Assembly: GCF_000621125.1 (NCBI RefSeq)
Contig: NZ_KK211214.1
Coordinates: 809,300 to 873,299 of the forward strand
DNA from: Maribacter antarcticus DSM 21422
GTDB taxonomy: Bacteria; Bacteroidota; Bacteroidia; Flavobacteriales; Flavobacteriaceae
Direction: 5' to 3'
DNA: 64,000 bases
The position numbers and the translations under genes are program-made. The notes under the pieces were generated by a model. The model did no database searches, had not been told where the DNA came from, and saw only the letters and a program-made list of their open reading frames with translations. Positions 1 to 64,000 of the stretch are shown here, piece after piece (the first letter of the stretch is position 1; every line of letters begins with the position of its first letter).

Positions 1-1
1 A

Positions 2-232
2 GTTGGGCCAGGCCCAAGTTATGGAGACAAGGAATGGAAGGGTAAAGAATTTAAAACTCCTATTGGTTTTGAAAGCGATTTTACCAATAGAAATACAACA
101 TTTATGACCTATAATTTACTCCATCTCGCATCTATGCTAAAGGCAAATAATGGTTATCCTAGTTATGGGAATTCTCGCAAAGAATGGGATGATGGAAAGC
201 GTTGGGAATTTGAAAATCCTGAATACAGATAA
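2..232 (+). CDS. C-terminal end of a flavodoxin/NADPH-dependent FMN reductase-like protein (partial)
   Basis: The reading frame is open from the window edge to a TAA at 230-232 (76 codons), so only the C-terminus is visible. It reads GPSYGDKEWKGKEF, then TFMTYNLLHLASMLKANNG, and ends with YGNSRKEWDDGKRW. This matches my memory of the tail of flavodoxin-fold NAD(P)H-dependent oxidoreductases of bacteroidetes, where a 'YN..H.A..LK..G.PAYGN' stretch closes the protein. The flavin-binding part lies outside the window, so function rests on the tail alone. It could instead be another flavodoxin-like family. The next 130 bases downstream contain no gene that I can see. Confidence 0.45.
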   Translation, partial: VGPGPSYGDKEWKGKEFKTPIGFESDFTNRNTTFMTYNLLHLASMLKANNGYPSYGNSRKEWDDGKRWEFENPEYR

Positions 233-363
233 ATATACAACTGACTACAATAATGTGTAAAAATACATTTAAACGTATTTTATACTAAATGTAATGCATG
301 ATTGAAATGCAGCCATATCGTATAATATGGCTATTATTAATTAGAAATAGAACATCAATCAAG

Positions 364-902
364 ATGAAAATTAGCACTATTTTTTTCTGATATTTTTTTT
401 GCCTTTGTTCACGATACTCACAAAACGATTATCCAGAACCAGCAAAAATACCTACCTAACTATTTTACATTCAACATAGCAATAACCATAGTACTTACGT
501 AAATGATACAAATATAAAGGAAGTGATTAGTGACCCTTCTCAACCAATTAATCAGTACCGAATAGTTTACACTCAAAAGGTCATAAAAAAAAACTGTTGT
601 TGGGTATACAAAAAAAATTCTCTTACGGAAGGATGCTAATAGAAGCAGAACCTGATTTATTCAAATTTCGTCTTGCTTCTAGGAAATGATTATTTTTTTA
701 TCTCAATTATGATTCAATTGAAGGCGCTAGAATTTAGGTGACTGTTAATAAGCATAAGATGTATTTAGACAAGATGTCTACACAATTCAAAAATGGAATT
801 TTTGGTATCAATGTTAAAGCCAAATATGTTCTATTTTATGGTGAAGATTATAATTCTGCCAAACCTGTCATAGAAAAAGTTATCGTAAAAAACCTACAAT
901 AA
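364..902 (+). pseudogene. Decayed small secreted-protein gene, unidentified
   Basis: An ATG at 364 opens a leader-like sequence (MKISTIFF) broken by a stop after eight codons. Reading on with stops and frame changes gives protein-like stretches such as YVNDTNIKEVISDPSQPINQ and, near the end, TVNKHKMYLDKMSTQFKNG followed by KYVLFYGEDYNSAKPVIEK, closing at a TAA at 900-902. The hydrophobic start and the acid/lysine-rich body suggest a former exported protein. I recognise no family. The case rests on coding-like composition over about 540 bases; it could be coincidence in AT-rich DNA. Confidence 0.35.
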
Positions 903-1428
903 GTGTTTTGTTTATTGATGTACAGCGTATGATTAGATACAAAAATAAAAAACGATTAATTACACGAATTAAAAAATAGTACTAGTTCCTCAAAATATAA
1001 ACGATACGTGGAGCATGAACTTCATGAGGTATTGCCTGGGAGATGGGCATAGGATAAGAATGCTTCATATTATTGATTAGTGCCGTTGAGAAGCAGTAGG
1101 AATAGAATTGGAAATAAGTTTTCCCTCCTAAAAAGTGTGCGAGTTCTTTCTCAAGTAGCGTAGTAATAGCAGGGATTCTAGAATCAATTTTTATGTATAA
1201 CAATCAAACTGACCTATGTCAGTTCTAGCTTCAAAAAGTAAATACATATTTTCTTTTAAATAAGACATGATTTTCTGGACTACTATAAAAATGAGAAGGA
1301 AAGAAGTGCTGCTACAGGTTTCAAGTTTAGGTGCTAAAAAACCTTTTAACATAGGCTTAACCTGCGTTAGCCTAGAATTCGAAATCTATGCCGTATACTA
1401 TAGAGGAACGCAAAATAGAATAGAAACA
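903..1428. other. Stretch without a convincing gene
   Basis: About 525 bases with no ORF that I trust. A 73-codon frame on the minus strand (982-1203) has no recognisable family, no clear ribosome-binding context and an ordinary length for chance in this composition. The region lies between two decayed genes and probably consists of degraded coding DNA. Confidence 0.4.
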
Positions 1429-1563
1429 ATGAGCGACACAAGAAAATTTAAGAGAAAAGTAAAACAATCAAATCCTACAAATCCGTCTGGGGGCAGCGAT
1501 ATCAAGAATAAGACATTTGATATTGACAAAAAAACCATAGATGAAAACCAAAGTAATAAATAG
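1429..1563 (+). CDS. Possible 44-aa basic hypothetical protein
   Basis: The ATG at 1429 starts a lysine-rich, hydrophilic peptide (MSDTRKFKRKVKQSNPTN, then a GGSDIKNKTFDIDKKTIDE stretch). The same frame is open back to an ATG at 1267, but those extra 54 residues look random. The 3' end overlaps the start (1541) of the OsmC pseudogene in another frame. No family is recognised. It may be a real small ORF or part of the surrounding debris. Confidence 0.25.
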   Translation: MSDTRKFKRKVKQSNPTNPSGGSDIKNKTFDIDKKTIDENQSNK

Positions 1564-1822
1564 TTTCAAAAAGAACAATAGAATCGTATCGTTATAATGT
1601 CAATATCAATTGGAAAACAGCCGTATGGGCATTATATGTTCTCCACAATTAGAAAGAGAGAAAGACTTTCGCACAGAAGTGGCCATTCCAACTGAGTTTC
1701 ACAAAGGGATTGAAGGAATTTCGTCTCTTTAACACTTTTTATCGGCCTCCGTGAACGGTTGTTTAATGACTGCTTTTTTAGCCATAGCTGAAAACGCATT
1801 AATCAAAACATATGAAAACTAA
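1541..1822 (+). pseudogene. OsmC/Ohr-family peroxide-resistance protein, N-terminal half, broken
   Basis: Across frames the region reads ESYRYNVNINWKT, GIICSPQLEREKDF, EVAIPTEFHKGIEGIS, then HFLSASVNGCLMTAFLAIAE. This is the order seen in flavobacterial OsmC-family proteins, including the segment around the family's conserved cysteine (NGCLM). I infer frameshifts near 1600-1625 and a nonsense TAA in the 'S-P-E-H-L' motif, where Pro-Glu became Leu-stop. The C-terminal half is missing: the frame ends at 1822, inside the next gene, so a deletion joined the remnant to that gene's 5' end. An intact protein would reduce organic hydroperoxides through cysteine thiols; this copy cannot. Confidence 0.7.
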
Positions 1823-2012
1823 GATAGAATTGGAACAGAATATAATAAGCATCACCGCTAAAATTCATAGGGAATTCCCCGAGTTATCCAAACACATAAC
1901 TGAAATACCGGTAAATGATTCCGAAGAAGATGAAATAAATATCAAAAACCTTGAGGGTTATTATCATTCTTTAAATGAGATTGTAAGTAAATATGCTAAA
2001 ACACATAGATAA
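1812..2012 (+). CDS. Small acidic hypothetical protein (66 aa)
   Basis: This is an intact ORF with ATG at 1812 and stop at 2010-2012. It encodes a hydrophilic protein without signal peptide or membrane segment: KTKIELEQNIISITAKIHRE, FPELSKHITEIPVNDSEEDE and a C-terminal YYHSLNEIVSKYAKTHR. I recall similar 60-70 aa proteins in flavobacteria, with a 'YPELSK-I-EMPV' core and a final 'L-x-Y-Y-x-S-L' motif, often close to stress genes; no function is known to me. It overlaps the ruined OsmC gene by 11 bases and precedes the HPF gene, so it probably belongs to a general-stress cluster. Confidence 0.6.
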   Translation: MKTKIELEQNIISITAKIHREFPELSKHITEIPVNDSEEDEINIKNLEGYYHSLNEIVSKYAKTHR

Positions 2013-2098
2013 GTACAGAAAGGATAGCTCATTGAACGAAAAGGATGTTAAAGAAGAGAACGCTTGAAAACGAATAATTAAACTAAGAAAATACAATT

Positions 2099-2413
2099 AT
2101 GACAATACAACTTAACACTGATAAAACGATAAGCGGTAATGAAAAAGATCATCATTATTTTACCTCTATGATTGAAGAAGGGCTAAAAAATGTTGAATCC
2201 CATATTACAAGAATAGAAATTCATCTATCAAATGAAAAAGGAATAAAGGAAGGATTTAACGATATGCGATGTTTGTTGGAGACCAGAATTGAAGGTAGAC
2301 AACCGATAGCTGTTTCATGTCAGGCCGATACCGTTGAACAAGCAGTATCTGGTGCGATTGATAAACTCACAGCTTCTTTAGAAACAATCCTCGGAAGAAT
2401 GCAAAATCATTAA
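2099..2413 (+). CDS. HPF/RaiA-family ribosome-associated (hibernation) protein
   Basis: The protein has 104 aa, the length of short HPF/RaiA (sigma-54 modulation) proteins. The sequence shows the family pattern: an N-terminal strand (MTIQLNTD), a helix (YFTSMIEEGLKNVESHITRI), strands IEIHLSNE and RCLLETRIEGRQPIAVS, then a second helix ending AVSGAIDKLTASLETILGR. By family knowledge it binds the 30S subunit during stationary phase or stress and blocks translation or promotes inactive ribosomes. Neighbours are an OsmC remnant and another stress-type gene, which fits a stress cluster. It lacks the extra C-terminal dimerisation domain of long HPF. Confidence 0.75.
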   Translation: MTIQLNTDKTISGNEKDHHYFTSMIEEGLKNVESHITRIEIHLSNEKGIKEGFNDMRCLLETRIEGRQPIAVSCQADTVEQAVSGAIDKLTASLETILGRMQNH

Positions 2414-2429
2414 GAATCCACCTAATAAA

Positions 2430-2802
2430 ATGAAAAAAACTAGGAATTTGGAGGAAGCATTCAACCGCAAATTTGATTGATTTAAATTTCAAGAAATATA
2501 GTTGTTCCATAACATCAGAATTTTCGTTTAATACAAAAGAAGAAGCGTTGAACAGAAGCAAAAGTCTTATGCATAATAAATGGAAGCAAATGCAGGAAGC
2601 CTATTACAAAGAACTTGCAGGTGTCATTACGAAATATGACAATGTTTTTTTATTTGGCCTGACAAAGGCAAAAATTGAACTATATAAGTACTTGAATAAG
2701 GATTCATATTTTAGGGATATAAGTATTGCCATCCAATCCACTGATAAGATAACGGAGAATGAAAAAGAGGCTTTTGTGGTAAATCATTTTGAAAATATAT
2801 AG
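2430..2802 (+). pseudogene. Frameshifted gene with eRF1-like/host-attachment-type C-terminal domain
   Basis: An ATG at 2430 opens MKKTRNLEEAFNRKFD and meets a TGA at 2478. From about 2473 the neighbouring frame carries a continuous protein to 2802 that lacks an ATG at its beginning (only TTG). This frame contains LFGLTKAKIELYKYLNKD, then ISIAIQSTDKITENEKEAF and a final VVNHFENI. That pattern of a 'GP-x-x-A-K-x-E-L' strand/helix followed by 'TDKMT-x-N' and 'F-V-x-x-H-F' resembles the C-terminal eRF1-like domain of small bacteroidetal stress proteins. I infer loss of most of the N-terminal domain plus a frameshift; a short TTG-initiated protein cannot be excluded. Confidence 0.45.
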
Positions 2803-3082
2803 TGGTTCTTTGAATTATATTTTCGTTTTGCCATATTGAATTCCAAATCGCTTCAACAGGCCGGATTTTCCTTTTAATTTACTGCAGAAACGTTTCGCTT
2901 TACGGGTTAATAACAAAAGAAGACTATCTGGACGTAAAACGTAATTCCTGAAAAATAAACTAGTTGCTTTCAAATCATAAAAAAATAATACTGGAAAATA
3001 TTCAAAGCAGGATATACACCTAGAAGTATTATTTGAATAAAAAATGTATGGGTAGTACCGATACATTTTAAAAATAAACAAA

Positions 3083-4063
3083 ATGAATATAGAAAAATTA
3101 AAACTACCCCCCCAACTACAAAAAACACTTCAGTTCTGGCGACCTATTGTTTCATTACTATTTTTGGTGCTTATTCTGTGGTCATCACTTTTTCAGATTA
3201 GTACTGAAGAGGTAGGTGTTATTACACGATTTGGGAAGTATGTGCGACAAGTAGAACCTGGATTAAATTTTAAAATACCTTTAGTAGAAGATGTTTATAA
3301 AGTTCCAGTAGAAAGACAACAAAAACTAGAGTTTGGTTTTCGTACGGCTCAAGCCGGAGTAAATACGCGATACAATAATCAATCATCAAATACAAAAGAT
3401 GAATCATTAATGCTTACTGGAGATCTTAATCTTGCAGAGGTGCAATGGGTTGTGCAATACAGGGTAGATAACGCGTATAATAACTTGTTTGAAGTTAGAA
3501 ACCCTCAAAGTACACTGCGTACGCTTTCTGAAGCTGCAATGCGACAAATTGTCGGTGACCGAACCGTAAACGAAGTGCTAACGGTTGGCCGTACAGAAAT
3601 AGGAAGTAAGTCTCAAGAACTTATTCAGCAAATATGCAGAGAGTATTCTTTGGGTATCAAAATAGAACAAGTCGTACTACAAGATGTGAATCCACCAGAG
3701 CCCGTAAAAGCAGCTTTTAATGCTGTAAATGAAGCGCAGCAAGAAAAGGAAACACTTATTAATCAAGCAAAATCAGAATACAATAAAGTAATACCTAAAG
3801 CAAGAGGTCAAGCAGAAGAAACTATTCAACAAGCCGAGGGATATGCGGCTGAGCGTGTAAATAATGCAGACGGAGAAGCTGCTAGATTTACAGCGCTGTA
3901 TAATGAATTTGTGAAGGCGCCCGAGGTAACAAAAAGAAGGGTTTATCTGGAAACAATGTCAAGCGTGATGCCTAAAATAGGTAATGTGGTCATCACAGAT
4001 GATAAAGGCAATAATGTATTACCATTATTACAAATGGAGATGAACAAAAAAAATATAAAATAA
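3083..4063 (+). CDS. hflK: HflK, FtsH-protease modulator (SPFH/band 7)
   Basis: The protein has 326 aa. A hydrophobic anchor (about residues 20-40, VSLLFLVLILWSSLF) is followed by the SPFH core opening with EEVGVITRFGKYVRQVEPGL. A long alanine/glutamate-rich coiled coil (EAQQEKETLINQAKSEYNK, then GQAEETIQQAEGYAAERV) and a C-terminal PEVTKRRVYLETMSSVMPKI segment complete the order typical of HflK. By family knowledge it forms a membrane cage with HflC around FtsH and restrains degradation of membrane proteins. Its stop codon overlaps the hflC start (TAATG), so the pair is translationally coupled. It sits as an intact island between decayed genes. Confidence 0.93.
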   Translation: MNIEKLKLPPQLQKTLQFWRPIVSLLFLVLILWSSLFQISTEEVGVITRFGKYVRQVEPGLNFKIPLVEDVYKVPVERQQKLEFGFRTAQAGVNTRYNNQSSNTKDESLMLTGDLNLAEVQWVVQYRVDNAYNNLFEVRNPQSTLRTLSEAAMRQIVGDRTVNEVLTVGRTEIGSKSQELIQQICREYSLGIKIEQVVLQDVNPPEPVKAAFNAVNEAQQEKETLINQAKSEYNKVIPKARGQAEETIQQAEGYAAERVNNADGEAARFTALYNEFVKAPEVTKRRVYLETMSSVMPKIGNVVITDDKGNNVLPLLQMEMNKKNIK

Positions 4064-4998
4064 TGAAAACTAAATCAATTTTAATTACAGCGATAGTCAT
4101 TATTATTTTGATAGGCTTAAATAGTAGTGTTTTTATTGTACAAGAAAAAGATCAGGTAATCATCACTCAATTCGGAAAGCCAGTTGGTGAAGCCATTACT
4201 GCTCCTGGGATACATTATAAGGTACCTTTAATACAAGATGCTAATTATTTCGAAAAGCGTGTTATGGAATGGAATGGTGATCCAAATCAGGTACCAACCA
4301 AAGATAAAAAGTTCATTTTTGTAGATACGTATGCAAGATGGCAAATTACAGATCCACTTCAATTTTTTAAACGATTAACGAACGAACGGGGTGCACAATC
4401 ACGTATCGACGATATTCTAGATGGAGATACAAGAGATTTTATAGCAAATAATGACATTGAAGAAGCGGTACGTACCAGTAACAGAGTTCCTGAATCATCG
4501 GATACTGATATTATTGGTGATTCTTTGGCAAAGATTAATGTAGGTCGAGATAAGATTCAGCAAATGATACTAGAGTCAGCAAATGAACAGACTGCAGACC
4601 TGGGGATTAAAATACTGGATTTTCGATTTAAACGTATCAATTATGTGCAAGAAGTGCAAGATCAAGTGTACGAGCGAATGAAAAGTGAGCGTTTTAGAAT
4701 TGCTGATAAATTCCGATCAGAAGGTCAGGGAGAAGCTTCACGTATTAACGGTGAAAAGGAACGAGAGTTAAAAAACATACAATCTATTGCATTTAGAGAT
4801 GCTGAAATGATTAAAGGTAAGGCAGATGCTACCGCAGCCTCAATTTATGCAGAGGCCTATAATAGATCTAATCAATCGAGAAGTTTTTATGGCTTTCTGA
4901 AATCTATGGAAACATTTGAAAAAACTTTTGATGGAAAAACATCTATTTTTATTTCAACAGATAGCGAATTGTACAGGTACTTGAAAAAGATGAATTGA
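4063..4998 (+). CDS. hflC: HflC, FtsH-protease modulator (SPFH/band 7)
   Basis: The protein has 311 aa: an N-terminal membrane anchor (ILITAIVIIILIGLNSSVFI), then the SPFH domain with EKDQVIITQFGKPVGEAI and the HflC-like YFEKRVMEWNGDPNQVPTKD. Next come RINYVQEVQDQVYERMKSER and a coiled coil rich in E/R/A (RSEGQGEASRINGEKEREL). The C-terminus SIFISTDSELYRYLKKM matches the usual HflC end (S-T-D-S-E-x-x-x-x-L). It is the partner of HflK, from which it is separated by a one-base overlap. A 20-bp-arm palindrome lies 40 bases downstream. Confidence 0.93.
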   Translation: MKTKSILITAIVIIILIGLNSSVFIVQEKDQVIITQFGKPVGEAITAPGIHYKVPLIQDANYFEKRVMEWNGDPNQVPTKDKKFIFVDTYARWQITDPLQFFKRLTNERGAQSRIDDILDGDTRDFIANNDIEEAVRTSNRVPESSDTDIIGDSLAKINVGRDKIQQMILESANEQTADLGIKILDFRFKRINYVQEVQDQVYERMKSERFRIADKFRSEGQGEASRINGEKERELKNIQSIAFRDAEMIKGKADATAASIYAEAYNRSNQSRSFYGFLKSMETFEKTFDGKTSIFISTDSELYRYLKKMN

Positions 4999-5037
4999 CG
5001 TTCTGTGAAAAAATTGATACATACCATTTATGCTTAC

Positions 5038-5082
5038 TTTGACATCGTCATCCTGAACTTGTTTCAGGATGACGATGTCAAA
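5038..5082. repeat. Perfect 20-bp-arm palindromic repeat unit
   Basis: Positions 5038-5057 and 5063-5082 are perfect reverse complements around the 5-base loop CTTGT. The core (CATCCTGAACTTGTTTCAGG) is a type of intergenic palindrome that I have met as a dispersed repeat in bacterial genomes, including bacteroidetes. It lies just after hflC and overlaps the stop codon (TGA, 5078-5080) of the minus-strand HsdM remnant. No T-run follows on the plus strand; on the minus strand a short T-run precedes rather than follows it. A REP-like element therefore fits better than a dedicated terminator, though it may block transcription from both sides. Confidence 0.7.
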
Positions 5083-5257
5083 AAGGAGTATCAATTCCTA
5101 ATTGGTTGTAGTAATAGGTGATGATGTTATCTGTGGTTGCCATTTCTTTACCTATAGCTTTGAGCGCCTTGGAAACGGCTGTCAAGTCGATTCGTTTTTC
5201 TTCCTCGAAGGTATTTACATAGCTTGATATGCTTAGGTTATAGTCGTTTTCGTCCAC
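5078..5257 (-). pseudogene. C-terminal remnant of type I restriction-modification methylase subunit HsdM
   Basis: The minus strand reads VDENDYNLSISSYVNTFEEE, then KRIDLTAVSKALKAIGKEM, then TTDNIITYYYNQLGIDTPF and a TGA. This is the well-conserved tail of type I N6-adenine methylases ('DYNLNISRYVDT-x-E-x-E-x-x-I-D-L', ending 'ELGI-x-TPF'). A TAA lies directly upstream in frame, and no methylase catalytic motifs (NPPF) are found nearby, so only about 59 codons survive. No HsdS or HsdR is visible. The fragment indicates that a type I R-M locus once stood here, probably disrupted together with the insertion of the adjacent IS21-like element. Confidence 0.7.
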
Positions 5258-5465
5258 TTAACTTGGCGCCATAGCTGTATTTATCTTGCGTGTTTCGGTT
5301 CCTTTTTTACGTTGAAAGTTCAAGTCTTATTAAACAAAACTTATTTATAGCTAGTGGAACTCCTCGAAGGAGACTTTAATCTGGATAAGCCAGTCAAAGT
5401 GAACCACGCGCGCCAGATGAACGTGTGCATAGCAAACTAAATGCCCAAAGTCTAGTACCTTGTGA

Positions 5466-6052
5466 TTAAATGTATTGTTTGGTTTTTAGTTCGTTTCGCA
5501 TAGATTCTCCCTTGATATTGCTTCGGTGAACTGTGTGTAGAAATCTATCCAACATTGCATCCGCAGTAGTCTGTTCTCCTATAATCTCATGCCATGCCTC
5601 GATGGCTAGTTGAGAAGTGATTGTAGTTGACTTTTTTCCATGTCTATCTTCTATGATTTCCATAACAGAGTATCTACTGATGTTGTCCAGACCTTTGAGA
5701 CCGAAGTCGTCAAGTAGGAGTAGGTTTTGCTTTTCGATTCTGTTTATTTGCTTTACATAAGAACCATCTGTTTTTTATGTTTTGAGCATGGTAAATAGTT
5801 TGGTAGCATTGAAGTACATGACCTTGTAACATAGGGTACATGCTTGATGCCCTATGACCGATGCCATATAACTTTTACCTGCACAGGTACTTCCTGTGAT
5901 GAGGATGTTATCTTTCTGATTTATAAAGGCACAACTGTTGCAGCGTTGTATTTGGTTTTATCAATTTTCCTGGTTGGTTCGTAATCAATATTCTCCATAA
6001 CGGCACTATACCTAAACTTGGCTGATTTGGTCAAGCGTTCTATCTTTCTGTT
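5466..6052 (-). pseudogene. IstB-like helper ATPase of an IS21-family element, degraded
   Basis: Minus-strand fragments give RKIERLTKSAKFRYSAVMEN, then a P-loop-like GSTCAGKSYMASVIGHQAC, YFNATKLFTMLK, KQNLLLLDDFGLKGLDNISR (Walker B) and an intact tail MEIIEDRHGKKSTTITSQL. The order and content match IstB, the AAA+ helper of IS21 transposition. In-frame stops occur (for example after YNAATVVPL and after MLK). The first roughly 50 residues are missing: istB sequence begins immediately beside the istA stop. The P-loop reads S-T-C-A-G-K-S, whereas the family usually has G-T-G-K-S. The element is dead. Confidence 0.75.
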
Positions 6053-6883
6053 TTATTTGTAATAATGGCCTCCCCTGATGTTACCGTGGTTAGGTATATC
6101 GATTGCTGGTTCAATGTTCTCATCTAGGAAGTTTTATCCTTTCTCAAGGATACGGTCTATGCTATTGTAATTGTACGCGCCGAAGTCCGACGTCCTTTTA
6201 CAGACATTGTCCCTAGGCTTGTAAGCGCTAGTTGGTAATACGGCTGTTTCATAGTACTCGGCAAAAGTCTCGTGACCTTTGGTTTGGAACGCCTTTTTTT
6301 GATGACTGCGTACTTAAGGGTCCTAGGCACACCCCTTTAGAACTAAAGTGGGTTCTCAACAGGCTGTATAAAATCTTCTTTCTTTTGGCTCGCACTAGCT
6401 TCTACAGGGGTATATTGACTCGTGCGCAGTACGCAACCAAATACCTCAAGGCTCTTTAGTTCGCCCATATGACGGTCTACAATGGTGAGTTTCTTTTCTG
6501 TATAATCAATGAACAGTTTATCGCCTGCTTTATGGGTAAAGTGTATGACGCGCGATACCTCCTTGGTCCATTTGGTGTACCAATACTTACACTGTGGTAC
6601 CTTTAACCCATCAAAGTATTTTGCATAATATTCCGACCAGAGCAGTTGTCTAGTCACTCCTGTTTTACGTAATTCCTTAGCAACATAAGGAAAGTACTTT
6701 TCTAAGGCAGGAGCTGTTTGCTTTTAGGTCGCTGTAATGACCTTATAAGTGGTGCGTTGGTAACGCTTGAAAAAGGAAATGTATTTACGAATGGTGTTGC
6801 GCGATAGCCCCCTAGCCTTGAACTTATCTGGCGTTTGCTTACACCCTCACTATGTAGCTTAAAATCTGTTTTACTTCTCGCAT
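6053..6883 (-). pseudogene. IstA-like transposase of an IS21-family element, degraded and internally deleted
   Basis: Reading the minus strand from a possible ATG at 6883 gives MREVKQILSYI, then helix-turn-helix-like debris and SRNTIRKYI-type sequence. These are followed by LWSEYYAKYFDGLKVPQCKY, KAGDKLFIDYTEKKLTIVD (start of the DDE domain) and VEASASQKKEDFIQPVEN. The family tail FLDENIEPAIDIPNHGNIRG leads to a stop at 6053-6055. About 830 bases remain where IstA needs about 1,500, so part of the DDE core is deleted, and several stops and frameshifts interrupt the rest. I could not identify the terminal inverted repeats. Confidence 0.75.
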
Positions 6884-7206
6884 AGCTATTTGTTTGCTGG
6901 CCAACGTCTTTTTAACAAAAAAAGACCTTTAACTTTTGCAACTAGAATCCCCTCTTTTAGTGGTTCAGTTTCGTCCGGCAAAGGTGGTATACTATGCCGG
7001 ATTTTTGCACATAAGCGGGGTAAATTAGATGCGTAAGGGTTGTATTCTCCGATTAAGTGAAATGAGCGTTTTGCTATTGGTCTGCTTTACGTACTGTTCA
7101 CCTTACGGAAGTACTGTTAAGCATTGTTTTAGGACCATAGGACAAGTAAGTTGTTATTACTGTATAAAGTGTCCATAACTTTGTTTTGAATCTAAAAACC
7201 ATTCTC
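6884..7206. other. Intergenic DNA upstream of the IS21 remnant
   Basis: I see no gene in these 323 bases. The part next to istA may include the degenerate end of the insertion element. Part of it reads weakly protein-like in both directions but matches nothing I know. Confidence 0.35.
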
Positions 7207-7377
7207 ATGAAAACAGTCCTACTTGTGCAGCAAATTTATTCTCAAGGCTTTAAAAACCTGGGAGGCTTCTTAGCCAAACGTTACTTTAAATTTTTCGCAT
7301 GGTTTAGTTTTATAATGTTTGCCGTTGTAATGTATGCCTTTATTTATAGGCTAGCCACCGGATTTGCTTTTGACTAA
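7207..7377 (+). CDS. Small single-span membrane protein (56 aa), flavobacterial
   Basis: The ATG at 7207 is preferred over an in-frame ATG at 7186 because MKTVLLVQQIYSQGFKNLG is the more natural start. The protein has an amphipathic N-terminus (GGFLAKRYFKFFAWFSF) and one hydrophobic helix (FIMFAVVMYAFIYRL) ending ATGFAFD. I recall very similar short proteins in flavobacteria with a conserved 'FFAWFSF...YAFIYR...TGFAFD' end. No function is known to me. Its intact state between decayed regions suggests that it is expressed and selected. Confidence 0.6.
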   Translation: MKTVLLVQQIYSQGFKNLGGFLAKRYFKFFAWFSFIMFAVVMYAFIYRLATGFAFD

Positions 7378-7920
7378 ACATCGCTAATAGAAAAGCCTGA
7401 GTTTACGATTAAAGGATTGCTTTTGTGGCTGCTTGTTTTGGATTATCGATGCTATTATTGCTTTTCATTTGGCTTTATTGCTAAATCTTGGTCAAGTTCT
7501 GTTGAACGAGTGGTTCCCAGTTTTACATCAGTATTATCAATCAAAACGAATACCACTTTCGATAAATTACGTCCTTTTTTTTAAGGCTAAACAGGTTTTC
7601 TATTGAGATTACTTCCTTATCTGATTCTAAAAACTACCATGAATCATTAATCCAAATTCATTAAAAAAATGAATACGGTGTATGGACTGACGTAAATTTT
7701 TGGGTGTTAACCCTTGGTATACCCCTATTGAAGCGTTACCGTTGGATAGAGTGGTGTTTAGCTGCTGAACTACTATACCCTATGGCGTATTTTAGTATGA
7801 AGCCTACGCCTATATGTAAGTAGTATTTGAAGCGAAGTATCCGTTAGTAAATTATAATTCATTTAGTTGAAATATTTTGTAAAATTCCATAGCTTACACC
7901 TTCCATTTGAAATACATACA
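7378..7920. other. Degenerate coding DNA, unidentified
   Basis: About 540 bases without an intact ORF. Plus-strand frames give hydrophobic, protein-like pieces (for example FWIIDAIIAFHLALLLNLGQ at about 7440, and RYRWIEWCLAAELLYPMAYF at about 7740) separated by frame changes and stops. This suggests a ruined membrane-protein gene. I cannot assign a family. The promoter of the large gene starting at 7921 must lie at the right end of this stretch. Confidence 0.35.
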
Positions 7921-10900
7921 ATGCGAATACTACTCCCGGAATTATCTTCTTTAAAAACCGCTACGAAAACATTTCTTTTTATTCTAGTCTCCTTGTCCAT
8001 TGTATCCTGCAGCACCAGAGCAACGGAAATTTTAGTTTTTAGCAAAACTGAAGGTTTTAGACATGGCTCCATTGAATCAGGTATTGTCGCTATTGAAAAA
8101 ATGGGAAGGGAATCTGGATTTAGTGTAATTGCTACAGAAGATGCGAAATACTTTGAAGAAGACTCCTTAAAGCAATACGCGACCGTTATCTTTCTGAATA
8201 CTACTAAAGACGTTTTGAATGATGTACAGCAGGCCGATTTTGAACGCTATATTCAAGCAGGGGGTGGTTTTGTAGGTATACACGCCGCTACAGATACCGA
8301 ATATGATTGGCCTTGGTATACAAAGTTGGTGGGCGCTGTTTTTGATAGTCATCCAAGAATACAAGAAGCACAACTTCTAATTAACGAAGCCAAGCATCCG
8401 ACAACCAAACATCTAGATTCTGTTTGGATAAAAAGCGACGAATGGTACAATTTCAAAAATATAAACCCGGACATAAACATTCTAATACGTATTGATGAAA
8501 CGAGCTACGAAGGCGGAACCAATAAGAACAACCACCCCATTTCTTGGTATCATGAGTATGATGGTGGCCGTGCCTTCTACACCGAGATGGGGCATACCAA
8601 TGAAACTTTTGAAAACCCTAAATTTTTGGAACACCTAAAGGAGGGTATCGAATATGCAGTTGGAAATGGTACGTTAGAGTATGATTTAGCCACTACCGAT
8701 AGAGTTCCACCAGAAGACCGTTTTGTTAAAAAGGTACTTGATTTTAACCTGAACGAGCCGATGGAACTTGATGAACTGCCAGGGAAGGGTATTTTATTTA
8801 TCGAACGTAGAGGTATATTAAAGCTTTTTGATTTTGAAACGGAAGAGACAAAGACTATCGCCGAATTAGAATTATTTTACGGTAACGAAGATGGACTTAT
8901 AGGTCTTGCTGTTGATCCTAATTACGAGGATAATAATTGGATTTATCTATTTTATTCGAAAGCTGGTGAAATCTCACAACAGCATATTTCGAGATTTGAT
9001 CTGGTCGAAAATAAACTCGATTTAGATTCTGAAAAAATACTACTTACCATCCCTACAGACCGTCATTGTTGCCATAGCGGAGGTTCCTTGGAGTTTGGTC
9101 CGAATGGTAATCTGTTCATTGCGGTGGGGGATAATACAAACCCGTTTGAATCCTCGGGTTTCGCCCCTATTGATGAGCGGGAAGGAAGAAAAGCGTGGGA
9201 TGCGCAAAAATCTTCAGCCAATACAAACGACCTACGGGGTAAGATTCTTCGTATTAAACCAGAAACAGATGGATCTTATAGTATTCCTAAGAACAATCTT
9301 TTTCCAGAAGGAACGCCAAAAACGAGATCTGAAATCTATGTGATGGGTAATCGCAATCCCTTTCGGCATTCCATAGACAGTAAAACAGGGTATCTATACT
9401 GGGGCGATGTAGGCCCGGATGCTGGAAAGACAGACCCAAATCGCGGTCCAAGTGGTATGGGTGAATATGATCAAGCCCGTCATGCTGGATTTTGGGGCTG
9501 GCCATACACAAGAGGGTATAACGAGCCTTACAACGATTTCGATTTCACCTCAGAAACAGCGGGACCAAAGTTTGACCCAGATAATTTAGTCAATGATTCT
9601 CCTAACAATACCGGAATTCAAAACTTACCACCAGCGCAAAAGTCCATGATACCCATGACCTATTATCGCTCTGAAGAATTTCCGTGGATGGGTGATGGCG
9701 GTATAAATCCGATGGCAGGACCCGTGTACCGAGCTTCTGATAATCCCAATGCTGAGATAGCCTTCCCAAATTATTTTGAAGGTAAATTGTTTGTTTATGA
9801 GTGGATGCGTGATTGGGTGTATGTAATTACGATGGATGAAGACGAGAACTATGTGAAAGCAGATGCCTTTATGCCCAACACAGAATTTTCCCACCCAATG
9901 GATATGATTTTCGGTGTTGATGGGAAAATGTATGTTTTGGAATACGGTCAAAAATGGAATTCACAAAACTTAGACGCCCGTCTGAGTAGCATTTCCTATT
10001 TGTCAGGAAACCGAAGCCCCATTGCTAAAATAGGAAAGGATAAAATCGTAGGAGCCTCTCCATTAACCGTGCAATTTACAGGAAGCGAATCTTTGGATTA
10101 CGATGGTGATGAACTAAGCTATGAATGGTCCTTTACCGATGATGCTATGCAATCTTCCGAAGAGAACCCCAAATTTATTTTCGAGAATGATGGAATCTAT
10201 AACGTACGATTGAAAGTATCCGATACTAAAGGAAATGCAACAACTAGCAATACGAAAATCTTGGTTGGTAACGACGCTCCGACATTATCTATTGAAGTTT
10301 TGGAAAATGATTCGACCTATTGGCATGGTAAAAAAATAGACTATAAGATTATCGTAAACGACAGGCAGGATGGAACCACTTTGGATAATTCTATTTCTCC
10401 TAAAAATGTTAAAGTAACTTTTGATTATATACCTGAAGGAAAGGATATGGTAAAAGCGACAATAGGACATCAAAGAAATGTTATTCACGAAGGAAGAAGG
10501 ATAATAGAAGCTTCTGACTGTAAGGCCTGCCATGCCACTATTGAAAACGTGAATGGTCCTAGTTATACTGAAATCGCAATGAGATACGGAAAAGCAGATA
10601 CTGGTTACCTGGTGTCTAAAATTATTAAAGGCGGTGGTGGTGTTTGGGGTGAAAGTGCTATGTCTGCACATCCGCAATTGAATATGGAAGAGGTAACCCA
10701 AATCGTTAACTATATTCTCACGTTAAAACCGAATAAAGAAGAGGTCCAAGCTTCGTTACCCTTAGAAGGCACATTGACGTTCAACAAACATGCCCCTTCA
10801 AAGGGCGAGGGTACCTATGTGCTCATGGCCTCTTATAGAGACCAAGGAAACGCTGGGCAGCCAGAATCGGAGTTGAACATTCAAGGGCAATTTATTTTCT

Positions 10901-11301
10901 ATAGTCAAAAAATTGAAGCGGAAGATGCCAATGAAATAAGTGAAGGAACAAACACGTGGAGCACTAATGCTGTAAAAATTGTTGGTGGGTTAGTTCATAA
11001 TTCTTTTCTACGATTCGATAATGTGAACCTAGAAAATCTGCACCACCTGAAATATGCTGCTTTCTATGCCGGAAACTATGACTATAAGGGTGTTTTAGAA
11101 ATTAGACAAGGGGCAGTTGATGGTCCTATTATCGGTAAGCAATCACTACGTTATTCGGGCGCGGCAGAAACTATTTATTATGAAATCCCTGTAACACCGA
11201 CCTTAAAAAAAGAGACCCTATATCTTGTCTTTAAGAACCCAGAAAATGAGTTGCAGTATATTGGACATGCGGATTGGATTTCTTTTGATTTCCGAAGATA
11301 A
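7921..11301 (+). CDS. ThuA / PQQ-type sugar dehydrogenase / PKD / cytochrome c / CBM multidomain lipoprotein
   Basis: I chose ATG 7921 over an upstream TTG (7867) because it gives a lipoprotein signal (FLFILVSLSIVSCSTR, lipobox ending at Cys). Order in the 1,126 aa: ThuA-like domain at about 40-250 (ILVFSKTEGFRHGSIESGI, GGGFVGIHAATDTEYDWPWY); a beta-propeller glucose/sorbosone dehydrogenase at about 270-690 (GLIGLAVDPNYEDNNWIYLF, HCCHSGGSLEFGPNGNLF); a PKD domain (YEWSFTDDAMQSSEENPKF); a class I cytochrome c with haem motif CKACH; and a C-terminal carbohydrate-binding beta-sandwich (IEAEDANEISEG). By family knowledge such proteins oxidise sugars at the cell surface. The attached haem domain could take the electrons. 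The substrate is unknown. It appears monocistronic. Confidence 0.88.
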   Translation: MRILLPELSSLKTATKTFLFILVSLSIVSCSTRATEILVFSKTEGFRHGSIESGIVAIEKMGRESGFSVIATEDAKYFEEDSLKQYATVIFLNTTKDVLNDVQQADFERYIQAGGGFVGIHAATDTEYDWPWYTKLVGAVFDSHPRIQEAQLLINEAKHPTTKHLDSVWIKSDEWYNFKNINPDINILIRIDETSYEGGTNKNNHPISWYHEYDGGRAFYTEMGHTNETFENPKFLEHLKEGIEYAVGNGTLEYDLATTDRVPPEDRFVKKVLDFNLNEPMELDELPGKGILFIERRGILKLFDFETEETKTIAELELFYGNEDGLIGLAVDPNYEDNNWIYLFYSKAGEISQQHISRFDLVENKLDLDSEKILLTIPTDRHCCHSGGSLEFGPNGNLFIAVGDNTNPFESSGFAPIDEREGRKAWDAQKSSANTNDLRGKILRIKPETDGSYSIPKNNLFPEGTPKTRSEIYVMGNRNPFRHSIDSKTGYLYWGDVGPDAGKTDPNRGPSGMGEYDQARHAGFWGWPYTRGYNEPYNDFDFTSETAGPKFDPDNLVNDSPNNTGIQNLPPAQKSMIPMTYYRSEEFPWMGDGGINPMAGPVYRASDNPNAEIAFPNYFEGKLFVYEWMRDWVYVITMDEDENYVKADAFMPNTEFSHPMDMIFGVDGKMYVLEYGQKWNSQNLDARLSSISYLSGNRSPIAKIGKDKIVGASPLTVQFTGSESLDYDGDELSYEWSFTDDAMQSSEENPKFIFENDGIYNVRLKVSDTKGNATTSNTKILVGNDAPTLSIEVLENDSTYWHGKKIDYKIIVNDRQDGTTLDNSISPKNVKVTFDYIPEGKDMVKATIGHQRNVIHEGRRIIEASDCKACHATIENVNGPSYTEIAMRYGKADTGYLVSKIIKGGGGVWGESAMSAHPQLNMEEVTQIVNYILTLKPNKEEVQASLPLEGTLTFNKHAPSKGEGTYVLMASYRDQGNAGQPESELNIQGQFIFYSQKIEAEDANEISEGTNTWSTNAVKIVGGLVHNSFLRFDNVNLENLHHLKYAAFYAGNYDYKGVLEIRQGAVDGPIIGKQSLRYSGAAETIYYEIPVTPTLKKETLYLVFKNPENELQYIGHADWISFDFRR

Positions 11302-11323
11302 TTCGCCTTTAACTTTTGGTTAC

Positions 11324-11578
11324 TTATTTAAAGCCTACAGGATTAAGATAACCAAACGATTTGGGGAATAGATACATGGCCGAAATCAAAAAAACCGCTT
11401 TATGCCAGCCGATGGCGTGTAATATAGACCTATCCGTAAGGCCCTCTTGCAAATTTGGGTCATTAGGGTTGGTACTATAATCAATATCAGGAAACCGTTT
11501 TTTTAATTGTGAGATATAGATTACCGTAACCTCCTGTCCTTGATGCACTGGAACAGGAGTTAAATATTTGCTTAACAC
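11324..11578 (-). CDS. Doubtful 84-aa ORF
   Basis: This minus-strand ORF (MLSKYLTPVPVHQGQEVTVI, with a later DRSILHAIGWHKAVFLISAM hydrophobic part) lies between the large lipoprotein gene and meaB. The composition is protein-like and one membrane span is possible, yet I recognise no family and the ORF may be the tail of a lost gene. It is kept as a low-confidence call because it fills an otherwise empty gap of about 450 bases; the rest of that gap (11579-11760) shows nothing. Confidence 0.22.
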   Translation of the reverse strand: MLSKYLTPVPVHQGQEVTVIYISQLKKRFPDIDYSTNPNDPNLQEGLTDRSILHAIGWHKAVFLISAMYLFPKSFGYLNPVGFK

Positions 11579-11760
11579 ATAACCTGCTTGGTCATCACAA
11601 CTAATTTAATACACCCCCCGTTTAATGTACTCTACTGTAATGGCTATTTTTAGGTTCATTAGTTTGTATTTAAATTTCAAATAGCGTGCTATTTCTATGG
11701 TTGTTTTCTATTTGGTAATGAAACCTAAGAATTGATTTGTAATCCGTAAAAAACGAACCT

Positions 11761-12801
11761 TTATTTATTTCGATAAATAGCTAATAATTGTAGGGCGGCA
11801 TTAAAAGGCGAAAGTGTTCCATTCATTACTTTTTCTTCCAAATTAGGAAGCATCTTTTTGATTTTTGCATCTCGGTTAAAATCGTTTTTAAGGCTTTGTT
11901 CTATGTGCTGCAACAACCAGCTTTTGTTTTGTTCCTGTCTGTTCCGTTCAAAAAATCCATTTGCTTTGCTCGTTTTTACAAACTCTTCAATCACATCCCA
12001 GATAGGTTCTAAACCCTTGTTTTGCAAAGCGGAACAGCGCATGACCTTAGGAATCCACCCATTTTCTTTGGGAGGAAATAATTGCAAAGCTCTTCTAAAC
12101 TCTACTTCGGCGAGTTTTGCGGCTTTAAGGTTTTCGCCGTCCGCTTTGTTGATGGCGACCGCATCTGCCATTTCCATGATACCTCTTTTTATCCCTTGTA
12201 ATTCATCGCCTGCGCCAGAAAGTTTTAATAATAAAAAGAAGTCCACCATACTATGGACGGCAGTTTCGCTTTGTCCCACCCCAACAGTTTCTATAATAAC
12301 AATGTCGTAGCCAGCGGCCTCTAAAAGAATAATGCTTTCTCTGGTTTTTCTGGTCACCCCGCCAAGAGAACCTCCGGATGGCGACGGTCTTATAAACGCA
12401 TTAGGGTCTTGCACCAATTCTTGCATACGCGTCTTGTCTCCAAGTATGCTCCCTTTAGTTTTACTGCTAGTAGGATCTACAGTGAGTACCGCTACTTTTT
12501 TTTCCATTTGGGTAAGCATCTTTCCAAAACCTTCTATGAATGTGCTTTTTCCAACACCTGGTACGCCGGTAATGCCAATGCGGAGTGTTTCTTTTTTTTG
12601 AGATAAACAGGACTCGATAATACGATTCGCAATTGCTTGATGTTCTTGTTTTGTGCTTTCAACCAGAGTAATTGCTTTACTCAGGGCAGCTATGTTATTG
12701 CTAAGAATACCTGCAACAAGTTCTTCTGGTGCATAATGCTTTCCAGAGCTTCCTGCTTTTGGTTTTTTGAAAGTAGTAATCTTGGTACCGTTCTCGTTCA
12801 A
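11761..12801 (-). CDS. meaB: MeaB, methylmalonyl-CoA mutase-associated GTPase
   Basis: The protein has 346 aa, typical for the MeaB/ArgK G3E GTPases. Visible motifs are the P-loop GITGVPGVGKSTFIEGFG, the switch-type segment VLTVDPTSSKTKGSILGDKT, the G3-like DIVIIETVGVGQSE and the base-specificity motif INKADGEN. A C-terminal helical dimerisation part follows. MeaB loads and protects adenosylcobalamin-dependent methylmalonyl-CoA mutase, using GTP hydrolysis to gate cofactor transfer from the adenosyltransferase. A PduO-type adenosyltransferase lies at 44,897-45,472; the mutase itself is not in the window. A DUF2911 gene lies 3 bases upstream on the same strand, so the two are probably co-transcribed. 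Confidence 0.94.
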   Translation of the reverse strand: MNENGTKITTFKKPKAGSSGKHYAPEELVAGILSNNIAALSKAITLVESTKQEHQAIANRIIESCLSQKKETLRIGITGVPGVGKSTFIEGFGKMLTQMEKKVAVLTVDPTSSKTKGSILGDKTRMQELVQDPNAFIRPSPSGGSLGGVTRKTRESIILLEAAGYDIVIIETVGVGQSETAVHSMVDFFLLLKLSGAGDELQGIKRGIMEMADAVAINKADGENLKAAKLAEVEFRRALQLFPPKENGWIPKVMRCSALQNKGLEPIWDVIEEFVKTSKANGFFERNRQEQNKSWLLQHIEQSLKNDFNRDAKIKKMLPNLEEKVMNGTLSPFNAALQLLAIYRNK

Positions 12802-12804
12802 GGT

Positions 12805-13365
12805 TTATTTATTGATGGGAATACGAATCTTTATGGTATCCCACGATAGGTTTAGATACAACTGATTGTCGTCTTCAAATAACATCGTAAAATCTTCTAC
12901 CGCTATGGTAAGTTCCCTTGTTGGTATTTCTACTTGAAGTACATCCTGATCAGCATCTCTTGTGGTTTTCTGTCCACCACTCAATAGAGTAACACCCCAA
13001 TCGGGAACCTCTTTGTTAAAGATCACGTTCCAGCTATTTTTTTCTGGTATGGTCCATATGGAATAGGTTCCCGGCGGAAGGTCCTTATCTATAATTTTCA
13101 CGGTTTCTGAATTGGTAAAGGTCGTTGGTTCGTTGGCTCCTGTTCGCCAAACTTCACCAAACGGCACCAATTCTCCAAAAATCACTCTATTTTTTTTTGA
13201 TGGACTCGAGTAGTTTACCTGTAGTTCTGCACCCTTTAGAACGTAGGACGTGGTTTTTTCAGGACTATGCTTCTTGGTTTGCGTTTGTAACAAAGGCATA
13301 CCTACAAAGAAGAATAAGGCTCCCAGAACTACTAAAAAAATAAGTAATCTTTTTAAAAACTTCAT
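12805..13365 (-). CDS. DUF2911 domain-containing exported protein
   Basis: Start at 13365 (MKFLKRLLIFLVVLGALFFF) gives a clear N-terminal membrane anchor or signal; an upstream in-frame ATG (13389) would add eight polar residues before it. The mature part shows the DUF2911 pattern: ELQVNYSSPSKKNRVIFGEL, VPFGEVWRTGANEPTTFTNS, DLPPGTYSIWTIPEKNSWNV and IFNKEVPDWG, followed by a beta-rich end LYLNLSWDTIKIRIPI. The family is common in Bacteroidota, is predicted to be periplasmic and has no known reaction. It precedes meaB on the same strand with a 3-base gap. Confidence 0.85.
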   Translation of the reverse strand: MKFLKRLLIFLVVLGALFFFVGMPLLQTQTKKHSPEKTTSYVLKGAELQVNYSSPSKKNRVIFGELVPFGEVWRTGANEPTTFTNSETVKIIDKDLPPGTYSIWTIPEKNSWNVIFNKEVPDWGVTLLSGGQKTTRDADQDVLQVEIPTRELTIAVEDFTMLFEDDNQLYLNLSWDTIKIRIPINK

Positions 13366-13401
13366 AACTGTTGTTTTGGACTGGTTCAATCGAATTCATT
13401 T

Positions 13402-14310
13402 CTAAGGTACTAAATCAAACTTAAAGATGGTAATGTTGTTGTAGGTTTCGCCCGGTCTTAACACACTGTTTGGAAAGTCAGGTTGATTAGGTGCATCGGG
13501 ATAGTTTTGTGTCTCAAAGCAAATTCCTGGAAAATCCAAAGGCGTATACACCACAAGCGCAGGTTGATTTGTGTATACTTTCATGGAAATACCCGATCTA
13601 GCAGAATTAAGTTCTGCAACTTTTTCACTACCTAAATCTTTAACAAATACAGTATCCAATCGTTTAATGCCAATAGGTTTTGGTAATAAAAAATTATTGT
13701 CCGTAGCCCTTACAGGAATTATATTCCCCGTAGGCAATAGGTTTTCCTTTAATTCTAGATAATACGGGCAATTGAGTTGTAGTTCGTAATCGTCTACATA
13801 CGGACTCCCATCTATTTTAAAATAGGAATGGTTGGTAAGGTTGACTGTAGTGCTGCGGTCGGTTACCGCCTCATGAATAATCTGTAAGGTATTATTTACT
13901 AGTTTGTACGTAATGTTTGCTGCTAGGTTTCCGGGATAGCCTTCTTCCAAATGTTTACTGCGATAGGATAGCGTTACAAAGGGATCGTCGGTGTGATGTA
14001 CCTCTTCAATATTCCACGTTTTCTGGTTAAAACCTTCTTTACCGCCATGAAGATGTACACCGTCCTCTTGATGTATAAAGAATTTTTCCCTGTCCAGCTC
14101 AAAACCTCCGTTAGAAATACGGCCTGCGTAACGTCCCACACAGGCACCAAGGCAGTTTTCGTCTAACTTATACCTGCTGGGGTGGTTGTAACCAACCACG
14201 GTGTTCGTATAGTTGCCATCCTTTCCTTTTACCAGTAATTTTTGGATAATGGCACCGTAATCCAGCACAATAAGGGTAATAAACTCGTTGGAAATCGTAA
14301 CTTGTTTCAA
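13402..14310 (-). CDS. galM: Aldose 1-epimerase (galactose mutarotase)
   Basis: The protein has 302 aa without a signal peptide, so it is cytoplasmic. GalM family marks are GACVGRYAGRISNGGFEL, the substrate-binding HLHGGKEGFNQKTW, TVNLTNHSYFKIDG with the catalytic His, and the C-terminal ICFETQNYPDAPN carrying the catalytic Glu. It interconverts alpha and beta anomers of hexoses before kinase steps. It is somewhat short for the family (usually about 340 aa) because the N-terminal strand is trimmed. It lies upstream of, and is transcribed in the same direction as, the DUF2911 gene, and is divergent from the ECF sigma gene. Confidence 0.87.
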   Translation of the reverse strand: MKQVTISNEFITLIVLDYGAIIQKLLVKGKDGNYTNTVVGYNHPSRYKLDENCLGACVGRYAGRISNGGFELDREKFFIHQEDGVHLHGGKEGFNQKTWNIEEVHHTDDPFVTLSYRSKHLEEGYPGNLAANITYKLVNNTLQIIHEAVTDRSTTVNLTNHSYFKIDGSPYVDDYELQLNCPYYLELKENLLPTGNIIPVRATDNNFLLPKPIGIKRLDTVFVKDLGSEKVAELNSARSGISMKVYTNQPALVVYTPLDFPGICFETQNYPDAPNQPDFPNSVLRPGETYNNITIFKFDLVP

Positions 14311-14352
14311 GTGGTATGGTTCTAAGAATCTATGTAAAAATAGAAGAATTTT

Positions 14353-14377
14353 GTCACAACCATTTTTTTCTTTCGTC
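14353..14377 (+). promoter_or_regulatory. Candidate ECF-type promoter of the sigma-factor operon
   Basis: GTCACAAC at 14353-14360 and CGTC at 14374-14377 stand upstream of the sigma gene start at 14420, separated by a C/T-rich tract. An AAC-containing -35 and a CGTC -10 are typical of ECF sigma promoters, and many such operons autoregulate. The AAC-to-CGTC gap is 13 bases, shorter than the 15-17 usual in model ECF promoters, so this is tentative. Confidence 0.28.
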
Positions 14378-14419
14378 CTTTAGATAACAACAACTCAAAA
14401 ATCAATACCAGACCGGACA

Positions 14420-14962
14420 ATGTTTAAAATTGATGTCGTAGCGAAATGTAAGGCAAACGACCGGAAAGCGCAGCTAAAATTATATGAGCAATACTGTGAT
14501 GGTATGTATATCGTGGCCATGCGATTTTTACAGAATTCTGATGACGCGGAAGACGCGCTACAAGATGCTTTTATCAGTGCATTTCAAAAAATACATCAGT
14601 TTAGCGGTGAGGTTACTTTTGGGGCTTGGTTAAAGCGTATCGTAGTGAACAAATGCATCGATTTTCTAAAGTCCAAAAAACAGGATTTACTTTCCTTAGA
14701 AGAACACCATATGCAAGCTGTTGATGATGACGATTGGAGTGTAGGTTCGGAAATCTGTATAGATGAGGTAAAGGGGGCTATCCAGAATTTACCAGGAAAA
14801 TATAGGTATGTAGTACTCATGTATTTGGTAGAGGGATTTGATCACAAGGAAATTGCGCAGGTTTTGGAGTTGACCGAGACCACTAGCAGAACCCGTTTGT
14901 TGCGAGGGAAAGGATATTTAAAATCAGCATTAATAAAGAAAGGCTATGGGACAGGATCTTAG
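14420..14962 (+). CDS. ECF-subfamily RNA polymerase sigma factor
   Basis: The protein has 180 aa. Region 2 is seen in QLKLYEQYCDGMYIVAMRFL and NSDDAEDALQDAFISAFQKI, the core-binding part with the usual 'DAEDALQDAF' signature, and in FGAWLKRIVVNKCIDFLKSK. Region 4 is seen in LPGKYRYVVLMYLVEGFDHK, EIAQVLELTETTSRTRLLRG, a helix-turn-helix for the -35 element. The 3' end overlaps the next ORF by 17 bases, and that ORF overlaps the third by 29 bases, so the three form one translationally coupled operon: sigma factor, membrane anti-sigma-like protein, exported adhesin-like protein. Confidence 0.93.
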   Translation: MFKIDVVAKCKANDRKAQLKLYEQYCDGMYIVAMRFLQNSDDAEDALQDAFISAFQKIHQFSGEVTFGAWLKRIVVNKCIDFLKSKKQDLLSLEEHHMQAVDDDDWSVGSEICIDEVKGAIQNLPGKYRYVVLMYLVEGFDHKEIAQVLELTETTSRTRLLRGKGYLKSALIKKGYGTGS

Positions 14963-15521
14963 GGAAATGTTCGATCGAGAACGTAAAGAGGCTCGGTTTG
15001 CATTAAAGAAAGGACATGATAAACGATTTTCAAATAAGTTGGATAAGGCCTTACCTAGAGCCAAAAAACGCTTTGGTTTACTGAAGATTGCAGCATCGGT
15101 ATTGGTGCTCTGCGGTCTTGGAATTACGGCTTATGTACAAGTTACAGAGAAGGATAGCATTTCGACTACAGTAGCGAACAAGCAGCAGGAGAATAGTCCT
15201 TTTTCGCTAGGCGATTTATCTCCCGATTTAAAAAAGGTGGAAAATTATTATGTCGCAAACATCAACCTAGAGTTTTCAAAATTGGAAGTTTCCGAACATA
15301 ATAAGGCAGTGGTAGATAGTTTTATGGACCGATTATCTGAGTTGAACGACGAGTATGAATCGCTCACGATAGAATTGAATCAGATGGGCCCCAACGACCA
15401 AACTATATCCGCATTAATAGAAAATTTACAATTACGCTTGCAGTTATTACAGAAATTAAAAAAGAAATTAAAGCAATTAAAAACATCAAAAAATGAACAG
15501 ACCTACAACAATAGCATCTAG
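14946..15521 (+). CDS. Membrane protein, probable anti-sigma factor
   Basis: The protein has 191 aa. A charged cytoplasmic N-terminus (FDRERKEARFALKKGHDKRF) is followed by one membrane span at about 45-63 (LLKIAASVLVLCGLGITAYV) and a predicted periplasmic part with a long helical C-terminus (LIENLQLRLQLLQKLKKKL). No zinc-binding (HxxxCxxC) anti-sigma motif is present. Position directly after an ECF sigma gene with overlapping codons, plus single-span topology, suggests that it restrains the sigma factor at the membrane. This is inference from context, since the sequence alone fits no anti-sigma family that I recognise. Confidence 0.65.
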   Translation: MGQDLREMFDRERKEARFALKKGHDKRFSNKLDKALPRAKKRFGLLKIAASVLVLCGLGITAYVQVTEKDSISTTVANKQQENSPFSLGDLSPDLKKVENYYVANINLEFSKLEVSEHNKAVVDSFMDRLSELNDEYESLTIELNQMGPNDQTISALIENLQLRLQLLQKLKKKLKQLKTSKNEQTYNNSI

Positions 15522-16974
15522 GCAACTCATCATTGCACTAGGTTTTTTTGCCATTCCATTTTGCCTTGGAGCACAAAAACAAACGAAGACGTTTACCGAA
15601 AGTTTTGAGGTAAAAAAGGATGCCGTTCTGGATATTAATACCAGTTATGCGGATATTGAATTTGAAACATGGGACCAAGATAGGGTTACGGTAACTGCTA
15701 TATTTGAGCTGGAGGGTGCTACCAAAGAAGAGGCTAAGGATTATTATGACAACGTGCCTATTGAGATTTTAGGGAATAGCAAAAAAGTGTCTATTACCGC
15801 TAAATCAGAGCGAATGGGCTTATTCCCTGACCGAGAATTTAATATTGATTTTGAGGATTTTGACATCGATATTCCAGATGTTTCCTCTTTTGTGGTAGAG
15901 ATGTCTCAAATAGCACCCTTTCCAGAAATACTAGACATGCCACCCTTGCCCATGACGACTGCGTTCCGTTTTGATTATGATGCCTATAAAAAAGATGGAG
16001 AAAGGTATATGAAGAAATGGCAGAAAAACTTTGAAAAGAGTTTTGACAAGAAGCATCAAAAAAGACTGGAGGACTGGGGCGAGAAAATGGAAAAGCGCGC
16101 GGAGGAATTTGAAGGTCGCATGGAGGAACAGGAGGAAAAAATAGAAGTTTATGAGAAACAAAGAAATAAATTGTTAGAAGCTAGGATAGAAAAGCGCAAT
16201 CAAAAAATGGAAGCGTATGAAGAAAGAAGAAACGTATTAGTGCAAAAAAGAGAAAAAGTTATTGTGGAGCGTTTGAGAGGACGAGATTCTATCCGCTTTT
16301 TTAGAACAGATAGCATAAGGTCCTCTCCAAATACTTTTTACTTTTTATCTGACGGTCGAAACAAAAATTATAAAATAAAAAAGACTATTAAAATAAAACT
16401 GCCAAAGACAACACGTATTCAAATGAACGTGCGCCATGGAGAGGTGAAATTAGCAGAGAATACAAACAATCTAAACGCGACATTGTCCCACTCAAGTTTA
16501 TATGCCAGCAGCATAGACGGCGGGGATACCAAGGTATTCGCCTCTTATTCCCCTGTTAGCGTTCAAAGATGGATCCGGGGGCAACTACAGGCCAATTATT
16601 CCAAAAATGTGTCTTTGTCTCAAGTTCTGGACCTACAATTGAACACGACTTCTTCTGATGTAGCTATAGATGAACTTTTGGGAAAAGCCTTTATAAAAAG
16701 TGATTTTGGTCCCTTGGTCATAAAATCATTAGGGAATACGTTCGAAGAATTGGACCTATCCTTGAAAAATGCTGAGTTACGGTTGCCGCTGCCCAATAGT
16801 CCTACCGCTATATATATTAAAGGAACAAACTCCGAACTAACGACACCTAGCAGTTTACAACTGGTAGCCACAAAAAACGGAAACACTATCATTCATAAGG
16901 GAAACCATCTGAAAGGTAATGGTGGTGCTATCATACACATCACATCTGAATATAGTGATGTGGTGATAGAGTAA
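15493..16974 (+). CDS. Exported adhesin-like (DUF4097-type) protein with a charged coiled-coil insert
   Basis: The protein has 493 aa, with a signal peptide (LIIALGFFAIPFCLGAQ). Residues 30-110 form a beta-rich repeat typical of DUF4097-like putative adhesins (EVKKDAVLDINTSYADIEFE, DRVTVTAIFELEG). At about 170-265 lies an extremely charged coiled coil (MEKRAEEFEGRMEEQEEKIE, EKRNQKMEAYEERRNVLVQK). The C-terminal 200 residues return to beta-helix-like repeats (IKIKLPKTTRIQMNVRHGEV, SDVAIDELLGKAFIKSDFG). It is the last gene of the ECF operon and may be a cell-surface sensor or effector of that system. The coiled-coil insertion into an otherwise beta-stacked protein is unusual. Confidence 0.7.
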   Translation: MNRPTTIASRQLIIALGFFAIPFCLGAQKQTKTFTESFEVKKDAVLDINTSYADIEFETWDQDRVTVTAIFELEGATKEEAKDYYDNVPIEILGNSKKVSITAKSERMGLFPDREFNIDFEDFDIDIPDVSSFVVEMSQIAPFPEILDMPPLPMTTAFRFDYDAYKKDGERYMKKWQKNFEKSFDKKHQKRLEDWGEKMEKRAEEFEGRMEEQEEKIEVYEKQRNKLLEARIEKRNQKMEAYEERRNVLVQKREKVIVERLRGRDSIRFFRTDSIRSSPNTFYFLSDGRNKNYKIKKTIKIKLPKTTRIQMNVRHGEVKLAENTNNLNATLSHSSLYASSIDGGDTKVFASYSPVSVQRWIRGQLQANYSKNVSLSQVLDLQLNTTSSDVAIDELLGKAFIKSDFGPLVIKSLGNTFEELDLSLKNAELRLPLPNSPTAIYIKGTNSELTTPSSLQLVATKNGNTIIHKGNHLKGNGGAIIHITSEYSDVVIE

Positions 16975-17033
16975 TAGAGACCTTCAGAAATATCCAACTA
17001 GGTACGCATGGGTATCAGCAAAAGAATACTCGT

Positions 17034-17732
17034 TTAATGTGCATCCTTCTTTAGAAAATCCCCAAAGTTCTCTTTAAATCGGTTCAATCTTGGAACAGAT
17101 ACATTACGAACGTACGCGTTGTTCGGATTCTTCCGCTCATAATCCTGATGGTATTCCTCAGCTTTCCAGAATTTTTCAAATTTTGTTACTTCCGTGGTAA
17201 TGGGATTGCCCTCGTAAATATCCATCTCGCGTGCCACTTGGATATACCCTTCAATTATGTTCTTTTCTTTTTCGTTCTTGTAAAAAGCGATAGACCTATA
17301 TTGACTGCCACGATCAGGTCCTTGCTGGTTTAAGGTCGTAGGGTCATGTGAGCCAAAAAATACCTGAACCAGTTCGGTAAAGGAGATGATTTCTGGGTCG
17401 TAATATACTTCTATAGCCTCGGCATGTCTTGTGATGCCATTCCCTATAATTTTATAATTGGGGTTGTCCTCTATGCCACCAGCGTATCCCGATACAGCTT
17501 CCTTGACACCTCTTACACTTTCAAAAATAGCCTCTACACACCAAAAACAACCGCTAGCAAAGTAAGCAGTTTCATAAGTACCGAGTTCTTGGGGACTCAA
17601 TTTTATAACCTCAGGTGCAGATTCCTGTGCTACTGCCTTGGAATCTGCTGTACTATTTTGTTTTGTGTTGGACTTGCAGCTCGTTACCATTAATAAGGTA
17701 AGTGCTAAGAATACTACTTGTGTGTATTTCAT
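17034..17732 (-). CDS. msrA: Peptide-methionine (S)-S-oxide reductase MsrA, lipoprotein form
   Basis: Start at 17732 gives MKYTQVVFLALTLLMVTSCK, a lipoprotein signal with its cysteine in a 'VTSC' lipobox; an upstream ATG (17762) adds ten polar residues and is disfavoured. The mature protein carries the MsrA active-site motif GCFWCVEAIFESVRGVKEAV, then VSGYAGGIEDNPNYKIIGNG, ITRHAEAIEVYYDPEIISF and the DPTTLNQQGPDRGSQYRS substrate motif. It repairs oxidised methionine in proteins. The lipid anchor and absence of a fused MsrB indicate a cell-envelope enzyme. It is convergent with the ECF operon. Confidence 0.95.
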   Translation of the reverse strand: MKYTQVVFLALTLLMVTSCKSNTKQNSTADSKAVAQESAPEVIKLSPQELGTYETAYFASGCFWCVEAIFESVRGVKEAVSGYAGGIEDNPNYKIIGNGITRHAEAIEVYYDPEIISFTELVQVFFGSHDPTTLNQQGPDRGSQYRSIAFYKNEKEKNIIEGYIQVAREMDIYEGNPITTEVTKFEKFWKAEEYHQDYERKNPNNAYVRNVSVPRLNRFKENFGDFLKKDAH

Positions 17733-17833
17733 TTGTTTTCTATTTCTACCATTTGTAGGCAATTTACAAAGTCCTTACGGTAGAAAGGGTTAAAAAATGT
17801 TAAGGAAATGATACGAAGTATTATTTTTACGAA

Positions 17834-18520
17834 ATGGATTCATATACGGAGCTACTATCTTCATTTTCTAAAGACCCAATCTCCATATTGGACGGTAGCA
17901 TTCTATTCAAAGACTATACGCCTTTGGACCTGTCTATCAATAACATCGAACTAGCCGGACTGGAAATCACGAATCCGGAAACTTGCCAAGACTATATAAC
18001 TAAGGTGCTGAAACGTAGCAACGGTCGCATAGCCCACGGTGGCTATTTGGAAATGCGAAACCTATATACGGATAAGGCCAGCTTCTCCGATACTCCTTCA
18101 GTACAGCGTAACATACATTTAGGAATAGATTACTGGTGTGACGCAGGTACTACAGTATTGGTTCCATTAGCCAGTACAGTGCATAGTTTCAAAAATAATA
18201 GTACTAAAGGGGATTATGGTCCAACAATTATTTTGGAGCACCAATTGTACGGACATACCTTTTACACTTTATACGGACATCTATCTTTAGAGTCCATGGA
18301 GGGCTTGTATGCTGGAAAGCAGTTTAAAGCAGGTAGTGTATTAGCGAAATTGGGCACACCCGATATAAATGTAAATTATGCACCACACCTACATTTTCAG
18401 ATAATTCGGGATATGAACGGATATGTAGGAGATTATCCAGGGGTTGCTGCAGCTATTGATTTAGATTATTATAAGAAAAACTGCCCAGATCCCAATGTTT
18501 TATTAAAAATAGAATCCTAA
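17834..18520 (+). CDS. M23-family (LytM-like) metallopeptidase
   Basis: The protein has 228 aa. The zinc site is visible in NIHLGIDYWCDAGTTVLVP (HxxxD) and in APHLHFQII (HxH), with the usual GPTIILEHQLYGHTFYTLYG strand containing the H..Y..YGH motif. LAKLGTPDINVNYAPHLHFQ completes the active site. The family cleaves peptide bridges of peptidoglycan. I see no signal peptide; the N-terminus is polar (MDSYTELLSSFSKDPISIL), which is unusual for a cell-wall hydrolase and might mean a non-classical substrate. I have seen similar signal-less M23 proteins in Bacteroidota. It stands alone on the plus strand. Confidence 0.88.
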   Translation: MDSYTELLSSFSKDPISILDGSILFKDYTPLDLSINNIELAGLEITNPETCQDYITKVLKRSNGRIAHGGYLEMRNLYTDKASFSDTPSVQRNIHLGIDYWCDAGTTVLVPLASTVHSFKNNSTKGDYGPTIILEHQLYGHTFYTLYGHLSLESMEGLYAGKQFKAGSVLAKLGTPDINVNYAPHLHFQIIRDMNGYVGDYPGVAAAIDLDYYKKNCPDPNVLLKIES

Positions 18521-18572
18521 ACAATCGTTTAAAGACCACTTTTTTCGATATGTAGTTTTTGGTGTTCGTACC

Positions 18573-18600
18573 GTTTATCGAGCAGATTTTGCACTTCAAC
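18573..18600 (+). promoter_or_regulatory. Conserved 28-bp upstream element, copy 1 (LytTR-like direct repeat)
   Basis: The half-sites GTTTATCGA and CTTCAAC are separated by a T-rich spacer. The element ends 100 bases before the start codon of the small secreted gene at 18700. Elements of the same design precede the three other family members (21811, 32183, and 46947 on the minus strand). Extended to the left, the first half-site reads ACCGTTTAT, which fits the LytTR consensus [TA][AC][CA]GTTN[AG][TG]; the second half-site is 21 bases on, the usual LytTR repeat phase. Confidence 0.5.
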
Positions 18601-18699
18601 AGACCTTCTGTTAGACACCGATTAATATAGGTTGTTCGGCGAACGACCCCCCTACAGAACACACTTGCATGCGTTATAATAGTGTAACAAACGCAAGTC

Positions 18700-18936
18700 A
18701 TGAAAACAATAGCTACCATCTTCTTTATCTTCTTCATCGGAATGAACGCACAAGCTCAGAACAATACAACAGCTGTTAAAGTAGAAACTATGGAAATGAC
18801 TATCGGTATCGAAACTACTACTGTATTGAACTTGGAGAACACTACGGAAGTTGCAAGGCTTTACAAGTTTAAAAATGCTAGAGTAACTAAAGCATTGTCT
18901 TTTACTACAAAAAGAAACAAGGCTCAAATGGCTTAG
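18700..18936 (+). CDS. Small secreted protein, family copy 1 (78 aa)
   Basis: A signal peptide (MKTIATIFFIFFIGMNAQAQ) is followed by a Thr/Glu-rich variable middle and a basic C-terminal block VARLYKFKNARVTKALSFTT then KRNKAQMA. The mature protein is only about 58 residues. Three relatives occur in this window, at 21917, 32309 and 46611-46847. Copy 1 and the 46.6-kb copy are identical at 61 of 78 positions, and their upstream DNA is also alike for about 190 bases. No cysteines are present. I recall similar C-termini in uncharacterised flavobacterial proteins but no function. It could be a surface-attached or released peptide, perhaps binding anionic polymers; this is speculation. Confidence 0.7.
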   Translation: MKTIATIFFIFFIGMNAQAQNNTTAVKVETMEMTIGIETTTVLNLENTTEVARLYKFKNARVTKALSFTTKRNKAQMA

Positions 18937-19121
18937 TATAATCAAAACTAAAATATAGGCAAGTGAAGAATTTAATAATAAAAAATATCAAGACCTTTTT
19001 TGAGAAATTAATAGTATCAAAATAGCCTACTAGGAAGAGCAAGCTAGTGCCAGTTTATGTAAGGGGAACGGATAGTGTACAAAGATAAATTCCATAACCT
19101 ATCGGATAATAAACACAGTGT

Positions 19122-21599
19122 TTAAAACTCTCGCTTACCAAATTCACTTTCTATAAACTTAGATTCGTCCTTATTTTTGTTGAAGGAATAAGACAAGTTT
19201 AACAGCACCATATCTACTTCGTAGACATAATTCGTGGTTGTAAAGAATTTTCCAGGTCTAGCCGTTGTGATGCGCTGCTCGTTCGTATTCAATACACCTA
19301 GGTCTATTTGTTGCCATTGCAGCGTAGCAACCAGTCTATTATCTAAAAACGATTTTCGGAAGCTAAGGTTGGGAGAGTAAAATTCCGAATCTTCGCCCTG
19401 TGCGGTATTTCTAGCAGATAAATAGTTGAAGGTAAATTGTAATGAAGCACTATCAGAGAACCTTAGGGTACTGTTCGCATTTACCGAATAGATAAACGCA
19501 TTGGTGTTTATGGGCCTATTGTCAAAAGCACCATCTATGGTATTGGAGTAAAAATTAGCGCCAATAAAAGTACTCCAGTTTTTGGAAGCTCGTAATTGGG
19601 TGCCTAGTTCTAGCCCTAATGCTTCCCCACGACCAACATTGGAATAAATGCGATTTAGGATGGTATCGTTAAATATAGTGTTTACCCGATTCACTATATT
19701 TTTGACGTTTCTATAATATGCTGTTGCGAAAAGCGAATTCCCTCCTTTAAAATTCTTGGTAATTCCCACTTCTACCAAATCTATAAATTCAGGCAGGAGT
19801 TCTGGGTCGCCTTGCTCCAAAGTCTCAGAATGTTCCCGTTCTGGAAACGGATTCATCTTAAAGGTAGTGGTCCGTTCTATTCGTTTGCTGTAAGCGGCCT
19901 TTATCTTGGTGTTTTTTGAAGTGGTGTATTGTACCGATGCCGAAGGAAAGGGTCGTACAAAATTATAGGTATAGGTGGTATCAATGGTATTATTTCGGTC
20001 CCTAAGGTCAAAGTTACGATCCATAGCTTCTATACGCAAGCCGGCGGAATAATCCCATTGATTTTTTTTTCCACTCAGCTGAGCATAGCCGGAATGTATA
20101 GTTCTACTCAGGTCTACGGCACTTGAAAATTCGGGTACTAGTTCAAAAAGCCCGGTTGCATTGTTGCGTCTTTCGTATATAAAATCTCCTTCATGATTTA
20201 GACTTCGGTATTGGTATCCGGTTTCTAAGGTGCCAAAGGAAAATGGTTTCCATTCGTAATCCAAGGAAAAACGAATTCCGTACAAGGGATTATCATTCGT
20301 ATTAAACTCGTCCTGTAACATAGTGGTCGTATCCGGAAAGCCTAAATTTTTGTTCGTCGTTGGCCCTCCTAATAAGGTATATTCATATAAGAGGGAAGCG
20401 TTTAGTTTTGAGCTATTTGTAAAGCTATGGCCATAATCAAAACTTCCTAAAACAAAATCACCTTTTCGTATGCGTAGATTTTCATTAAAATATTGAAAGG
20501 TGTAAAGGGAGTTCCCATTAAGAGCTGGCGTGCTTCCGGTGTTATTAAAGTAGAGGATATCGGCTGTGCGGTCCTTACTTCGTTTCCCACCATAAAATCC
20601 TAGGGAATAGTTGTTGCGTTCGTCCGGAGTATAGTCAATCGTAAATCGACCGCTATAATTGAGCTCGTCAAAACTGCGTTCTCCATCTGATGGAAATTGT
20701 GTTAGGGTGTCATTGATGATGGTAAATACATCGCCTTCCCGTCTTCCGGCCAGATCATTACGTTGGTAGTTTGCGCCAAAGGCAAAATTCCATTTATCTG
20801 TTTTTAGGGTATAGGTGGCATCCAATCCATAGCGTTGTGCTCCTTCGGTATTGCTATAAGATTCTATAGATGGCATTCCTGTCTTTAGATTTACTTGAGC
20901 AAATGTGCCGTTGACAGCTCCCTTTTTAGTCAGAATATTAAGTATGCCCGCTTTGCCTTCGGGGTCGTATTTTGCAGAAGGAGCCGTAATGACCTCTACA
21001 CGTTCCACGGAGTTTGCCGGTAGTTGGTTCAACAAGGTGGTAGGGTTTCCTTGAACTGGTTTGCCATTTAGTAAAACTACAAACCCCGAGGTGCCCCTAA
21101 CCTGTATTTCTCCCAGGCCGTTCAAACTTACTGACGGAAGATTACGCAGTACATCGGTTGCCGAACCTCCTTGGGCATTTTGGAATTTATTTGCATCGAA
21201 TACTTGCCTGTCTATTTTATTAATGACCGTCGCACTTTCTGTAGTAACCACCACTTCGTTTAATTGATTGGTTCCGAGAACCAAAGCCATGGTACCCAAG
21301 TTTATAAGCGTTTGGTTTGCTGTTACGCTTATATTTTCTATTCGTTTTTTAGTGTAGCCTATAAATGAGACTTCAAGAATATAGGTGCCGTTTTTAATGG
21401 TGTTAATTATAAAACTTCCGTCGGATGTAGTAATCACTCCGGTAATTAGGGCCGCGTTGTCTTGATTATATAAGGCAGCTGTGGCATATTCCAGTGGCTC
21501 TTGGGTGGCCTTGTCAATTAATTTCCCTGTAATTTGTTGTGCTGAAATACTGCTTAGAGAGAATAGTATTAGAAACAAGGCAATGGAATTGAATTTCAT
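19122..21599 (-). CDS. TonB-dependent-receptor-like outer-membrane beta-barrel protein
   Basis: The protein has 825 aa, with a signal peptide (IALFLILFSLSSISAQ). An N-terminal carboxypeptidase-regulatory-like domain is seen in ITGKLIDKATQEPLEYATAA and GTYILEVSFIGYTKKRIENI. A plug-type segment follows (VLRNLPSVSLNGLGEIQVRG, TSGFVVLLNGKPVQGNPTTL, VERVEVITAPSAKYDPEGKA), then a long barrel rich in aromatic/polar alternation (ISYAQL-like strands; YSAGLRIEAMDRNF). This is the bacteroidetal 'outer membrane beta-barrel family 3' type, related to SusC but without a SusD partner next to it. It probably takes up or senses a ligand across the outer membrane. Small secreted family members flank it (18700 and 21917). 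Confidence 0.87.
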   Translation of the reverse strand: MKFNSIALFLILFSLSSISAQQITGKLIDKATQEPLEYATAALYNQDNAALITGVITTSDGSFIINTIKNGTYILEVSFIGYTKKRIENISVTANQTLINLGTMALVLGTNQLNEVVVTTESATVINKIDRQVFDANKFQNAQGGSATDVLRNLPSVSLNGLGEIQVRGTSGFVVLLNGKPVQGNPTTLLNQLPANSVERVEVITAPSAKYDPEGKAGILNILTKKGAVNGTFAQVNLKTGMPSIESYSNTEGAQRYGLDATYTLKTDKWNFAFGANYQRNDLAGRREGDVFTIINDTLTQFPSDGERSFDELNYSGRFTIDYTPDERNNYSLGFYGGKRSKDRTADILYFNNTGSTPALNGNSLYTFQYFNENLRIRKGDFVLGSFDYGHSFTNSSKLNASLLYEYTLLGGPTTNKNLGFPDTTTMLQDEFNTNDNPLYGIRFSLDYEWKPFSFGTLETGYQYRSLNHEGDFIYERRNNATGLFELVPEFSSAVDLSRTIHSGYAQLSGKKNQWDYSAGLRIEAMDRNFDLRDRNNTIDTTYTYNFVRPFPSASVQYTTSKNTKIKAAYSKRIERTTTFKMNPFPEREHSETLEQGDPELLPEFIDLVEVGITKNFKGGNSLFATAYYRNVKNIVNRVNTIFNDTILNRIYSNVGRGEALGLELGTQLRASKNWSTFIGANFYSNTIDGAFDNRPINTNAFIYSVNANSTLRFSDSASLQFTFNYLSARNTAQGEDSEFYSPNLSFRKSFLDNRLVATLQWQQIDLGVLNTNEQRITTARPGKFFTTTNYVYEVDMVLLNLSYSFNKNKDESKFIESEFGKREF

Positions 21600-21916
21600 T
21601 TTGGTGCTGTAGTGGGTTGGACGTTCTTAAATCTAAGGTATAAAAGTATAGCCAAAAAGGGGGATACTCGCTCTTGACGATTGTTTAAAATAAATTTTAC
21701 CTGGTCTAATTGATATATTTGTAGGAAAAATATTAATAAATCGATGAAGTGTACTATTATATCGATAAAAGTAAAGCAAGTTTGTAGGAATTTTGATATC
21801 TAAAAGGGTTGTTCATCGAATAGTTTGAATTTCAACGGTAAAACATGACCTTTGGTCGAAAGGGGAAATGTATAATAGGGTAGTGGCGAGTTATATAGAA
21901 ACAAAATCACCTACCA
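21600..21916. other. Intergenic region between receptor gene and small secreted gene
   Basis: Divergent promoter region of 317 bases. The conserved upstream element of the small secreted family lies at 21811-21836. Nothing else is recognisable. Confidence 0.4.
21811..21836 (+). promoter_or_regulatory. Conserved upstream element, copy 3 (shortened spacer)
   Basis: GTTCATCGA then TTTGAATTTCAAC matches the element found before the other family members, but the spacing is two bases shorter and the distance to the start codon (21917) is 80 bases instead of about 100. It is the weakest of the four copies. Confidence 0.35.
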
Positions 21917-22171
21917 ATGCGTAAACTATTCTTTATTGCTTTTATCATTTCTACAGGTAGCCTAGTTCAGGCACAGGATGTACATAATAGCTCCAAGTCT
22001 GTTCAACTAAAAGTGAACACTACTTCGATTTCCATCATAAATGTGCTAGAACAACCTACGCTACCAAACAGAAAGGCAACAACACTCGTCGGAATTTTTG
22101 TCATGAAAAATTCAAGGGTCAAACGCGCTTTGAGCTTTAAAGTGAAAACAAAGAAGCCTAAATTAGTCTAA
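21917..22171 (+). CDS. Small secreted protein, family copy 3 (84 aa)
   Basis: The signal peptide is MRKLFFIAFIISTGSLVQAQ. The middle is serine/threonine-rich (VHNSSKSVQLKVNTTSISII), and the basic C-terminus VGIFVMKNSRVKRALSFKVK followed by TKKPKLV aligns with the block of the 18700, 32309 and 46.6-kb copies at N-[AS]-R-V-x-[KR]-x-L-x-F. It is the most divergent member, having lost the R-L-Y part. No cysteines and no lipobox are present, so the product is expected in the periplasm or outside. It is convergent with the tesA-like gene. Confidence 0.62.
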   Translation: MRKLFFIAFIISTGSLVQAQDVHNSSKSVQLKVNTTSISIINVLEQPTLPNRKATTLVGIFVMKNSRVKRALSFKVKTKKPKLV

Positions 22172-22191
22172 TATGATAATGTACGTAACCA

Positions 22192-22893
22192 TCAGTTTTC
22201 TAGTACTAGGGATTGCAATACGTTCCAAACGGTCTTTGCAACAATTTTCTGGCCTTCAGCCGTTGGGTGTATACCATCTTCCAAGTTTAGTTCCGGTACG
22301 CCAGCAACACCTTGCAGTAAGAACGGTATCAGTGCAACATCGTTTGCCGTAGCCAGTTCGGGATACATATTCTTAAAATCCGCAGTATAGTCTCTACCTA
22401 GATTCGGTGGAATCTGCATGCCAGCCAACACGATTTTCGTTTGTGGGTTTTTTGCACGTACCATATCGATGATGGCTTGTAAATTAGCACGAGTTTCTGT
22501 AAGTGGAATACCGCGAAGGCCATCATTTGCGCCTAGTTCCAGTACAAAAATATCCACGGCTTGGTTCAGTACCCAATCCAGTCGGTTACGTCCGCCAGCA
22601 GTTGTTTCTCCGCTAAGACCAGAATTTATCACGGTATAATCCAGCCCCAAAGAATCCATTTTAAGTTGTATCCTGTTGGGAAAACCTTCTTCGGTATCCA
22701 AACCGTACGCAGCGGTTAGGCTATTTCCAAAAAAGAGCAGCACCTTATCGCCTTCGGTTACTGTTTCGTAAGAAGTTGTTGTTTCTGTTTTAACGACATC
22801 TTCTGTCGTTGCTTTCTTTGGTTTTTCTCCACAGTTCCACAATACTAATAGTATCAAAAAATAACGAAACTTTAATACTTTGCCCATAGTCAT
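22192..22893 (-). CDS. SGNH/GDSL arylesterase (TesA-like), lipoprotein
   Basis: The protein has 233 aa. An N-terminal lipoprotein signal (FRYFLILLVLWNCGEKPKKA, lipobox Cys) precedes the SGNH blocks: block I LLFFGNSLTAAYGLDTEEGF with the nucleophile Ser, block II NSGLSGETTAGGRNR, block III LELGANDGLRGIPL and block V DGIHPTAEGQKIVAK with the Asp/His pair. These are the marks of TesA-like esterase/lysophospholipases. It is divergently transcribed from an ABC ATPase/permease pair, the same arrangement as tesA-ybbA-ybbP of E. coli. Two in-frame start codons (22893 and 22887) are equally plausible. Confidence 0.88.
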   Translation of the reverse strand: MTMGKVLKFRYFLILLVLWNCGEKPKKATTEDVVKTETTTSYETVTEGDKVLLFFGNSLTAAYGLDTEEGFPNRIQLKMDSLGLDYTVINSGLSGETTAGGRNRLDWVLNQAVDIFVLELGANDGLRGIPLTETRANLQAIIDMVRAKNPQTKIVLAGMQIPPNLGRDYTADFKNMYPELATANDVALIPFLLQGVAGVPELNLEDGIHPTAEGQKIVAKTVWNVLQSLVLEN

Positions 22894-22948
22894 CTACCCT
22901 TTAAATTGAAATCATTTCGTTATTTTGTCAGCTTGACCGAAATGACAT

Positions 22949-23638
22949 ATGACAAAGATATTAAACGTAAGCAAGCTTAGGAAAACCTATAGCAGTGGTT
23001 CCAAAAATTTAACGGTTCTTGAGGACATTTCCTTCAGTATAGACGCTGGTGATACCTTCGCCATCGTGGGCCCGTCCGGAAGTGGAAAGACCACACTTTT
23101 AGGTCTTTGTGCGGGACTAGACCGTTCGGATGACGGTATCGTAAGCCTTTGTGGGGAAGATTTAAGCGCTTTAAATGAGGACGAGCGTGCTTTTTTACGT
23201 AACCAGAAAGTGGGTTTTATTTTTCAGGATTTTCAATTACTATCGACACTTACGGCTTTGGAGAACGTAAGCGTACCCTTAGAGCTTCAGGGCGCTACCA
23301 ATGCCGCTGAGGTAGCTATGGAACTGTTGCAAAAAGTAGGTTTAGGAAATCGTCACGATCATTATCCATCCCAGTTATCAGGAGGGGAACAACAACGTGT
23401 TGCTTTGGCAAGGGCTTTTTCTACTAAACCCGAAATTTTGTTTGCGGACGAACCCACAGGGAATTTAGATGAGGAAACAGGGGAGAAGGTCATTAAACTA
23501 CTGTTCGACCTGAACAAGGAAGCGGGCACGACGCTCGTTATTGTAACCCACGACCTGGATTTGGCCCGACGCAACAACCACGTCTTACGATTGAAAGGTG
23601 GAAAAATTAGTGCTAACGAAACTACCGCAGTATCTTGA
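22949..23638 (+). CDS. ABC transporter ATP-binding protein (YbbA/LolD-like)
   Basis: The protein has 229 aa. Visible motifs are Walker A AIVGPSGSGKTTLLGLCAGL, Q-loop region VGFIFQDFQLLSTLTALENV, signature PSQLSGGEQQRVALARAF and Walker B EILFADEPTGNLDEETGEKV with the H-loop VIVTHDLDLARR. This is the MacB/LolD/YbbA subgroup of ATPases that drive FtsX-type permeases by mechanotransmission rather than transport across the membrane. The stop codon overlaps the start of the permease gene (TTGA). Its head-to-head position with the arylesterase points to the conserved tesA-ybbA-ybbP module. Confidence 0.93.
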   Translation: MTKILNVSKLRKTYSSGSKNLTVLEDISFSIDAGDTFAIVGPSGSGKTTLLGLCAGLDRSDDGIVSLCGEDLSALNEDERAFLRNQKVGFIFQDFQLLSTLTALENVSVPLELQGATNAAEVAMELLQKVGLGNRHDHYPSQLSGGEQQRVALARAFSTKPEILFADEPTGNLDEETGEKVIKLLFDLNKEAGTTLVIVTHDLDLARRNNHVLRLKGGKISANETTAVS

Positions 23639-26184
23639 ATAGTATAAAAAAACAAAACAAAGCTCCTTTTAGCTGGTTGCTAAAAATGGCGTGGAGAGAT
23701 GGTAAAGCCAGTGGAAAACGATTGCTATTGTTTATGGCCTCAATTATTCTGGGTATTGCGGCCGTCGTTTCCATACAATCGTTTAGTCAGAATTTAGAGG
23801 AGAACATCGGCCTACAATCCAAAGCCTTGATGGGAGCGGATTTTCTAATTGATAGCAATCAGCCCGCGAACGAGCGGGTAGTGCAACTCATAGATTCGCT
23901 TGGTGGTTCGGATGCGATGGAAGTGAAATTCGCTTCAATGGCCGCTTTTTCTAAAAACAGCGCCACTAAATTCGTCCAAGTTCGAGGTGTTCAAGGTAGA
24001 TTTCCTTTTTATGGAGAACTGGAAACAGCTCCAAAAGATGCTGCAAAAACCTATTTAGAAAAGGGAGGCGCTTTGGTAGATGCCACGGTCATGCTCCAAT
24101 TTGGATTAAAACCCGGCGATAGTGTAACGCTAGGCACTACGCGTTTTCCAATTATTGGCTCTTTAATCACCGCACCCGGAAGCACAGGAATAGGAACCTC
24201 CGTAGCACCACCTATTATGGTGCCCTACCGTTTTATGGAAGGGAGCGGACTCTTGGAAAAGGGGAGTCGATTACAATATGCCTATTACTTCAATAATCCC
24301 AATGCCGATTTAAAGGCCTTGGATGAAACCGTAGCTCCACAACTAGATGCCGAGAACGCGGATATGGATACGCATACGTCTACCAGCGAACGCTTGGGCA
24401 GGCGTTATAATAATGTAGGTCGCTTTTTGAACCTCGTCGCTTTCATTGCCCTTTTATTGGGCTGTGTAGGTATTGCCAGTTCTGTTCATATATACATTAA
24501 AGAAAAATTACGGGCGGTTGCGGTTCTAAAATGTTTGGGCGCTAGCAGAAAACAGACCTTCTTTATTTTCTTGATTCAGATAGCGGGGATGGGACTTATT
24601 GGAGGAATCATTGGAACCCTACTAGGCTTAGTATTACAACAATCATTTCCTTTGATATTACAGGAATTTTTACCTTTTGAGGTTGTTATTGGAACCTCGG
24701 TACAGGCGATTGCTGTCGGACTATTATTAGGCATTTTTATGTCGGTCTTGTTTGCGTTGTCACCCTTGATTAATACTTGGTATGTGTCGCCCTTGCAGGT
24801 ATTGCGCGTGCAGGAAAACCTAGGCTCCAAATCCAGACCCGCACAGATAGGGGTCATTGTGGCCATAGTTCTCTTTATTTTTCTTTTTGCCTTTTGGCTT
24901 TTGAATAATTTCCGCTATGCCGTAGGTTTTGTTTTGGGTATTGCTGTTACTTTTACAGTGTTGGGTGGCGTTGCGCTTTTGTTCATGCGGCTGGTAAAAC
25001 GCTTTTTTCCGAAGTCTTGGAGTTTTTCTGCACGGCAGAGTTTGTTGAACTTGTTCAGACCCAACAACCAGACCGCTGTGCTCATTTTAGCGATAGGCAT
25101 AGGTACCTTCCTGATCAGTACCTTGTATTTTACGAAGGATTTTTTATTGTCCAAAGTAAGCTTGGAAAGCAGTGAACAAACACCTAACATTATTCTTTTT
25201 GATGTGCAGACGAACCAAAAGGAAGCCGTTGCCCAGACCATTACGCCAAACGGATTGCCCATCTTGGACAACATTCCTATTATAACCATGCGTTTGCAAA
25301 AAATAAAGGACCGCAGTGTAAACGATATTAGGACCGACAGCACAAGCACCATTCGCGGTTGGATATTAAGTCATGAATTCCGGGTTACGTACCGGGATTC
25401 CCTCATAGCCTCCGAACAATTACTAGATGGCAAGTGGAACGCTGAGGTCTTACCCAATCGTCCTGTGCCCATTTCCTTATCGGATAACGTGGCTGCGGAT
25501 GCTCAAGTAGTCGTGGGCGATACCTTACAGTTTAATGTACAAGGGATGCTGATGGAAACCGTTGTGGCCAGTATTCGTAAAGTGGATTGGGGACGCATGC
25601 AGCTCAATTTTTCCATTGTTTTTCCAACAGGTGTTTTGGAAAAAGCACCTCAATTTCATGTACTAAGTACGCATGCGCCGGACAAGGCAGCATCGGCTTC
25701 CTTGCAGCGAGAACTAGTGCAAAAATTCCCCAACGTATCGGTGTTGGACTTACGGCAAGTGCTAAAGCTTGTAGAAGGTATATTAGACAAAATTTCTTGG
25801 GTCATTAGTTTTATGGCTTTCTTTAGTATCATTACCGGTATTATTGTGCTCATAGGTTCTGTACGAAATAGCAAATACCAGCGTATTCGAGAAAGCGTAT
25901 TGTTGCGAACCTTAGGTGCAAAAAGTAGTCAAATACTAAAAATCACGGCCTTTGAATATTTGTATTTAGGTATTTTAGGAAGCAGTGTAGGTATTTTATT
26001 GTCCCTTCTAGGGAGTCAGTTATTGGCCTATTTTGTCTTTGATACCGCCTTTGTGCCGTCATGGGTGCCCTTTTTGGTGGTTCTGCCGGGAATTACCGTG
26101 CTTGTACTTGCTATAGGGCTTTCTAATAGTAGGAGTGTACTGAATAGTCCTCCATTGCAGGTGTTGCGAAAGGAAGGGAAGTAG
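23635..26184 (+). CDS. FtsX-type ABC permease (YbbP-like)
   Basis: The protein has 849 aa and starts at TTG 23635, overlapping the preceding stop. It has one N-terminal membrane helix (LLLFMASIILGIAAVVSIQS), a large periplasmic domain, then two FtsX transmembrane sets: FLNLVAFIALLLGCVGIASS with IYIKEKLRAVAVLKCLGASR, and near the C-terminus ISWVISFMAFFSIITGIIVL with RESVLLRTLGAKSSQILKIT. Extra hydrophobic segments lie in the middle (GVIVAIVLFIFLFAFWLL). The size and ten-span layout match YbbP rather than LolC. It probably works with the ATPase on an envelope lipid or lipoprotein process; the substrate is unknown. Confidence 0.9.
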   Translation: MNSIKKQNKAPFSWLLKMAWRDGKASGKRLLLFMASIILGIAAVVSIQSFSQNLEENIGLQSKALMGADFLIDSNQPANERVVQLIDSLGGSDAMEVKFASMAAFSKNSATKFVQVRGVQGRFPFYGELETAPKDAAKTYLEKGGALVDATVMLQFGLKPGDSVTLGTTRFPIIGSLITAPGSTGIGTSVAPPIMVPYRFMEGSGLLEKGSRLQYAYYFNNPNADLKALDETVAPQLDAENADMDTHTSTSERLGRRYNNVGRFLNLVAFIALLLGCVGIASSVHIYIKEKLRAVAVLKCLGASRKQTFFIFLIQIAGMGLIGGIIGTLLGLVLQQSFPLILQEFLPFEVVIGTSVQAIAVGLLLGIFMSVLFALSPLINTWYVSPLQVLRVQENLGSKSRPAQIGVIVAIVLFIFLFAFWLLNNFRYAVGFVLGIAVTFTVLGGVALLFMRLVKRFFPKSWSFSARQSLLNLFRPNNQTAVLILAIGIGTFLISTLYFTKDFLLSKVSLESSEQTPNIILFDVQTNQKEAVAQTITPNGLPILDNIPIITMRLQKIKDRSVNDIRTDSTSTIRGWILSHEFRVTYRDSLIASEQLLDGKWNAEVLPNRPVPISLSDNVAADAQVVVGDTLQFNVQGMLMETVVASIRKVDWGRMQLNFSIVFPTGVLEKAPQFHVLSTHAPDKAASASLQRELVQKFPNVSVLDLRQVLKLVEGILDKISWVISFMAFFSIITGIIVLIGSVRNSKYQRIRESVLLRTLGAKSSQILKITAFEYLYLGILGSSVGILLSLLGSQLLAYFVFDTAFVPSWVPFLVVLPGITVLVLAIGLSNSRSVLNSPPLQVLRKEGK

Positions 26185-26352
26185 AGTAGGATTGCTTTTT
26201 TTAAAGAATAACTACAAAGCATCTAGTATCTTAGGTTTTATAAGTTGGGTATAAGTACTACCAATATTCAATCATTATACTGGTTTTTGAAGGTTTTAGT
26301 ATTTTTTTAATTTTACCTAAAACCTGAGGTTTTAATTATAAAATGAAGTGCC

Positions 26353-26937
26353 ATGAATACTAAGTCAATTTATATTATCCTTATAGGTATGATTGTTTTG
26401 TGGGGTTCATGTGTGCTAGTCAGTTATTTTTCTAATCCTTTAGGATTTCTTTCCTATTTAGGATTTATAAATAGTAATAACGGAACTATGTTGAGTTGGT
26501 TATTGGCCTTGCTCATCGTAGTTTTATATTGTTTTAGTGCAGCAAAAATAGCAGATGTAAAGCGCTATATGTTTAAAATGGATAGGCTAAAATTAGTCGC
26601 AATTTGTGCAGCTTTGTTCGCAGGGATAATGGAAGAGGTGATTTATAGAAAATGGATTTTGGATTATCTCAACGCCCATGATTTCTCTGTCGTATTGCAG
26701 GTCATCATATCAGGGGTAGCTTTTGGAGTTATTCACCTGATGTGGGGATTAAAAAATATAAAGGCAGGAGTAAATGCTTTTATTTCTACATCGATATTAG
26801 GCGCTGCATTAGCCATTGTTTACGTAGTCTCAGGGCGCAGTTTAGCACCGTGTATAGTTGCTCATTTTATTATCACGGCACTTATAGAGCCTGGTTTATT
26901 AATTGCGGCAAAAAATGATACATTAGGGTATTGGTAA
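26353..26937 (+). CDS. CPBP-family intramembrane glutamic endopeptidase
   Basis: The protein has 194 aa with six or so hydrophobic segments (IYIILIGMIVLWGSCVLVSY, LSWLLALLIVVLYCFSAAKI). The family's catalytic motifs are present: motif 1 GIMEEVIYRKWILDYL (EExxxR) and motif 2 ISGVAFGVIHLMWGLKNIKA (FxxxH), with a further motif in IVYVVSGRSLAPCIVAHFII containing the final His. Members of this family (CaaX protease/bacteriocin self-immunity) act in membranes, and some confer bacteriocin immunity; the target here is unknown. An intergenic repeat element follows the gene. Confidence 0.88.
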   Translation: MNTKSIYIILIGMIVLWGSCVLVSYFSNPLGFLSYLGFINSNNGTMLSWLLALLIVVLYCFSAAKIADVKRYMFKMDRLKLVAICAALFAGIMEEVIYRKWILDYLNAHDFSVVLQVIISGVAFGVIHLMWGLKNIKAGVNAFISTSILGAALAIVYVVSGRSLAPCIVAHFIITALIEPGLLIAAKNDTLGYW

Positions 26938-26970
26938 GAAAAACTAAAGATATAATCTGACGGAGTCAGA

Positions 26971-27035
26971 TACCCACGAGCGTAAGCATCTTCTGCTTGT
27001 GCTGTCAGTACATCACTAGTATGAAGCAGAAACCT
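26971..27035. repeat. Dispersed intergenic repeat, copy A
   Basis: ACCCACGAGCGTAAGCATCT is followed by CTGCTTGTGCTGTCAG and later AAGCAGAAA. It aligns with 27573-27648 (copy B) and 28088-28160 (copy C) through the pattern CCyAC-n-CGCAAGyATCTT-n-CTC/TTG-n-GTCAG. All three copies directly follow a plus-strand gene. Confidence 0.5.
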
Positions 27036-27071
27036 TAACCGTGTTGTTTTTTAACATCAAATAAATTTGAA

Positions 27072-27572
27072 ATGAAAAAATATATTTTTGTAGTTTTTGT
27101 CGTGGTGTTGTTTTCTTGTCAACAGGAAAAAATACCGCCATCAGAAGATAGTACCGAGGCAATCAAGGCAATTGTGGTCGGGGAAACGTATGCCTATATG
27201 GAGAAAGATTATCAGAAATGGGCATCGTATTGGGACCATGGTAGCGATGTATTGCGATTGGATGTATCTAAAGCAGGTTTCGCCCAAAAAAAGGGATGGG
27301 ATGAAAGCGGTGGAAAATTAGAATTATTTTTTAAGGAGAACCCGGAGCCCATAACCTCTACATTCGAAAACTCCAACTATCTTATTTTTTATGATGTCAA
27401 TTTAGCATGGGTCGCATTTGACCAAACATGGACAAGCTTTGGAGGAGATAAAACCGTTGCAAAAGCAACTGCTACCCTAGTTAAAAAAGCGAACGCTTGG
27501 AAAATAGTATCCTATACTGCTATTCAATATGAAACTGGTAATCAAAATGTAGATACCTTAGGAAGGGAGTAA
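27072..27572 (+). CDS. NTF2-like (SnoaL/DUF4440-type) lipoprotein
   Basis: The protein has 166 aa. The N-terminus KYIFVVFVVVLFSCQQEKIP is a lipoprotein signal with Cys in the lipobox. The mature part has the NTF2-like cone fold pattern: helices at EAIKAIVVGETYAYMEKDYQ KW, a strand pair around SNYLIFYDVNLAWVAFDQTW, and a final strand TATLVKKANAWKIVSYTAIQ. This is the usual calcium/calmodulin-like 'nuclear transport factor 2 family' seen in Bacteroidota. No catalytic residues can be named. It is expected at the periplasmic face of a membrane. Confidence 0.75.
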   Translation: MKKYIFVVFVVVLFSCQQEKIPPSEDSTEAIKAIVVGETYAYMEKDYQKWASYWDHGSDVLRLDVSKAGFAQKKGWDESGGKLELFFKENPEPITSTFENSNYLIFYDVNLAWVAFDQTWTSFGGDKTVAKATATLVKKANAWKIVSYTAIQYETGNQNVDTLGRE

Positions 27573-27648
27573 ATCCTCACGCTAACGCAAGCATCTTTCT
27601 ACTCGTCCCGTCAGGTATCAGAAAACAGTAGTTCAGTACAAAAAGTCC
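27573..27648. repeat. Dispersed intergenic repeat, copy B
   Basis: Copy B contains TCCTCACGCTAACGCAAGCA, then TCTTTCTACTCGTCCCGTCAG, and ends in CAGTACAAAAAGTCCG. It shares the CGCAAGCATCTT and GTCAG blocks with copies A and C, and the TTCAGTnCAAAAA tail with copy C. It starts immediately after the stop codon of the NTF2-like gene; the rest of the gap up to 27886 shows no gene. Confidence 0.55.
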
Positions 27649-27886
27649 GAAGGTATTGAAATTTTAAAGGGATAATGTGTTTTGCGCTATAAACGTTCTA
27701 AACGTATACGTGTTCTGAATTGGTAGTTTTTTCAGGTGATGTGAAGATAGGCTGGATAGTTGTGCTTTCATTTTAGGAACATAACTACAGTGGATTTGTT
27801 ATCTTAGATTTGAAAAGTGGGATATACATAATAATGAGTTCTAATTGTTGTCTCATATTTTGAATAACCCTTAACCCCGTTTTACT

Positions 27887-28087
27887 ATGAAAAACATATC
27901 TTTCAATCTAATAATCGGAATTTTAGCTGCCGCACAAGTGATTTATAGTTTCTTCGAAGACAGTGCAACCCCGCATATATTATCATTCGAAGTGAATATC
28001 TGGATGTATAGATTATTTTGGGCCGTATTGGCTGCAGGTTGTATTTATGTCCACTTTAAAAACTTAAAAAAAGAAACGAATCAATAA
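27887..28087 (+). CDS. Small two-span membrane protein (66 aa)
   Basis: The ORF starts at ATG 27887 and has two hydrophobic helices (SFNLIIGILAAAQVIYSFF and LFWAVLAAGCIYVHFKNLKK) separated by a short polar loop (EDSATPHILSFEVNIWMY). No known family is recognised, although small proteins of this design are common in flavobacterial genomes. It is followed at once by repeat copy C. Confidence 0.5.
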   Translation: MKNISFNLIIGILAAAQVIYSFFEDSATPHILSFEVNIWMYRLFWAVLAAGCIYVHFKNLKKETNQ

Positions 28088-28160
28088 TTTCCCACTACCG
28101 CAAGTATCTTTTTGCTCAGGATGTCAGGAGTAGGAAAATGGGAATTCAGTTCAAAAAACG
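28088..28160. repeat. Dispersed intergenic repeat, copy C
   Basis: TTTCCCACTACCGCAAGTAT, then CTTTTTGCTCAGGATGTCAG, then GGGAATTCAGTTCAAAAAAC. It matches copy B over most of its length. Its 15-mer at 28100-28114 recurs exactly at 50455-50469, where a shortened form of the following bases (ATCAAGGAG) is also present. Confidence 0.55.
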
Positions 28161-28316
28161 CGACGGAATTAAAAATGTAAGGTGGACAAAGCACTTGGCG
28201 TTCGTCCGAGCTCCGGAATAGGTAATTATAGTTTGGTGCCAATGTTCAATCCCTGTCATATAGATGCTGAATCCCTATTTAATTCCCTATTTTTAATCTA
28301 CTTGAAACCACCAACT

Positions 28317-29615
28317 ATGAAAAAAGCAATCCTTCTTTTGGTACTAGTAATTACCGCTCAAACCTTTGGACAAGAAGCCATGCGCCGCTGGCGTAAACTG
28401 AATCAGGTACGCGCGGATAAATTTGATTTGGTATTGCCCGAGGCGATGCGTGAAAACAACATTGCCATGTGGATTGTTACCAATCGTGAAGGAAATCTAG
28501 ATCCGCTATACACCGATATGGGTGAAGGTTATGTAACTGGGAATGGGTATTATATTTTTACAGATACGGGAGAAGACCGAATTGAGCGTGCCGCGCTTGG
28601 CGTGGGAGGTTATTTGCTTGAAGAAGGTGGTACCTATGACTATTTCGGTTCCGCAGACGAGCTGAAAGAATTTGTTGCGAAACGGAATCCCAAAACCATC
28701 GGTCTCAATATTTCGAAAAATTTTGGAGGTGCAGACGGACTAACGCATTCCTCGTATTTGGAACTAGTTGATATTTTAGGGGAACCCTATACAGCACGTT
28801 TTGTTTCTGCAGAAAAACTGGTCTCTGATTTTAGGTCTAGGCGCGTTGCGAGTGAAATTGCTATTTATGGGGAAGCGGGAGAGTTTTCGTATACCATTGC
28901 AGAGAAGGCTTTTTCTAATGACGTAATTATACCGGGAGTCACCACCTTGGAAGATGTTGCTTGGTTTATGAAGGATCAGCAATTCAAAAATAATCTGGGT
29001 TCTTCGTTTGGCATGCCATCTGTTTATGTTACAGGCCCTGACGGGGTTATCGCTACGTCAACAGACCGTATTATTCAACGCGGTGATGTATTAATGCTGG
29101 ATTGGGGTGTAGGGTTAATGAATATGTTTACTGATATGAAACGCATTGCCTATGTATTGAAAGATGGCGAAACTGACGTGCCAGCAGGAATTAAGAATGC
29201 ATTTAAGCAAGGCGTGAACGTCCGTGATATTATCAAAAAAACTATCAAACCTGGCGTTACGGCGCAAAAGGCCGAGGATGCCGTTTACGCCGCCCTCACC
29301 AACGCGGGATTCAACAAAATGAAAGGTTTTAACAAATACACCGATCTGGATAAAACCGATGTCATTATCGGTTGCCATTCTGTAGGGAATTGGGGACATG
29401 GTATTGGGCCCTCTATTGCGTTTTTCAACCCTGTGAGGTTAGGTTATGAACTAAAACCCTCAAATTTGATTTCTATCGAGTTGTTCGCATATACCAAAAT
29501 ACCGGAATGGGGTGGTAAAAAGTTACGTATTCCCTTGGAAGACGATGCGCTTATTACGGAGCGCGGTGTAGAATGGCTATATCCTATTAACTCTAAAATT
29601 TTGGTAATTAAATAG
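28317..29615 (+). CDS. M24-family (Xaa-Pro aminopeptidase-like) metallopeptidase, exported
   Basis: Start at ATG 28317 gives a signal peptide (KKAILLLVLVITAQTFGQE); the frame is open farther upstream but without a plausible leader. The C-terminal pita-bread domain shows metal-binding segments: DVLMLDWGVGLMNMFTDMKR (D..D pair), IIGCHSVGNWGHGIGPSIAF (His) and LISIELFAYTKIPEWGG (Glu). It resembles a creatinase/prolidase with an N-terminal domain starting RRWRKLNQVRADKFDLVLPE. Some metal ligands look atypical (for example a second His in GHSVGNWGHG), so the activity is inferred. The protein probably degrades peptides in the periplasm. Confidence 0.82.
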   Translation: MKKAILLLVLVITAQTFGQEAMRRWRKLNQVRADKFDLVLPEAMRENNIAMWIVTNREGNLDPLYTDMGEGYVTGNGYYIFTDTGEDRIERAALGVGGYLLEEGGTYDYFGSADELKEFVAKRNPKTIGLNISKNFGGADGLTHSSYLELVDILGEPYTARFVSAEKLVSDFRSRRVASEIAIYGEAGEFSYTIAEKAFSNDVIIPGVTTLEDVAWFMKDQQFKNNLGSSFGMPSVYVTGPDGVIATSTDRIIQRGDVLMLDWGVGLMNMFTDMKRIAYVLKDGETDVPAGIKNAFKQGVNVRDIIKKTIKPGVTAQKAEDAVYAALTNAGFNKMKGFNKYTDLDKTDVIIGCHSVGNWGHGIGPSIAFFNPVRLGYELKPSNLISIELFAYTKIPEWGGKKLRIPLEDDALITERGVEWLYPINSKILVIK

Positions 29616-29874
29616 TGTAGTATGTTGCCGTTTAAATGGCTGTAGCCTTTCTCGTATTCCAAAGGGTTCTCGATACAACCCCTCTTTCATGACTTCACTC
29701 AAAACGCTACCATCTTTATAATTCACAAGAAAAATAGCCCAAGCGAACTAAATAACAAGGAGGAAACGTATTATTAATGTAAAGACCAAACCCAAGCCTC
29801 ATATTATGTGTCGAATTACCCTGTTTCTCAGATTATCCACATAGCTTTGCAGTAGCACTAAAAAAGCCGCTCGT

Positions 29875-31227
29875 ATGTCCGCATTTAACGACTTTAAAAT
29901 ATCGAACCTCCTTCGTAACGCTCTGGGTGACTTAGGTTTTGAGAACGCAACCCCAATTCAGGAACAAGCCTTTCCGGTAGCTATGAGCGGGAAGGATATT
30001 GTGGGTATTGCACAGACCGGTACAGGAAAGACATTTGCCTATCTATTACCTATACTCAATACACACTCCTTTTCAAAGGATATTCATCCAAAGACCTTAA
30101 TCTTAGTTCCTACACGGGAACTGGTGGTACAGGTGGTGGAGGAAGTGGAGAAACTGGGTAAGTATGCATCCGTTCGTGTTTTGGGTGTTTACGGTGGTAC
30201 CGGCATGAACAAGCAAAAAGAGGCCTTGGCCATGGGTACGGATATTGTAGTGGGAACGCCAGCTCGTTTATACGACCTCGTATTATCCCGAGCCTTACAG
30301 CTCAAGAGCATAAAAAAATTAGTGATTGATGAGGTAGACGTAATGTTGGATTTGGGTTTTCGGTTTCAGCTGATTAATATTTTTGAGCTGTTGCCAAAAC
30401 GGAGGCAGAACATTATGTTTTCTGCAACCATGACGGATGATGTGGAATTACTTATAAACGATTTCTTTTCTGGTGTGGAAAAAATTTCGGTAGCCGTAAG
30501 CGGAACACCATTAGAAAATATTGCCCAATCTACCTACGCCGTGCCTAATTTTTATACCAAGGTTAATTTATTGATACATCTGTTACAGGACACAGAAGCC
30601 TTCCATAAGGTATTGGTCTTTGTTTCCAGTAAGCGAACCGCAGATTTACTCTTTCAGGAGTTAGCGGAGTTTTTTAGCGAGGAGCTTTGTATTATCCATT
30701 CCAACAAGACCCAGAATTATAGAATGCGCTCTATTAAACAGTTCGACTCTGGTCAGAACCGAATTCTAGTCACGACCGATGTTATGGCCAGAGGTCTCGA
30801 TTTAGAAGAGATTTCCCATGTCATTAATTTTGATACGCCAGCATATCCAGAGAATTATATGCATCGTATTGGTCGTACGGGTAGGGCAGAGAAGGAAGGT
30901 AAATCTATATTGCTGTATACTGAAAAAGAGGAAGAGGCCAAAGAGGCGATTGAAGCCCTTATGGCAACAGAAATTGAGGAAATAGCACTTCCCAAGGACG
31001 TAGAAATCGCCAAACGCTTAACGCGTGATGAACAGCCCAAACACATAGAGCACGAAAACCCATTACGCGAAAACGAAGAGGAACGAGGCGCCAGCTTCCA
31101 TGAAAAGTCTGAGAAGAATAGCAAACAGAACCAAGGCGGTTCTTATAAGTGGATTATAAAAAAAAAATATTCCAAACCCAAAACCAGAGGCGATAAGAAT
31201 TTTGGTAAGAAGGGTAAAAAAAGATAA
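29875..31227 (+). CDS. DEAD-box RNA helicase
   Basis: The protein has 450 aa. Helicase motifs in order: Q motif GFENATPIQEQAFPVAMSGK, motif I GIAQTGTGKTFAYLLPIL, Ia LVPTRELVVQVVEEVEK, II as DEVDV (V-I-D-E-V-D-V instead of DEAD), III MFSATM, V VTTDVMARGLDLEEI and VI YMHRIGRTGRAEKEGKS. The C-terminus is a basic, unstructured tail (KKKYSKPKTRGDKNFGKKGK) typical of RNA-binding extensions. The DEVD box is a known variant in bacteroidetal RhlE-like proteins. By family it unwinds RNA duplexes in ribosome assembly or mRNA decay. It is monocistronic. Confidence 0.92.
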   Translation: MSAFNDFKISNLLRNALGDLGFENATPIQEQAFPVAMSGKDIVGIAQTGTGKTFAYLLPILNTHSFSKDIHPKTLILVPTRELVVQVVEEVEKLGKYASVRVLGVYGGTGMNKQKEALAMGTDIVVGTPARLYDLVLSRALQLKSIKKLVIDEVDVMLDLGFRFQLINIFELLPKRRQNIMFSATMTDDVELLINDFFSGVEKISVAVSGTPLENIAQSTYAVPNFYTKVNLLIHLLQDTEAFHKVLVFVSSKRTADLLFQELAEFFSEELCIIHSNKTQNYRMRSIKQFDSGQNRILVTTDVMARGLDLEEISHVINFDTPAYPENYMHRIGRTGRAEKEGKSILLYTEKEEEAKEAIEALMATEIEEIALPKDVEIAKRLTRDEQPKHIEHENPLRENEEERGASFHEKSEKNSKQNQGGSYKWIIKKKYSKPKTRGDKNFGKKGKKR

Positions 31228-31422
31228 CGGATTCCTAAGGCTTATTCTGGTGTTCTTTGCTTGTAATTTTTTGTATTCAAGTGTTTCTTTTGAGCATCTT
31301 TTTTTAGTGACCCTGCTGCAGCATAATCAAAAAGGGAAGCCTTAATACTTTTAGAGCTGCAAAGTTGAATTTAGTATTGTATTAGTCGGTATTGTATATA
31401 CCCTAATTAATAAAAGTGGAAA

Positions 31423-31989
31423 TTAATTAGCTATTAAACTATCCAACAACTTCCTAACCTTTGGACTATTCCAATCTGCCGCTCCTGTTTCTTTTATTAT
31501 AATTTTTCCGGAGGCATCAATGATATAGTTGGTGGGAATACTAGTTTCATAAAGTACTTCTGGGGTTGTTATACTGGGGAAATATACCGGTAGCTTATAG
31601 CGCTGCTTTTCTAAAAAACGACGCACAACTGCTGGGTCTTCATTCGTAAGCAATATAAAATCCATTTTATCGCCATAATCCACATGTAGTTTTTGAATGC
31701 TGGGTAGTTCTGCAATACAGGGTGGACACCACGTTGCCCAATAACTAAGAAACGCAACCCTTCCCATCCCAACTTCTACCATAGTTGAAGTGCCATTTAA
31801 ATCTTTTACTTCATAGTTAAATGGCTGTAGCTGAGTTTGTTCAACTTCATCTATAGCGGATGGCGATAACACTAACATTTTAACTCTATTAATTGCAACC
31901 TGAATAGGCGTTCGTGTTTGGGGAATAAGTAATAAGGCTAAAAAGACCAGAAGAATGCTATTGCTGACGCTGAATATTTTCTTTTTCAT
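31423..31989 (-). CDS. TlpA-like thioredoxin-fold protein, membrane-anchored
   Basis: The protein has 188 aa. A leading hydrophobic helix (SVSNSILLVFLALLLIPQTR) anchors or exports it; there is no lipobox. The thioredoxin fold carries SYWATWCPPCIAELPSIQKL, the WCPPC redox motif of TlpA/ResA, then KMDFILLTNEDPAVVRRFLE, the cis-Pro-type SIPTNYIIDASGKIIIKETG. It is expected to transfer electrons to periplasmic cysteines, for example in cytochrome c maturation or stress repair. No partner gene is adjacent; the nearby haem protein is the glucose-dehydrogenase fusion at 7,921. Confidence 0.88.
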   Translation of the reverse strand: MKKKIFSVSNSILLVFLALLLIPQTRTPIQVAINRVKMLVLSPSAIDEVEQTQLQPFNYEVKDLNGTSTMVEVGMGRVAFLSYWATWCPPCIAELPSIQKLHVDYGDKMDFILLTNEDPAVVRRFLEKQRYKLPVYFPSITTPEVLYETSIPTNYIIDASGKIIIKETGAADWNSPKVRKLLDSLIAN

Positions 31990-32308
31990 TACTAGCTAAA
32001 TTATGAATTTTTATGTTTTGAAGTATATAATAGTTGTTTTTTGGTCATAGCGAAATAGCGATATAGGCGCTACTTTTTATGAGTTTTACTTGTATCTGAC
32101 CTACGACACCGGACTTTTGAATACTTAAAATCATCGGTGAATGACTATGCTTTAAAGATGATTGGTTTTGAACCCTTTTCCAGTTTACCGACCCTTCTTT
32201 ACGCTTTATCCAAGATGTTTACAAACAACGAAAAAGCTAGTATTTCAGCGGTATACAAAAAGAGTGAACTTAAATCAGGGTCATCTTTGAGTAACCCAAA
32301 CGATTATT
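31990..32308. other. Intergenic region upstream of a small secreted gene
   Basis: Apart from the conserved element at 32183-32210, these 319 bases hold no convincing gene; a 70-codon plus-strand frame at 32137 lies across that element and overlaps the next gene, and is judged a chance ORF. Confidence 0.4.
32183..32210 (+). promoter_or_regulatory. Conserved 28-bp upstream element, copy 4
   Basis: GTTTACCGA followed by CTTTATC, with the same 28-bp length as copies 1 and 2 and about 18 of 28 bases identical to copy 1. It ends 99 bases before the ATG at 32309, essentially the same distance as for copies 1 and 2. Confidence 0.42.
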
Positions 32309-32566
32309 ATGAAAGCTGTTTTAACCGTATTTATACTTCTTTTTCTTAACGCTGCCGCAGTAGCACAAGACGGGAAAACCAATGATAAAGTTAGCACTGC
32401 TCAAATAGATGTCGTTTTGGTTACTGACCTTCCTATTTTTATCTCTTTGGAAAAAGTTGGGACGAAAACGCAGAACAAGGTAGCTCGTTTGTACCGGCAC
32501 CAAAATTCTAGAGTAAAAAAGGCTTTATCTTTCAAAACAAAAAAGGATAGACCAAAATTGACCTAG
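32309..32566 (+). CDS. Small secreted protein, family copy 4 (85 aa)
   Basis: The signal peptide is MKAVLTVFILLFLNAAAVAQ. The middle (DVVLVTDLPIFISLEKVGTK) differs from the other copies, but the C-terminus VARLYRHQNSRVKKALSFKT then KKDRPKLT matches the family block very well (V-A-R-L-Y, N-S-R-V, K-A-L-S-F). No cysteines are present. Position after a TlpA-like gene and before a convergent amidohydrolase gives no functional hint. Confidence 0.68.
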   Translation: MKAVLTVFILLFLNAAAVAQDGKTNDKVSTAQIDVVLVTDLPIFISLEKVGTKTQNKVARLYRHQNSRVKKALSFKTKKDRPKLT

Positions 32567-32622
32567 TCTTTGTTTACTAATTATTGAGAGTATACTACTG
32601 TACTTTCCTAAAAACGAGTTAT

Positions 32623-32742
32623 ATGATTTTAGTTATTCTTTTAGTTTCTTTGGCTTTAGTAGTTATGTACAAAACCCTTTTGCTAAAAACAAAAAAGGTA
32701 CTTCGGCCTATTAAAGTTCGAAGCACCTCTAAAAAATTCTAA
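32623..32742 (+). CDS. Possible 39-aa single-span peptide
   Basis: An ATG at 32623 starts MILVILLVSLALVVMYKTLL, a membrane helix, followed by a basic tail (KTKKVLRPIKVRSTSKKF). It lies 57 bases after the small secreted gene on the same strand. The last third coincides with a strong minus-strand terminator hairpin, which weakens the case. It may be a real small membrane protein coupled to the secreted one, or a chance frame. Confidence 0.3.
   Translation: MILVILLVSLALVVMYKTLLLKTKKVLRPIKVRSTSKKF
32691..32728 (-). terminator. Intrinsic terminator of the amidohydrolase gene
   Basis: The minus strand forms AGGTGCTTCG ... CGAAGTACCT (one mismatch, 13-base loop) followed by TTTTTT. It lies 26 bases after the amidohydrolase stop codon. 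Confidence 0.6.
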
Positions 32743-32753
32743 ATTAGGAGGCC

Positions 32754-34343
32754 TTAGTCTTTCATTCCCGGTTGTTTGATAGTATAGTTGGCTTCGCTTT
32801 TAGCTTCGTCAACTTGCCTTTTCACATCAGCCAATAGTGCTTTGGCGTCATATATAATGCCATCTTTTATCGTGTATTTGACACCGCCAGCGCGTATCAC
32901 TTTATTATCCTCGGTAAGTCTAATAGCTCCAGTTCCGTAAAGTACTTTTAGGTTTTTAAGTGGATTTTCTTCGACCACTACAAAATCTGCTAATTTTCCT
33001 ATGGAAACAGAACCAATTTTATCAGCCATTCCTAAAGCCTCTGCTCCATTTAAGGTGGCTGCTCTAATAACTTCTAAAGGATGAAAACCAGCTTCCCGTA
33101 GTAGTTCCAGTTCTCGCACATAAGCAAAACCATATAATTGAAATATAAATCCAGAATCCGAGCCCGCGGTTACGCGGCCGCCTCTGTTTTTATATTCGTT
33201 GATAAAGGTCATCCAAAGTTTATAGTTCTTTTTCCATGCCACTTCCTGTTCCGTACCCCAGTCGTGCCAGTAAGACCCGTGCGATATCTTGCTAGGTTGG
33301 TAGAACTCCCATAAAGATGGCAAGGTGTAGGTCTCGTGCCATTCGGCTCTTCTTGCACGCTGTAAATCTCTACTCGCTTCATAGATATTAAAAGTAGGAT
33401 CTAAGGTAAAGTCAAGCTCCAATAGTTCGTTCATAACGGCATTCCAATGATCGGAATAGGGTTCTGCTGCTTGTTCCCAAAGTTTACCGGCATTTTCAAA
33501 ACGGTGTTGCTCGTTTTGGTAGTTGTAATCTAGCGGGTAGTTTTGTACTGTTCTATCGTCAAATAGGGCTTCTGGGAGACCGTACCAGTGTTCCATAGAT
33601 GTAAGTCCTGCTCTTGCAGAATGTAGCACATTCCATCTCGCAACGCTCATTTGTGCATGGTGACATGCAGAACCTAGCCCTAACTTTTTATTCTCGTCCA
33701 AGGCAGCAGCCATTATTTCTGGTTCGGCTCCAAAAAACTTGATACCGTCCGCTCCTTTCTTTGCATTCGCTCGTACCCATTCTCTTGCTTGTTCCGTTGT
33801 AGAGATGGGAATATCGTTCAAGGGGTTAAACGTCTTACTTGTCTGTCCGAAACCGGTATAAGACTGAATACGTGGCGCTATTATTTCATTTTTTGCACTT
33901 TTTCTTTTTAAATCCAAAGCAAAATCGATACCTCTACCGCTTGGCTCCCTAACGGTAGTAATACCATGTGCCATCCACAATTTAAATACATAGTCGGGTT
34001 CTGCTCCTTGAGATGTTCCACCAATATGACCGTGCATATCAATGAACCCAGGCAACAGATACATGCCGCTGCAATCGAGTTCTTTACCACCAGGTTTTAA
34101 TTGTGGTCTTTTACTTTCATTTATGGGAACGCCGTCATAACCAACGACCTCAATCTTTTTTATAATATTATTTTCAACAACGATATCTATGGGACCTTGT
34201 GGTGGTGCTCCATTACCATTGATAAGCATAACACCTCTAATAATCAATTGGGAGTGTGGTCCGTCTCCTTGCATCGACTGCGCTAGCAGCGTACTTGCTG
34301 TTAGAAGGGACAAGAGTAAGAATAACTGTATTTTTTTCATCAT
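32754..34343 (-). CDS. Amidohydrolase-superfamily protein, exported
   Basis: The protein has 529 aa with a signal peptide (KIQLFLLLSLLTASTLLAQS). The metal site begins with YLLPGFIDMHGHIGGTSQGA (HxH), continues with GIKFFGAEPEIMAA, then the His in LGLGSACHHAQMSVARWN and the Asp in RVTAGSDSGFIFQLYGFAYV. The C-terminal segment RAATLNGAEALGMADKIGSV with IGKLADFVVVEENPLKNLKV is the classical closing strand set of imidazolonepropionase-like amidohydrolases. It likely hydrolyses an amide or related bond in the periplasm; the substrate is unknown. A terminator follows, and the M14 peptidase gene lies upstream on the same strand with a 37-base gap, so the two may form an operon. Confidence 0.9.
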   Translation of the reverse strand: MMKKIQLFLLLSLLTASTLLAQSMQGDGPHSQLIIRGVMLINGNGAPPQGPIDIVVENNIIKKIEVVGYDGVPINESKRPQLKPGGKELDCSGMYLLPGFIDMHGHIGGTSQGAEPDYVFKLWMAHGITTVREPSGRGIDFALDLKRKSAKNEIIAPRIQSYTGFGQTSKTFNPLNDIPISTTEQAREWVRANAKKGADGIKFFGAEPEIMAAALDENKKLGLGSACHHAQMSVARWNVLHSARAGLTSMEHWYGLPEALFDDRTVQNYPLDYNYQNEQHRFENAGKLWEQAAEPYSDHWNAVMNELLELDFTLDPTFNIYEASRDLQRARRAEWHETYTLPSLWEFYQPSKISHGSYWHDWGTEQEVAWKKNYKLWMTFINEYKNRGGRVTAGSDSGFIFQLYGFAYVRELELLREAGFHPLEVIRAATLNGAEALGMADKIGSVSIGKLADFVVVEENPLKNLKVLYGTGAIRLTEDNKVIRAGGVKYTIKDGIIYDAKALLADVKRQVDEAKSEANYTIKQPGMKD

Positions 34344-34380
34344 GTATGTTTTGGAATGAATATGTATTGGTCAGGAAGTT

Positions 34381-36900
34381 TTAATCTTCTGAAGGTATAT
34401 TTATTTTATCCCCAAGAAAAAGCGCATTCAAGAAGAGTCTATTCGTACCGTACCAAGAACCTCTAAAGTTTGGATTATCGGCAAAGAGGACTACTCTTCC
34501 GCTACCGACTTTGCTGACAAGTAAAGAGGCAGAGGTTTTTATGTTTTCCTCCATGTTTTTTTTCGTAACGAAGCCATCAATAAGCGGCTTTTTAGCATAC
34601 CTGGCCACCGTAGCATAGGAGTTTTTACTCGGAGTTAGCCACACCGTATTGTTTTTATATACCGGAATGGTCGTGTCTCGATAACCGTAGGCTAGGGGAT
34701 GGGTTATATCCAAATCGACTTTTAGGATAATACCACCAACACTTTCTTTGCCAATATTCTCACGGGCATCTACATAGGGTTTCCTTTCCGTGATTTTAGT
34801 AGAATCCTTTTCTGTTTTAGTGAGCTTTTCGTCTACTATTTTTTTGTCGATAACCCATTTGCTTGCTGTTCCGATAGTAATCAAGGTATTGCCTTTACTC
34901 GTCCAGTCTTTTATTTTGGCTACTTGCTTCTCCGATAGGTCGTATTTGCCAGAAACCATAACTAGACTTGTATACTTGTCCAAGTTTACCTTATTGAAAT
35001 TACGCATTGGAATTTTGGTAATTGGCATGCCTACTCTGGTATCCAACAAATGCCAAACTTCTCCGGCCTCATAGGAACGTACACCATCTCCTATAAGCAT
35101 GGCTGCCTTAGTTTTTTTAATAGGACGGATATTACTACTGCCTAAATCAATGCCTTTAAGGTTAAGCCCAGAATCCACTGCAAAAATGGGGACATCGAAT
35201 TTATCCTGTGCTTCTCTAATCGCTTTATGTACCGATGCTGCATCCTGTTTTTGAAGACTCACGCTAACCAAAACTGCACCATAATTAAAATTTTTCACCT
35301 CTTTTCTGGTCTTAGAAGTAAACGGTTTAGCCGCAGAGGAAGCAACGATACCTTTTTGTTGTAAATAATGTAGAGCTGCCGGGGCATTGTAATCGTCCCA
35401 ATCCATCACATAGGCATAATCTGATTTTTCAACCGGAGGTTGCTTAGCAAGATTTTCTGCACTGGTGATTTTATCCCCAAGTTGAAGCGTATTTACCGAC
35501 TTGTATTTCATATTATAGAAATTACCCAAAGACCATGCTGAAGCATCATAATAAACGCTGTCCCTATACTTGTTATAGGTTTCAAACATTGTTTGCACCA
35601 TTCTGTACTGTGCCTGATTTGTAGGCACCGTGTACTTATCTCCAGAACGGTACACTTCAATTTTATGTAATAATAATTTATCTATGAAGGCCTTGGTACG
35701 GTTTTGGTCATGCACATCGCCAAAAGTATAGCCCTTGATTTTACTCTTTGCAGCATTCGTAAGGCCACTTTTAAAGAACTGCTGCTGATATTTGCGCATG
35801 TACGCTTTATTATTTACTGCAGTTTTCACTGTAGTAATACTTGATGTGTATTGATTCCTTATGGTAAATGCAAAGGTGATTTCGCCAAACGCGGTGGTTT
35901 GTCTGTGTCCGCGAGAACTTGCTTGCTCAAATAACAATCCTAGGCCTCCTTGTAAATCTGGATACGAAGACCCGTAGCCGGGATACGTGCCATCAAAAAC
36001 TTCTTTTGTAAAATATAGCGAACCGATACTATCTAAAGCTTTAGCAAATTCGTTACCAAAAAGTGTGTTGAGATCCTCATAGTTTTCTTTGGGCATAATC
36101 GGATCCATAGACGCGTTAGCTTTCATAGGTTCAAAAAAATAGGTGCTTTGGGTGCCCATTTCATGAAAGTCTGTTACTACGTTTGGATACCATTGGTGGT
36201 ACCAATTCAATTTGCCTCTACTTTCAGGGTTGATGCCTAGTAGCCAATCTCGGTTGAGATCAAACCAATAGTGATTTGTCCTTCCTCCTGGCCAGTATTC
36301 GTTGTGTTCGGCATCTTGTGGGTCTGCTACCTCAGGTGTACCTTGGTAGGTATTTGCCCATTGGCTATGACGATCACGACCGTCTGGATTAATAGTAGGG
36401 TCTATAAATATGACCGAGTGTTTTAGATAATTCAGGATTTCTGGATTTTCTGAAGCCGCAAAGGTATATGCCGACAATAAAGCAGCTTCTGAGCTTGATG
36501 GTTCGTTTCCGTGTACGTTGTATGCAAGATTAATGAAGATAGGTACCTCATCATAATTGGAAACTGATTTTGAAGGATCAGTGAATGCTAAATGAGCTTC
36601 TTGTAGTTGCTCTAAGTTGTTGCCATTTTCCGGAGCGGTAATGGTAAGCATAACGAGTTTTCTGCCCTCGTGGGTTTTTCCGTAGTATTGAATCCTAGCA
36701 CGGTCAGAAACTTCTGCTAATTTTTCGAAATAGGCAACGATGAGATCGTGCCTGGTATGGTGCTCTCCGATACCGTAGCCTAAAAAAGCTTCTGGAGATG
36801 GAATGTTCTCGTTAAAAGGTTTAAATTTTTGATAGAAATAATCCTGAGCGTTTAAGGTACTCCCAAAGAGGACTACTAAGAGTAGTAATTTTCTTAACAT
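34381..36900 (-). CDS. M14-family zinc carboxypeptidase, exported
   Basis: The protein has 839 aa with a signal peptide (LRKLLLLVVLFGSTLNAQ). The M14 domain (residues about 30-400) shows the zinc motif NLAYNVHGNEPSSSEAALLS (HxxE), FIDPTINPDGRDRHSQW with the substrate-binding region, and YWFDLNRDWLLGINPESRGK (NR). The second zinc His is probably in NVVTDFHEMGTQSTYFFEP. The C-terminal part resembles a class I glutamine-amidotransferase-like fold (VMVSGKYDLSEKQVAKIKDW) found in other large bacteroidetal M14 proteins. It should trim C-terminal residues from extracellular peptides. It lies just upstream of the amidohydrolase. Confidence 0.9.
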   Translation of the reverse strand: MLRKLLLLVVLFGSTLNAQDYFYQKFKPFNENIPSPEAFLGYGIGEHHTRHDLIVAYFEKLAEVSDRARIQYYGKTHEGRKLVMLTITAPENGNNLEQLQEAHLAFTDPSKSVSNYDEVPIFINLAYNVHGNEPSSSEAALLSAYTFAASENPEILNYLKHSVIFIDPTINPDGRDRHSQWANTYQGTPEVADPQDAEHNEYWPGGRTNHYWFDLNRDWLLGINPESRGKLNWYHQWYPNVVTDFHEMGTQSTYFFEPMKANASMDPIMPKENYEDLNTLFGNEFAKALDSIGSLYFTKEVFDGTYPGYGSSYPDLQGGLGLLFEQASSRGHRQTTAFGEITFAFTIRNQYTSSITTVKTAVNNKAYMRKYQQQFFKSGLTNAAKSKIKGYTFGDVHDQNRTKAFIDKLLLHKIEVYRSGDKYTVPTNQAQYRMVQTMFETYNKYRDSVYYDASAWSLGNFYNMKYKSVNTLQLGDKITSAENLAKQPPVEKSDYAYVMDWDDYNAPAALHYLQQKGIVASSAAKPFTSKTRKEVKNFNYGAVLVSVSLQKQDAASVHKAIREAQDKFDVPIFAVDSGLNLKGIDLGSSNIRPIKKTKAAMLIGDGVRSYEAGEVWHLLDTRVGMPITKIPMRNFNKVNLDKYTSLVMVSGKYDLSEKQVAKIKDWTSKGNTLITIGTASKWVIDKKIVDEKLTKTEKDSTKITERKPYVDARENIGKESVGGIILKVDLDITHPLAYGYRDTTIPVYKNNTVWLTPSKNSYATVARYAKKPLIDGFVTKKNMEENIKTSASLLVSKVGSGRVVLFADNPNFRGSWYGTNRLFLNALFLGDKINIPSED

Positions 36901-37014
36901 GTAACGTTGTTTTAATGTTGCTGCTTAAATATACCTATTATCCCTTTAAAATGCAGCAGAGAGAAGTAATTTATACTAAGCACTATGAAGATAAAATCTA
37001 AAATAAATTTTAGT

Positions 37015-38229
37015 TTACACTGCTGGGTGCAACTGCTGCGTTATTTCGTGGAATCTGATGATGTAGTTAGTTCCTTTTTTACTAACGTCTCTTTGGATAG
37101 TACCTTTTAATTGCCGAGTGAGGTTATGGATGAGCTTTAGCCCTAATGACTTGGAATTTTTATGGGTTATTGTTTCTGGGAAACCTTTACCGTTGTCACC
37201 AATATTAAGTACATATTGTTTGTCCAGTTCTTTATTTAAGACAATATATATTTCACCTTCTTCTTCATCAGCAAAACCATATTTTAAGGCATTAGTTACC
37301 GCCTCGTTAATCAAGAGCCCCAATGGTATGGCCGTATCTATGCCTAATTTTATATCTGGAATATCGATTTTTAGCTGCACCTTACTGTCCAGTCCTTTAA
37401 TAGACCTTATGAGGTACTCGCTCAATTCCTGTACATAAGATTTGTACTCTATTTGAGTAATATCATTTCGCATGTAGAGCATTTCGTGAACCATTGCCAT
37501 AGAAATAACCCTGTTCTGTGTGCTTTTAAGTAGGGTTTTCATTCTTGCCTCTTCCACATTACGTGACTGCAGACTCAGTAAGCTGGATACGGTTTGTAAG
37601 TTATTTTTTACTCGATGATGTACTTCCTTTAGTAGCGTTTCCTTTTCTTCCATTTGTGCAGTAAGTTCTTTTTTGGAACGGTACAGCGCATGGTGTGTTT
37701 TTAGTAAGTTCTTACCGAATATATTACCTAGAAGAAACATAGAGAATAAAACGGAAAGGAGGTTAAACAGGTCTTTTGAACCCTCTGGAATTATATTTTC
37801 TGTGATACTAAGGTCAGGAATGCTTTGCAAAAAAATTAAGAGTACCAGACAAAAAACAAGAATAAGGTACACCTGTCCGTATCGTTTCGTGGTAACATAA
37901 CCAGCAAAGACAATCAAGGCCAGCGTAAAAATAAAGGGACTATTGATGCCGCCGCTATAGAGGGTAATGATTAAGGCACTAATAAGCGCCATTATAGAGG
38001 AAATATTATAGGTGGTAGTGATGTTTTTATACTTGTGAAATGCCCAAGTATTTAGAAGGTTGCAAATACCAAAAGCCACAAAAATAACAGGAATTATCTG
38101 CTTTATGTTTAGTCCGAAATAGCAGATAGCCGCAAAAATTAGGGACAAAGCACTAGAAACGTAGTTTACCTTTAAAATAAGAGAAACCTTATCTTTAAGA
38201 CGTTCTTGATCTACATGTGAATCGTTCAT
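37015..38229 (-). CDS. Membrane sensor histidine kinase (HisKA_2 type)
   Basis: The protein has 404 aa. Residues about 20-180 hold six hydrophobic helices (VSSALSLIFAAICYFGLNI, SIMALISALIITLYSGGINS). The coiled-coil linker (SKKELTAQMEEKETLLKEVH) leads to HHRVKNNLQTVSSLLSLQSR, the phospho-acceptor motif of the HisKA_2 class. The ATPase domain has NEAVTNALKYGFADEEEGEI (N box), NIGDNGKGFPETI (G1) and LGLKLIHNLTRQLKGTI. No periplasmic sensor domain is visible, and no response regulator lies next to it, so it is an orphan. It probably senses membrane state or a small ligand within its helices. Confidence 0.9.
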   Translation of the reverse strand: MNDSHVDQERLKDKVSLILKVNYVSSALSLIFAAICYFGLNIKQIIPVIFVAFGICNLLNTWAFHKYKNITTTYNISSIMALISALIITLYSGGINSPFIFTLALIVFAGYVTTKRYGQVYLILVFCLVLLIFLQSIPDLSITENIIPEGSKDLFNLLSVLFSMFLLGNIFGKNLLKTHHALYRSKKELTAQMEEKETLLKEVHHRVKNNLQTVSSLLSLQSRNVEEARMKTLLKSTQNRVISMAMVHEMLYMRNDITQIEYKSYVQELSEYLIRSIKGLDSKVQLKIDIPDIKLGIDTAIPLGLLINEAVTNALKYGFADEEEGEIYIVLNKELDKQYVLNIGDNGKGFPETITHKNSKSLGLKLIHNLTRQLKGTIQRDVSKKGTNYIIRFHEITQQLHPAV

Positions 38230-38343
38230 ATAAAACGTTTTGATTCGATATTAGTTTTTGTTACCCAAATGTAAAACTAATCATGTTTACTCAATAATTC
38301 CAATACTTTTTAACATTCCGAAAGTAGGAAGCTAAAAAAAACT

Positions 38344-39700
38344 TTACATCCTTCTCTTTATTGGCTTTAAATCTGTTAAATCACCAATAGAAATGGGTTT
38401 TTTCTCCTGCACGCTTTTATGTGTTGCAATACCAATTAAAATTGACATGGCACCGTCTCGTAGTCCCGACTGTCCTATCAAATTTGTCAGTAGTATCTTG
38501 GTATACGAATATTTTATCATGCAAACGCTAAACGCCGCCACCGTGCGCGCTTTTTTCCATTTGTACGTCTACGGTCTCGTGCTCTTGGCAAAGTTTGTGC
38601 ATAATTATGGGCTCTATATACCTTTCTTCTTGTTGCGACTGTTCTATTTCCTTGGCGTGTTTCTCTGCCTCGTCTACGGTATTCATTTTATGGTAGGGAA
38701 TATCTTGCCAAGCCACTATTTGGCCTTTGGTGCCGTTAAGGGCTATACGCCAACCCTCAAAAGGGGACTAGGTGGTTAGGGAGTAATTGAGGATAGTATT
38801 GTCGGTATATTTTACTTGAGCGGACATCTTATATTAAATAGCTATGTTTTCACTAAACAGGCAATTATCACGTATATAACCATCTTCATGTTCCACGTAG
38901 CGTTCTTTGGAAAATTCATCGGTTGATGTCCCAATAGAACTTGCAGGAATCCGTAAAACCACAGGTTCTGCAGTTTGGCCCCCGTTGTGTTCCGTTTTTA
39001 CCATAAAACTCAAGATCACCGTTGGCAAAAACTTTATTTGGTTCTGAATTTATCCACCAATTCAGTAAGTCGAAATGATGGGTAGCTTTATGTACCCATA
39101 ACGAGCCGCTACTTTCCATTTCACCATGCTAGTGTCTAAAGTAAAAGGCACCGTGGTAGGTGTTTAAATACCAATTAAAATCAACCGAAACCAATTCTCT
39201 TACAGTGTCATTTTGTAACAGTACTTTTATTTTGGTGGCACAAGGACTCCAACTATAATTGAAACCGACGATTAGGTTTTTTTTAGACATTTTTAAACTT
39301 TATAATACTTTGGCATTTAATTTCGTCCGTGTCCATTGGTTTTTCCGGTAGCACATCACAACCCATTTCCAGACTTTTTATCATAAATTCATGATGATTG
39401 GAATCTTTGATGGTGACAATAACTAAATCTGGTTTGGTCTATTTTACCATTTTATCAAAGTCAGTAAACAGTGGGCAGTTGGTTCTTATATACCCTTTTC
39501 CACAAGATAGTCGATTTGAATTGCTATCGTAAAGACCCACGAATTCTAAAATATCAGAGTAAGTGTCCAATAAGTGTTTCCCCAAAAGGTAGTACCTCTT
39601 ATGCCGGTTCCCACTAAAACTATCTTTAATTTGGAGGTCTTTCCAAAAGCAAAACTGTTTAAGGGCAATACCCCCACTTGCGACGAGCATATTTATAGAA
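38344..39700 (-). pseudogene. Gfo/Idh/MocA-family oxidoreductase, multiply frameshifted
   Basis: Reading the minus strand from about 39700 gives GKHLLDTYSDILEFVGLYDS with IRTNCPLFTDFDKMVK (cofactor-binding part). Then follow PDLVIVTIKDSNHHEFMIKS, EMGCDVLPEKPMDTDEIKC (the EKP motif), [60 protein letters not shown] and, at the end, SGLRDGAMSILIGIATHKS. This is one complete, co-linear oxidoreductase of about 430 aa, cut by several frameshifts and stops. An intact enzyme would oxidise or reduce a sugar or polyol with NAD(P). Decay seems fairly recent because nearly every segment is still readable. Confidence 0.82.
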
Positions 39701-39911
39701 CTAAGAAACTTCGTTCTTGAATATGTAATAGGTAGTCGGAATTAATTACACTACAAGTTACTTAGATAATTGGCTAGATGTACATTGAAACGGGGCTCCT
39801 GACGGTATATCGATAACTCAAGAAGGTCTAAACAGTAAACGATAGAGCCCTATTTATTTTCTTACGTTCTCTTATAACGCAAATAATAAAGGGTATAACA
39901 GAAGATTTGGC

Positions 39912-40136
39912 TTATTCTATAATCTCGTAGTCGATGCTTAATTTTCGTAAAGCCCTTAAAGCAGAACCAGAATTTTTGTCTTCCATCAGTATATCTACAG
40001 GGTCTCCTTCTAGTAGTATATCTGTAAGTTCATTCGACAAGGATGCATCAATATTAGATGAAACGGCTTCAATACATTTAGCAATAGCCCTTCTATCTGG
40101 TTTCTGAGCGTCACAGGATAATAAGTTTAGTTTCAT
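39912..40136 (-). CDS. Small acidic hypothetical protein (74 aa)
   Basis: Intact ORF with ATG at 40136. The protein is soluble, without signal or membrane segment: MKLNLLSCDAQKPDRRAIAK, CIEAVSSNIDASLSNELTDI, then EGDPVDILMEDKNSGSALRA and a final LRKLSIDYEIIE. I do not recognise a family. Its beta-alpha-beta-like rhythm with an acidic pI could suit a small ribosomal-protein-L7/L12-like or regulatory fold, but this is a guess. The 39701-39911 gap upstream of it in map order shows no gene. Confidence 0.45.
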   Translation of the reverse strand: MKLNLLSCDAQKPDRRAIAKCIEAVSSNIDASLSNELTDILLEGDPVDILMEDKNSGSALRALRKLSIDYEIIE

Positions 40137-40321
40137 AATATAGTTTAGTAATTCAAGGATAAGAGGTTGGGTTCTATTGAATGGAAGTTGGATTATTATC
40201 CATGTTAAAAACCAGTGACAAAAGAAATATAAATCATTAAAGGTCTATATTTCTTTTGTTAGTGAAATTAAATTAAAATTTAATTTCACCATTAAACAAG
40301 TTATTTGAGGTAATTACGATA

Positions 40322-40420
40322 CTACTTCGACTTCTTTAATCTCTTTTCTTCTTTCTTTTCTTTAGCTGTTTTTGCAGGTTCTTTTTTGACATTTTTTTTT
40401 GCGTCTTGACTTTTTGCCAT
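40322..40420 (-). CDS. Lysine-rich 32-aa protein of the 'MAKSQ-KK' type
   Basis: The start at 40420 gives MAKSQDAKKNVKKEPAKTAK then EKKEEKRLKKSK and a stop. About half of the residues are lysine or glutamate. I recall nearly identical 30-40 aa lysine-rich proteins ('MAKGQNSKK...KEPAKT-KEKK-AK') annotated as hypothetical in many Bacteroidota, which supports a real gene. It could bind nucleic acid or ribosomes. It is too short for ordinary ORF finders. Confidence 0.55.
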   Translation of the reverse strand: MAKSQDAKKNVKKEPAKTAKEKKEEKRLKKSK

Positions 40421-40866
40421 AATAATAGTATTTAATGATTAGTATTTTTTTAGTAATTAAGTGACTAGGTATGCGTGCACATCAAACAACAAAAGTCATG
40501 ATATTCAACTCACTTGGGAGTTTAATATTCGATGTCTTTTTTGTCGTTTGCAAAGACAAAAGGCTTTAGTTAAATAATTAAAGTCTGTTTTCTTACCGAA
40601 AGATAGCGTAATTAATGACAGTTTAAAACCTTTAATTTTTTAATCTTTTGTCATATTAATTCTCTTTGTCACCAAATAGATTCTCTGGGTTTTAAAATTA
40701 TAATGGCTTCTCTCCTCGGATGAGGAAAGAAGCCATTATATCTTATTTTTAAAAACTTAAGGAACAAATAAAAATATAGCCACTTTTCAAATACTATAGC
40801 TACTTTGGTATTGACCGCAGCGTAACCCAAAATAGGTACTATCTTTTAGTGCCTATTGCTAAGCGT
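40421..40866. other. Intergenic region downstream of secA
   Basis: No gene is visible in these 446 bases apart from the hairpin at 40700-40741. The left part is the upstream region of the lysine-rich small gene. Confidence 0.45.
40700..40741 (-). terminator. Hairpin downstream of secA, probable terminator
   Basis: TATAATGGCTTCT and AGAAGCCATTATA are perfect complements with an inner CCTC/GAGG extension. The hairpin lies about 125 bases after the secA stop. The T-run beyond it on the minus strand is weak (TTTT), so it may act in either direction. Confidence 0.5.
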
Positions 40867-43800
40867 TTAATCTTGAGTAATTACCCATTCACCTTTATGG
40901 AGTAAGGGTTCGGCCTGCTTGAATTTAACGGTCTTGCTTTCGCCGGACATAACATTCTTTATGGTTACGCGTTCGTTTCTGCCAATTTTTGGTTGCTCTC
41001 TGGTAATGGTTTCAGTCACTTGTGGACGTTGCCCTTGGTTCTGACCTACAGCTCTGCTGCGGGCTGCAAGTTCATCACTATTAGGAATTTCGGCTTTAGA
41101 GGTCTGTAAATTTTCCTTACTTTGTTGTACTTTACGAGCTTCTTGTATCTCGTTTGAATTTTCAGAAGGTAGTTCTCCTTTGAACAAGAAAGAAATAATT
41201 TCCTTGTTCACTTTCTCAATCATCTCTTTGAAAAGTTCAAACGCTTCGAATTTATAGATTAATAAAGGGTCTTTTTGCTCGTGTACCGCTAATTGAACCG
41301 ATTGTTTTAGTTCATCCATTTTTCTCAAATGTGTTTTCCAAGAGTCGTCTATAATAGCAAGTGAGATGTTTTTCTCAAAATCTGTAACCAATTGCTTTCC
41401 TTCGCTATCATAGGCTTCTTGTAAATTAGTCACCACACTAAGACTTTTAATGCCATCCGTAAACGGCACTACAATACGCTCAAAGTTGTTGGACTTGTCC
41501 TCATATACTTGTTTTATAACAGGCAAAGCGGAAGCGGCGTTACGCTCCATCTTCTGCTTATAATACTCATAACCTGTTTTGTAGACTTTCCCGGTAATTT
41601 CTTGTGCACTTAATTTTCCAAATTCTTCCTCTGTAATAGGGGAGGTCATGGAGAAATATTTTATTAATTCAAACTCAAAATTTTTATAATCACTGGCGCC
41701 TTTGTTGCCCTCTACAATCACTTCACAGGTATCGTAAACCATATTGGCAATATCTACCTTTAAACGTTCTCCTTGCAATGCATGACGTCTTCTTTTATAA
41801 ACTACCTCACGTTGTGCGTTCATCACATCATCATACTCCAATAAACGTTTACGCACACCAAAGTTATTTTCCTCTACTTTTTTCTGTGCGCGTTCAATGG
41901 ATTTGGTCATCATACTGTGCTGAATGACTTCACCATCTTCAAGTCCCATCTTATCCATCATCTTGGCCACCCTGTCCGAACCGAACAACCGCATTAGGTT
42001 ATCCTCTAAGGAAACGTAGAATTGAGAGCTTCCTGGATCTCCTTGACGCCCAGAACGTCCTCTTAACTGTCTATCTACCCTACGGGAATCATGTCGTTCT
42101 GTACCTACAATAGCAAGTCCGCCAGATTCTTTTACCTCGTTGGAGAGTTTGATATCTGTTCCACGTCCTGCCATGTTCGTAGCAATGGTCACTACTCCTG
42201 CGTAACCTGCCTCTGCAACTACATCTGCTTCCTTCTTATGAAGTTTTGCGTTCAATACGTTGTGCGGTACTTTACGGACACTTAAAAGTTTAGAAAGCAA
42301 TTCAGATATTTCTACAGAGGTAGTACCAATAAGAACGGGTCTTCCAGCCTGGCTCAATTTGGTAACCTCGTCTATAATCGCGTTGTATTTTTCCCGTTTT
42401 GTTTTGTAAATCAAATCATTACGATCATCCCTGGCAATCGGTCTATTGGTTGGAATTTCCATTACATCCAATTTATAGATTTCCCATAACTCTCCAGCTT
42501 CTGTTACTGCTGTACCAGTCATACCGGCCAACTTGCTATACATTCTAAAGAAATTCTGTAAAGTAACCGTGGCGAAGGTTTGGGTTAATGCTTCGATTTT
42601 TACATTTTCCTTAGCTTCAATGGCCTGGTGCAATCCGTCCGAATATCTACGACCATCCATAATACGACCAGTCTGCTCGTCTACAATCATCACCTTGTTT
42701 TCCATTACCACATATTCCGTATCTTTTTCAAATAGAGTATATGCTTTTAACAATTGACTCATGGTATGAATGCGCTCACTTTTTATGGTAAAGTCTTTAA
42801 AAAGCTCCTCTTTAATTTCTGCTTCTTTTTCAATTTCTAAACCTTGATTTTCAATCTTAGCGATTTCACCTCCTATATCTGGCATTACAAAAAAGTCCCT
42901 GTCTTTCTCCCCAGAGATATAGTCTACTCCCTTATCTGTAAGTTCTATCTGATTGTTCTTTTCGTCTATCACAAACAATAGGTCTTCATCGACTTTAGGC
43001 ATCTCCCTGTTATTATCTTGCATGTAAAAGTTCTCTGTTTTCTGCAAGAGCTGTTTTACCCCTTCTTCACTCAGGAATTTTATCAGTGCTTTATTTTTTG
43101 GCAGTCCTCTGAAAACGCGAAGTAATAAAAATCCTCCTTCTTTGGTGTCGCCCTCTGCAATCAGTTTTTTTGCTTCGGCCAAAATACCTGTTAAATGCTG
43201 ACGCTGTTTTTGAACGATTTCGTTGACTTTTGGTTTTAATTCATTAAACTCGTGTCGGTCTCCTTCCGGTACAGGCCCAGATATGATAAGCGGCGTACGT
43301 GCATCATCTACCAAAACAGAATCTACCTCATCTACAATCGCATAATTATGTGGTCGCTGTACTAAATCTGTTGGCGTATGTGCCATGTTATCCCTTAGGT
43401 AATCAAAACCGAACTCGTTGTTAGTGCCATACGTGACATCTGCGTTATAGGCTGCTCTTCTGCCGTCGGAGTTAGGTCTATGGTGGTCTATACAGTCTAC
43501 GGAAAGGCCGTGAAATTCAAAAATTGGGGCCATCCATGCACTATCCCTTTTTGCTAGGTAGTCGTTAACGGTAACCAAATGGGTTCCGTTGCCTGTTAGT
43601 GCATTCAAATATAACGGTAGGGTCGCTACCAATGTTTTGCCTTCCCCAGTTTGCATTTCAGCAATTTTACCTTGGTGCAGGGCAATACCTCCAACAAGCT
43701 GTACATCATAATGCACCATGTCCCAGGTCACTTGCTTACCGGCCGCATCCCAAGAATTTTTCCAAATCGCTTTATCGCCGTCCAAGGAAAGATAGTCTTT

Positions 43801-44229
43801 ACTGCCAGATAACTTTCTGTCGTTTTCAGATGCGGTAACGGTGAGGGTTTCGTTATCAACAAAACGTTTTGCCGTTTCCTTTACTACAGCAAAAGCTTCA
43901 GGTAATATTTCGTTTAAGGTAGCTTCTGAAATAGTGTAGACCTCTTCTTTTAGAATATCTATTTGTGTGTAGCTATCCTCGTTTTTATCGATGTCGGTAG
44001 ACTCGTGAACTTCTTTTTCTAGCTCGGCTATTTGGGCAGTGATGTCTTTGTAGGAGTCTTGTATTTTTTGCTTAAAATCGATGGTTTTCTGACGGATTTC
44101 ATCCAAACTCAGTTTTTCCATATCGGCTTCAAAAGACTTTATTTGTTCTACAAGAGGTTGAAGCTCTTTTACATCTTTTTTTGATTTGTCGCCAACAAAA
44201 GCCTTTAAGACGGAATTTATGAAACTCAT
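40867..44229 (-). CDS. secA: SecA preprotein translocase ATPase (long bacteroidetal form)
   Basis: The protein has 1,120 aa; E. coli SecA has about 900, and extended insertions are normal for Bacteroidota. Motifs visible: [20 protein letters not shown] (Walker A region), [38 protein letters not shown] (Walker B/DEVD), TVATVTLQ-type [40 protein letters not shown] and [20 protein letters not shown] (arginine fingers). The C-terminus ends [10 protein letters not shown] without the zinc-binding CxCxS motif of proteobacterial SecA, as usual in this phylum. It drives export through SecYEG. A hairpin terminator follows. Confidence 0.97.
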
Positions 44230-44392
44230 ATGTTTTTATGTATTTGTACCGAATACGTAGAGGTTTTAATCTCTAAGAGGTTTTTTATATTAATTAAAAT
44301 CGATTTTTACAACTTATATATCAATTAGGAACAAAAGCCATTCCAGTCTCTACAATAGTCTAAAATACCTTTTATTACTGTCAAAATTACAT

Positions 44393-44420
44393 AAAAAAAA
44401 AGCCTCCAAGGAGACTTTTT
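44393..44420 (-). terminator. Intrinsic terminator of the DUF2795 gene
   Basis: On the minus strand AAAAAGTCTCC TT GGAGGCTTTTT continues into a nine-T run; there is one G-T pair in an 11-bp stem. It lies about 120 bases after the DUF2795 stop, which is far for this gene, yet no other gene precedes it on that strand. Confidence 0.55.
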
Positions 44421-44537
44421 AGTAGTAATTATAATATGTAAGCCTACAAAAGGTAGTTCGTCATAAAATGATACAGCCTATTTTATATACCTTGTTTATA
44501 ACCAAATAGTATGCTTATGTTTTAGCTAAATGTAGCG

Positions 44538-44762
44538 CTAATATTCGTCCTCGTTCCAGAGGTAGTCTTCTTCCGTGGGATAGTCTGGCCAAATCTCTTC
44601 AATTGATTCGTAGATTTCACCACCTTCTTCCTCCATGGATTGTAAGTTTTCTACAACCTCTAAAGGCGCACCGGTTCTGATTGAGTAGTCAATCAACTCA
44701 TCTTTACTTGCCGGCCAAGGTGCATCACTTAAATAAGATGCTAGTTCTAATGTCCAATACAT
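44538..44762 (-). CDS. DUF2795 domain-containing protein
   Basis: The protein has 74 aa. It matches the short DUF2795 pattern: MYWTLELASYLSDAPWPASK, DELIDYSIRTGAPLEVVENL (the helical core 'ATKDELIDYA-x-R-x-GAP-x-x-V-x-x-N-L') and a strongly acidic tail EIWPDYPTEEDYLWNEDEY. The family is small, cytoplasmic and uncharacterised, possibly nucleic-acid- or protein-binding. It has its own promoter (44789-44818) and terminator, so it is monocistronic. Confidence 0.88.
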   Translation of the reverse strand: MYWTLELASYLSDAPWPASKDELIDYSIRTGAPLEVVENLQSMEEEGGEIYESIEEIWPDYPTEEDYLWNEDEY

Positions 44763-44788
44763 GGTAACAATGTTTTTTTATATTTTTG

Positions 44789-44818
44789 CAAAAATAATTT
44801 TTAAATAATGGCAGCCAA
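44789..44818 (-). promoter_or_regulatory. Bacteroidetes-type promoter of the DUF2795 gene
   Basis: On the minus strand TTG (44816-44818) is followed by 19 bases and TATTTTTG (44796-44789), which fits the phylum consensus TTTG/TAnnTTTG with usual spacing. The ATG (44762) lies 26 bases after the -7 box. This is the clearest promoter that I saw in the window. Confidence 0.55.
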
Positions 44819-44896
44819 GATAATTCGCAATTATTTCGTTTTAGTTATCAACATTTAACGCTTTTGTAAATTGATAACGAAGAAATTTGAGTTTTA

Positions 44897-45472
44897 TTAG
44901 TCCGTTTTTTCTGAAATCCATTTTACCTCTTCTGCCTTCAAATCTTTTGACAATTTTCGTGCCAATACAAACAGATAGTCCGAGAGACGGTTTAAATAAG
45001 AGAGAACCTGTTCATCAAAAGGTTCGTTTTCTTGTAAAAGTGTCGCCATGCGTTCTGCCCTTCTACAAACGGTACGTGCGATATGACAGTATGACACGGT
45101 AGTGTGGCCACCGGGAAGTATGAAATGTGTCATTTGTGGCAAATCTTTTTCCATAGTGTCTATGGCTACTTCTAGTTTTTGGATATGGGATTCCTTAATT
45201 CTTGGAATATTGAGCCGCTCTTTACCATTTTTTAATACTGCTTTTTCTGGGTCCGTTGCCAAAATTGCGCCAAGGGTGAACAAGTCTTCTTGTATTGTGG
45301 TAAGTTCTTGTTTGGTTGAAGTGTCTATTTTTTGGTCACGAACAAGCCCCAACCAGGAATTAAGCTCGTCTACGGTTCCGTAGCTATCTATACGGATATG
45401 ATGTTTAGGAACACGCGTGCCGCCAAAGAGTGCTGTTTCTCCTTTGTCTCCGGTTTTGGTATAAATTTTCAT
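44897..45472 (-). CDS. ATP:cob(I)alamin adenosyltransferase, PduO type
   Basis: Start chosen at 45472 (MKIYTKTGDKGETALFGGTR), the canonical family N-terminus; the upstream extension to 45604 looks random. Of 191 aa, the family marks are KIYTKTGDKGETALFGGT (ATP-binding loop), IDSYGTVDELNSWLGLVRDQ, FILPGGHTTVSYCHIARTVC RRAER and LNRLSDYLFVLARKLSKD. It transfers the adenosyl group from ATP to cob(I)alamin, giving coenzyme B12. With meaB at 11.8 kb it supports a B12-dependent methylmalonyl-CoA pathway. It is followed at a 135-base distance by the DUF2795 gene on the same strand. Confidence 0.94.
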   Translation of the reverse strand: MKIYTKTGDKGETALFGGTRVPKHHIRIDSYGTVDELNSWLGLVRDQKIDTSTKQELTTIQEDLFTLGAILATDPEKAVLKNGKERLNIPRIKESHIQKLEVAIDTMEKDLPQMTHFILPGGHTTVSYCHIARTVCRRAERMATLLQENEPFDEQVLSYLNRLSDYLFVLARKLSKDLKAEEVKWISEKTD

Positions 45473-45648
45473 ATGTTTCTTTTGGATTTTTAGGAAGCCT
45501 GAAGCGTAGTATTTCAGGTTTCTTTTGTTACTGTTTTTGAAAGCAGGCAATTGATAGTGGTTAGCGGACAGTCGAATGATATTTCTCAGTACCCCTATTT
45601 TCATGTTGACTTTTGAACTTTTCTGTTCTTACTACCAATTGCAAGGGC

Positions 45649-45789
45649 CTACTTCTGTTCCTTTTTTCGTTTATAATCCTCCATGAATTTTCTTGATTTT
45701 CTATCTCTTGATTTTCCTCTATTCATAAAACGGAAACCTACATAAATCGCAAAAACGACTCCAAGAGTAATGTATACGGTATTGTTCAT
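45649..45789 (-). CDS. Small single-span membrane protein (46 aa)
   Basis: The start at 45789 gives MNNTVYITLGVVFAIYVGFR, one membrane helix, followed by a highly basic cytoplasmic tail (FMNRGKSRDRKSRKFMEDYK then RKKEQK). It lies between the adenosyltransferase and the methyltransferase-like gene on the same strand, with a short gap to each, so it is probably in the same transcript. I know such short 'TM plus KR-tail' proteins as hypothetical in flavobacteria. Confidence 0.55.
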   Translation of the reverse strand: MNNTVYITLGVVFAIYVGFRFMNRGKSRDRKSRKFMEDYKRKKEQK

Positions 45790-45819
45790 GGTCTAGGATT
45801 AGTGATTAAAATTAAGGGA

Positions 45820-46314
45820 TTATATCCGTATCTTAAAATGTTCCTTTGCTTGTTCTTTTCTGAAAAATACGATACCACAGTGGTACAGATCCAAAGTAAC
45901 ACGAACATGCGCTTGCTCTTTTAATGCGTTCCACATGGTACGGCTTTTCTTTGTGGCGTGTACGCCCTCTATGATGAGCATACTTTCATTATGAATATAT
46001 TGTTTTCCAATAGTTTTAAATGGTTTGCCTAATACATTCGCATAAATAATATCAAAAGGAAAAGAGCCGTAGTCCAACTCTTCAAATATGGTATTCAACT
46101 TTATTTTGAGTTCATTGGAATCGGTTACCAAGCCAATATTTTTGTGTGAAAAATAGGATATGCTTTTTACTAAAACATTTTCTGTAACCGAAAGGTCTTT
46201 GTTTCCTTTACGGTATAAACCCTTAGTAACGAACCCGTATATGAACGGAGAGTGCACGCCATGCTGATTGGTTGCCGAAAGGAGAAACTTTATATAATAA
46301 ATAAACCGGTACAC
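45820..46314 (-). CDS. Shortened O-methyltransferase-like protein (164 aa)
   Basis: The N-terminus FLLSATNQHGVHSPFIYGFV is typical of a flavobacterial SAM-dependent methyltransferase family of about 240 aa. The C-terminus (IIEGVHATKKSRTMWNALKE, VTLDLYHCGIVFFRKEQAKE HFKIRI) also fits. The middle is short: the glycine-rich SAM motif expected near residues 60-90 is absent, and ISYFSHKNIGLVTDSNELKI passes directly to the second half. It could be an internally deleted but still expressed relative without activity, or a family variant. It starts the 46.3 to 44.5 kb minus-strand group. Confidence 0.6.
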   Translation of the reverse strand: MYRFIYYIKFLLSATNQHGVHSPFIYGFVTKGLYRKGNKDLSVTENVLVKSISYFSHKNIGLVTDSNELKIKLNTIFEELDYGSFPFDIIYANVLGKPFKTIGKQYIHNESMLIIEGVHATKKSRTMWNALKEQAHVRVTLDLYHCGIVFFRKEQAKEHFKIRI

Positions 46315-46610
46315 TGCTGCAATTCAAAATTTATCAAAGGTAGTCATACGCACTCTATTTTTTAGTGGAGATTTGGTTATAAAGATAGGAGTGTTCAAGA
46401 AGTGTAATGTTTATCTTTTTTTGTCTAATGCTGAAGAAGTGTCTTTTTAATGTACTGGGTGATGTTCTTGATAGCGCTCTAAACACCTGGTGAGTCAACT
46501 TCTTCATCAGCCCTTACTACTATTATAATGATAAATGCCCACTAATAATGAACTCTGGCAGGAGGTTTAATTAATGGGCACTTAAATCATGAGCGTTAGT
46601 CGATATTATA

Positions 46611-46847
46611 TTAAGCCATTTTAGCTTTGTTTCTTTTTGTAGTAAAAGTCAATACTTTAGTTACTCTAGCATTTTTAAACTTGTAAAGTCTTGCAACTTC
46701 CGCAGTGTTCTCTTCCTTCAATTCAGTAGTAGTTTCGATAACGGTAGTTATTTTAATAGTTTCTACATTAACAGCTGTTATGTTGTTCTGAGCTTTTGCG
46801 CTCATTCCGATGAAGAAGATAAAGAAGATGGTAGCTATTGTTTTTAT
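46611..46847 (-). pseudogene. Small secreted protein, family copy 2, start codon ATA
   Basis: The 78-codon frame aligns end to end with copy 1 (18700): leader KTIATIFFIFFIGMSAKAQN, then the basic block VARLYKFKNARVTKVLTFTT and KRNKAKMA; 61 of 78 residues agree. The codon that is ATG in copy 1 is ATA here (46845-46847), all else around it being the same. The next ATG (46805) would yield MSAKAQNN and lose the signal peptide. So the gene is either silenced by a start-codon mutation or uses the rare start ATA. The sequence otherwise shows no stop or frameshift, which suggests a recent change. Confidence 0.6.
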
Positions 46848-46946
46848 GACTTGCGTTTGTTACACTATTATAACGCCAGCAAGTCTGTTCTAGAGGGTAG
46901 TCGTTCGCCGAATAACCCACATTACTCCGTATCTGACAGCAGTTTG

Positions 46947-46976
46947 GTTGAAGTGCAAAATTTGTTCGGTAAACGG
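46947..46976 (-). promoter_or_regulatory. Conserved upstream element, copy 2
   Basis: On the minus strand CCGTTTACCGAACAAATTTT is followed by GCACTTCAAC, which is nearly the same as copy 1. It ends exactly 100 bases before the (ATA) start codon at 46847, again the same distance as copy 1. The flanking 190 bases are also similar in the two copies. Confidence 0.5.
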
Positions 46977-47211
46977 CATGAGCGCCAAAAACACCTTATC
47001 GAAAAAAGGTGTCGTTTGTTTGTGGTTATTTTTTGGATTTGGTAAGGAAAATAATTTTGAACCTGTTTAGTTGAGGTCTTTGCGCTTTATGTACAATAAG
47101 ACTTTAGTAAAATAAGATGAAATAAATTTAGTCTTAGGTCTTTAGTAGTTCTGTCCTACTTTCGATTTTTAGCGTAGCAAAGCAAATGTAATTGCTAAAG
47201 CAACAACGTGG

Positions 47212-49083
47212 TTATCCCTCCATCATGGCCGAAAGCTCAAACCAACGTTCAGTTTTTTGATTAATGGTTTCCGATAGTTCGCCAAGTTCTATAGATAAGG
47301 CAGCGATTTCCTCTCCTGATAAAGAGGAATCAGCGAATTTAGCCTGGAGTTCCACCTTCTTGGACTCTGATTTTTTAATGTCTCGCTCCAATTGTTTGTA
47401 CTCCTTTTGGTCGTTATAGGAAAGTTTGTTTGTAGTTTCGGTTTTTTTCCAGGTGGCTTTAGAAGTATCGGCTTTTTCTTTAAGCTCTCTTTTCTCCTGT
47501 ACCTGGCTATCTTCATAGGCGCGATAATCAGAATAGTTGCCTGGGAAATCTTCTACAACACCATCACCCCGAAAAACAAATAAGTGATCTACAATTTTAT
47601 CCATGAAATACCTATCGTGAGAAACGACAAGGAGACATCCTTGAAAATCCAACAAGAAACTCTCCAAGACATTTAGGGTTACAATGTCCAAGTCATTGGT
47701 AGGTTCATCTAGGATTAAAAAGTTAGGATTCTGAATTAAAACGGTACAAAGGTAAAGGCGTTTACGTTCACCACCGCTCAGTTTATCTACGAAGTCGTAT
47801 TGTTTTTTACGGTCAAATAGAAACCGCTCCAATAGCTGTTGGGCAGAAATCTGCTTGCCTTTCATCAAGGGAATATAATCCCCAAACTCCCGGATAACAT
47901 CGATTACTTTTTGCCCCGCTTTTATTTTAATTCCTATTTGAGTGTAGTAGCCAAATTTTATGGTTTCCCCAATAATGACCTTTCCACTATCTGGTTGGTC
48001 CCTTCCGGAAAGGATATTAAGAAAGGTGGATTTCCCTGTTCCATTCTTACCAATGATGCCTATGCGTTCCGCTCTATTGAAGTTATAATCGAACTTGTTA
48101 AGAATAAGTTTGTTGGGATAGGATTTTGAAACCTTGACAAATTCTACCACCTTACTGCCCATCCGCTCCATGTTAAGCTCTAGCTGCACCTCATGCTCCT
48201 TTCTGCGGTTGCTAGCTTTTTCCTTAATCGTATTAAAATCGTCAATCCTTGATTTGGATTTAGTAGTACGTGCCTTAGGTTGGCGTCGCATCCACGTTAA
48301 CTCCTTTTTAAATAGTAATTCGGTTTTGTGCTGTTCTACCGTTTCTTGCTCCAAACGGGCTTCTTTCTTTTCCAGATAGTAAGAATAGTTTCCTTTATAA
48401 TGGTGTAGTACTCCATTGTCTAGCTCAATAATATCGTTGCATACGCGTTCCAAGAAAAATCGATCGTGCGTTACCATAAAAAGGGTCATATTTTCCCTGG
48501 CAAAGTATTCCTCTAGCCACTCAATCATCTCTAAATCCAAATGGTTGGTAGGTTCATCCAGCACCAATAAGTCTGGTTTGTTGATAAGGGCATCTGCTAG
48601 GGCCAATCGCTTTTTTTGTCCACCGGAAAGCATGCCTACTTTAGCATCTAAATTTTCTAGTTTCAACTTGAAAAGTATCTGCTTATATTGGGTCTCAAAA
48701 TCCCAAGCTTGAAAACGATCCATAGCTTCAAAGGCAGTTTGGTAAGCGTCTGCATCTTCGGGATTTTGTAAGGCCTTTTCATAACTACTAATCACTTGAA
48801 GTACCTCATTGTCCGAGGCAAAAATTGTTTCCTCAACAGTAAGTTCAGGGTCCATTACCGGTTCCTGAGACAAAAAAGAAACGCGTGTGCTTTTTCGGTA
48901 ATTCACTTGCCCAGTATCTGGACTATCGGCACCCGATAGAATATTAAGTATGGATGTTTTTCCACTTCCGTTTTTGGCAATTAGCGCTATCTTTTGATCT
49001 TTATTAATACCAAAGGAAAGGTTCTCAAAAAGAACCAATTCGCCATAGGATTTAGAAATATTTTCAACGGTAAGTAGATTCAT
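47212..49083 (-). CDS. ABC-F family ATPase (Uup-like)
   Basis: The protein has 623 aa with two ABC domains: first Walker A IALIAKNGSGKTSILNILSG and signature MLSGGQKKRLALADALI with DEPTNHLDLEMIEWLEEY; second GIIGKNGTGKSTFLNILSGR and KLSGGERKRLYLCTVLI with DEPTNDLDIVTLNVLESFLL. There are no membrane segments, so this is the soluble ABC-F class. The linker carries the family's helical PtIM arm (QETVEQHKTELLFKKELTWM). The C-terminus has a coiled coil (YKQLERDIKKSESKKVELQA) as in Uup. By family it acts on the ribosome or on DNA structures; the usual annotation is Uup. Confidence 0.93.
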   Translation of the reverse strand: MNLLTVENISKSYGELVLFENLSFGINKDQKIALIAKNGSGKTSILNILSGADSPDTGQVNYRKSTRVSFLSQEPVMDPELTVEETIFASDNEVLQVISSYEKALQNPEDADAYQTAFEAMDRFQAWDFETQYKQILFKLKLENLDAKVGMLSGGQKKRLALADALINKPDLLVLDEPTNHLDLEMIEWLEEYFARENMTLFMVTHDRFFLERVCNDIIELDNGVLHHYKGNYSYYLEKKEARLEQETVEQHKTELLFKKELTWMRRQPKARTTKSKSRIDDFNTIKEKASNRRKEHEVQLELNMERMGSKVVEFVKVSKSYPNKLILNKFDYNFNRAERIGIIGKNGTGKSTFLNILSGRDQPDSGKVIIGETIKFGYYTQIGIKIKAGQKVIDVIREFGDYIPLMKGKQISAQQLLERFLFDRKKQYDFVDKLSGGERKRLYLCTVLIQNPNFLILDEPTNDLDIVTLNVLESFLLDFQGCLLVVSHDRYFMDKIVDHLFVFRGDGVVEDFPGNYSDYRAYEDSQVQEKRELKEKADTSKATWKKTETTNKLSYNDQKEYKQLERDIKKSESKKVELQAKFADSSLSGEEIAALSIELGELSETINQKTERWFELSAMMEG

Positions 49084-49181
49084 AAATTTACAAGTATCAA
49101 GGTCAAGGTTGCCTGCCAGAGGTAGGTTTACGTGTTTTTAAATTCAAACATTAGACTTAAGCGCGAATATCAGGCTCAAAT

Positions 49182-50378
49182 TCAATACTTTTTATTTTTA
49201 AATAGCTGTGCAGGTTTTTTAAAGTGATATATCAGAAACAGATATCTGATTCCCAATGCCAATAAAATGAAGCTAATTAAAACGGAAAACACCTGCACTT
49301 TTAAAAGCCACAAAACTACGCTAATTACCAATAGAACTAAAGCAATTCTAATATATGTTCTAAGCCATTTTAAAGGTTGCTTTTTAACCAGGTAAAAAGC
49401 AATGATTAGATTGGGTGCGAAGGCCCAAAAGATATTGTAGTTTGCTTTTGTAGCATCATGGTCTGTCAGAAACCATAGAAAGAGAATAATGAATCCCGCG
49501 ATTCCAGTTAGGGAAAATAAAAGGGTGTCTATCCATTTTGTTCTGGTGTTTCCCTTCCAATCAGAATACGTACAGTAACTCACCACTAGTAATAGTAGTC
49601 CCAGCCAGAATGTGGGTGATAGTAAGAAAAACGTGGTATCTCGTGCAGTAGGGATATCAAGAATAAGCACTTCTTTTTTTACAATAGGTGTGCCATTTAC
49701 GGTTGCATATTTTAGTTGTTCGTACACATAAATAGGTAGAAACAGATGTTCATAAGGGGTAGCCTTTCTATCGATTACGGAGCCAAGTGCTAGGTCTATC
49801 CCAAAATTGGACCAGGAATTTACGTTCAGGTTTTGATGAATGAGCTGTCTGAACGTAAACTGCTCTTCTAGATGATTGTAATCAAACCGTAAGGCATCCC
49901 CAAGATTTTTTTCAAAAATCTCCGGGATTTTAGTAGCGCAGTTTTCGAACAGAAAGTCATAGGTATATAATCTGTTTTCTGGTAATAAGTTGGTTTCTAG
50001 AAAACCTACTATCTTTTTACGTTGTTCCAAATCTAGGTTCAACTCTTGTTCCTTGATCCAGCGTTGTTCAACAACATAGTTTCTTTCAAACAGGCTAAAA
50101 GGGTGGCGTGTAATAGTGTAGTCTAGTTTTCCTCTTGTGAAGTTTAGATAAAAATTAGGATCCTCAAAGTTGTAGGTTCCGTACCCGTATACTACGTCTA
50201 TACCAACTGAAGGGTCTTGGAGGCGTATAGCGCTATGCCCAAATTTTGCCGCTAAATCTTGCCCAGTGCCTACCGTAAGCAAACTAAGTTTTGAAAGTCG
50301 GGATAACTGTGCTTCTTGGGAATACCCATGTAAACTAAGAATTATGAGGAAAATAGAAAGACTAATTTTTTTAAACAT
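49182..50378 (-). CDS. DUF4105 membrane protein (probable lipoprotein N-acyltransferase)
   Basis: The protein has 398 aa with a signal-type N-terminus (ISLSIFLIILSLHGYSQEAQ). The DUF4105 domain holds TVGTGQDLAAKFGHSAIRLQ with the conserved FGH(S)A motif, YGYGTYNFEDPNFYLNFTRG and LYTYDFLFENCATKIPEIFE with a conserved Cys. After about residue 255 come four membrane helices (FLLSPTFWLGLLLLVVSYC, GIAGFIILFLWFLTD). DUF4105 proteins of Bacteroidota have, as far as I recall, been linked to N-acylation of lipoproteins (Lnb), using the His/Cys pair. That assignment is from memory, not shown here. The gene is divergent from pssA. Confidence 0.82.
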   Translation of the reverse strand: MFKKISLSIFLIILSLHGYSQEAQLSRLSKLSLLTVGTGQDLAAKFGHSAIRLQDPSVGIDVVYGYGTYNFEDPNFYLNFTRGKLDYTITRHPFSLFERNYVVEQRWIKEQELNLDLEQRKKIVGFLETNLLPENRLYTYDFLFENCATKIPEIFEKNLGDALRFDYNHLEEQFTFRQLIHQNLNVNSWSNFGIDLALGSVIDRKATPYEHLFLPIYVYEQLKYATVNGTPIVKKEVLILDIPTARDTTFFLLSPTFWLGLLLLVVSYCTYSDWKGNTRTKWIDTLLFSLTGIAGFIILFLWFLTDHDATKANYNIFWAFAPNLIIAFYLVKKQPLKWLRTYIRIALVLLVISVVLWLLKVQVFSVLISFILLALGIRYLFLIYHFKKPAQLFKNKKY

Positions 50379-50585
50379 CTGTAATTCCGATTAATCTAGC
50401 AACAAAGATGCGAATAATAAGAGATTTATCCGATATTCGATTTTTATTATTCATGCAAGTATCTTTTTGTTATCAAGGAGCTAATAAACTAGTGTTTTAC
50501 ACCCTTCTTGGAATTTAGAATGCTTAACTAAATCATTTGTGTTATTTTTAGGCGAGTGCAACGAATACAGCTAATAAACCAACCT

Positions 50586-51338
50586 ATGCGAAAACACATT
50601 CCAAATTTCATTACACTTTTAAATCTTTTTTGTGGCTGTGTGGCAACAGTCTTCGCGGTATTAAATCAGTTAGAACTTACAGCATTGTTTGTCGCCCTTG
50701 GTATTTTCTTTGACTTTTTTGATGGGTTGGCAGCACGTGTTTTGAATGTTAAAAGTGAACTTGGGTTGCAGTTAGATTCGTTAGCCGACATGGTAACCAG
50801 CGGCTTAGTACCAGGTATTGTTATGTTTCAGCTATTAGGCTCGTCCCAAATGGGCGGATGGAATAATGATGTATTGAACAGGATGGCGTATTTGGGCGAC
50901 TTTCAACTCGGTTCGGTATTGCCTTTTTCGGGCTTTATTATTACCCTGGCATCTGCCTATCGCTTGGCGAAATTTAATTTGGACGAAAACCAAGTATCCT
51001 CTTTTATCGGTCTACCCACTCCTGCCAATGCGCTGTTGATTCTTTCCTTGCCCTTAATTTTGTTTTATCATCCTAGCAATATACTCAGTGATATAATCCT
51101 CAACCAATGGTTTTTGATAGGGTTAACGCTTTTGAGCGCATTTTTATTGAATTGTAATTTACCGCTATTTGCTCTTAAATTTAAAAATTGGAGTTTTAAT
51201 GATAATGTACTTCGCTATATCTTTTTGATTATAAGCCTAGTCCTCCTTATTACGATGCAGTTTTTGGCAGTACCTATTATCATTCTTTTTTATGTGTTGA
51301 GCTCTTTGGTTAGTCATTTTGGGTTAGTAAAAAAGTGA
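50586..51338 (+). CDS. pssA: CDP-diacylglycerol-serine O-phosphatidyltransferase
   Basis: Start at 50586 (MRKHIPNFITLLNLFCGC VA); a GTG at 50556 would add ten polar residues. Of 250 aa, the CDP-alcohol phosphotransferase motif is complete: DGLAARVLNVKSELGLQLDS followed by LADMVTSG, giving D-G-x2-A-R-x8-G-x3-D-x3-D. About eight membrane helices follow (FSGFIITLASAYRLAKFNL, IFLIISLVLLITMQFLAVPI). The YRLAKFNLDENQ region is typical for PssA. It makes phosphatidylserine, the precursor of phosphatidylethanolamine. A DUF4105 gene is divergently transcribed from it. Confidence 0.93.
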   Translation: MRKHIPNFITLLNLFCGCVATVFAVLNQLELTALFVALGIFFDFFDGLAARVLNVKSELGLQLDSLADMVTSGLVPGIVMFQLLGSSQMGGWNNDVLNRMAYLGDFQLGSVLPFSGFIITLASAYRLAKFNLDENQVSSFIGLPTPANALLILSLPLILFYHPSNILSDIILNQWFLIGLTLLSAFLLNCNLPLFALKFKNWSFNDNVLRYIFLIISLVLLITMQFLAVPIIILFYVLSSLVSHFGLVKK

Positions 51339-51428
51339 GCTAATAAATCAAACAAAATTATTTATAACTATTTTTTTTAAGGTCCATAGTTCAAACGAGT
51401 AATAAATTTTATGAGGTAAAATAAATCC

Positions 51429-51944
51429 ATGAATATTACCAATTCCACCCCAGAAGACATCACTGAAATCTTTCGCCTTTACAAAATAGCTTCTACCTAT
51501 CAGAAAGCCATAAAAACAGTGATTGTTTGGCCTAATTTTGAACGTATATTGGTTGAAACAGAAATATCGGAGCAGCGTCAATTTAAACTAATAATCAATA
51601 CTGAAATCGCTTGCGTTTGGGCAGTTACTTTTTCTGATGAGCACATCTGGGAAAAACGAAATATAGATACCGCAGTTTACATACATCGTATAGCGACCAA
51701 CCCCAACTATAGAGGTCAAAATTTTGTAGGTATGATTGTTACTTGGGCAAAGGAATACGCCAAGGTAAACAATAAACGGTATGTACGTTTAGACACCCTT
51801 GGGGAGAATACCAAACTTATTAAGCACTACGATAATGCAGGATTTGACTTTTTAGGGCTATTCGATTTAAAAAATACGGACACACTTCCAGCCCATTACA
51901 AGGAAGCCCCTGTATGTTTGTTTCAAATTGATTTAAAAGGGTGA
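51429..51944 (+). CDS. GNAT-family N-acetyltransferase
   Basis: The protein has 171 aa. The GNAT fold is recognised from the N-terminus ITNSTPEDITEIFRLYKIAS, the central strand VYIHRIATNPNYRGQNFVGM containing the acetyl-CoA-binding V-x-x-x-Y-R-G-Q-x-x-G loop (R-x-x-G/A), and a helix IVTWAKEYAKVNNKRYVRL then the C-terminal strands DNAGFDFLGLFDLKN. The acceptor is unknown. It begins the plus-strand group that continues with the GyrI-like and MFS genes. Confidence 0.85.
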   Translation: MNITNSTPEDITEIFRLYKIASTYQKAIKTVIVWPNFERILVETEISEQRQFKLIINTEIACVWAVTFSDEHIWEKRNIDTAVYIHRIATNPNYRGQNFVGMIVTWAKEYAKVNNKRYVRLDTLGENTKLIKHYDNAGFDFLGLFDLKNTDTLPAHYKEAPVCLFQIDLKG

Positions 51945-52005
51945 GACAATGCAGCCAAGAATACTATAAGGAAAGGAAAAAAGGAGGATTGGTAGGTCTA
52001 TAACG

Positions 52006-52425
52006 ATGAGTCTAGCAAATAATCTAACCGGTAAACTTTGGAATAATTTTATGCCAAGAAGCGTAGAGATTAGAAATAGGGTAGGAGAACATTTTATTTC
52101 CCTTCAAGTATATCCACTTGAGAATTATATTGCTTTTAAGCCAAAACTTGAATTTATGAAATACGCACTTTTGGAAGTATCGCGGTATAGTGCGATTCTC
52201 GTGGGTATAGTAGAATTTACGTTTAAAGCGGGACTATGCGACATTTTTGATTACAAAGGTGCTGGTGGCGACCCCAGTATTTTTCAATATATTTATGCCA
52301 ATTGGTTACCTAAACCTGAGTATCGTCTCGATAATCGTCTTCATTTTGAAGTTTTAGGAGCCAACTACAAGAACAACGATTCCAATTCCGAAGAAGAAAT
52401 TTGGATTCCTATAAAACAACTATGA
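52006..52425 (+). CDS. GyrI-like effector-binding domain protein, N-terminus truncated
   Basis: The 139-aa protein contains FISLQVYPLENYIAFKPKLE, FKAGLCDIFDYKGAGGDPSI, QYIYANWLPKPEYRLDNRLH and FEVLGANYKNNDSNSEEEIW, a clear GyrI-like small-molecule-binding domain. The same frame continues upstream to an ATG at 51949 and reads M-Q-P-R-I-L-stop-G-K-E-K, so relatives' N-terminal MQPRI part is separated by a TAA at codon 7 (51967-51969). The usable start is ATG 52006 (MSLANNLTGKLW), 19 codons after the ancestral one. The protein probably keeps the ligand-binding barrel but loses its first strand. Such domains often accompany AraC regulators; here no HTH is attached. It overlaps the MFS start (ATGA). 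Confidence 0.82.
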   Translation: MSLANNLTGKLWNNFMPRSVEIRNRVGEHFISLQVYPLENYIAFKPKLEFMKYALLEVSRYSAILVGIVEFTFKAGLCDIFDYKGAGGDPSIFQYIYANWLPKPEYRLDNRLHFEVLGANYKNNDSNSEEEIWIPIKQL

Positions 52426-53678
52426 ATCAAACACAAAAAGCACCTTGGTATTATCTATTACTATTGATACTAGCCGGGGAAAGTGTTTTCATAATTCCAT
52501 TTGTGCTTCCCCGTGTATTCAGGCCTACTGTACTGGATGTATTTACCTTGGATAATACACAGCTTGGATTATGCTTTTCTGTGTATGGTTTTGTTGCCTT
52601 GATTTCTTATCTTTTTGGTGGGCTCTTAGCAGATAAGTATCCTCCGAGAAAACTGATTGCAGTTGCACTCTGGACGACCGCACTTGGAGGATTGGTATAC
52701 GCTACCTTTCCGAGCTATCTTGTTCTTAAAGCATTGTATGGCTACTGGGGCTTTACCACAATTTTTTTATTCTGGGCAGCCATGATAAAAGCGACTCGCG
52801 TTTGGGGAGGGGCAAACTCACAAGGTAGGGCCTTTGGGTTTTTGGATGGTGGCCGTGGTTTGGTAGGTGCTTTGTTCGGAACCATGGGTATCCTTATTTT
52901 TTCCATTTTTATCACGTCTGAAATTACCGAGGCTACGATGACAGAAAGCAGAGCTGCATTTAGATATGTAATTTTGGTATCCTCAGGTATTGTGGTGGTG
53001 GTTGGCTTTTTAGTTTGGTTTTTTATGAGGATGGATAAAGCGTCGGAGAAGGCCATTATTTTAGATAAAATTACTGTTTCTCAAATCAAGGAAGTGCTGA
53101 AACTGCCTGCGGTTAGTTTGTTAATGGTCATCATTCTCTGTGCCTATGTAGGATATAAAATCACCGATATATTTTCGCTCTACGCTCAAGACGTAATGTT
53201 GTATGACCAAGTACAGTCAGCTCAAGTAGGAACTTTTTTATTATTCATACGCCCAATAATAGGTGTGGTTATAGGTGTTTTGGCAGACCGCTCACAAACT
53301 ACCTATTGGTTGTTGGTTAGTTTTATTCTTTCTTTCTTTGGTGCTTTATTATTTGCAACAGGAATGATTTCCGACTCGTCCACGGCCTTGTTTTTTATAT
53401 CCACCTTAGTGGTAGCAACCGGAGTTTATGCGGCACGTTCCTTATATTTCGCAGTTATGGAGCGTGGCAAGATTCCATTAGTATTAACAGGTACGGCTGT
53501 GGGACTTATTTCCATAGTTGGATATACGCCGGATATTTTTGCAGGACCCGCCATGGGTTATTTACTGGATGCTAATCCCGGTGCTATAGGTCATCAGTAT
53601 GTTTTTGGAATGCTGGCCATATTTTCTTTGGTAGGCGGTATAGCGGCTTGGTATTATTATAAATTATACAGGAAGTAG
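52422..53678 (+). CDS. Major facilitator superfamily transporter
   Basis: Start at 52422 (MNQTQKAPWYYLLLLILAGE); the ATG overlaps the preceding stop (ATGA), so translation is coupled. The 418 aa show twelve hydrophobic helices (YYLLLLILAGESVFIIPFVL, LCFSVYGFVALISYLFGGLL). The MFS loop motif LLADKYPPRKLIAVALWTTA lies between helices 2 and 3, with a second copy-like GVLADRSQTTYWLL between 8 and 9. The substrate cannot be told from sequence; the shape suits sugar-phosphate or organic-anion transport. The neighbour GyrI-like gene might sense its substrate. Confidence 0.88.
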   Translation: MNQTQKAPWYYLLLLILAGESVFIIPFVLPRVFRPTVLDVFTLDNTQLGLCFSVYGFVALISYLFGGLLADKYPPRKLIAVALWTTALGGLVYATFPSYLVLKALYGYWGFTTIFLFWAAMIKATRVWGGANSQGRAFGFLDGGRGLVGALFGTMGILIFSIFITSEITEATMTESRAAFRYVILVSSGIVVVVGFLVWFFMRMDKASEKAIILDKITVSQIKEVLKLPAVSLLMVIILCAYVGYKITDIFSLYAQDVMLYDQVQSAQVGTFLLFIRPIIGVVIGVLADRSQTTYWLLVSFILSFFGALLFATGMISDSSTALFFISTLVVATGVYAARSLYFAVMERGKIPLVLTGTAVGLISIVGYTPDIFAGPAMGYLLDANPGAIGHQYVFGMLAIFSLVGGIAAWYYYKLYRK

Positions 53679-53689
53679 TTCACTACCTT

Positions 53690-54073
53690 ATGAAGAAGCA
53701 CTTACCCTTAGTGCTTTCTGTTATCATCGTAATTATTGTGGGTTGAGTCTATGGTGGTCATCCATCTTATCTGATACCTTTGATTTTGGTTTTTAAAGGA
53801 GAAGCCTTGGAGTTGAAAAATATGCTTCGAGCTGTTATGGGAATTTATATAGGAATTGGAATATTTTGGATACGGAGCAGGTACAAAGCTAAACTTTAGT
53901 ATGCGGCTACGTGGAGTAACGTGCTGTTTATGGAAGGTGTCTCTTTTGAAAGAATTATAAGTATACAGTTTGATGGGGTTTCCATGCAATTTACTCCTGC
54001 ACTTATCTCGGAGATATTATTTTTTTGCTGGGGACTTTATAATTTGAAAAGGTATTCCATTTTAGAAAAATAG
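53690..54073 (+). pseudogene. DUF4345 membrane protein with two in-frame stop codons
   Basis: The frame from ATG 53690 to TAG 54071-54073 has 127 codons with no frameshift but with a TGA at codon 19 (...IIVG-stop-VYGG) and a TAG at codon 72 (YKAKL-stop-YAAT). The recovered sequence NMLRAVMGIYIGIGIFWIR, SNVLFMEGVSFERIISIQF DGV and EIIFFCWGLYNLKRYSI matches the DUF4345 pattern of four helices. Relatives are about 125 aa, so the length is complete. Two nonsense mutations without any indel are notable. It lies 12 bases after the MFS gene. Confidence 0.72.
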
Positions 54074-54126
54074 TAAAACCCTTTTTAATTTTCTATGTAG
54101 GAGGGTGTAATCTAAAAACGACTATA

Positions 54127-54932
54127 ATGCGTAAAATAAGCTGTCTTTTTCTCTTTTTGTTCGCCATCGTTTTGTTCTCCTCCCATGAGTGATTTATTAA
54201 AACAGACGCTCATTTTTTAAAATCTAATTCAGTCACATAGCTTTATATTTGCTAAACGGAACTTTTAATACTGGTGAGAATGCAATCACTGCCACCGTAT
54301 TATAAATCCGAAAGTTATCGGCCCTAATTAGCTGATGGAACCAAGCGAAGGTCAATTTATAATAAAAGATAAAACTACATATTTGTATTTTGCCACAGGT
54401 AATGCTGGAACCTATGTGGTAGGGATACCCATATTGCTAAGGATTTTAGAAATGGATGCGAAGGCTTTTATAGCCTATTTAGTGCATAAAGGTCTAAAAC
54501 ATGCTATTGCCAAGCGAAAGGCATTAAAAAATTAGAATACGGGAGCTAAGGAGCGCTATTCTAAACATGTGAAAGCTTTGCTTCAAGTAGGAGGAGAAAG
54601 CTTCATCGATTTTATGAAGTCTTTAGGGTATCCTATTGAATTTGTGCCTATGAACAATCCGTTTCAGATTAGCCTAGGAGATGCAGTTGGCTTTAAATTG
54701 CTTCGAAATGGAAAGCTTCTGGCCAATCATATTGTGCACTATAGTACAGCCGTTCCAGGCCAAGATGCATATGAAAATGAAAATTCTACTAGAACAAACG
54801 AAAACATACTTGTATCCATAAAGCCTTCATTAAAAGGAAAATGGTACGTAGCCACAATTGATATGGAGAAAAAAAAGATGAAGATATGAATCATGAATCT
54901 AATTGGGCAACATTGACCTTTGAGATTAAATA
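54127..54932 (+). pseudogene. DUF4198-type exported protein, broken
   Basis: A signal peptide (MRKISCLFLFLFAIVLFSSH) ends at a TGA; later frames read NGTFNTGENA, INPKVIGPN-stop-LMEPSEGQFI. They then read TTYLYFATGNAGTYVVGIPI and EMDAKAFIAYLVHKGLKHAI, a stop at 54533, KERYSKHVKALLQVGGESF, LGYPIEFVPMNNPFQISLGD and SLKGKWYVATIDMEKKK, ending NHESNWATLTFEIK. The content is that of DUF4198 periplasmic proteins. I infer a one-base deletion near 54298 and three or more stops. The reading is still continuous in content, so inactivation is recent. An intact copy may exist elsewhere in the genome. Confidence 0.72.
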
Positions 54933-54990
54933 AACGTTAGCATTTATTCTCAAAGGGAATTTAGGCTCCGATAAATTGTATTATTGCGCT

Positions 54991-55620
54991 ATGCAAATAC
55001 AAAATTCCGGATTGTTCCAACGTATTCAAAAAGTGATAGGCAAGTTGGATATTTTAGAAATTCCTAAAGAACGAATACTAGTACTTCAGAGCCTGATTGA
55101 TTTTATTCAAGATAAAAAAGATGCTCATGTAAATATCAACCTCAATTTTATCTGCACCCATAACTCACGCCGTAGTCATTTAACTCAAATATGGGCTCAG
55201 ACTATGGCCGCATATTTTAAGATAGAAAATGTATTTTGCTATTCCGGAGGAACAGAGGCAACTGCCTTATTTCCAAAAGTAATTGACGTATTAAGTACAA
55301 TAGGTTTTGAAATTACCAATCTTACAGAAGGAAATAATCCTGTATATAGTATCAAATTATCGGATGATTTGCATCCTATAATAAGTTTTTCAAAAACATA
55401 CGACAACCCTTTTAATCCAAAAGCAAACTTTGCCGCGATTATGACCTGTGGTCATGCAGATGAAAACTGTCCGTTTATTCCTGGAGCAGAGAAAAGAATT
55501 CCACTTACTTTTGAGGACCCTAAGGCATTTGATAATACCCCTTTACAGACCGAAAAATATCTGGAGCGGAGTGTGCAGATTGCTACTGAATTAAGTTACG
55601 TATTTTCTAAAATTCAATAA
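54991..55620 (+). CDS. Low-molecular-weight phosphatase-like arsenate reductase
   Basis: Start at 54991 (MQIQNSGLFQRIQKVIGKLD); an upstream TTG gives no better leader. Of 209 aa, the catalytic region NLNFICTHNSRRSHLTQIWA has the LMW-PTP P-loop form C-x5-R-S, and GHADENCPFIPGAEKRIPLT with the Asp-Pro-like EDPKAFDNTPLQTEKYL matches arsenate-reductase relatives. The stop codon is directly followed by the TTG start of an aquaporin gene. In rhizobia arsC and aqpS cooperate: arsenate is reduced, then arsenite leaves through the channel. I infer the same here. Protein-tyrosine phosphatase activity is the alternative. Confidence 0.85.
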   Translation: MQIQNSGLFQRIQKVIGKLDILEIPKERILVLQSLIDFIQDKKDAHVNINLNFICTHNSRRSHLTQIWAQTMAAYFKIENVFCYSGGTEATALFPKVIDVLSTIGFEITNLTEGNNPVYSIKLSDDLHPIISFSKTYDNPFNPKANFAAIMTCGHADENCPFIPGAEKRIPLTFEDPKAFDNTPLQTEKYLERSVQIATELSYVFSKIQ

Positions 55621-56397
55621 TTGAAAGAGTACAAGGAATTGCTTGGGGAGTCTATAGGGACGTTTATACTTGTTTTTTTTGGCTGTGGTTCTGTGGCTGT
55701 TGCTGTTTTGTTTAATGCTTTCTCTAGTCTTTTGGAAGTTGCACTTATATGGGGTTTAGGTGTCGCTATTGCTATTTATACAACGAGAAATATATGTCCT
55801 GCACATTTGAACCCTGCGGTAAGTTTAGCCATGTGTATTTCAAAGAAACTAGGGTGGAAGAAACTGCCGTTTTATATACTAGCACAGTTTTTAGGAGCCT
55901 TTTTAGCGGGATTACTGCTATTTGTCATATTTGAAAATGCAATACAAACGTTTGAGGAAGTTCATGAAATTACACGAGGATCGGATGCGTCCATAAAATC
56001 GGCCATGATGTTTGGAGAGTATTTTCCCAACCCTAGTTTTGAGAATTTCATGGAAGTATCTGCAGCGCTAGCTTGTATCATGGAGGGTCTGGGGACGTTT
56101 CTCCTCGTGTTCGTGATATTACGCGTTACGGAGAAACCGGAGCAAATAAATAATACCACACCACTGGTTATTGGTTTAACTGTTACTGTGATTATATGTA
56201 TTGTAGCACCATTTACACAAGCGGGTCTTAATCCTGCCCGTGATTTTGGACCTAGAATGGTAGCTTTTTTTACTGGATGGGGAAGTGCTGCTTTTCCTAA
56301 AGTAACCTATAGCTTTCTAACCGTTTATATTTTATCACCATTGCTAGGAGGAATAGTTGCCGCATATAGCCATAAATTGATAAAAGGAGGTAATTAA
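55621..56397 (+). CDS. MIP-family aquaporin/aquaglyceroporin (possible AqpS-like channel)
   Basis: It starts with TTG at 55621, immediately after the preceding stop; the next in-frame ATG would cut into the channel. The 258 aa contain two hemichannel halves, each with [23 protein letters not shown] and [20 protein letters not shown]. Helices such as [20 protein letters not shown] are typical. A relatively acidic loop ([20 protein letters not shown]) lies between the halves. Because it is fused in an operon with an arsenate-reductase-like gene, I infer arsenite (neutral As(OH)3) export rather than water or glycerol transport. No ArsR or ACR3 gene is seen. Confidence 0.85.
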
Positions 56398-57134
56398 AAG
56401 TCCAACTTCTTCTTTCGAAGTTCAAAGTTTTGTCCCAAATAAACTTTACGCACCATTTCATCGGCCGCAAGATCCTCCGGAATACCAGACTTTAAGATTC
56501 CGCCTTCAAACATTAGATAAGAACGTTCCGTAATGGCAAGTGTTTCCTGTACATTATGATCAGTAATCAAGATGCCAATATTCTTGTCTTTTAGTTGCGC
56601 AACAATACGTTGTATGTCTTCCACCGCAACAGGATCAACTCCTGCAAAGGGTTCATCCAACAGAATAAATTTTGGATCGGTTGCCAAGGCACGCGCGATT
56701 TCTGTCCTTCTTCGTTCCCCTCCTGATAATAAATCACCACGACTCTTTCTGATGTGACCAAGACCGAATTCCTCTATCAGGGATTCCATCTTCATATGCT
56801 GTTCTTTCTTACTTAGTTTGGTTAATTGCAGTACACTAAGGATATTTTTTTCAATACTCAATTTTCTGAAGACTGATGCTTCCTGAGCCAAATAGCCAAT
56901 GCCGTTTTGGGCTCGTTTGTACATAGGAAATTTAGTAATCTCCATGTCGTCTAAATAGATAGCACCTCTATTAGGTTTAATAAGACCAACAATCATGTAA
57001 AATGATGTCGTTTTTCCAGCTCCGTTTGGTCCTAGAAGGCCAACAATTTCACCTTGGTTTACTTCCAACGATATACCTTTGACCACTCTTCGGCCTCGGT
57101 AAGATTTCATTATGTTCTCGGCTCTAAGCTTCAT
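56394..57134 (-). CDS. lptB: LPS export ABC transporter ATPase LptB
   Basis: The protein has 246 aa. Motifs: Walker [22 protein letters not shown]-loop [20 protein letters not shown], signature [20 protein letters not shown], Walker [21 protein letters not shown] and [20 protein letters not shown]. Order and wording are LptB-like (AEASIFRKL, ARALA). It powers LPS extraction from the inner membrane. It is convergent with the aquaporin gene, overlapping its stop by four bases, and is the last gene of the kdsD-tatC-CMD-lptB run. Confidence 0.93.
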
Positions 57135-57185
57135 CTTTTCAAATCTAAACCTTATTCATAGGTACGAAAAGGTTTTATCGTTTAT

Positions 57186-57536
57186 TTAACCTTCCTTATT
57201 TTCCAGTTCTTCCCAATACTCATAAGCACGTCTTAGATGGGGAATGACGATTGTACCGCCTACTAGCGTTGCAATACCTAAGGTTTCCATAAGCTCTTCC
57301 TTGGTAACACCTTCTTTATGGGAACTTTCTAGGTGATATTTTACACAATCATCACATCGCAGAACAGTAGATGCGACCAAACCTAAAAGCTCTTTGGTTT
57401 TTACATCTAATGCACCCTTAGAGAAAGCATTCGTGTCTAAGTTAAATATGCGCTTTATGACCTTGTTGTTATCTGCTAAAAGCTTATCGTTCATCTTCGC
57501 CCGATAGGCATTAAATTCATCAATTTGGTTTGACAT
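57186..57536 (-). CDS. Carboxymuconolactone decarboxylase (CMD/AhpD-like) family protein
   Basis: The protein has 116 aa. The CMD core LLGLVASTVLRCDDCVKYHL has the CxxC followed by a His two residues later (C-D-D-C-V-K-Y-H), the redox triad of AhpD-like peroxidase partners, then the helix KEGVTKEELMETLGIATLVG. The true gamma-carboxymuconolactone role is unlikely; a disulfide-reductase-type stress function is more plausible. It overlaps tatC by 17 bases and lies upstream of lptB, all on the minus strand. Confidence 0.88.
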   Translation of the reverse strand: MSNQIDEFNAYRAKMNDKLLADNNKVIKRIFNLDTNAFSKGALDVKTKELLGLVASTVLRCDDCVKYHLESSHKEGVTKEELMETLGIATLVGGTIVIPHLRRAYEYWEELENKEG

Positions 57537-58413
57537 CTTTTTTTACTTTTTCTGCTTTTGCTTTTGCAGTTTTGGCGTTGTCCGCTGCTTTCCGCGCACT
57601 TTTTGCTTCGTTCTTTAACACCCGTTTAGAAATGTAAATACTTACCTGATATAAAATTAAAACGGGAATGGCTACAATAATCTGGCTTGTAACATCAGGA
57701 GGTGTTATTACGGCTGATAGGATTAAAACGATTACCAGTGCAATTTTACGGTATTTTTTCATTATTTCCGGAGTAACCAAACCAACTTTGGTAAGGAAAT
57801 AGATGACAATAGGTAGTTCAAATAAAATACCACAAGCGATTACAGATGTCCTAATAGTTGAAATATATGAAGCTAAATCAAATTCGTTGGTTACTTCTGA
57901 GCTCACCTGATAGGTGCCTAAAAAATTGATAGACAAAGGCGCTACAACGTAGTATCCAAAGAGTACGCCTAAGAAAAATAAGAAGGAAGCTACAAGAATA
58001 AAACCTCTTGAATTCTTTCGTTCTTTCTCATAAAGTCCGGGACTAATAAATTTCCAGACTTCGTATAGTACATAAGGAAAGCCTACGATGAAACCAGCCC
58101 AAATAGAAGTCCAAATATGGGCAGAAAACTGACCTGACATTAACCTACTTTGTATCGTGAAGGGTAATTTATCTGCACAAAAAGCCGAATCAAAACCTAA
58201 AAAAGTAGCGATTTCACAAAAGAGACGATAGGTCGGAAAATCCATTTTCTTTGGACCAAAAATAATGGTATCGAAAATAAAGTCTTTCATTAAAAATGCT
58301 ACAGAACCAATAATTACTATAGCTAAGGTAGACCGTATTAAATGCCACCTCAATTCTTCCAAATGATCCAAAAAGGACATCTCGTTCGGTGGTGTAGTAG
58401 TTTTGTCGCCCAT
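57520..58413 (-). CDS. tatC: TatC, twin-arginine translocase subunit
   Basis: The protein has 297 aa. The conserved N-terminus MSFLDHLEELRWHLIRSTLA is the TatC signature (E in FLDHLEELR). Six membrane helices follow (SIWAGFIVGFPYVLYEVWKF, ISPGLYEKERKNSRGFILVA). The charged C-terminus (KSARKAADNAKTAKAKAEKV) is lysine/alanine-rich. Substrates are folded proteins with RR signals. TatA is not in the window. It overlaps the kdsD stop codon by one base and the downstream CMD gene by 17 bases, showing tight coupling. Confidence 0.95.
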   Translation of the reverse strand: MGDKTTTPPNEMSFLDHLEELRWHLIRSTLAIVIIGSVAFLMKDFIFDTIIFGPKKMDFPTYRLFCEIATFLGFDSAFCADKLPFTIQSRLMSGQFSAHIWTSIWAGFIVGFPYVLYEVWKFISPGLYEKERKNSRGFILVASFLFFLGVLFGYYVVAPLSINFLGTYQVSSEVTNEFDLASYISTIRTSVIACGILFELPIVIYFLTKVGLVTPEIMKKYRKIALVIVLILSAVITPPDVTSQIIVAIPVLILYQVSIYISKRVLKNEAKSARKAADNAKTAKAKAEKVKKDVKPN

Positions 58414-59390
58414 TATAAAATACCTTCGTTTATGAGATTATGTAAATGAATTACACCTTTGTATGCACTATCTTCAATAGCTAATAATTGAGAGATTCCT
58501 TTTTGTTGCATGACTTCCAAGGCTTTTATGGCCAGCGTATCGGTATTGACAGTTTTTGGGTCGGCACTCATAATATCGGCTGCCGTTAACCCCTTAATAT
58601 TATCGTGTATGTTCAGCATTCTTCTGATATCCCCATCCGTAATAATACCAATAATTTTTTCCTTGTCTAATACTGCGGTAACACCGAGCATCTTTTCAGA
58701 TATTTCCACGATGACTTGTTTCACCTCAGTATCTAGTTGTACCTGGGGCACTTGGTTGTTTTTTATAATATCTGCAACCCTCAAATAGAGTTTTTTACCT
58801 AAAGCTCCTCCAGGGTGGTATTTTGCAAAATCTGCACTACTAAAACCTTTCAGTTCCAATAATACGATTGCCATAGCGTCTCCCATGACCAATTGTGCGG
58901 TTGTGCTTGTGGTAGGAGCCAACCCGTTAGGACAGGCTTCTTCTTTGACAAAGGTATTCAAGAGAAAATCTGCCTGTTTGGCTAAGAAAGAATCTGGATT
59001 TCCTGTCATGGCGATTAATTTGTTGTTCCCTCGTTTTAGAAGAGGAATCAACATTTTAATTTCCGGGGTACTACCGCTTTTAGAGATACAGATAACAACA
59101 TCATTATCCTGTACGGTGCCCAAATCACCATGTATTGCATCTGCAGCGTGCATAAAAATAGCAGGTGTTCCAGTAGAGTTTAAGGTCGCAACAATTTTTG
59201 ATGCGATGATGGCACTCTTACCAATACCCGAAATTACAACACGACCTTTGGAGGTAATAATACAATTGATTGCATTAGCAAAATCCTCGTTAACTAAAGT
59301 CAAAAGGTGCGTGATTGCATCTCGCTCTATTTCAATAGTCTTTTTTGCTAAACCAATAATAGTACTCGCAGATGTCAAGGTATTATTCAA
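58413..59390 (-). CDS. kdsD: Arabinose-5-phosphate isomerase (KdsD/KpsF/GutQ)
   Basis: The protein has 325 aa and starts with TTG at 59390 (no ATG lies close upstream). The SIS domain is read from GRVVISGIGKSAIIASKIVA, AIFMHAADAIHGDLGTVQDN, DVVICISKSGSTPEIKMLIP and GLAPTTSTTAQLVMGDAMAI. Two CBS domains follow (TAVLDKEKIIGIITDGDIRR and LQVMQQKGISQLLAIEDSAY-like region). It makes arabinose-5-phosphate for Kdo, the core sugar of LPS. The gene is head-to-head with recQ and begins the run kdsD-tatC-CMD-lptB, so LPS synthesis and export lie together. Confidence 0.94.
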   Translation of the reverse strand: MNNTLTSASTIIGLAKKTIEIERDAITHLLTLVNEDFANAINCIITSKGRVVISGIGKSAIIASKIVATLNSTGTPAIFMHAADAIHGDLGTVQDNDVVICISKSGSTPEIKMLIPLLKRGNNKLIAMTGNPDSFLAKQADFLLNTFVKEEACPNGLAPTTSTTAQLVMGDAMAIVLLELKGFSSADFAKYHPGGALGKKLYLRVADIIKNNQVPQVQLDTEVKQVIVEISEKMLGVTAVLDKEKIIGIITDGDIRRMLNIHDNIKGLTAADIMSADPKTVNTDTLAIKALEVMQQKGISQLLAIEDSAYKGVIHLHNLINEGIL

Positions 59391-59543
59391 TTTTATGGAT
59401 TGTATTCCTAAAAGATTGTCTTATCTTTAATATTACAAAATTACATAAACTTAATGTTATAGGATATGTATCCCTTAATAATTTGGTCTGCTATTTTATT
59501 TTAACTACCATGTAATTTACTTATATAATTTTTTTGCGAAAAA

Positions 59544-61763
59544 TTGAAAAACGTGATAGACGAGAAAGCTTTGGACGAGGTTAATTTACATGCCTCTTTA
59601 AAAAAATATTTTGGTTTTTCCCAATTCAAGGGACTTCAAGAGGAAGTTATTAAACAAATTTTACAAAATAAAAATTGTTTTGTAATCATGCCCACAGGAG
59701 GTGGTAAATCACTTTGTTATCAACTGCCTGCATTGATGAAGCCTGGAACGGCTATCGTGGTTTCTCCTTTGATAGCACTAATGAAAAATCAGGTCGATGC
59801 CATAAGAGGTGTTTCTTCCGAGCATGGCATTGCCCATGTATTAAATTCTTCTTTAAACAAGACAGAAATAAAACAGGTAAAGCAAGATATAACCGATGGG
59901 ATAACTAAGCTTTTGTATGTTGCGCCAGAATCTTTAACCAAAGAGGAAAATGTGGAATTTCTGCGGTCCGTAGAGGTGTCTTTTGTAGCGGTAGATGAAG
60001 CGCATTGTATCTCTGAATGGGGACACGACTTTAGACCGGAATATAGAAATCTTAGGTCCATTGTGGCACGTTTGGGAGATGATATCTCTATTATAGGGCT
60101 CACAGCTACCGCGACACCTAAAGTACAGGAGGACATTGTTAAAAACTTAGGCATTAACGATGCCATACTTTTTAAAGCTTCGTTTAATAGGCCCAATCTA
60201 TATTATGAGGTACGCACAAAGACTGAGAATGTAGAAGCAGATATTATCCGGTTTGTAAAGCAGAATACCGGAAAGTCAGGAATCATCTATTGTTTGAGCC
60301 GGAAAAAAGTACAGGAACTAGCCCAAATTCTTCAAGTTAATGGCATAAGTGCAGTACCCTACCATGCCGGTTTTGATGCTAAAACGAGATCCAAGTATCA
60401 GGATATGTTCTTAATGGAAGATGTTGATGTCGTTGTGGCTACAATTGCATTTGGCATGGGCATTGATAAACCGGATGTGCGTTTTGTAATACACCATGAT
60501 ATACCTAAAAGTATAGAAAGCTACTACCAAGAGACCGGAAGGGCTGGAAGGGATGGTGGAGAAGGTCATTGCTTAGCTTTTTATTCTTATAAGGACATAG
60601 AAAAACTTGAAAAATTCATGTCTGGTAAGCCTGTAGCTGAGCAGGAAATAGGAAATGCGCTATTGCAAGAAGTTGTAGCCTACGCTGAAACTTCTATGTC
60701 TCGCCGCAGATTTATGTTACACTACTTCGGTGAAGAATTCGATGAAGTTGATGGCGCTGGCGCTAATATGGACGATAATACGCGCAACCCAAAACAAAAG
60801 GAAGAAGCACAGGAGGATGTTTTAAAGTTGCTAAAGGTGGTTCAAGGTACTAGTGAAAAATTCAAATCTAAAGAAATTGTATGTACGCTTCGTGGTACGA
60901 GTAATGCCATAATATCATCACATAAAACCAACGAAAAAAAGTTTTTCGGTATAGGAGCGGACAAGGATAAAAGCCATTGGATGGCTTTGGTACGGCAAGT
61001 TTTGGTTGCTGGACTTCTAAAGAAAGAAATAGAACAATATGGTGTAATTCACTTTACTGACAAAGGGATGGAATTCTTAAAAAGCCCAAAGTCCTTCATG
61101 ATGACCAAAGATCATGTATACAATGCAGAAAACGATAATGCAATTGTAGGCGCGGCTAAAACTGGTGGTGTTTCTGATGTTAGGCTTTTGAAGCAATTAA
61201 AGGATTTGAGAAAGGCACAGGCAAAGAAGTTGGGAGTGCCTCCTTTTGTGGTTTTTCAAGATCCGTCCTTAGAGGATATGGCTTTGAAATATCCGATTAC
61301 GATAGATGAATTGCTTAATGTGCATGGAGTAGGAGAAGGGAAAGCAAAGAAATATGGCAAACCTTTTCTACAATTTATATCCGATTATGTTTTTGAAAAC
61401 GAAATCATTAGACCCGATGATTTAGTAGTCAAAAGTACTGGGGCAAATTCTGGCCTTAAATTATATATCATTCAAAATGTAGATCGTAAACTTCCACTAA
61501 GTGATATTGCTTCGGCAAAAGGTATTGAAATTAATGCGCTCTTAAAGGAAATGGAGCAAATTGTATTTAGTGGAACCAAGCTTAATTTGGCCTATTGGAT
61601 TGATGAAGTTTTGGATGAAGACCAACAAGAAGAAATTCATGAATACTTTTTAGAAGCGGAGACGGATGATTTGGAAGTCGCAATGAACGAATTTGATGGT
61701 GACTATGAAGATGAAGAACTACGCTTATACCGACTAAAATTTATTAGTGAGGTGGCCAATTAG
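59544..61763 (+). CDS. recQ: RecQ-type ATP-dependent DNA helicase
   Basis: The protein has 739 aa, a usual length for bacteroidetal RecQ. The reading frame opens at a TTG (59544) or GTG (59553); no ATG fits. Helicase motifs: VIMPTGGGKSLCYQLPALMK (I), VAVDEAHCISEWGHDFRPEY (II), TATATPKVQEDIV (III), YCLSRKKVQELAQILQVNGI (IV) and ETGRAGRDGGEGHCLAFYSY (VI). The RQC zinc/winged helix region follows, and the HRDC domain is at the end (LLNVHGVGEGKAKKYGKPFL). It unwinds recombination and repair intermediates. It is divergent from kdsD. Confidence 0.95.
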   Translation: MKNVIDEKALDEVNLHASLKKYFGFSQFKGLQEEVIKQILQNKNCFVIMPTGGGKSLCYQLPALMKPGTAIVVSPLIALMKNQVDAIRGVSSEHGIAHVLNSSLNKTEIKQVKQDITDGITKLLYVAPESLTKEENVEFLRSVEVSFVAVDEAHCISEWGHDFRPEYRNLRSIVARLGDDISIIGLTATATPKVQEDIVKNLGINDAILFKASFNRPNLYYEVRTKTENVEADIIRFVKQNTGKSGIIYCLSRKKVQELAQILQVNGISAVPYHAGFDAKTRSKYQDMFLMEDVDVVVATIAFGMGIDKPDVRFVIHHDIPKSIESYYQETGRAGRDGGEGHCLAFYSYKDIEKLEKFMSGKPVAEQEIGNALLQEVVAYAETSMSRRRFMLHYFGEEFDEVDGAGANMDDNTRNPKQKEEAQEDVLKLLKVVQGTSEKFKSKEIVCTLRGTSNAIISSHKTNEKKFFGIGADKDKSHWMALVRQVLVAGLLKKEIEQYGVIHFTDKGMEFLKSPKSFMMTKDHVYNAENDNAIVGAAKTGGVSDVRLLKQLKDLRKAQAKKLGVPPFVVFQDPSLEDMALKYPITIDELLNVHGVGEGKAKKYGKPFLQFISDYVFENEIIRPDDLVVKSTGANSGLKLYIIQNVDRKLPLSDIASAKGIEINALLKEMEQIVFSGTKLNLAYWIDEVLDEDQQEEIHEYFLEAETDDLEVAMNEFDGDYEDEELRLYRLKFISEVAN

Positions 61764-61889
61764 GACTACTTAAATCATGAATACCCAATCGTTTTTCAAT
61801 GTCTTAAAAAAAGGAATCCTATTTTCATGATAGTTGCATTAAGGATATAAATTTTACCTCCAAGGGCGATTCAAATTTATTTATCTTTC

Positions 61890-63311
61890 CTAAAGAGAAT
61901 CCGATATAACAAACGAATTTCGTAATTCTTCAGCTATACCTCCCTCAATTCTTAACATAGGATTTTTGGATTTCAGGTCTTTTATACCAGTAGCGGTAAT
62001 TTTAGTATTCCATAGATAAATTTCCCTTAGGCCGTCCATTTTATTAAAAACAGCAATACTGCCATCGCTGATTGCGGTGCTGTATATCTTCAGCGTCTTT
62101 AATTTTGATAATAGGTTTAGCGCTTCTATTTCTGTATCGGTGATAGGTGTTTTATCTAGTTCTAGCCACTCTAGGTTCGCACAAGAGCCGATGAAGTTCA
62201 TCTCGTCCTGGCCAATCGGAAGTCCGCTTATATCCAATTGAACAATATTCTGACTAACAAAATTTAGGCCAGTCACTTGTTTAGCGACGTAGCGAGGTGA
62301 TTTGTACACATTAACGCTTAGCGCATTAGCATCGCCTGCAATACGCTTTATGGTTACGTAATCGGTATTGAGGCGTTGTAAAGTGCTATCGGCCACTTCT
62401 GGTAGTTTAGCCCACTTTTCCCTTGTATCTGGTTGCATCAAGCCTTCGACTAAACCTTTTAATTGTTCTGAGCTCTGTAAATGCACCAATCTCAGCGTAT
62501 CGGAGGCACCTAGAGCAATCCAACGTTCAAGGATTTCTATTTCCTGCTCATTTAAAGCTTGTTTGTCTTCGGGGGGCATGTGCTCTTCGTCTTCTATGGG
62601 AAGGTGCACCCTTCTTATCATCTCGCTTTCTTCGGGATTGCCGGGTTGTATCGTATTACCTACTTCCCCACCAGCCAGAAGTGCATCAAGTGAAGTCATC
62701 AATAATCCACCTTTTGTTTTATTGGGATTATGGCAGGAAACGCATTTATTTTCTAGAATTCGCCCCACCACGTCTTTATACAGTAAGGGGTTTTCTGGGA
62801 TTTTATTCGCTCTTTTTTCCGAAGGAAGTGCCAAGAAATTTTCCCCGTGGGTGACCATTCCGCCATAGTGTCCTGTGGCGAAAATTAAACCTATCAAGGT
62901 TACTTGAAGTATTTTGTAAAAAATTGGCTTATTAAAATTACTTTCCACCAAGCCGTACCAAACGGCTGCTAAAAGTGCCAATCCTCCTCCCATCCATTGG
63001 TGCCAAAACAGGAGATCTCCTTTTGGTGCCATTTCCTTCCCCAAGAAAAATCCCGAAATCGCAGTCAATAAGGATAATAATACTGCGATGGTCAATAGTT
63101 GCTTCGGAACTTTCCTTCCTGTTAATCCTAAAAAGGCACAGAGTAAAAGTAAGACAATGGGAAAATGTAATACCAAAGGATGCCAACGACCCACCCAGGC
63201 GATTAGTCGGGGTAACTTAATATAGGTATCGAATAGTAGACAAAACAGGAGAAACAGGGACAGTCCAAAAACGGCATAGTCTACCCATCTATTTTGAGAA
63301 GGTTTTGTCAT
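61890..63311 (-). CDS. Membrane protein with DUF2231, planctomycete-type cytochrome c and leucine-rich region
   Basis: The protein has 473 aa. Four to five membrane helices fill the first 155 residues (ALVLHFPIVLLLLCAFLGL-like VLHFPIVLLLLCAFLGLTG with DUF2231 style). The planctomycete cytochrome-C segment VGRILENKCVSCHNPNKTKG has the CxxCH haem motif, then PIEDEEHMPPEDKQALNEQE. The C-terminal third is leucine-rich-repeat-like (NLEWLELDKTPITDTEIEAL, KLKTLKIYSTAISDGSIAVF). Such proteins typically couple with DUF1501 proteins, which indeed precede it on the same strand (2-base gap). It probably passes electrons in oxidative metabolism of complex carbohydrates; this is inference. Confidence 0.85.
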   Translation of the reverse strand: MTKPSQNRWVDYAVFGLSLFLLFCLLFDTYIKLPRLIAWVGRWHPLVLHFPIVLLLLCAFLGLTGRKVPKQLLTIAVLLSLLTAISGFFLGKEMAPKGDLLFWHQWMGGGLALLAAVWYGLVESNFNKPIFYKILQVTLIGLIFATGHYGGMVTHGENFLALPSEKRANKIPENPLLYKDVVGRILENKCVSCHNPNKTKGGLLMTSLDALLAGGEVGNTIQPGNPEESEMIRRVHLPIEDEEHMPPEDKQALNEQEIEILERWIALGASDTLRLVHLQSSEQLKGLVEGLMQPDTREKWAKLPEVADSTLQRLNTDYVTIKRIAGDANALSVNVYKSPRYVAKQVTGLNFVSQNIVQLDISGLPIGQDEMNFIGSCANLEWLELDKTPITDTEIEALNLLSKLKTLKIYSTAISDGSIAVFNKMDGLREIYLWNTKITATGIKDLKSKNPMLRIEGGIAEELRNSFVISDSL

Positions 63312-63313
63312 AT

Positions 63314-64000
63314 TTATGCTAAAAGATCGTTGATTACATTGCCCGCTACATCGGTTAGGCGAAAGCGGCGACCTTGATACTTATACGTAAGTTTTTCATG
63401 ATCAAGACCCATCTGGTGCATTAGCGTGGCATGGAAATCGTTTATGTGGACAGGGTTTTCTACCACATTATATCCGAATTCATCAGTTTGGCCATAGTTG
63501 AGTCCTGGTTTGATACCTCCTCCCGCCATCCAAATACTAAATGCTTTTGGGTGGTGGTCGCGGCCATAATTTTCAGGATCAAATTTTCCTTGGGCGTAAT
63601 TGCCCCTTCCGAATTCTCCTCCCCAAACTACTAAAGTGTCCTCTAGCATACCCCGTTGTTTTAAATCTAGTACTAAGGCGGCAGAGGCCTGGTCTACATC
63701 TTTGGCCTGACCGGCCATTTCATTATGTAGGTTGCCATGTTGGTCCCAGCCCTGATGGTACAATTGTATGAAGCGCACCCCGTTTTCAGCGAGTCTACGG
63801 GCTTGTAGGGCATTTGCTGCGTATGTCCCAGGTACTTGGCAGTCTTCGCCATAGAGGTCGATAATTGATTGTGGTTCTTTAGAAATATCCATAACATCGG
63901 GTACCGACATTTGCATACGGTAGGCCATTTCATATTGTGCAATCCGTGATTCGATTTCGTCATCGCCCGTTTCTACGTGGTGCATCTTGTTTAATGAGGC
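63314..64000 (-). CDS. DUF1501 (sulfatase-like) protein, C-terminal part
   Basis: The gene runs off the right edge (the frame is open to 64000), so 228 codons of a protein of about 450-490 aa are seen. Segments are [80 protein letters not shown] and the ending [24 protein letters not shown] [20 protein letters not shown]. The wording GRDHHP and GWDQHGNL is that of DUF1501 proteins, alkaline-phosphatase-fold relatives common with planctomycete-type cytochrome proteins. It forms an operon with the downstream cytochrome/LRR gene. Confidence 0.88.

Follow-up and report, generated by a model that had tools for sequence, protein, structure and literature searches.

AgrD-AgrC-AgrA and ComC-ComD-ComE are peptide/kinase systems of Gram-positive bacteria, LiaS and BceS are intramembrane-sensing kinases, and regulators of the LytTR type act at direct-repeat sites about 21 bp apart that follow a consensus of their own. 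In the titles and abstract openings of the literature searched, neither a secreted-peptide sensory system in Bacteroidota nor any account of the microprotein family described here was found. We report a family of small, basic-tailed and predicted secreted proteins represented by four genes in a 64,000-nucleotide stretch of the Maribacter antarcticus DSM 21422 genome (the window), linked statistically and physically to an orphan histidine kinase. The spread of the family and the purifying selection acting on it, its upstream module, its homogenised and well-adapted gene copies and its co-occurrence with the kinase are all new.

Results

The window contains two type A microprotein genes of 78 codons, copy 1 at 18700-18936 on the plus strand and copy 4 at 46611-46847 on the minus strand, one type C gene (copy 2, 84 aa, 21917-22171, plus strand) and one type B gene (copy 3, 85 aa, 32309-32566, plus strand), the type labels being assigned by simple motif rules that differed slightly between scripts. 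Copies 1 to 3 were recognized by translation and by their profile match in the genome, copy 4 by minus-strand translation. Copy 1 is composed of a signal peptide, an acidic middle and a basic tail (VARLYKFKNARVTKALSFTTKRNKAQMA), and the tails of copies 2 and 3 are VGIFVMKNSRVKRALSFKVKTKKPKLV and KVARLYRHQNSRVKKALSFKTKKDRPKLT, respectively. A preceding sequence-only reading had proposed four paralogous genes for secreted, basic-tailed proteins of 78-85 aa; the translations agree at all four loci and the sequences bear out the family, its members each having a signal peptide, a middle that is acidic and variable, and a basic tail that is conserved. The VARLY motif regarded as conserved holds for copies 1, 3 and 4 and is replaced by VGIFV in copy 2, and the copies, said never to be adjacent, are indeed dispersed in this stretch, with tandem copies common among relatives. 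Searched against the 4.85 Mb genome, a profile of the four copies found only these four (E 1e-34 to 1e-37; next-best match E 0.49) and it retrieved 643 relatives at E≤1e-3 from a large protein set, so that the shared tail is not a chance resemblance.

The ATA start noted earlier for the fourth frame was confirmed, with the minus strand now added: the translation on that strand reads IKTIATIFFIFFIGMSAKAQ...VARLYKFKNARVTKVLTFTTKRNKAKMA, and the plus strand at 46611-46847 does not give copy 4. A stop lies four codons upstream of the ATA with no ATG, GTG or TTG between, and the ATA start is therefore real. Among 171 collected matches, including one chance match (in L080), 169 start with ATG, one with ATA (copy 4) and one is a fragment; eight other Maribacter genomes have ATG at the syntenic place of copy 4. 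Copies 1 and 4 differ by 17 nonsynonymous changes in 181.2 sites and by 4 synonymous changes in 49.8, and copy 4 is probably decaying.

Two doubts raised along with that reading, that the family might be confined to this genome and that its frames might evolve free of constraint, were settled in its favor. The relatives lie far outside this genome, distributed over Flavobacteriaceae, and dN/dS was 0.26 for the whole protein, with 0.38 in the middle and 0.13 in the tail (638 pairs), where purifying selection is thus strongest and conservation extends across genera. Type C is nearly a clade (13 of the 14 tips at the best tree node are type C) and type B only partly so (7 of 10 in a best node of 8 tips). 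Over 160 members the mean charge was -3.7 in the middle and +8.9 in the tail, and no cysteine occurred after residue 20, as had been claimed. AlphaFold2 predicted a signal helix at residues 2-20 and a short helix at 60-66, with low confidence elsewhere (mean pLDDT 62.9). The absence of a known domain also held, with no convincing match in Pfam, NCBIfam, PADLOC or the PDB. Pfam gave nothing close to cut-off for the four copies and scattered weak matches for 54 members (best E 0.0035), NCBIfam gave no family at E≤0.01 for P0001-P0003, and no profile match identified the microproteins as T9SS cargo or as any curated family, sorting-domain models included. PADLOC returned no match for three microproteins and the kinase, and a defence system was rejected on this ground; no defence or competence gene was present among the Pfam-named window genes. 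The immunity or competence role suggested before gained no support.

The charge split, the short helix predicted in the tail and the multi-copy genes with high codon adaptation would also suit an antimicrobial precursor, in which a cationic tail of about 28 residues, kept neutral by the acidic middle as its propiece, is freed to attack competitors. We consider this highly improbable: the tail is highly conserved whereas bacteriocins evolve fast, neither a constant immunity gene nor a dedicated exporter was recognised among the identified ORFs across loci, and the PADLOC and Pfam results above lend it nothing.

Copies 1 and 4, each together with its upstream module, form the arms of a 412 bp inverted repeat detected by blastn (left arm 18531-18942, plus strand; right arm 46605-47016, minus strand) that are 86.9% identical and set in unrelated flanks. 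In six of nine genomes the two distant copies are 90-99% identical in coding sequence and in the other three they are not clearly homogenised; between genomes, mean identity at the same place is 73% and 70% for the two places. Codon adaptation of copies 1 (0.735) and 4 (0.738) is similar to that of the ribosomal block (mean 0.719, 30 genes) and higher than the mean of 29 window genes (0.602); that of copy 3 is 0.681, and that of copy 2 (0.568) is background-like. None of 2000 background stretches reached the value of copy 1. The tendency recurs elsewhere, C-ending codons exceeding the level of the own locus in 80 of 101 type A and all nine type B genes.

Type A and type B genes carry an upstream module of about 190 bp with phased TCGRTRAA-like sites roughly two helical turns apart. 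The module of copy 1 (18516-18702, plus strand; 115.4 bits, E 5.8e-35 with model R1) has, in addition to phased TCGRTRAA/TTYAYCGA-like sites, an inverted repeat ahead of the ATG; R1 was built from 50 upstream sequences, among them this module and, as L003, that of copy 4 (46846-47027, minus strand; 117.3 bits, E 1.4e-35). The module of copy 3 (32126-32257, plus strand), outside the building set, scored 34.1 bits (E 8.4e-10). Upstream of copy 2 the module is divergent (21732-21908, plus strand; R1 E 0.014, or 0.0026 on the other strand), with sites TCGATGAA at 21741, TCGATAAA at 21762 and TTCATCGA at 21812. All 63 strong module matches in 21 Maribacter genomes were located at family genes or contig ends. 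Site density per 200 bp was 2.88, 1.89 and 3.54 for types A, B and C, 2.80 in 44 upstreams mostly of other genera and 0.21 in 676 control upstreams, counts that are not independent observations because the upstreams are homologous; at least three 7-mer sites were also found in 3 of the 676 controls. Kinase genes, included in these controls, had no site arrays; two 7-mer sites were counted upstream of a single control kinase (L111, 14107-15315). A wider regulon was considered for one weak additional match (G000:C11:104828, E 7.5e-4) that precedes an ORF possibly encoding a signal peptide, and was discarded as chance, since the other 20 Maribacter genomes give only scattered matches (E 0.002 to 0.005). 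A riboswitch or structured RNA leader was likewise rejected (consensus energy -0.7 kcal/mol with 5 pairs over 50 sequences), and Rfam had no match in the window at the gathering threshold.

The spacing of the module fits LytTR regulators, and only the central site resembles their consensus. The genome has 24 LytTR loci, and none of the 23 upstreams tested (at L149 the wrong ORF was taken) had an array, three having a single site; no HisKA_2 motif was detected in any of the LytTR loci, each of about 3.2 kb. LytTR as the regulator is thus not supported.

Between copies 3 and 4 lies the gene for an orphan membrane histidine kinase of 404 aa (37015-38229, minus strand), identified by Pfam, alignment and hydropathy, with a multi-TM N-terminus whose hydrophobic segments were called by the Kyte-Doolittle method. 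Judged by its sequence, the protein is a HisKA_2 histidine kinase, with HisKA_2 (92.0 bits, cut-off 22.3) and HATPase_c (40.3 bits, cut-off 26.4) above the curated thresholds and its conserved histidine within HHRVKNNLQT, invariant across 25 aligned kinase rows. Its best NCBIfam similarity is to PhyK (132.3 bits, cut-off 750). Short versions of about 294-311 aa exist, and in one of them (L154) the membrane part is, by hydropathy, reduced to a hairpin of two helices joined by a tiny loop.

The kinase was present in 69 of 70 genomes with microprotein genes and in 7 of 327 others (397 genomes), counts that are not tree-corrected and are inflated by common ancestry because both genes belong to one synteny block; these large genome searches, like the module scan of the Maribacter genomes, scored only those candidates that ranked best in an initial screen. 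The closest kinase-microprotein distance was at most 18 kb in 42 of 43 genomes, an upper bound because it was computed from a selection of the gene positions listed. A set of 44 gene-bearing genomes used below leaves out five weak hits (G093, G111, G115, G144 and G190; best E 5.5e-7 to 4.7e-5), none of them among the kinase genomes.

Conservation extends over the entire block SecA-kinase-M14-amidohydrolase-M23-MsrA; for context, the M23 peptidase gene (17834-18520, plus strand) is the left neighbour of copy 1 and the SecA gene (40867-44229, minus strand) the regular neighbour of the kinase. Within the window the kinase is flanked by M14, a broken oxidoreductase gene and SecA, and a YbbA/YbbP-like ABC pair of the block accompanies it inconsistently. 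Such block-wide conservation would be expected if the association were synteny only, with the microproteins being envelope or matrix proteins under another regulator and the kinase an unrelated neighbour in a vertically inherited block. Three genomes with the kinase beside SecA and no detectable microprotein (G280, G313 and G436), and the reverse in G260, with microproteins beside SecA at a contig end and no kinase, point in the same direction. We nevertheless find this reading doubtful, since the neighbouring M14 tracks the microproteins far less well than the kinase does: an M14 orthologue (at least 55% identity) is missing from 12 of the 44 gene-bearing genomes, 11 of which retain the kinase, and among 36 genomes with M14 and no microproteins only two have the kinase, a control that is imperfect because 14 of 15 M14-only stretches have no SecA beside M14. 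In G275, SecA-M14-amidohydrolase-M23 is kept and both kinase and microprotein are absent; four further genomes have this kinase type at a different place, without microproteins.

No response regulator was recognised beside the kinase in the window or among the labelled neighbours in the fetched relatives. For G436 and G313, a kinase-ECF sigma-receiver link was considered and rejected: the neighbours of 125-126 aa have no Pfam match and hence no receiver domain. The one in L204 is perhaps no gene.

The tight linkage of small, predicted exported proteins to an orphan multi-TM kinase keeps alive a signalling role, in which the microproteins or their processed tails are kinase ligands that induce their own synthesis, much as peptides do in the quorum sensing of Gram-positive bacteria, the phased sites being read by a regulator of the LytTR or another type. 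The L154 kinase, reduced to its hairpin, fits, as a partner protein could then carry the signal, and so does the site spacing, which is like that of LytTR direct repeats. We judge this role unlikely: ribosomal-like codon usage and homogenisation of several copies suit a bulk product, the tail stays conserved from genus to genus and gives no sign of receptor-specific diversification, no response regulator was found beside the kinase, and the LytTR genes tested have no arrays, nor their loci a HisKA_2 motif.

Discussion

We favor, tentatively, an abundant, disordered envelope protein that would bind polyanions and whose expression would depend on the orphan kinase. Codon usage, copy number and homogenisation speak for an abundant envelope or polymer-binding protein over a peptide signal, and the co-occurrence ties the family to the kinase. 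Counting against this reading are the synteny block shared by kinase and genes, the genomes that have one partner and not the other, the failure to find a response regulator beside the kinase, the absence of site arrays at kinase genes and the three genomes whose copies are not clearly homogenised. The earlier list of possible roles, left unranked, can thereby be ordered, with envelope or polymer binding ahead and a peptide signal retained behind it. The exported microprotein would be disordered once its signal peptide is removed, leaving an acidic middle and a strongly basic tail. Type A, with several near-identical copies per genome and ribosomal-like codon usage, would be the bulk product, under a dedicated regulatory region of about six phased sites for one putative regulator, and types B and C, of lower codon adaptation, would be its companions. 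Most likely the kinase monitors the membrane or envelope and acts through an unlinked response regulator to set microprotein levels. The basic tail could then bind, in the periplasm or on the cell surface, an anionic polymer such as LPS, capsule, extracellular DNA or algal polysaccharide.

A bolder proposal, which we regard as distinctly unlikely, is a new envelope signalling module of Bacteroidota in which the microproteins feed an intramembrane HisKA_2 kinase and are also its principal output, by way of a dedicated, near-exclusive regulator that reads about six sites. In that proposal, the microproteins would be disordered, exported and encoded in several self-homogenising copies.

The microprotein genes, which occur in many algae-associated flavobacteria, are by codon usage among the best-adapted seen here, yet they have neither name nor domain. 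Through the link to the kinase, the dedicated control region and the conserved tail, this anonymous family of small ORFs becomes open to experiment. Should the microproteins signal, they would constitute a secreted-peptide sensory system in Bacteroidota; if instead they bind polymer in bulk, they may matter for how flavobacteria retain algal polysaccharide.

With HisKA_2 (PF07568) kinases, including those of the PhyK type, the kinase shares HisKA_2 and HATPase_c, but it falls far below the PhyK cut-off, has no adjacent partner gene and carries at its N-terminus a bare multi-TM region, of two TM in the short version examined. Its short versions resemble LiaS and BceS in what looks like a hairpin of two helices and a tiny loop preceding the kinase domain, although they belong to a different subfamily, in Bacteroidota, with no LiaF- or BceAB-like partner identified. 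Shared with the Agr and Com systems are the association of a small, predicted exported protein with a multi-TM histidine kinase in which no sensor domain is recognised and, ahead of the peptide gene, repeated sites spaced by about two turns of the helix. In contrast to those systems, no response regulator was found beside the kinase, which is of the HisKA_2 type, and the microproteins have an ordinary Sec-type signal peptide, a tail conserved between genera and several homogenised gene copies whose codon adaptation is high.

The microprotein family and its distribution

The three plus-strand microprotein genes (copy 1, 18700-18936; copy 2, 21917-22171; copy 3, 32309-32566) encode proteins as the sequence-only reading had described, and the fourth frame has the ATA start reported for it and proved to lie on the minus strand (46847 to 46611), a point left out of that reading. 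A profile built from this proposed set of paralogues recovered exactly these four genes in the 4,850,576-base genome, the next-best match having an E value of 0.49. Three types were distinguishable, A (copies 1 and 4), B (copy 3) and C (copy 2); in the tree, type C forms a near-clade and type B only partly a clade.

The profile search proposed earlier as a check did find relatives outside this genome: a search of one large protein set yielded 643, and the named relatives among the 120 matches listed belonged to Maribacter and Zobellia. A scan of named genomes, in which 202 were confirmed and the best 80 retained, added Eudoraea, Kriegella, Muriicola, Aurantibacter, Poritiphilus, Euzebyella, Saonia and Pseudozobellia. 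Copy counts, likewise suggested, ranged from 2 to 10 in 35/35 other same-genus genomes searched. Across the family, 70 of 397 genomes carried a copy at E<=1e-8, and other families of the order gave weak matches only (2/23 genomes, best E values 0.0015 and 0.0076).

Protein features, selection and expression

A loose signal-peptidase pattern fitted 157 of 160 members. Mean charge was negative for the middle (-3.7) and positive for the tail (+8.9); consistent with the reported absence of cysteines, none occurred after residue 20 in these 160 members. Pairwise dN/dS, bearing on the purifying selection that had been named as a test, was 0.26 overall and 0.28, 0.38 and 0.13 in signal, middle and tail, respectively (638 pairs, not independent). 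AlphaFold2, run on 54 sequences, predicted the signal helix and a seven-residue helix (60-66) with low confidence elsewhere (mean pLDDT 62.9), and because of this low confidence outside the two helices the mature microprotein would, on a simple reading, be disordered.

Codon adaptation, referenced to 30 genes of this genome's ribosomal block, was 0.735 for copy 1, 0.738 for copy 4, 0.681 for copy 3 and 0.568 for copy 2, with means of 0.719 for the ribosomal block and 0.602 for 29 window genes. The values of copies 1, 4, 3 and 2 were reached by 0, 0.35%, 6.9% and 44% of random background stretches (n=2000). In other genomes, C-ending codons exceeded those of surrounding genes for 80/101 type A and 9/9 type B genes; type C, with 3 comparable genes only, was left out. 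Codon usage points to high microprotein expression, though indirectly.

Likeness of copies 1 and 4

Copies 1 and 4, with their upstream modules, form a 412 bp inverted repeat of 86.9% identity between unrelated flanks, and eight further Maribacter genomes carry copies at the same two places. CDS identity between the two places within a genome was 0.90 here and 0.95, 0.99, 0.95, 0.69, 0.95, 0.81, 0.85 and 0.98 in the others (at least 0.90 in 6/9 genomes, below in 3/9), and between genomes at the same place the means were 0.73 and 0.70, with maxima of 0.93 and 0.83 (36 pairs each). This within-genome likeness probably arose through gene conversion or through repeated re-duplication. Judged by its sequence, copy 4 is drifting in this genome, because it differs from copy 1 by 17 nonsynonymous versus 4 synonymous changes and has lost its ATG.

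A shared upstream module

About 190 bp 5' of type A genes were alignable across genera. Their CG cores vary little or not at all and are spaced about 20, 33, 21, 19 and 21 bp apart in the alignment; no folding was found in these type A regions. The 7-mer TCGDTDA, on either strand, occurred 2.88 (type A, n=137), 1.89 (type B, n=9) and 3.54 (type C, n=13) times per 200 bp of upstream sequence, 0.21 times in control upstreams from the same loci (n=676) and 2.80 times in 44 further upstreams, mostly of other genera. Some upstreams carry an inverted repeat, e.g. GGCGTTTTATATATATAAACGCC, immediately 5' of the ATG.

A model derived from the upstream sequences of 50 type A genes was run on 21 Maribacter genomes. 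At E<=5.5e-8 it matched 63 times, in 20 of the genomes; 60 of these matches stood directly 5' of a family gene and three reached a contig end (counted by eye). The next-best matches had E values of 7.5e-4 or worse. Because strong matches were confined to family genes or contig ends and followed by this gap, the module seems dedicated to type A and B genes. Type C upstreams carry a divergent version hardly detected by the model. One weak module-like stretch in this genome (L116, G000:C11:104828-104916; E 7.5e-4) precedes an ORF that may encode a signal peptide and that matched nothing in Pfam; a gene about 16 kb away resembles PorP/SprF.

Association with an orphan histidine kinase

The microprotein genes are scattered in an old block whose order and members vary among genomes: MeaB, DUF2911, ECF sigma, MsrA, M23, [microprotein], GDSL, ABC pair, [microprotein], amidohydrolase, M14, kinase, SecA. 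The ECF sigma gene and two following conserved genes of 191 and 493 aa (14420-16974), the latter with a weak DUF4097 match just below cut-off, keep their synteny within the block in numerous genera.

The kinase (37015-38229, minus strand) has HisKA_2 and HATPase_c domains behind a hydrophobic multi-TM N-terminus. Relatives carry one to three copies beside SecA, and short versions of about 294-311 aa exist; in the one analysed (L154), a tiny loop separates two hydrophobic segments. Eight Zobellia, Pseudozobellia and Euzebyella loci (L035, L040-L043, L048, L101, L111) hold three near-tandem kinase paralogues next to SecA, far more diverged from one another than the microprotein copies. Between kinase and SecA in the window lies a broken oxidoreductase-like gene (38350-39720, minus strand; three-frame match), intact homologues of which (~464 aa) are found at this position in loci of Zobellia and Maribacter flavus.

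Among the 397 family genomes, 69 had microprotein and kinase, one the microprotein only (G260), seven the kinase only and 320 neither; the corresponding counts in 249 genomes were 43, 1, 3 and 202. The closest pair lay within 18 kb in 42 of the 43 (median 5 kb), and in the fragmented assembly G108 the two were on separate contigs. The block's M14 gene tracked the microprotein less well (both 32, microprotein without M14 12, M14 without microprotein 36), the kinase being present in 11/12 and 2/36 of the latter two groups. This control is weakened because, in 14 of 15 M14-only stretches fetched, no SecA adjoins M14. The remaining stretch (G275) retains SecA-M14-amidohydrolase-M23 and lacks both kinase and microprotein. 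The microprotein-kinase link is statistically strong, with few independent events.

Several genomes speak against a functional link: G280, G313 and G436, with the kinase beside SecA and no detectable microprotein; G260, whose microproteins adjoin SecA at the end of a contig and in which no kinase was found; and G118, G134, G334 and G344, where the kinase type occurs elsewhere without microproteins (in G134, locus L150, adjoining L20, IF-3 and threonyl-type tRNA synthetase genes, by Pfam). The first three genomes and G260 speak for a kinase linked by synteny only, an explanation we regard as somewhat unlikely. In G436 (L204) and G313 (L205) the SecA-side kinase adjoins another ECF sigma gene, at a position that microproteins take up in relatives.

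We tentatively favour, at somewhat below an even chance, a bulk role: the microprotein would be an exported and abundant polyampholyte, its basic tail may bind polyanions, and the kinase would set its level through an unlinked regulator. The microproteins might instead serve as a peptide signal, which we consider unlikely, or be precursors of an antimicrobial, which seems quite improbable. Pfam, NCBIfam, PADLOC and PDB gave no convincing match covering the microproteins, and the parts of the literature searched yielded nothing on them. The family and its module seem undescribed. The possible kinase pairing, if true, would represent one variation on established peptide/kinase logic.
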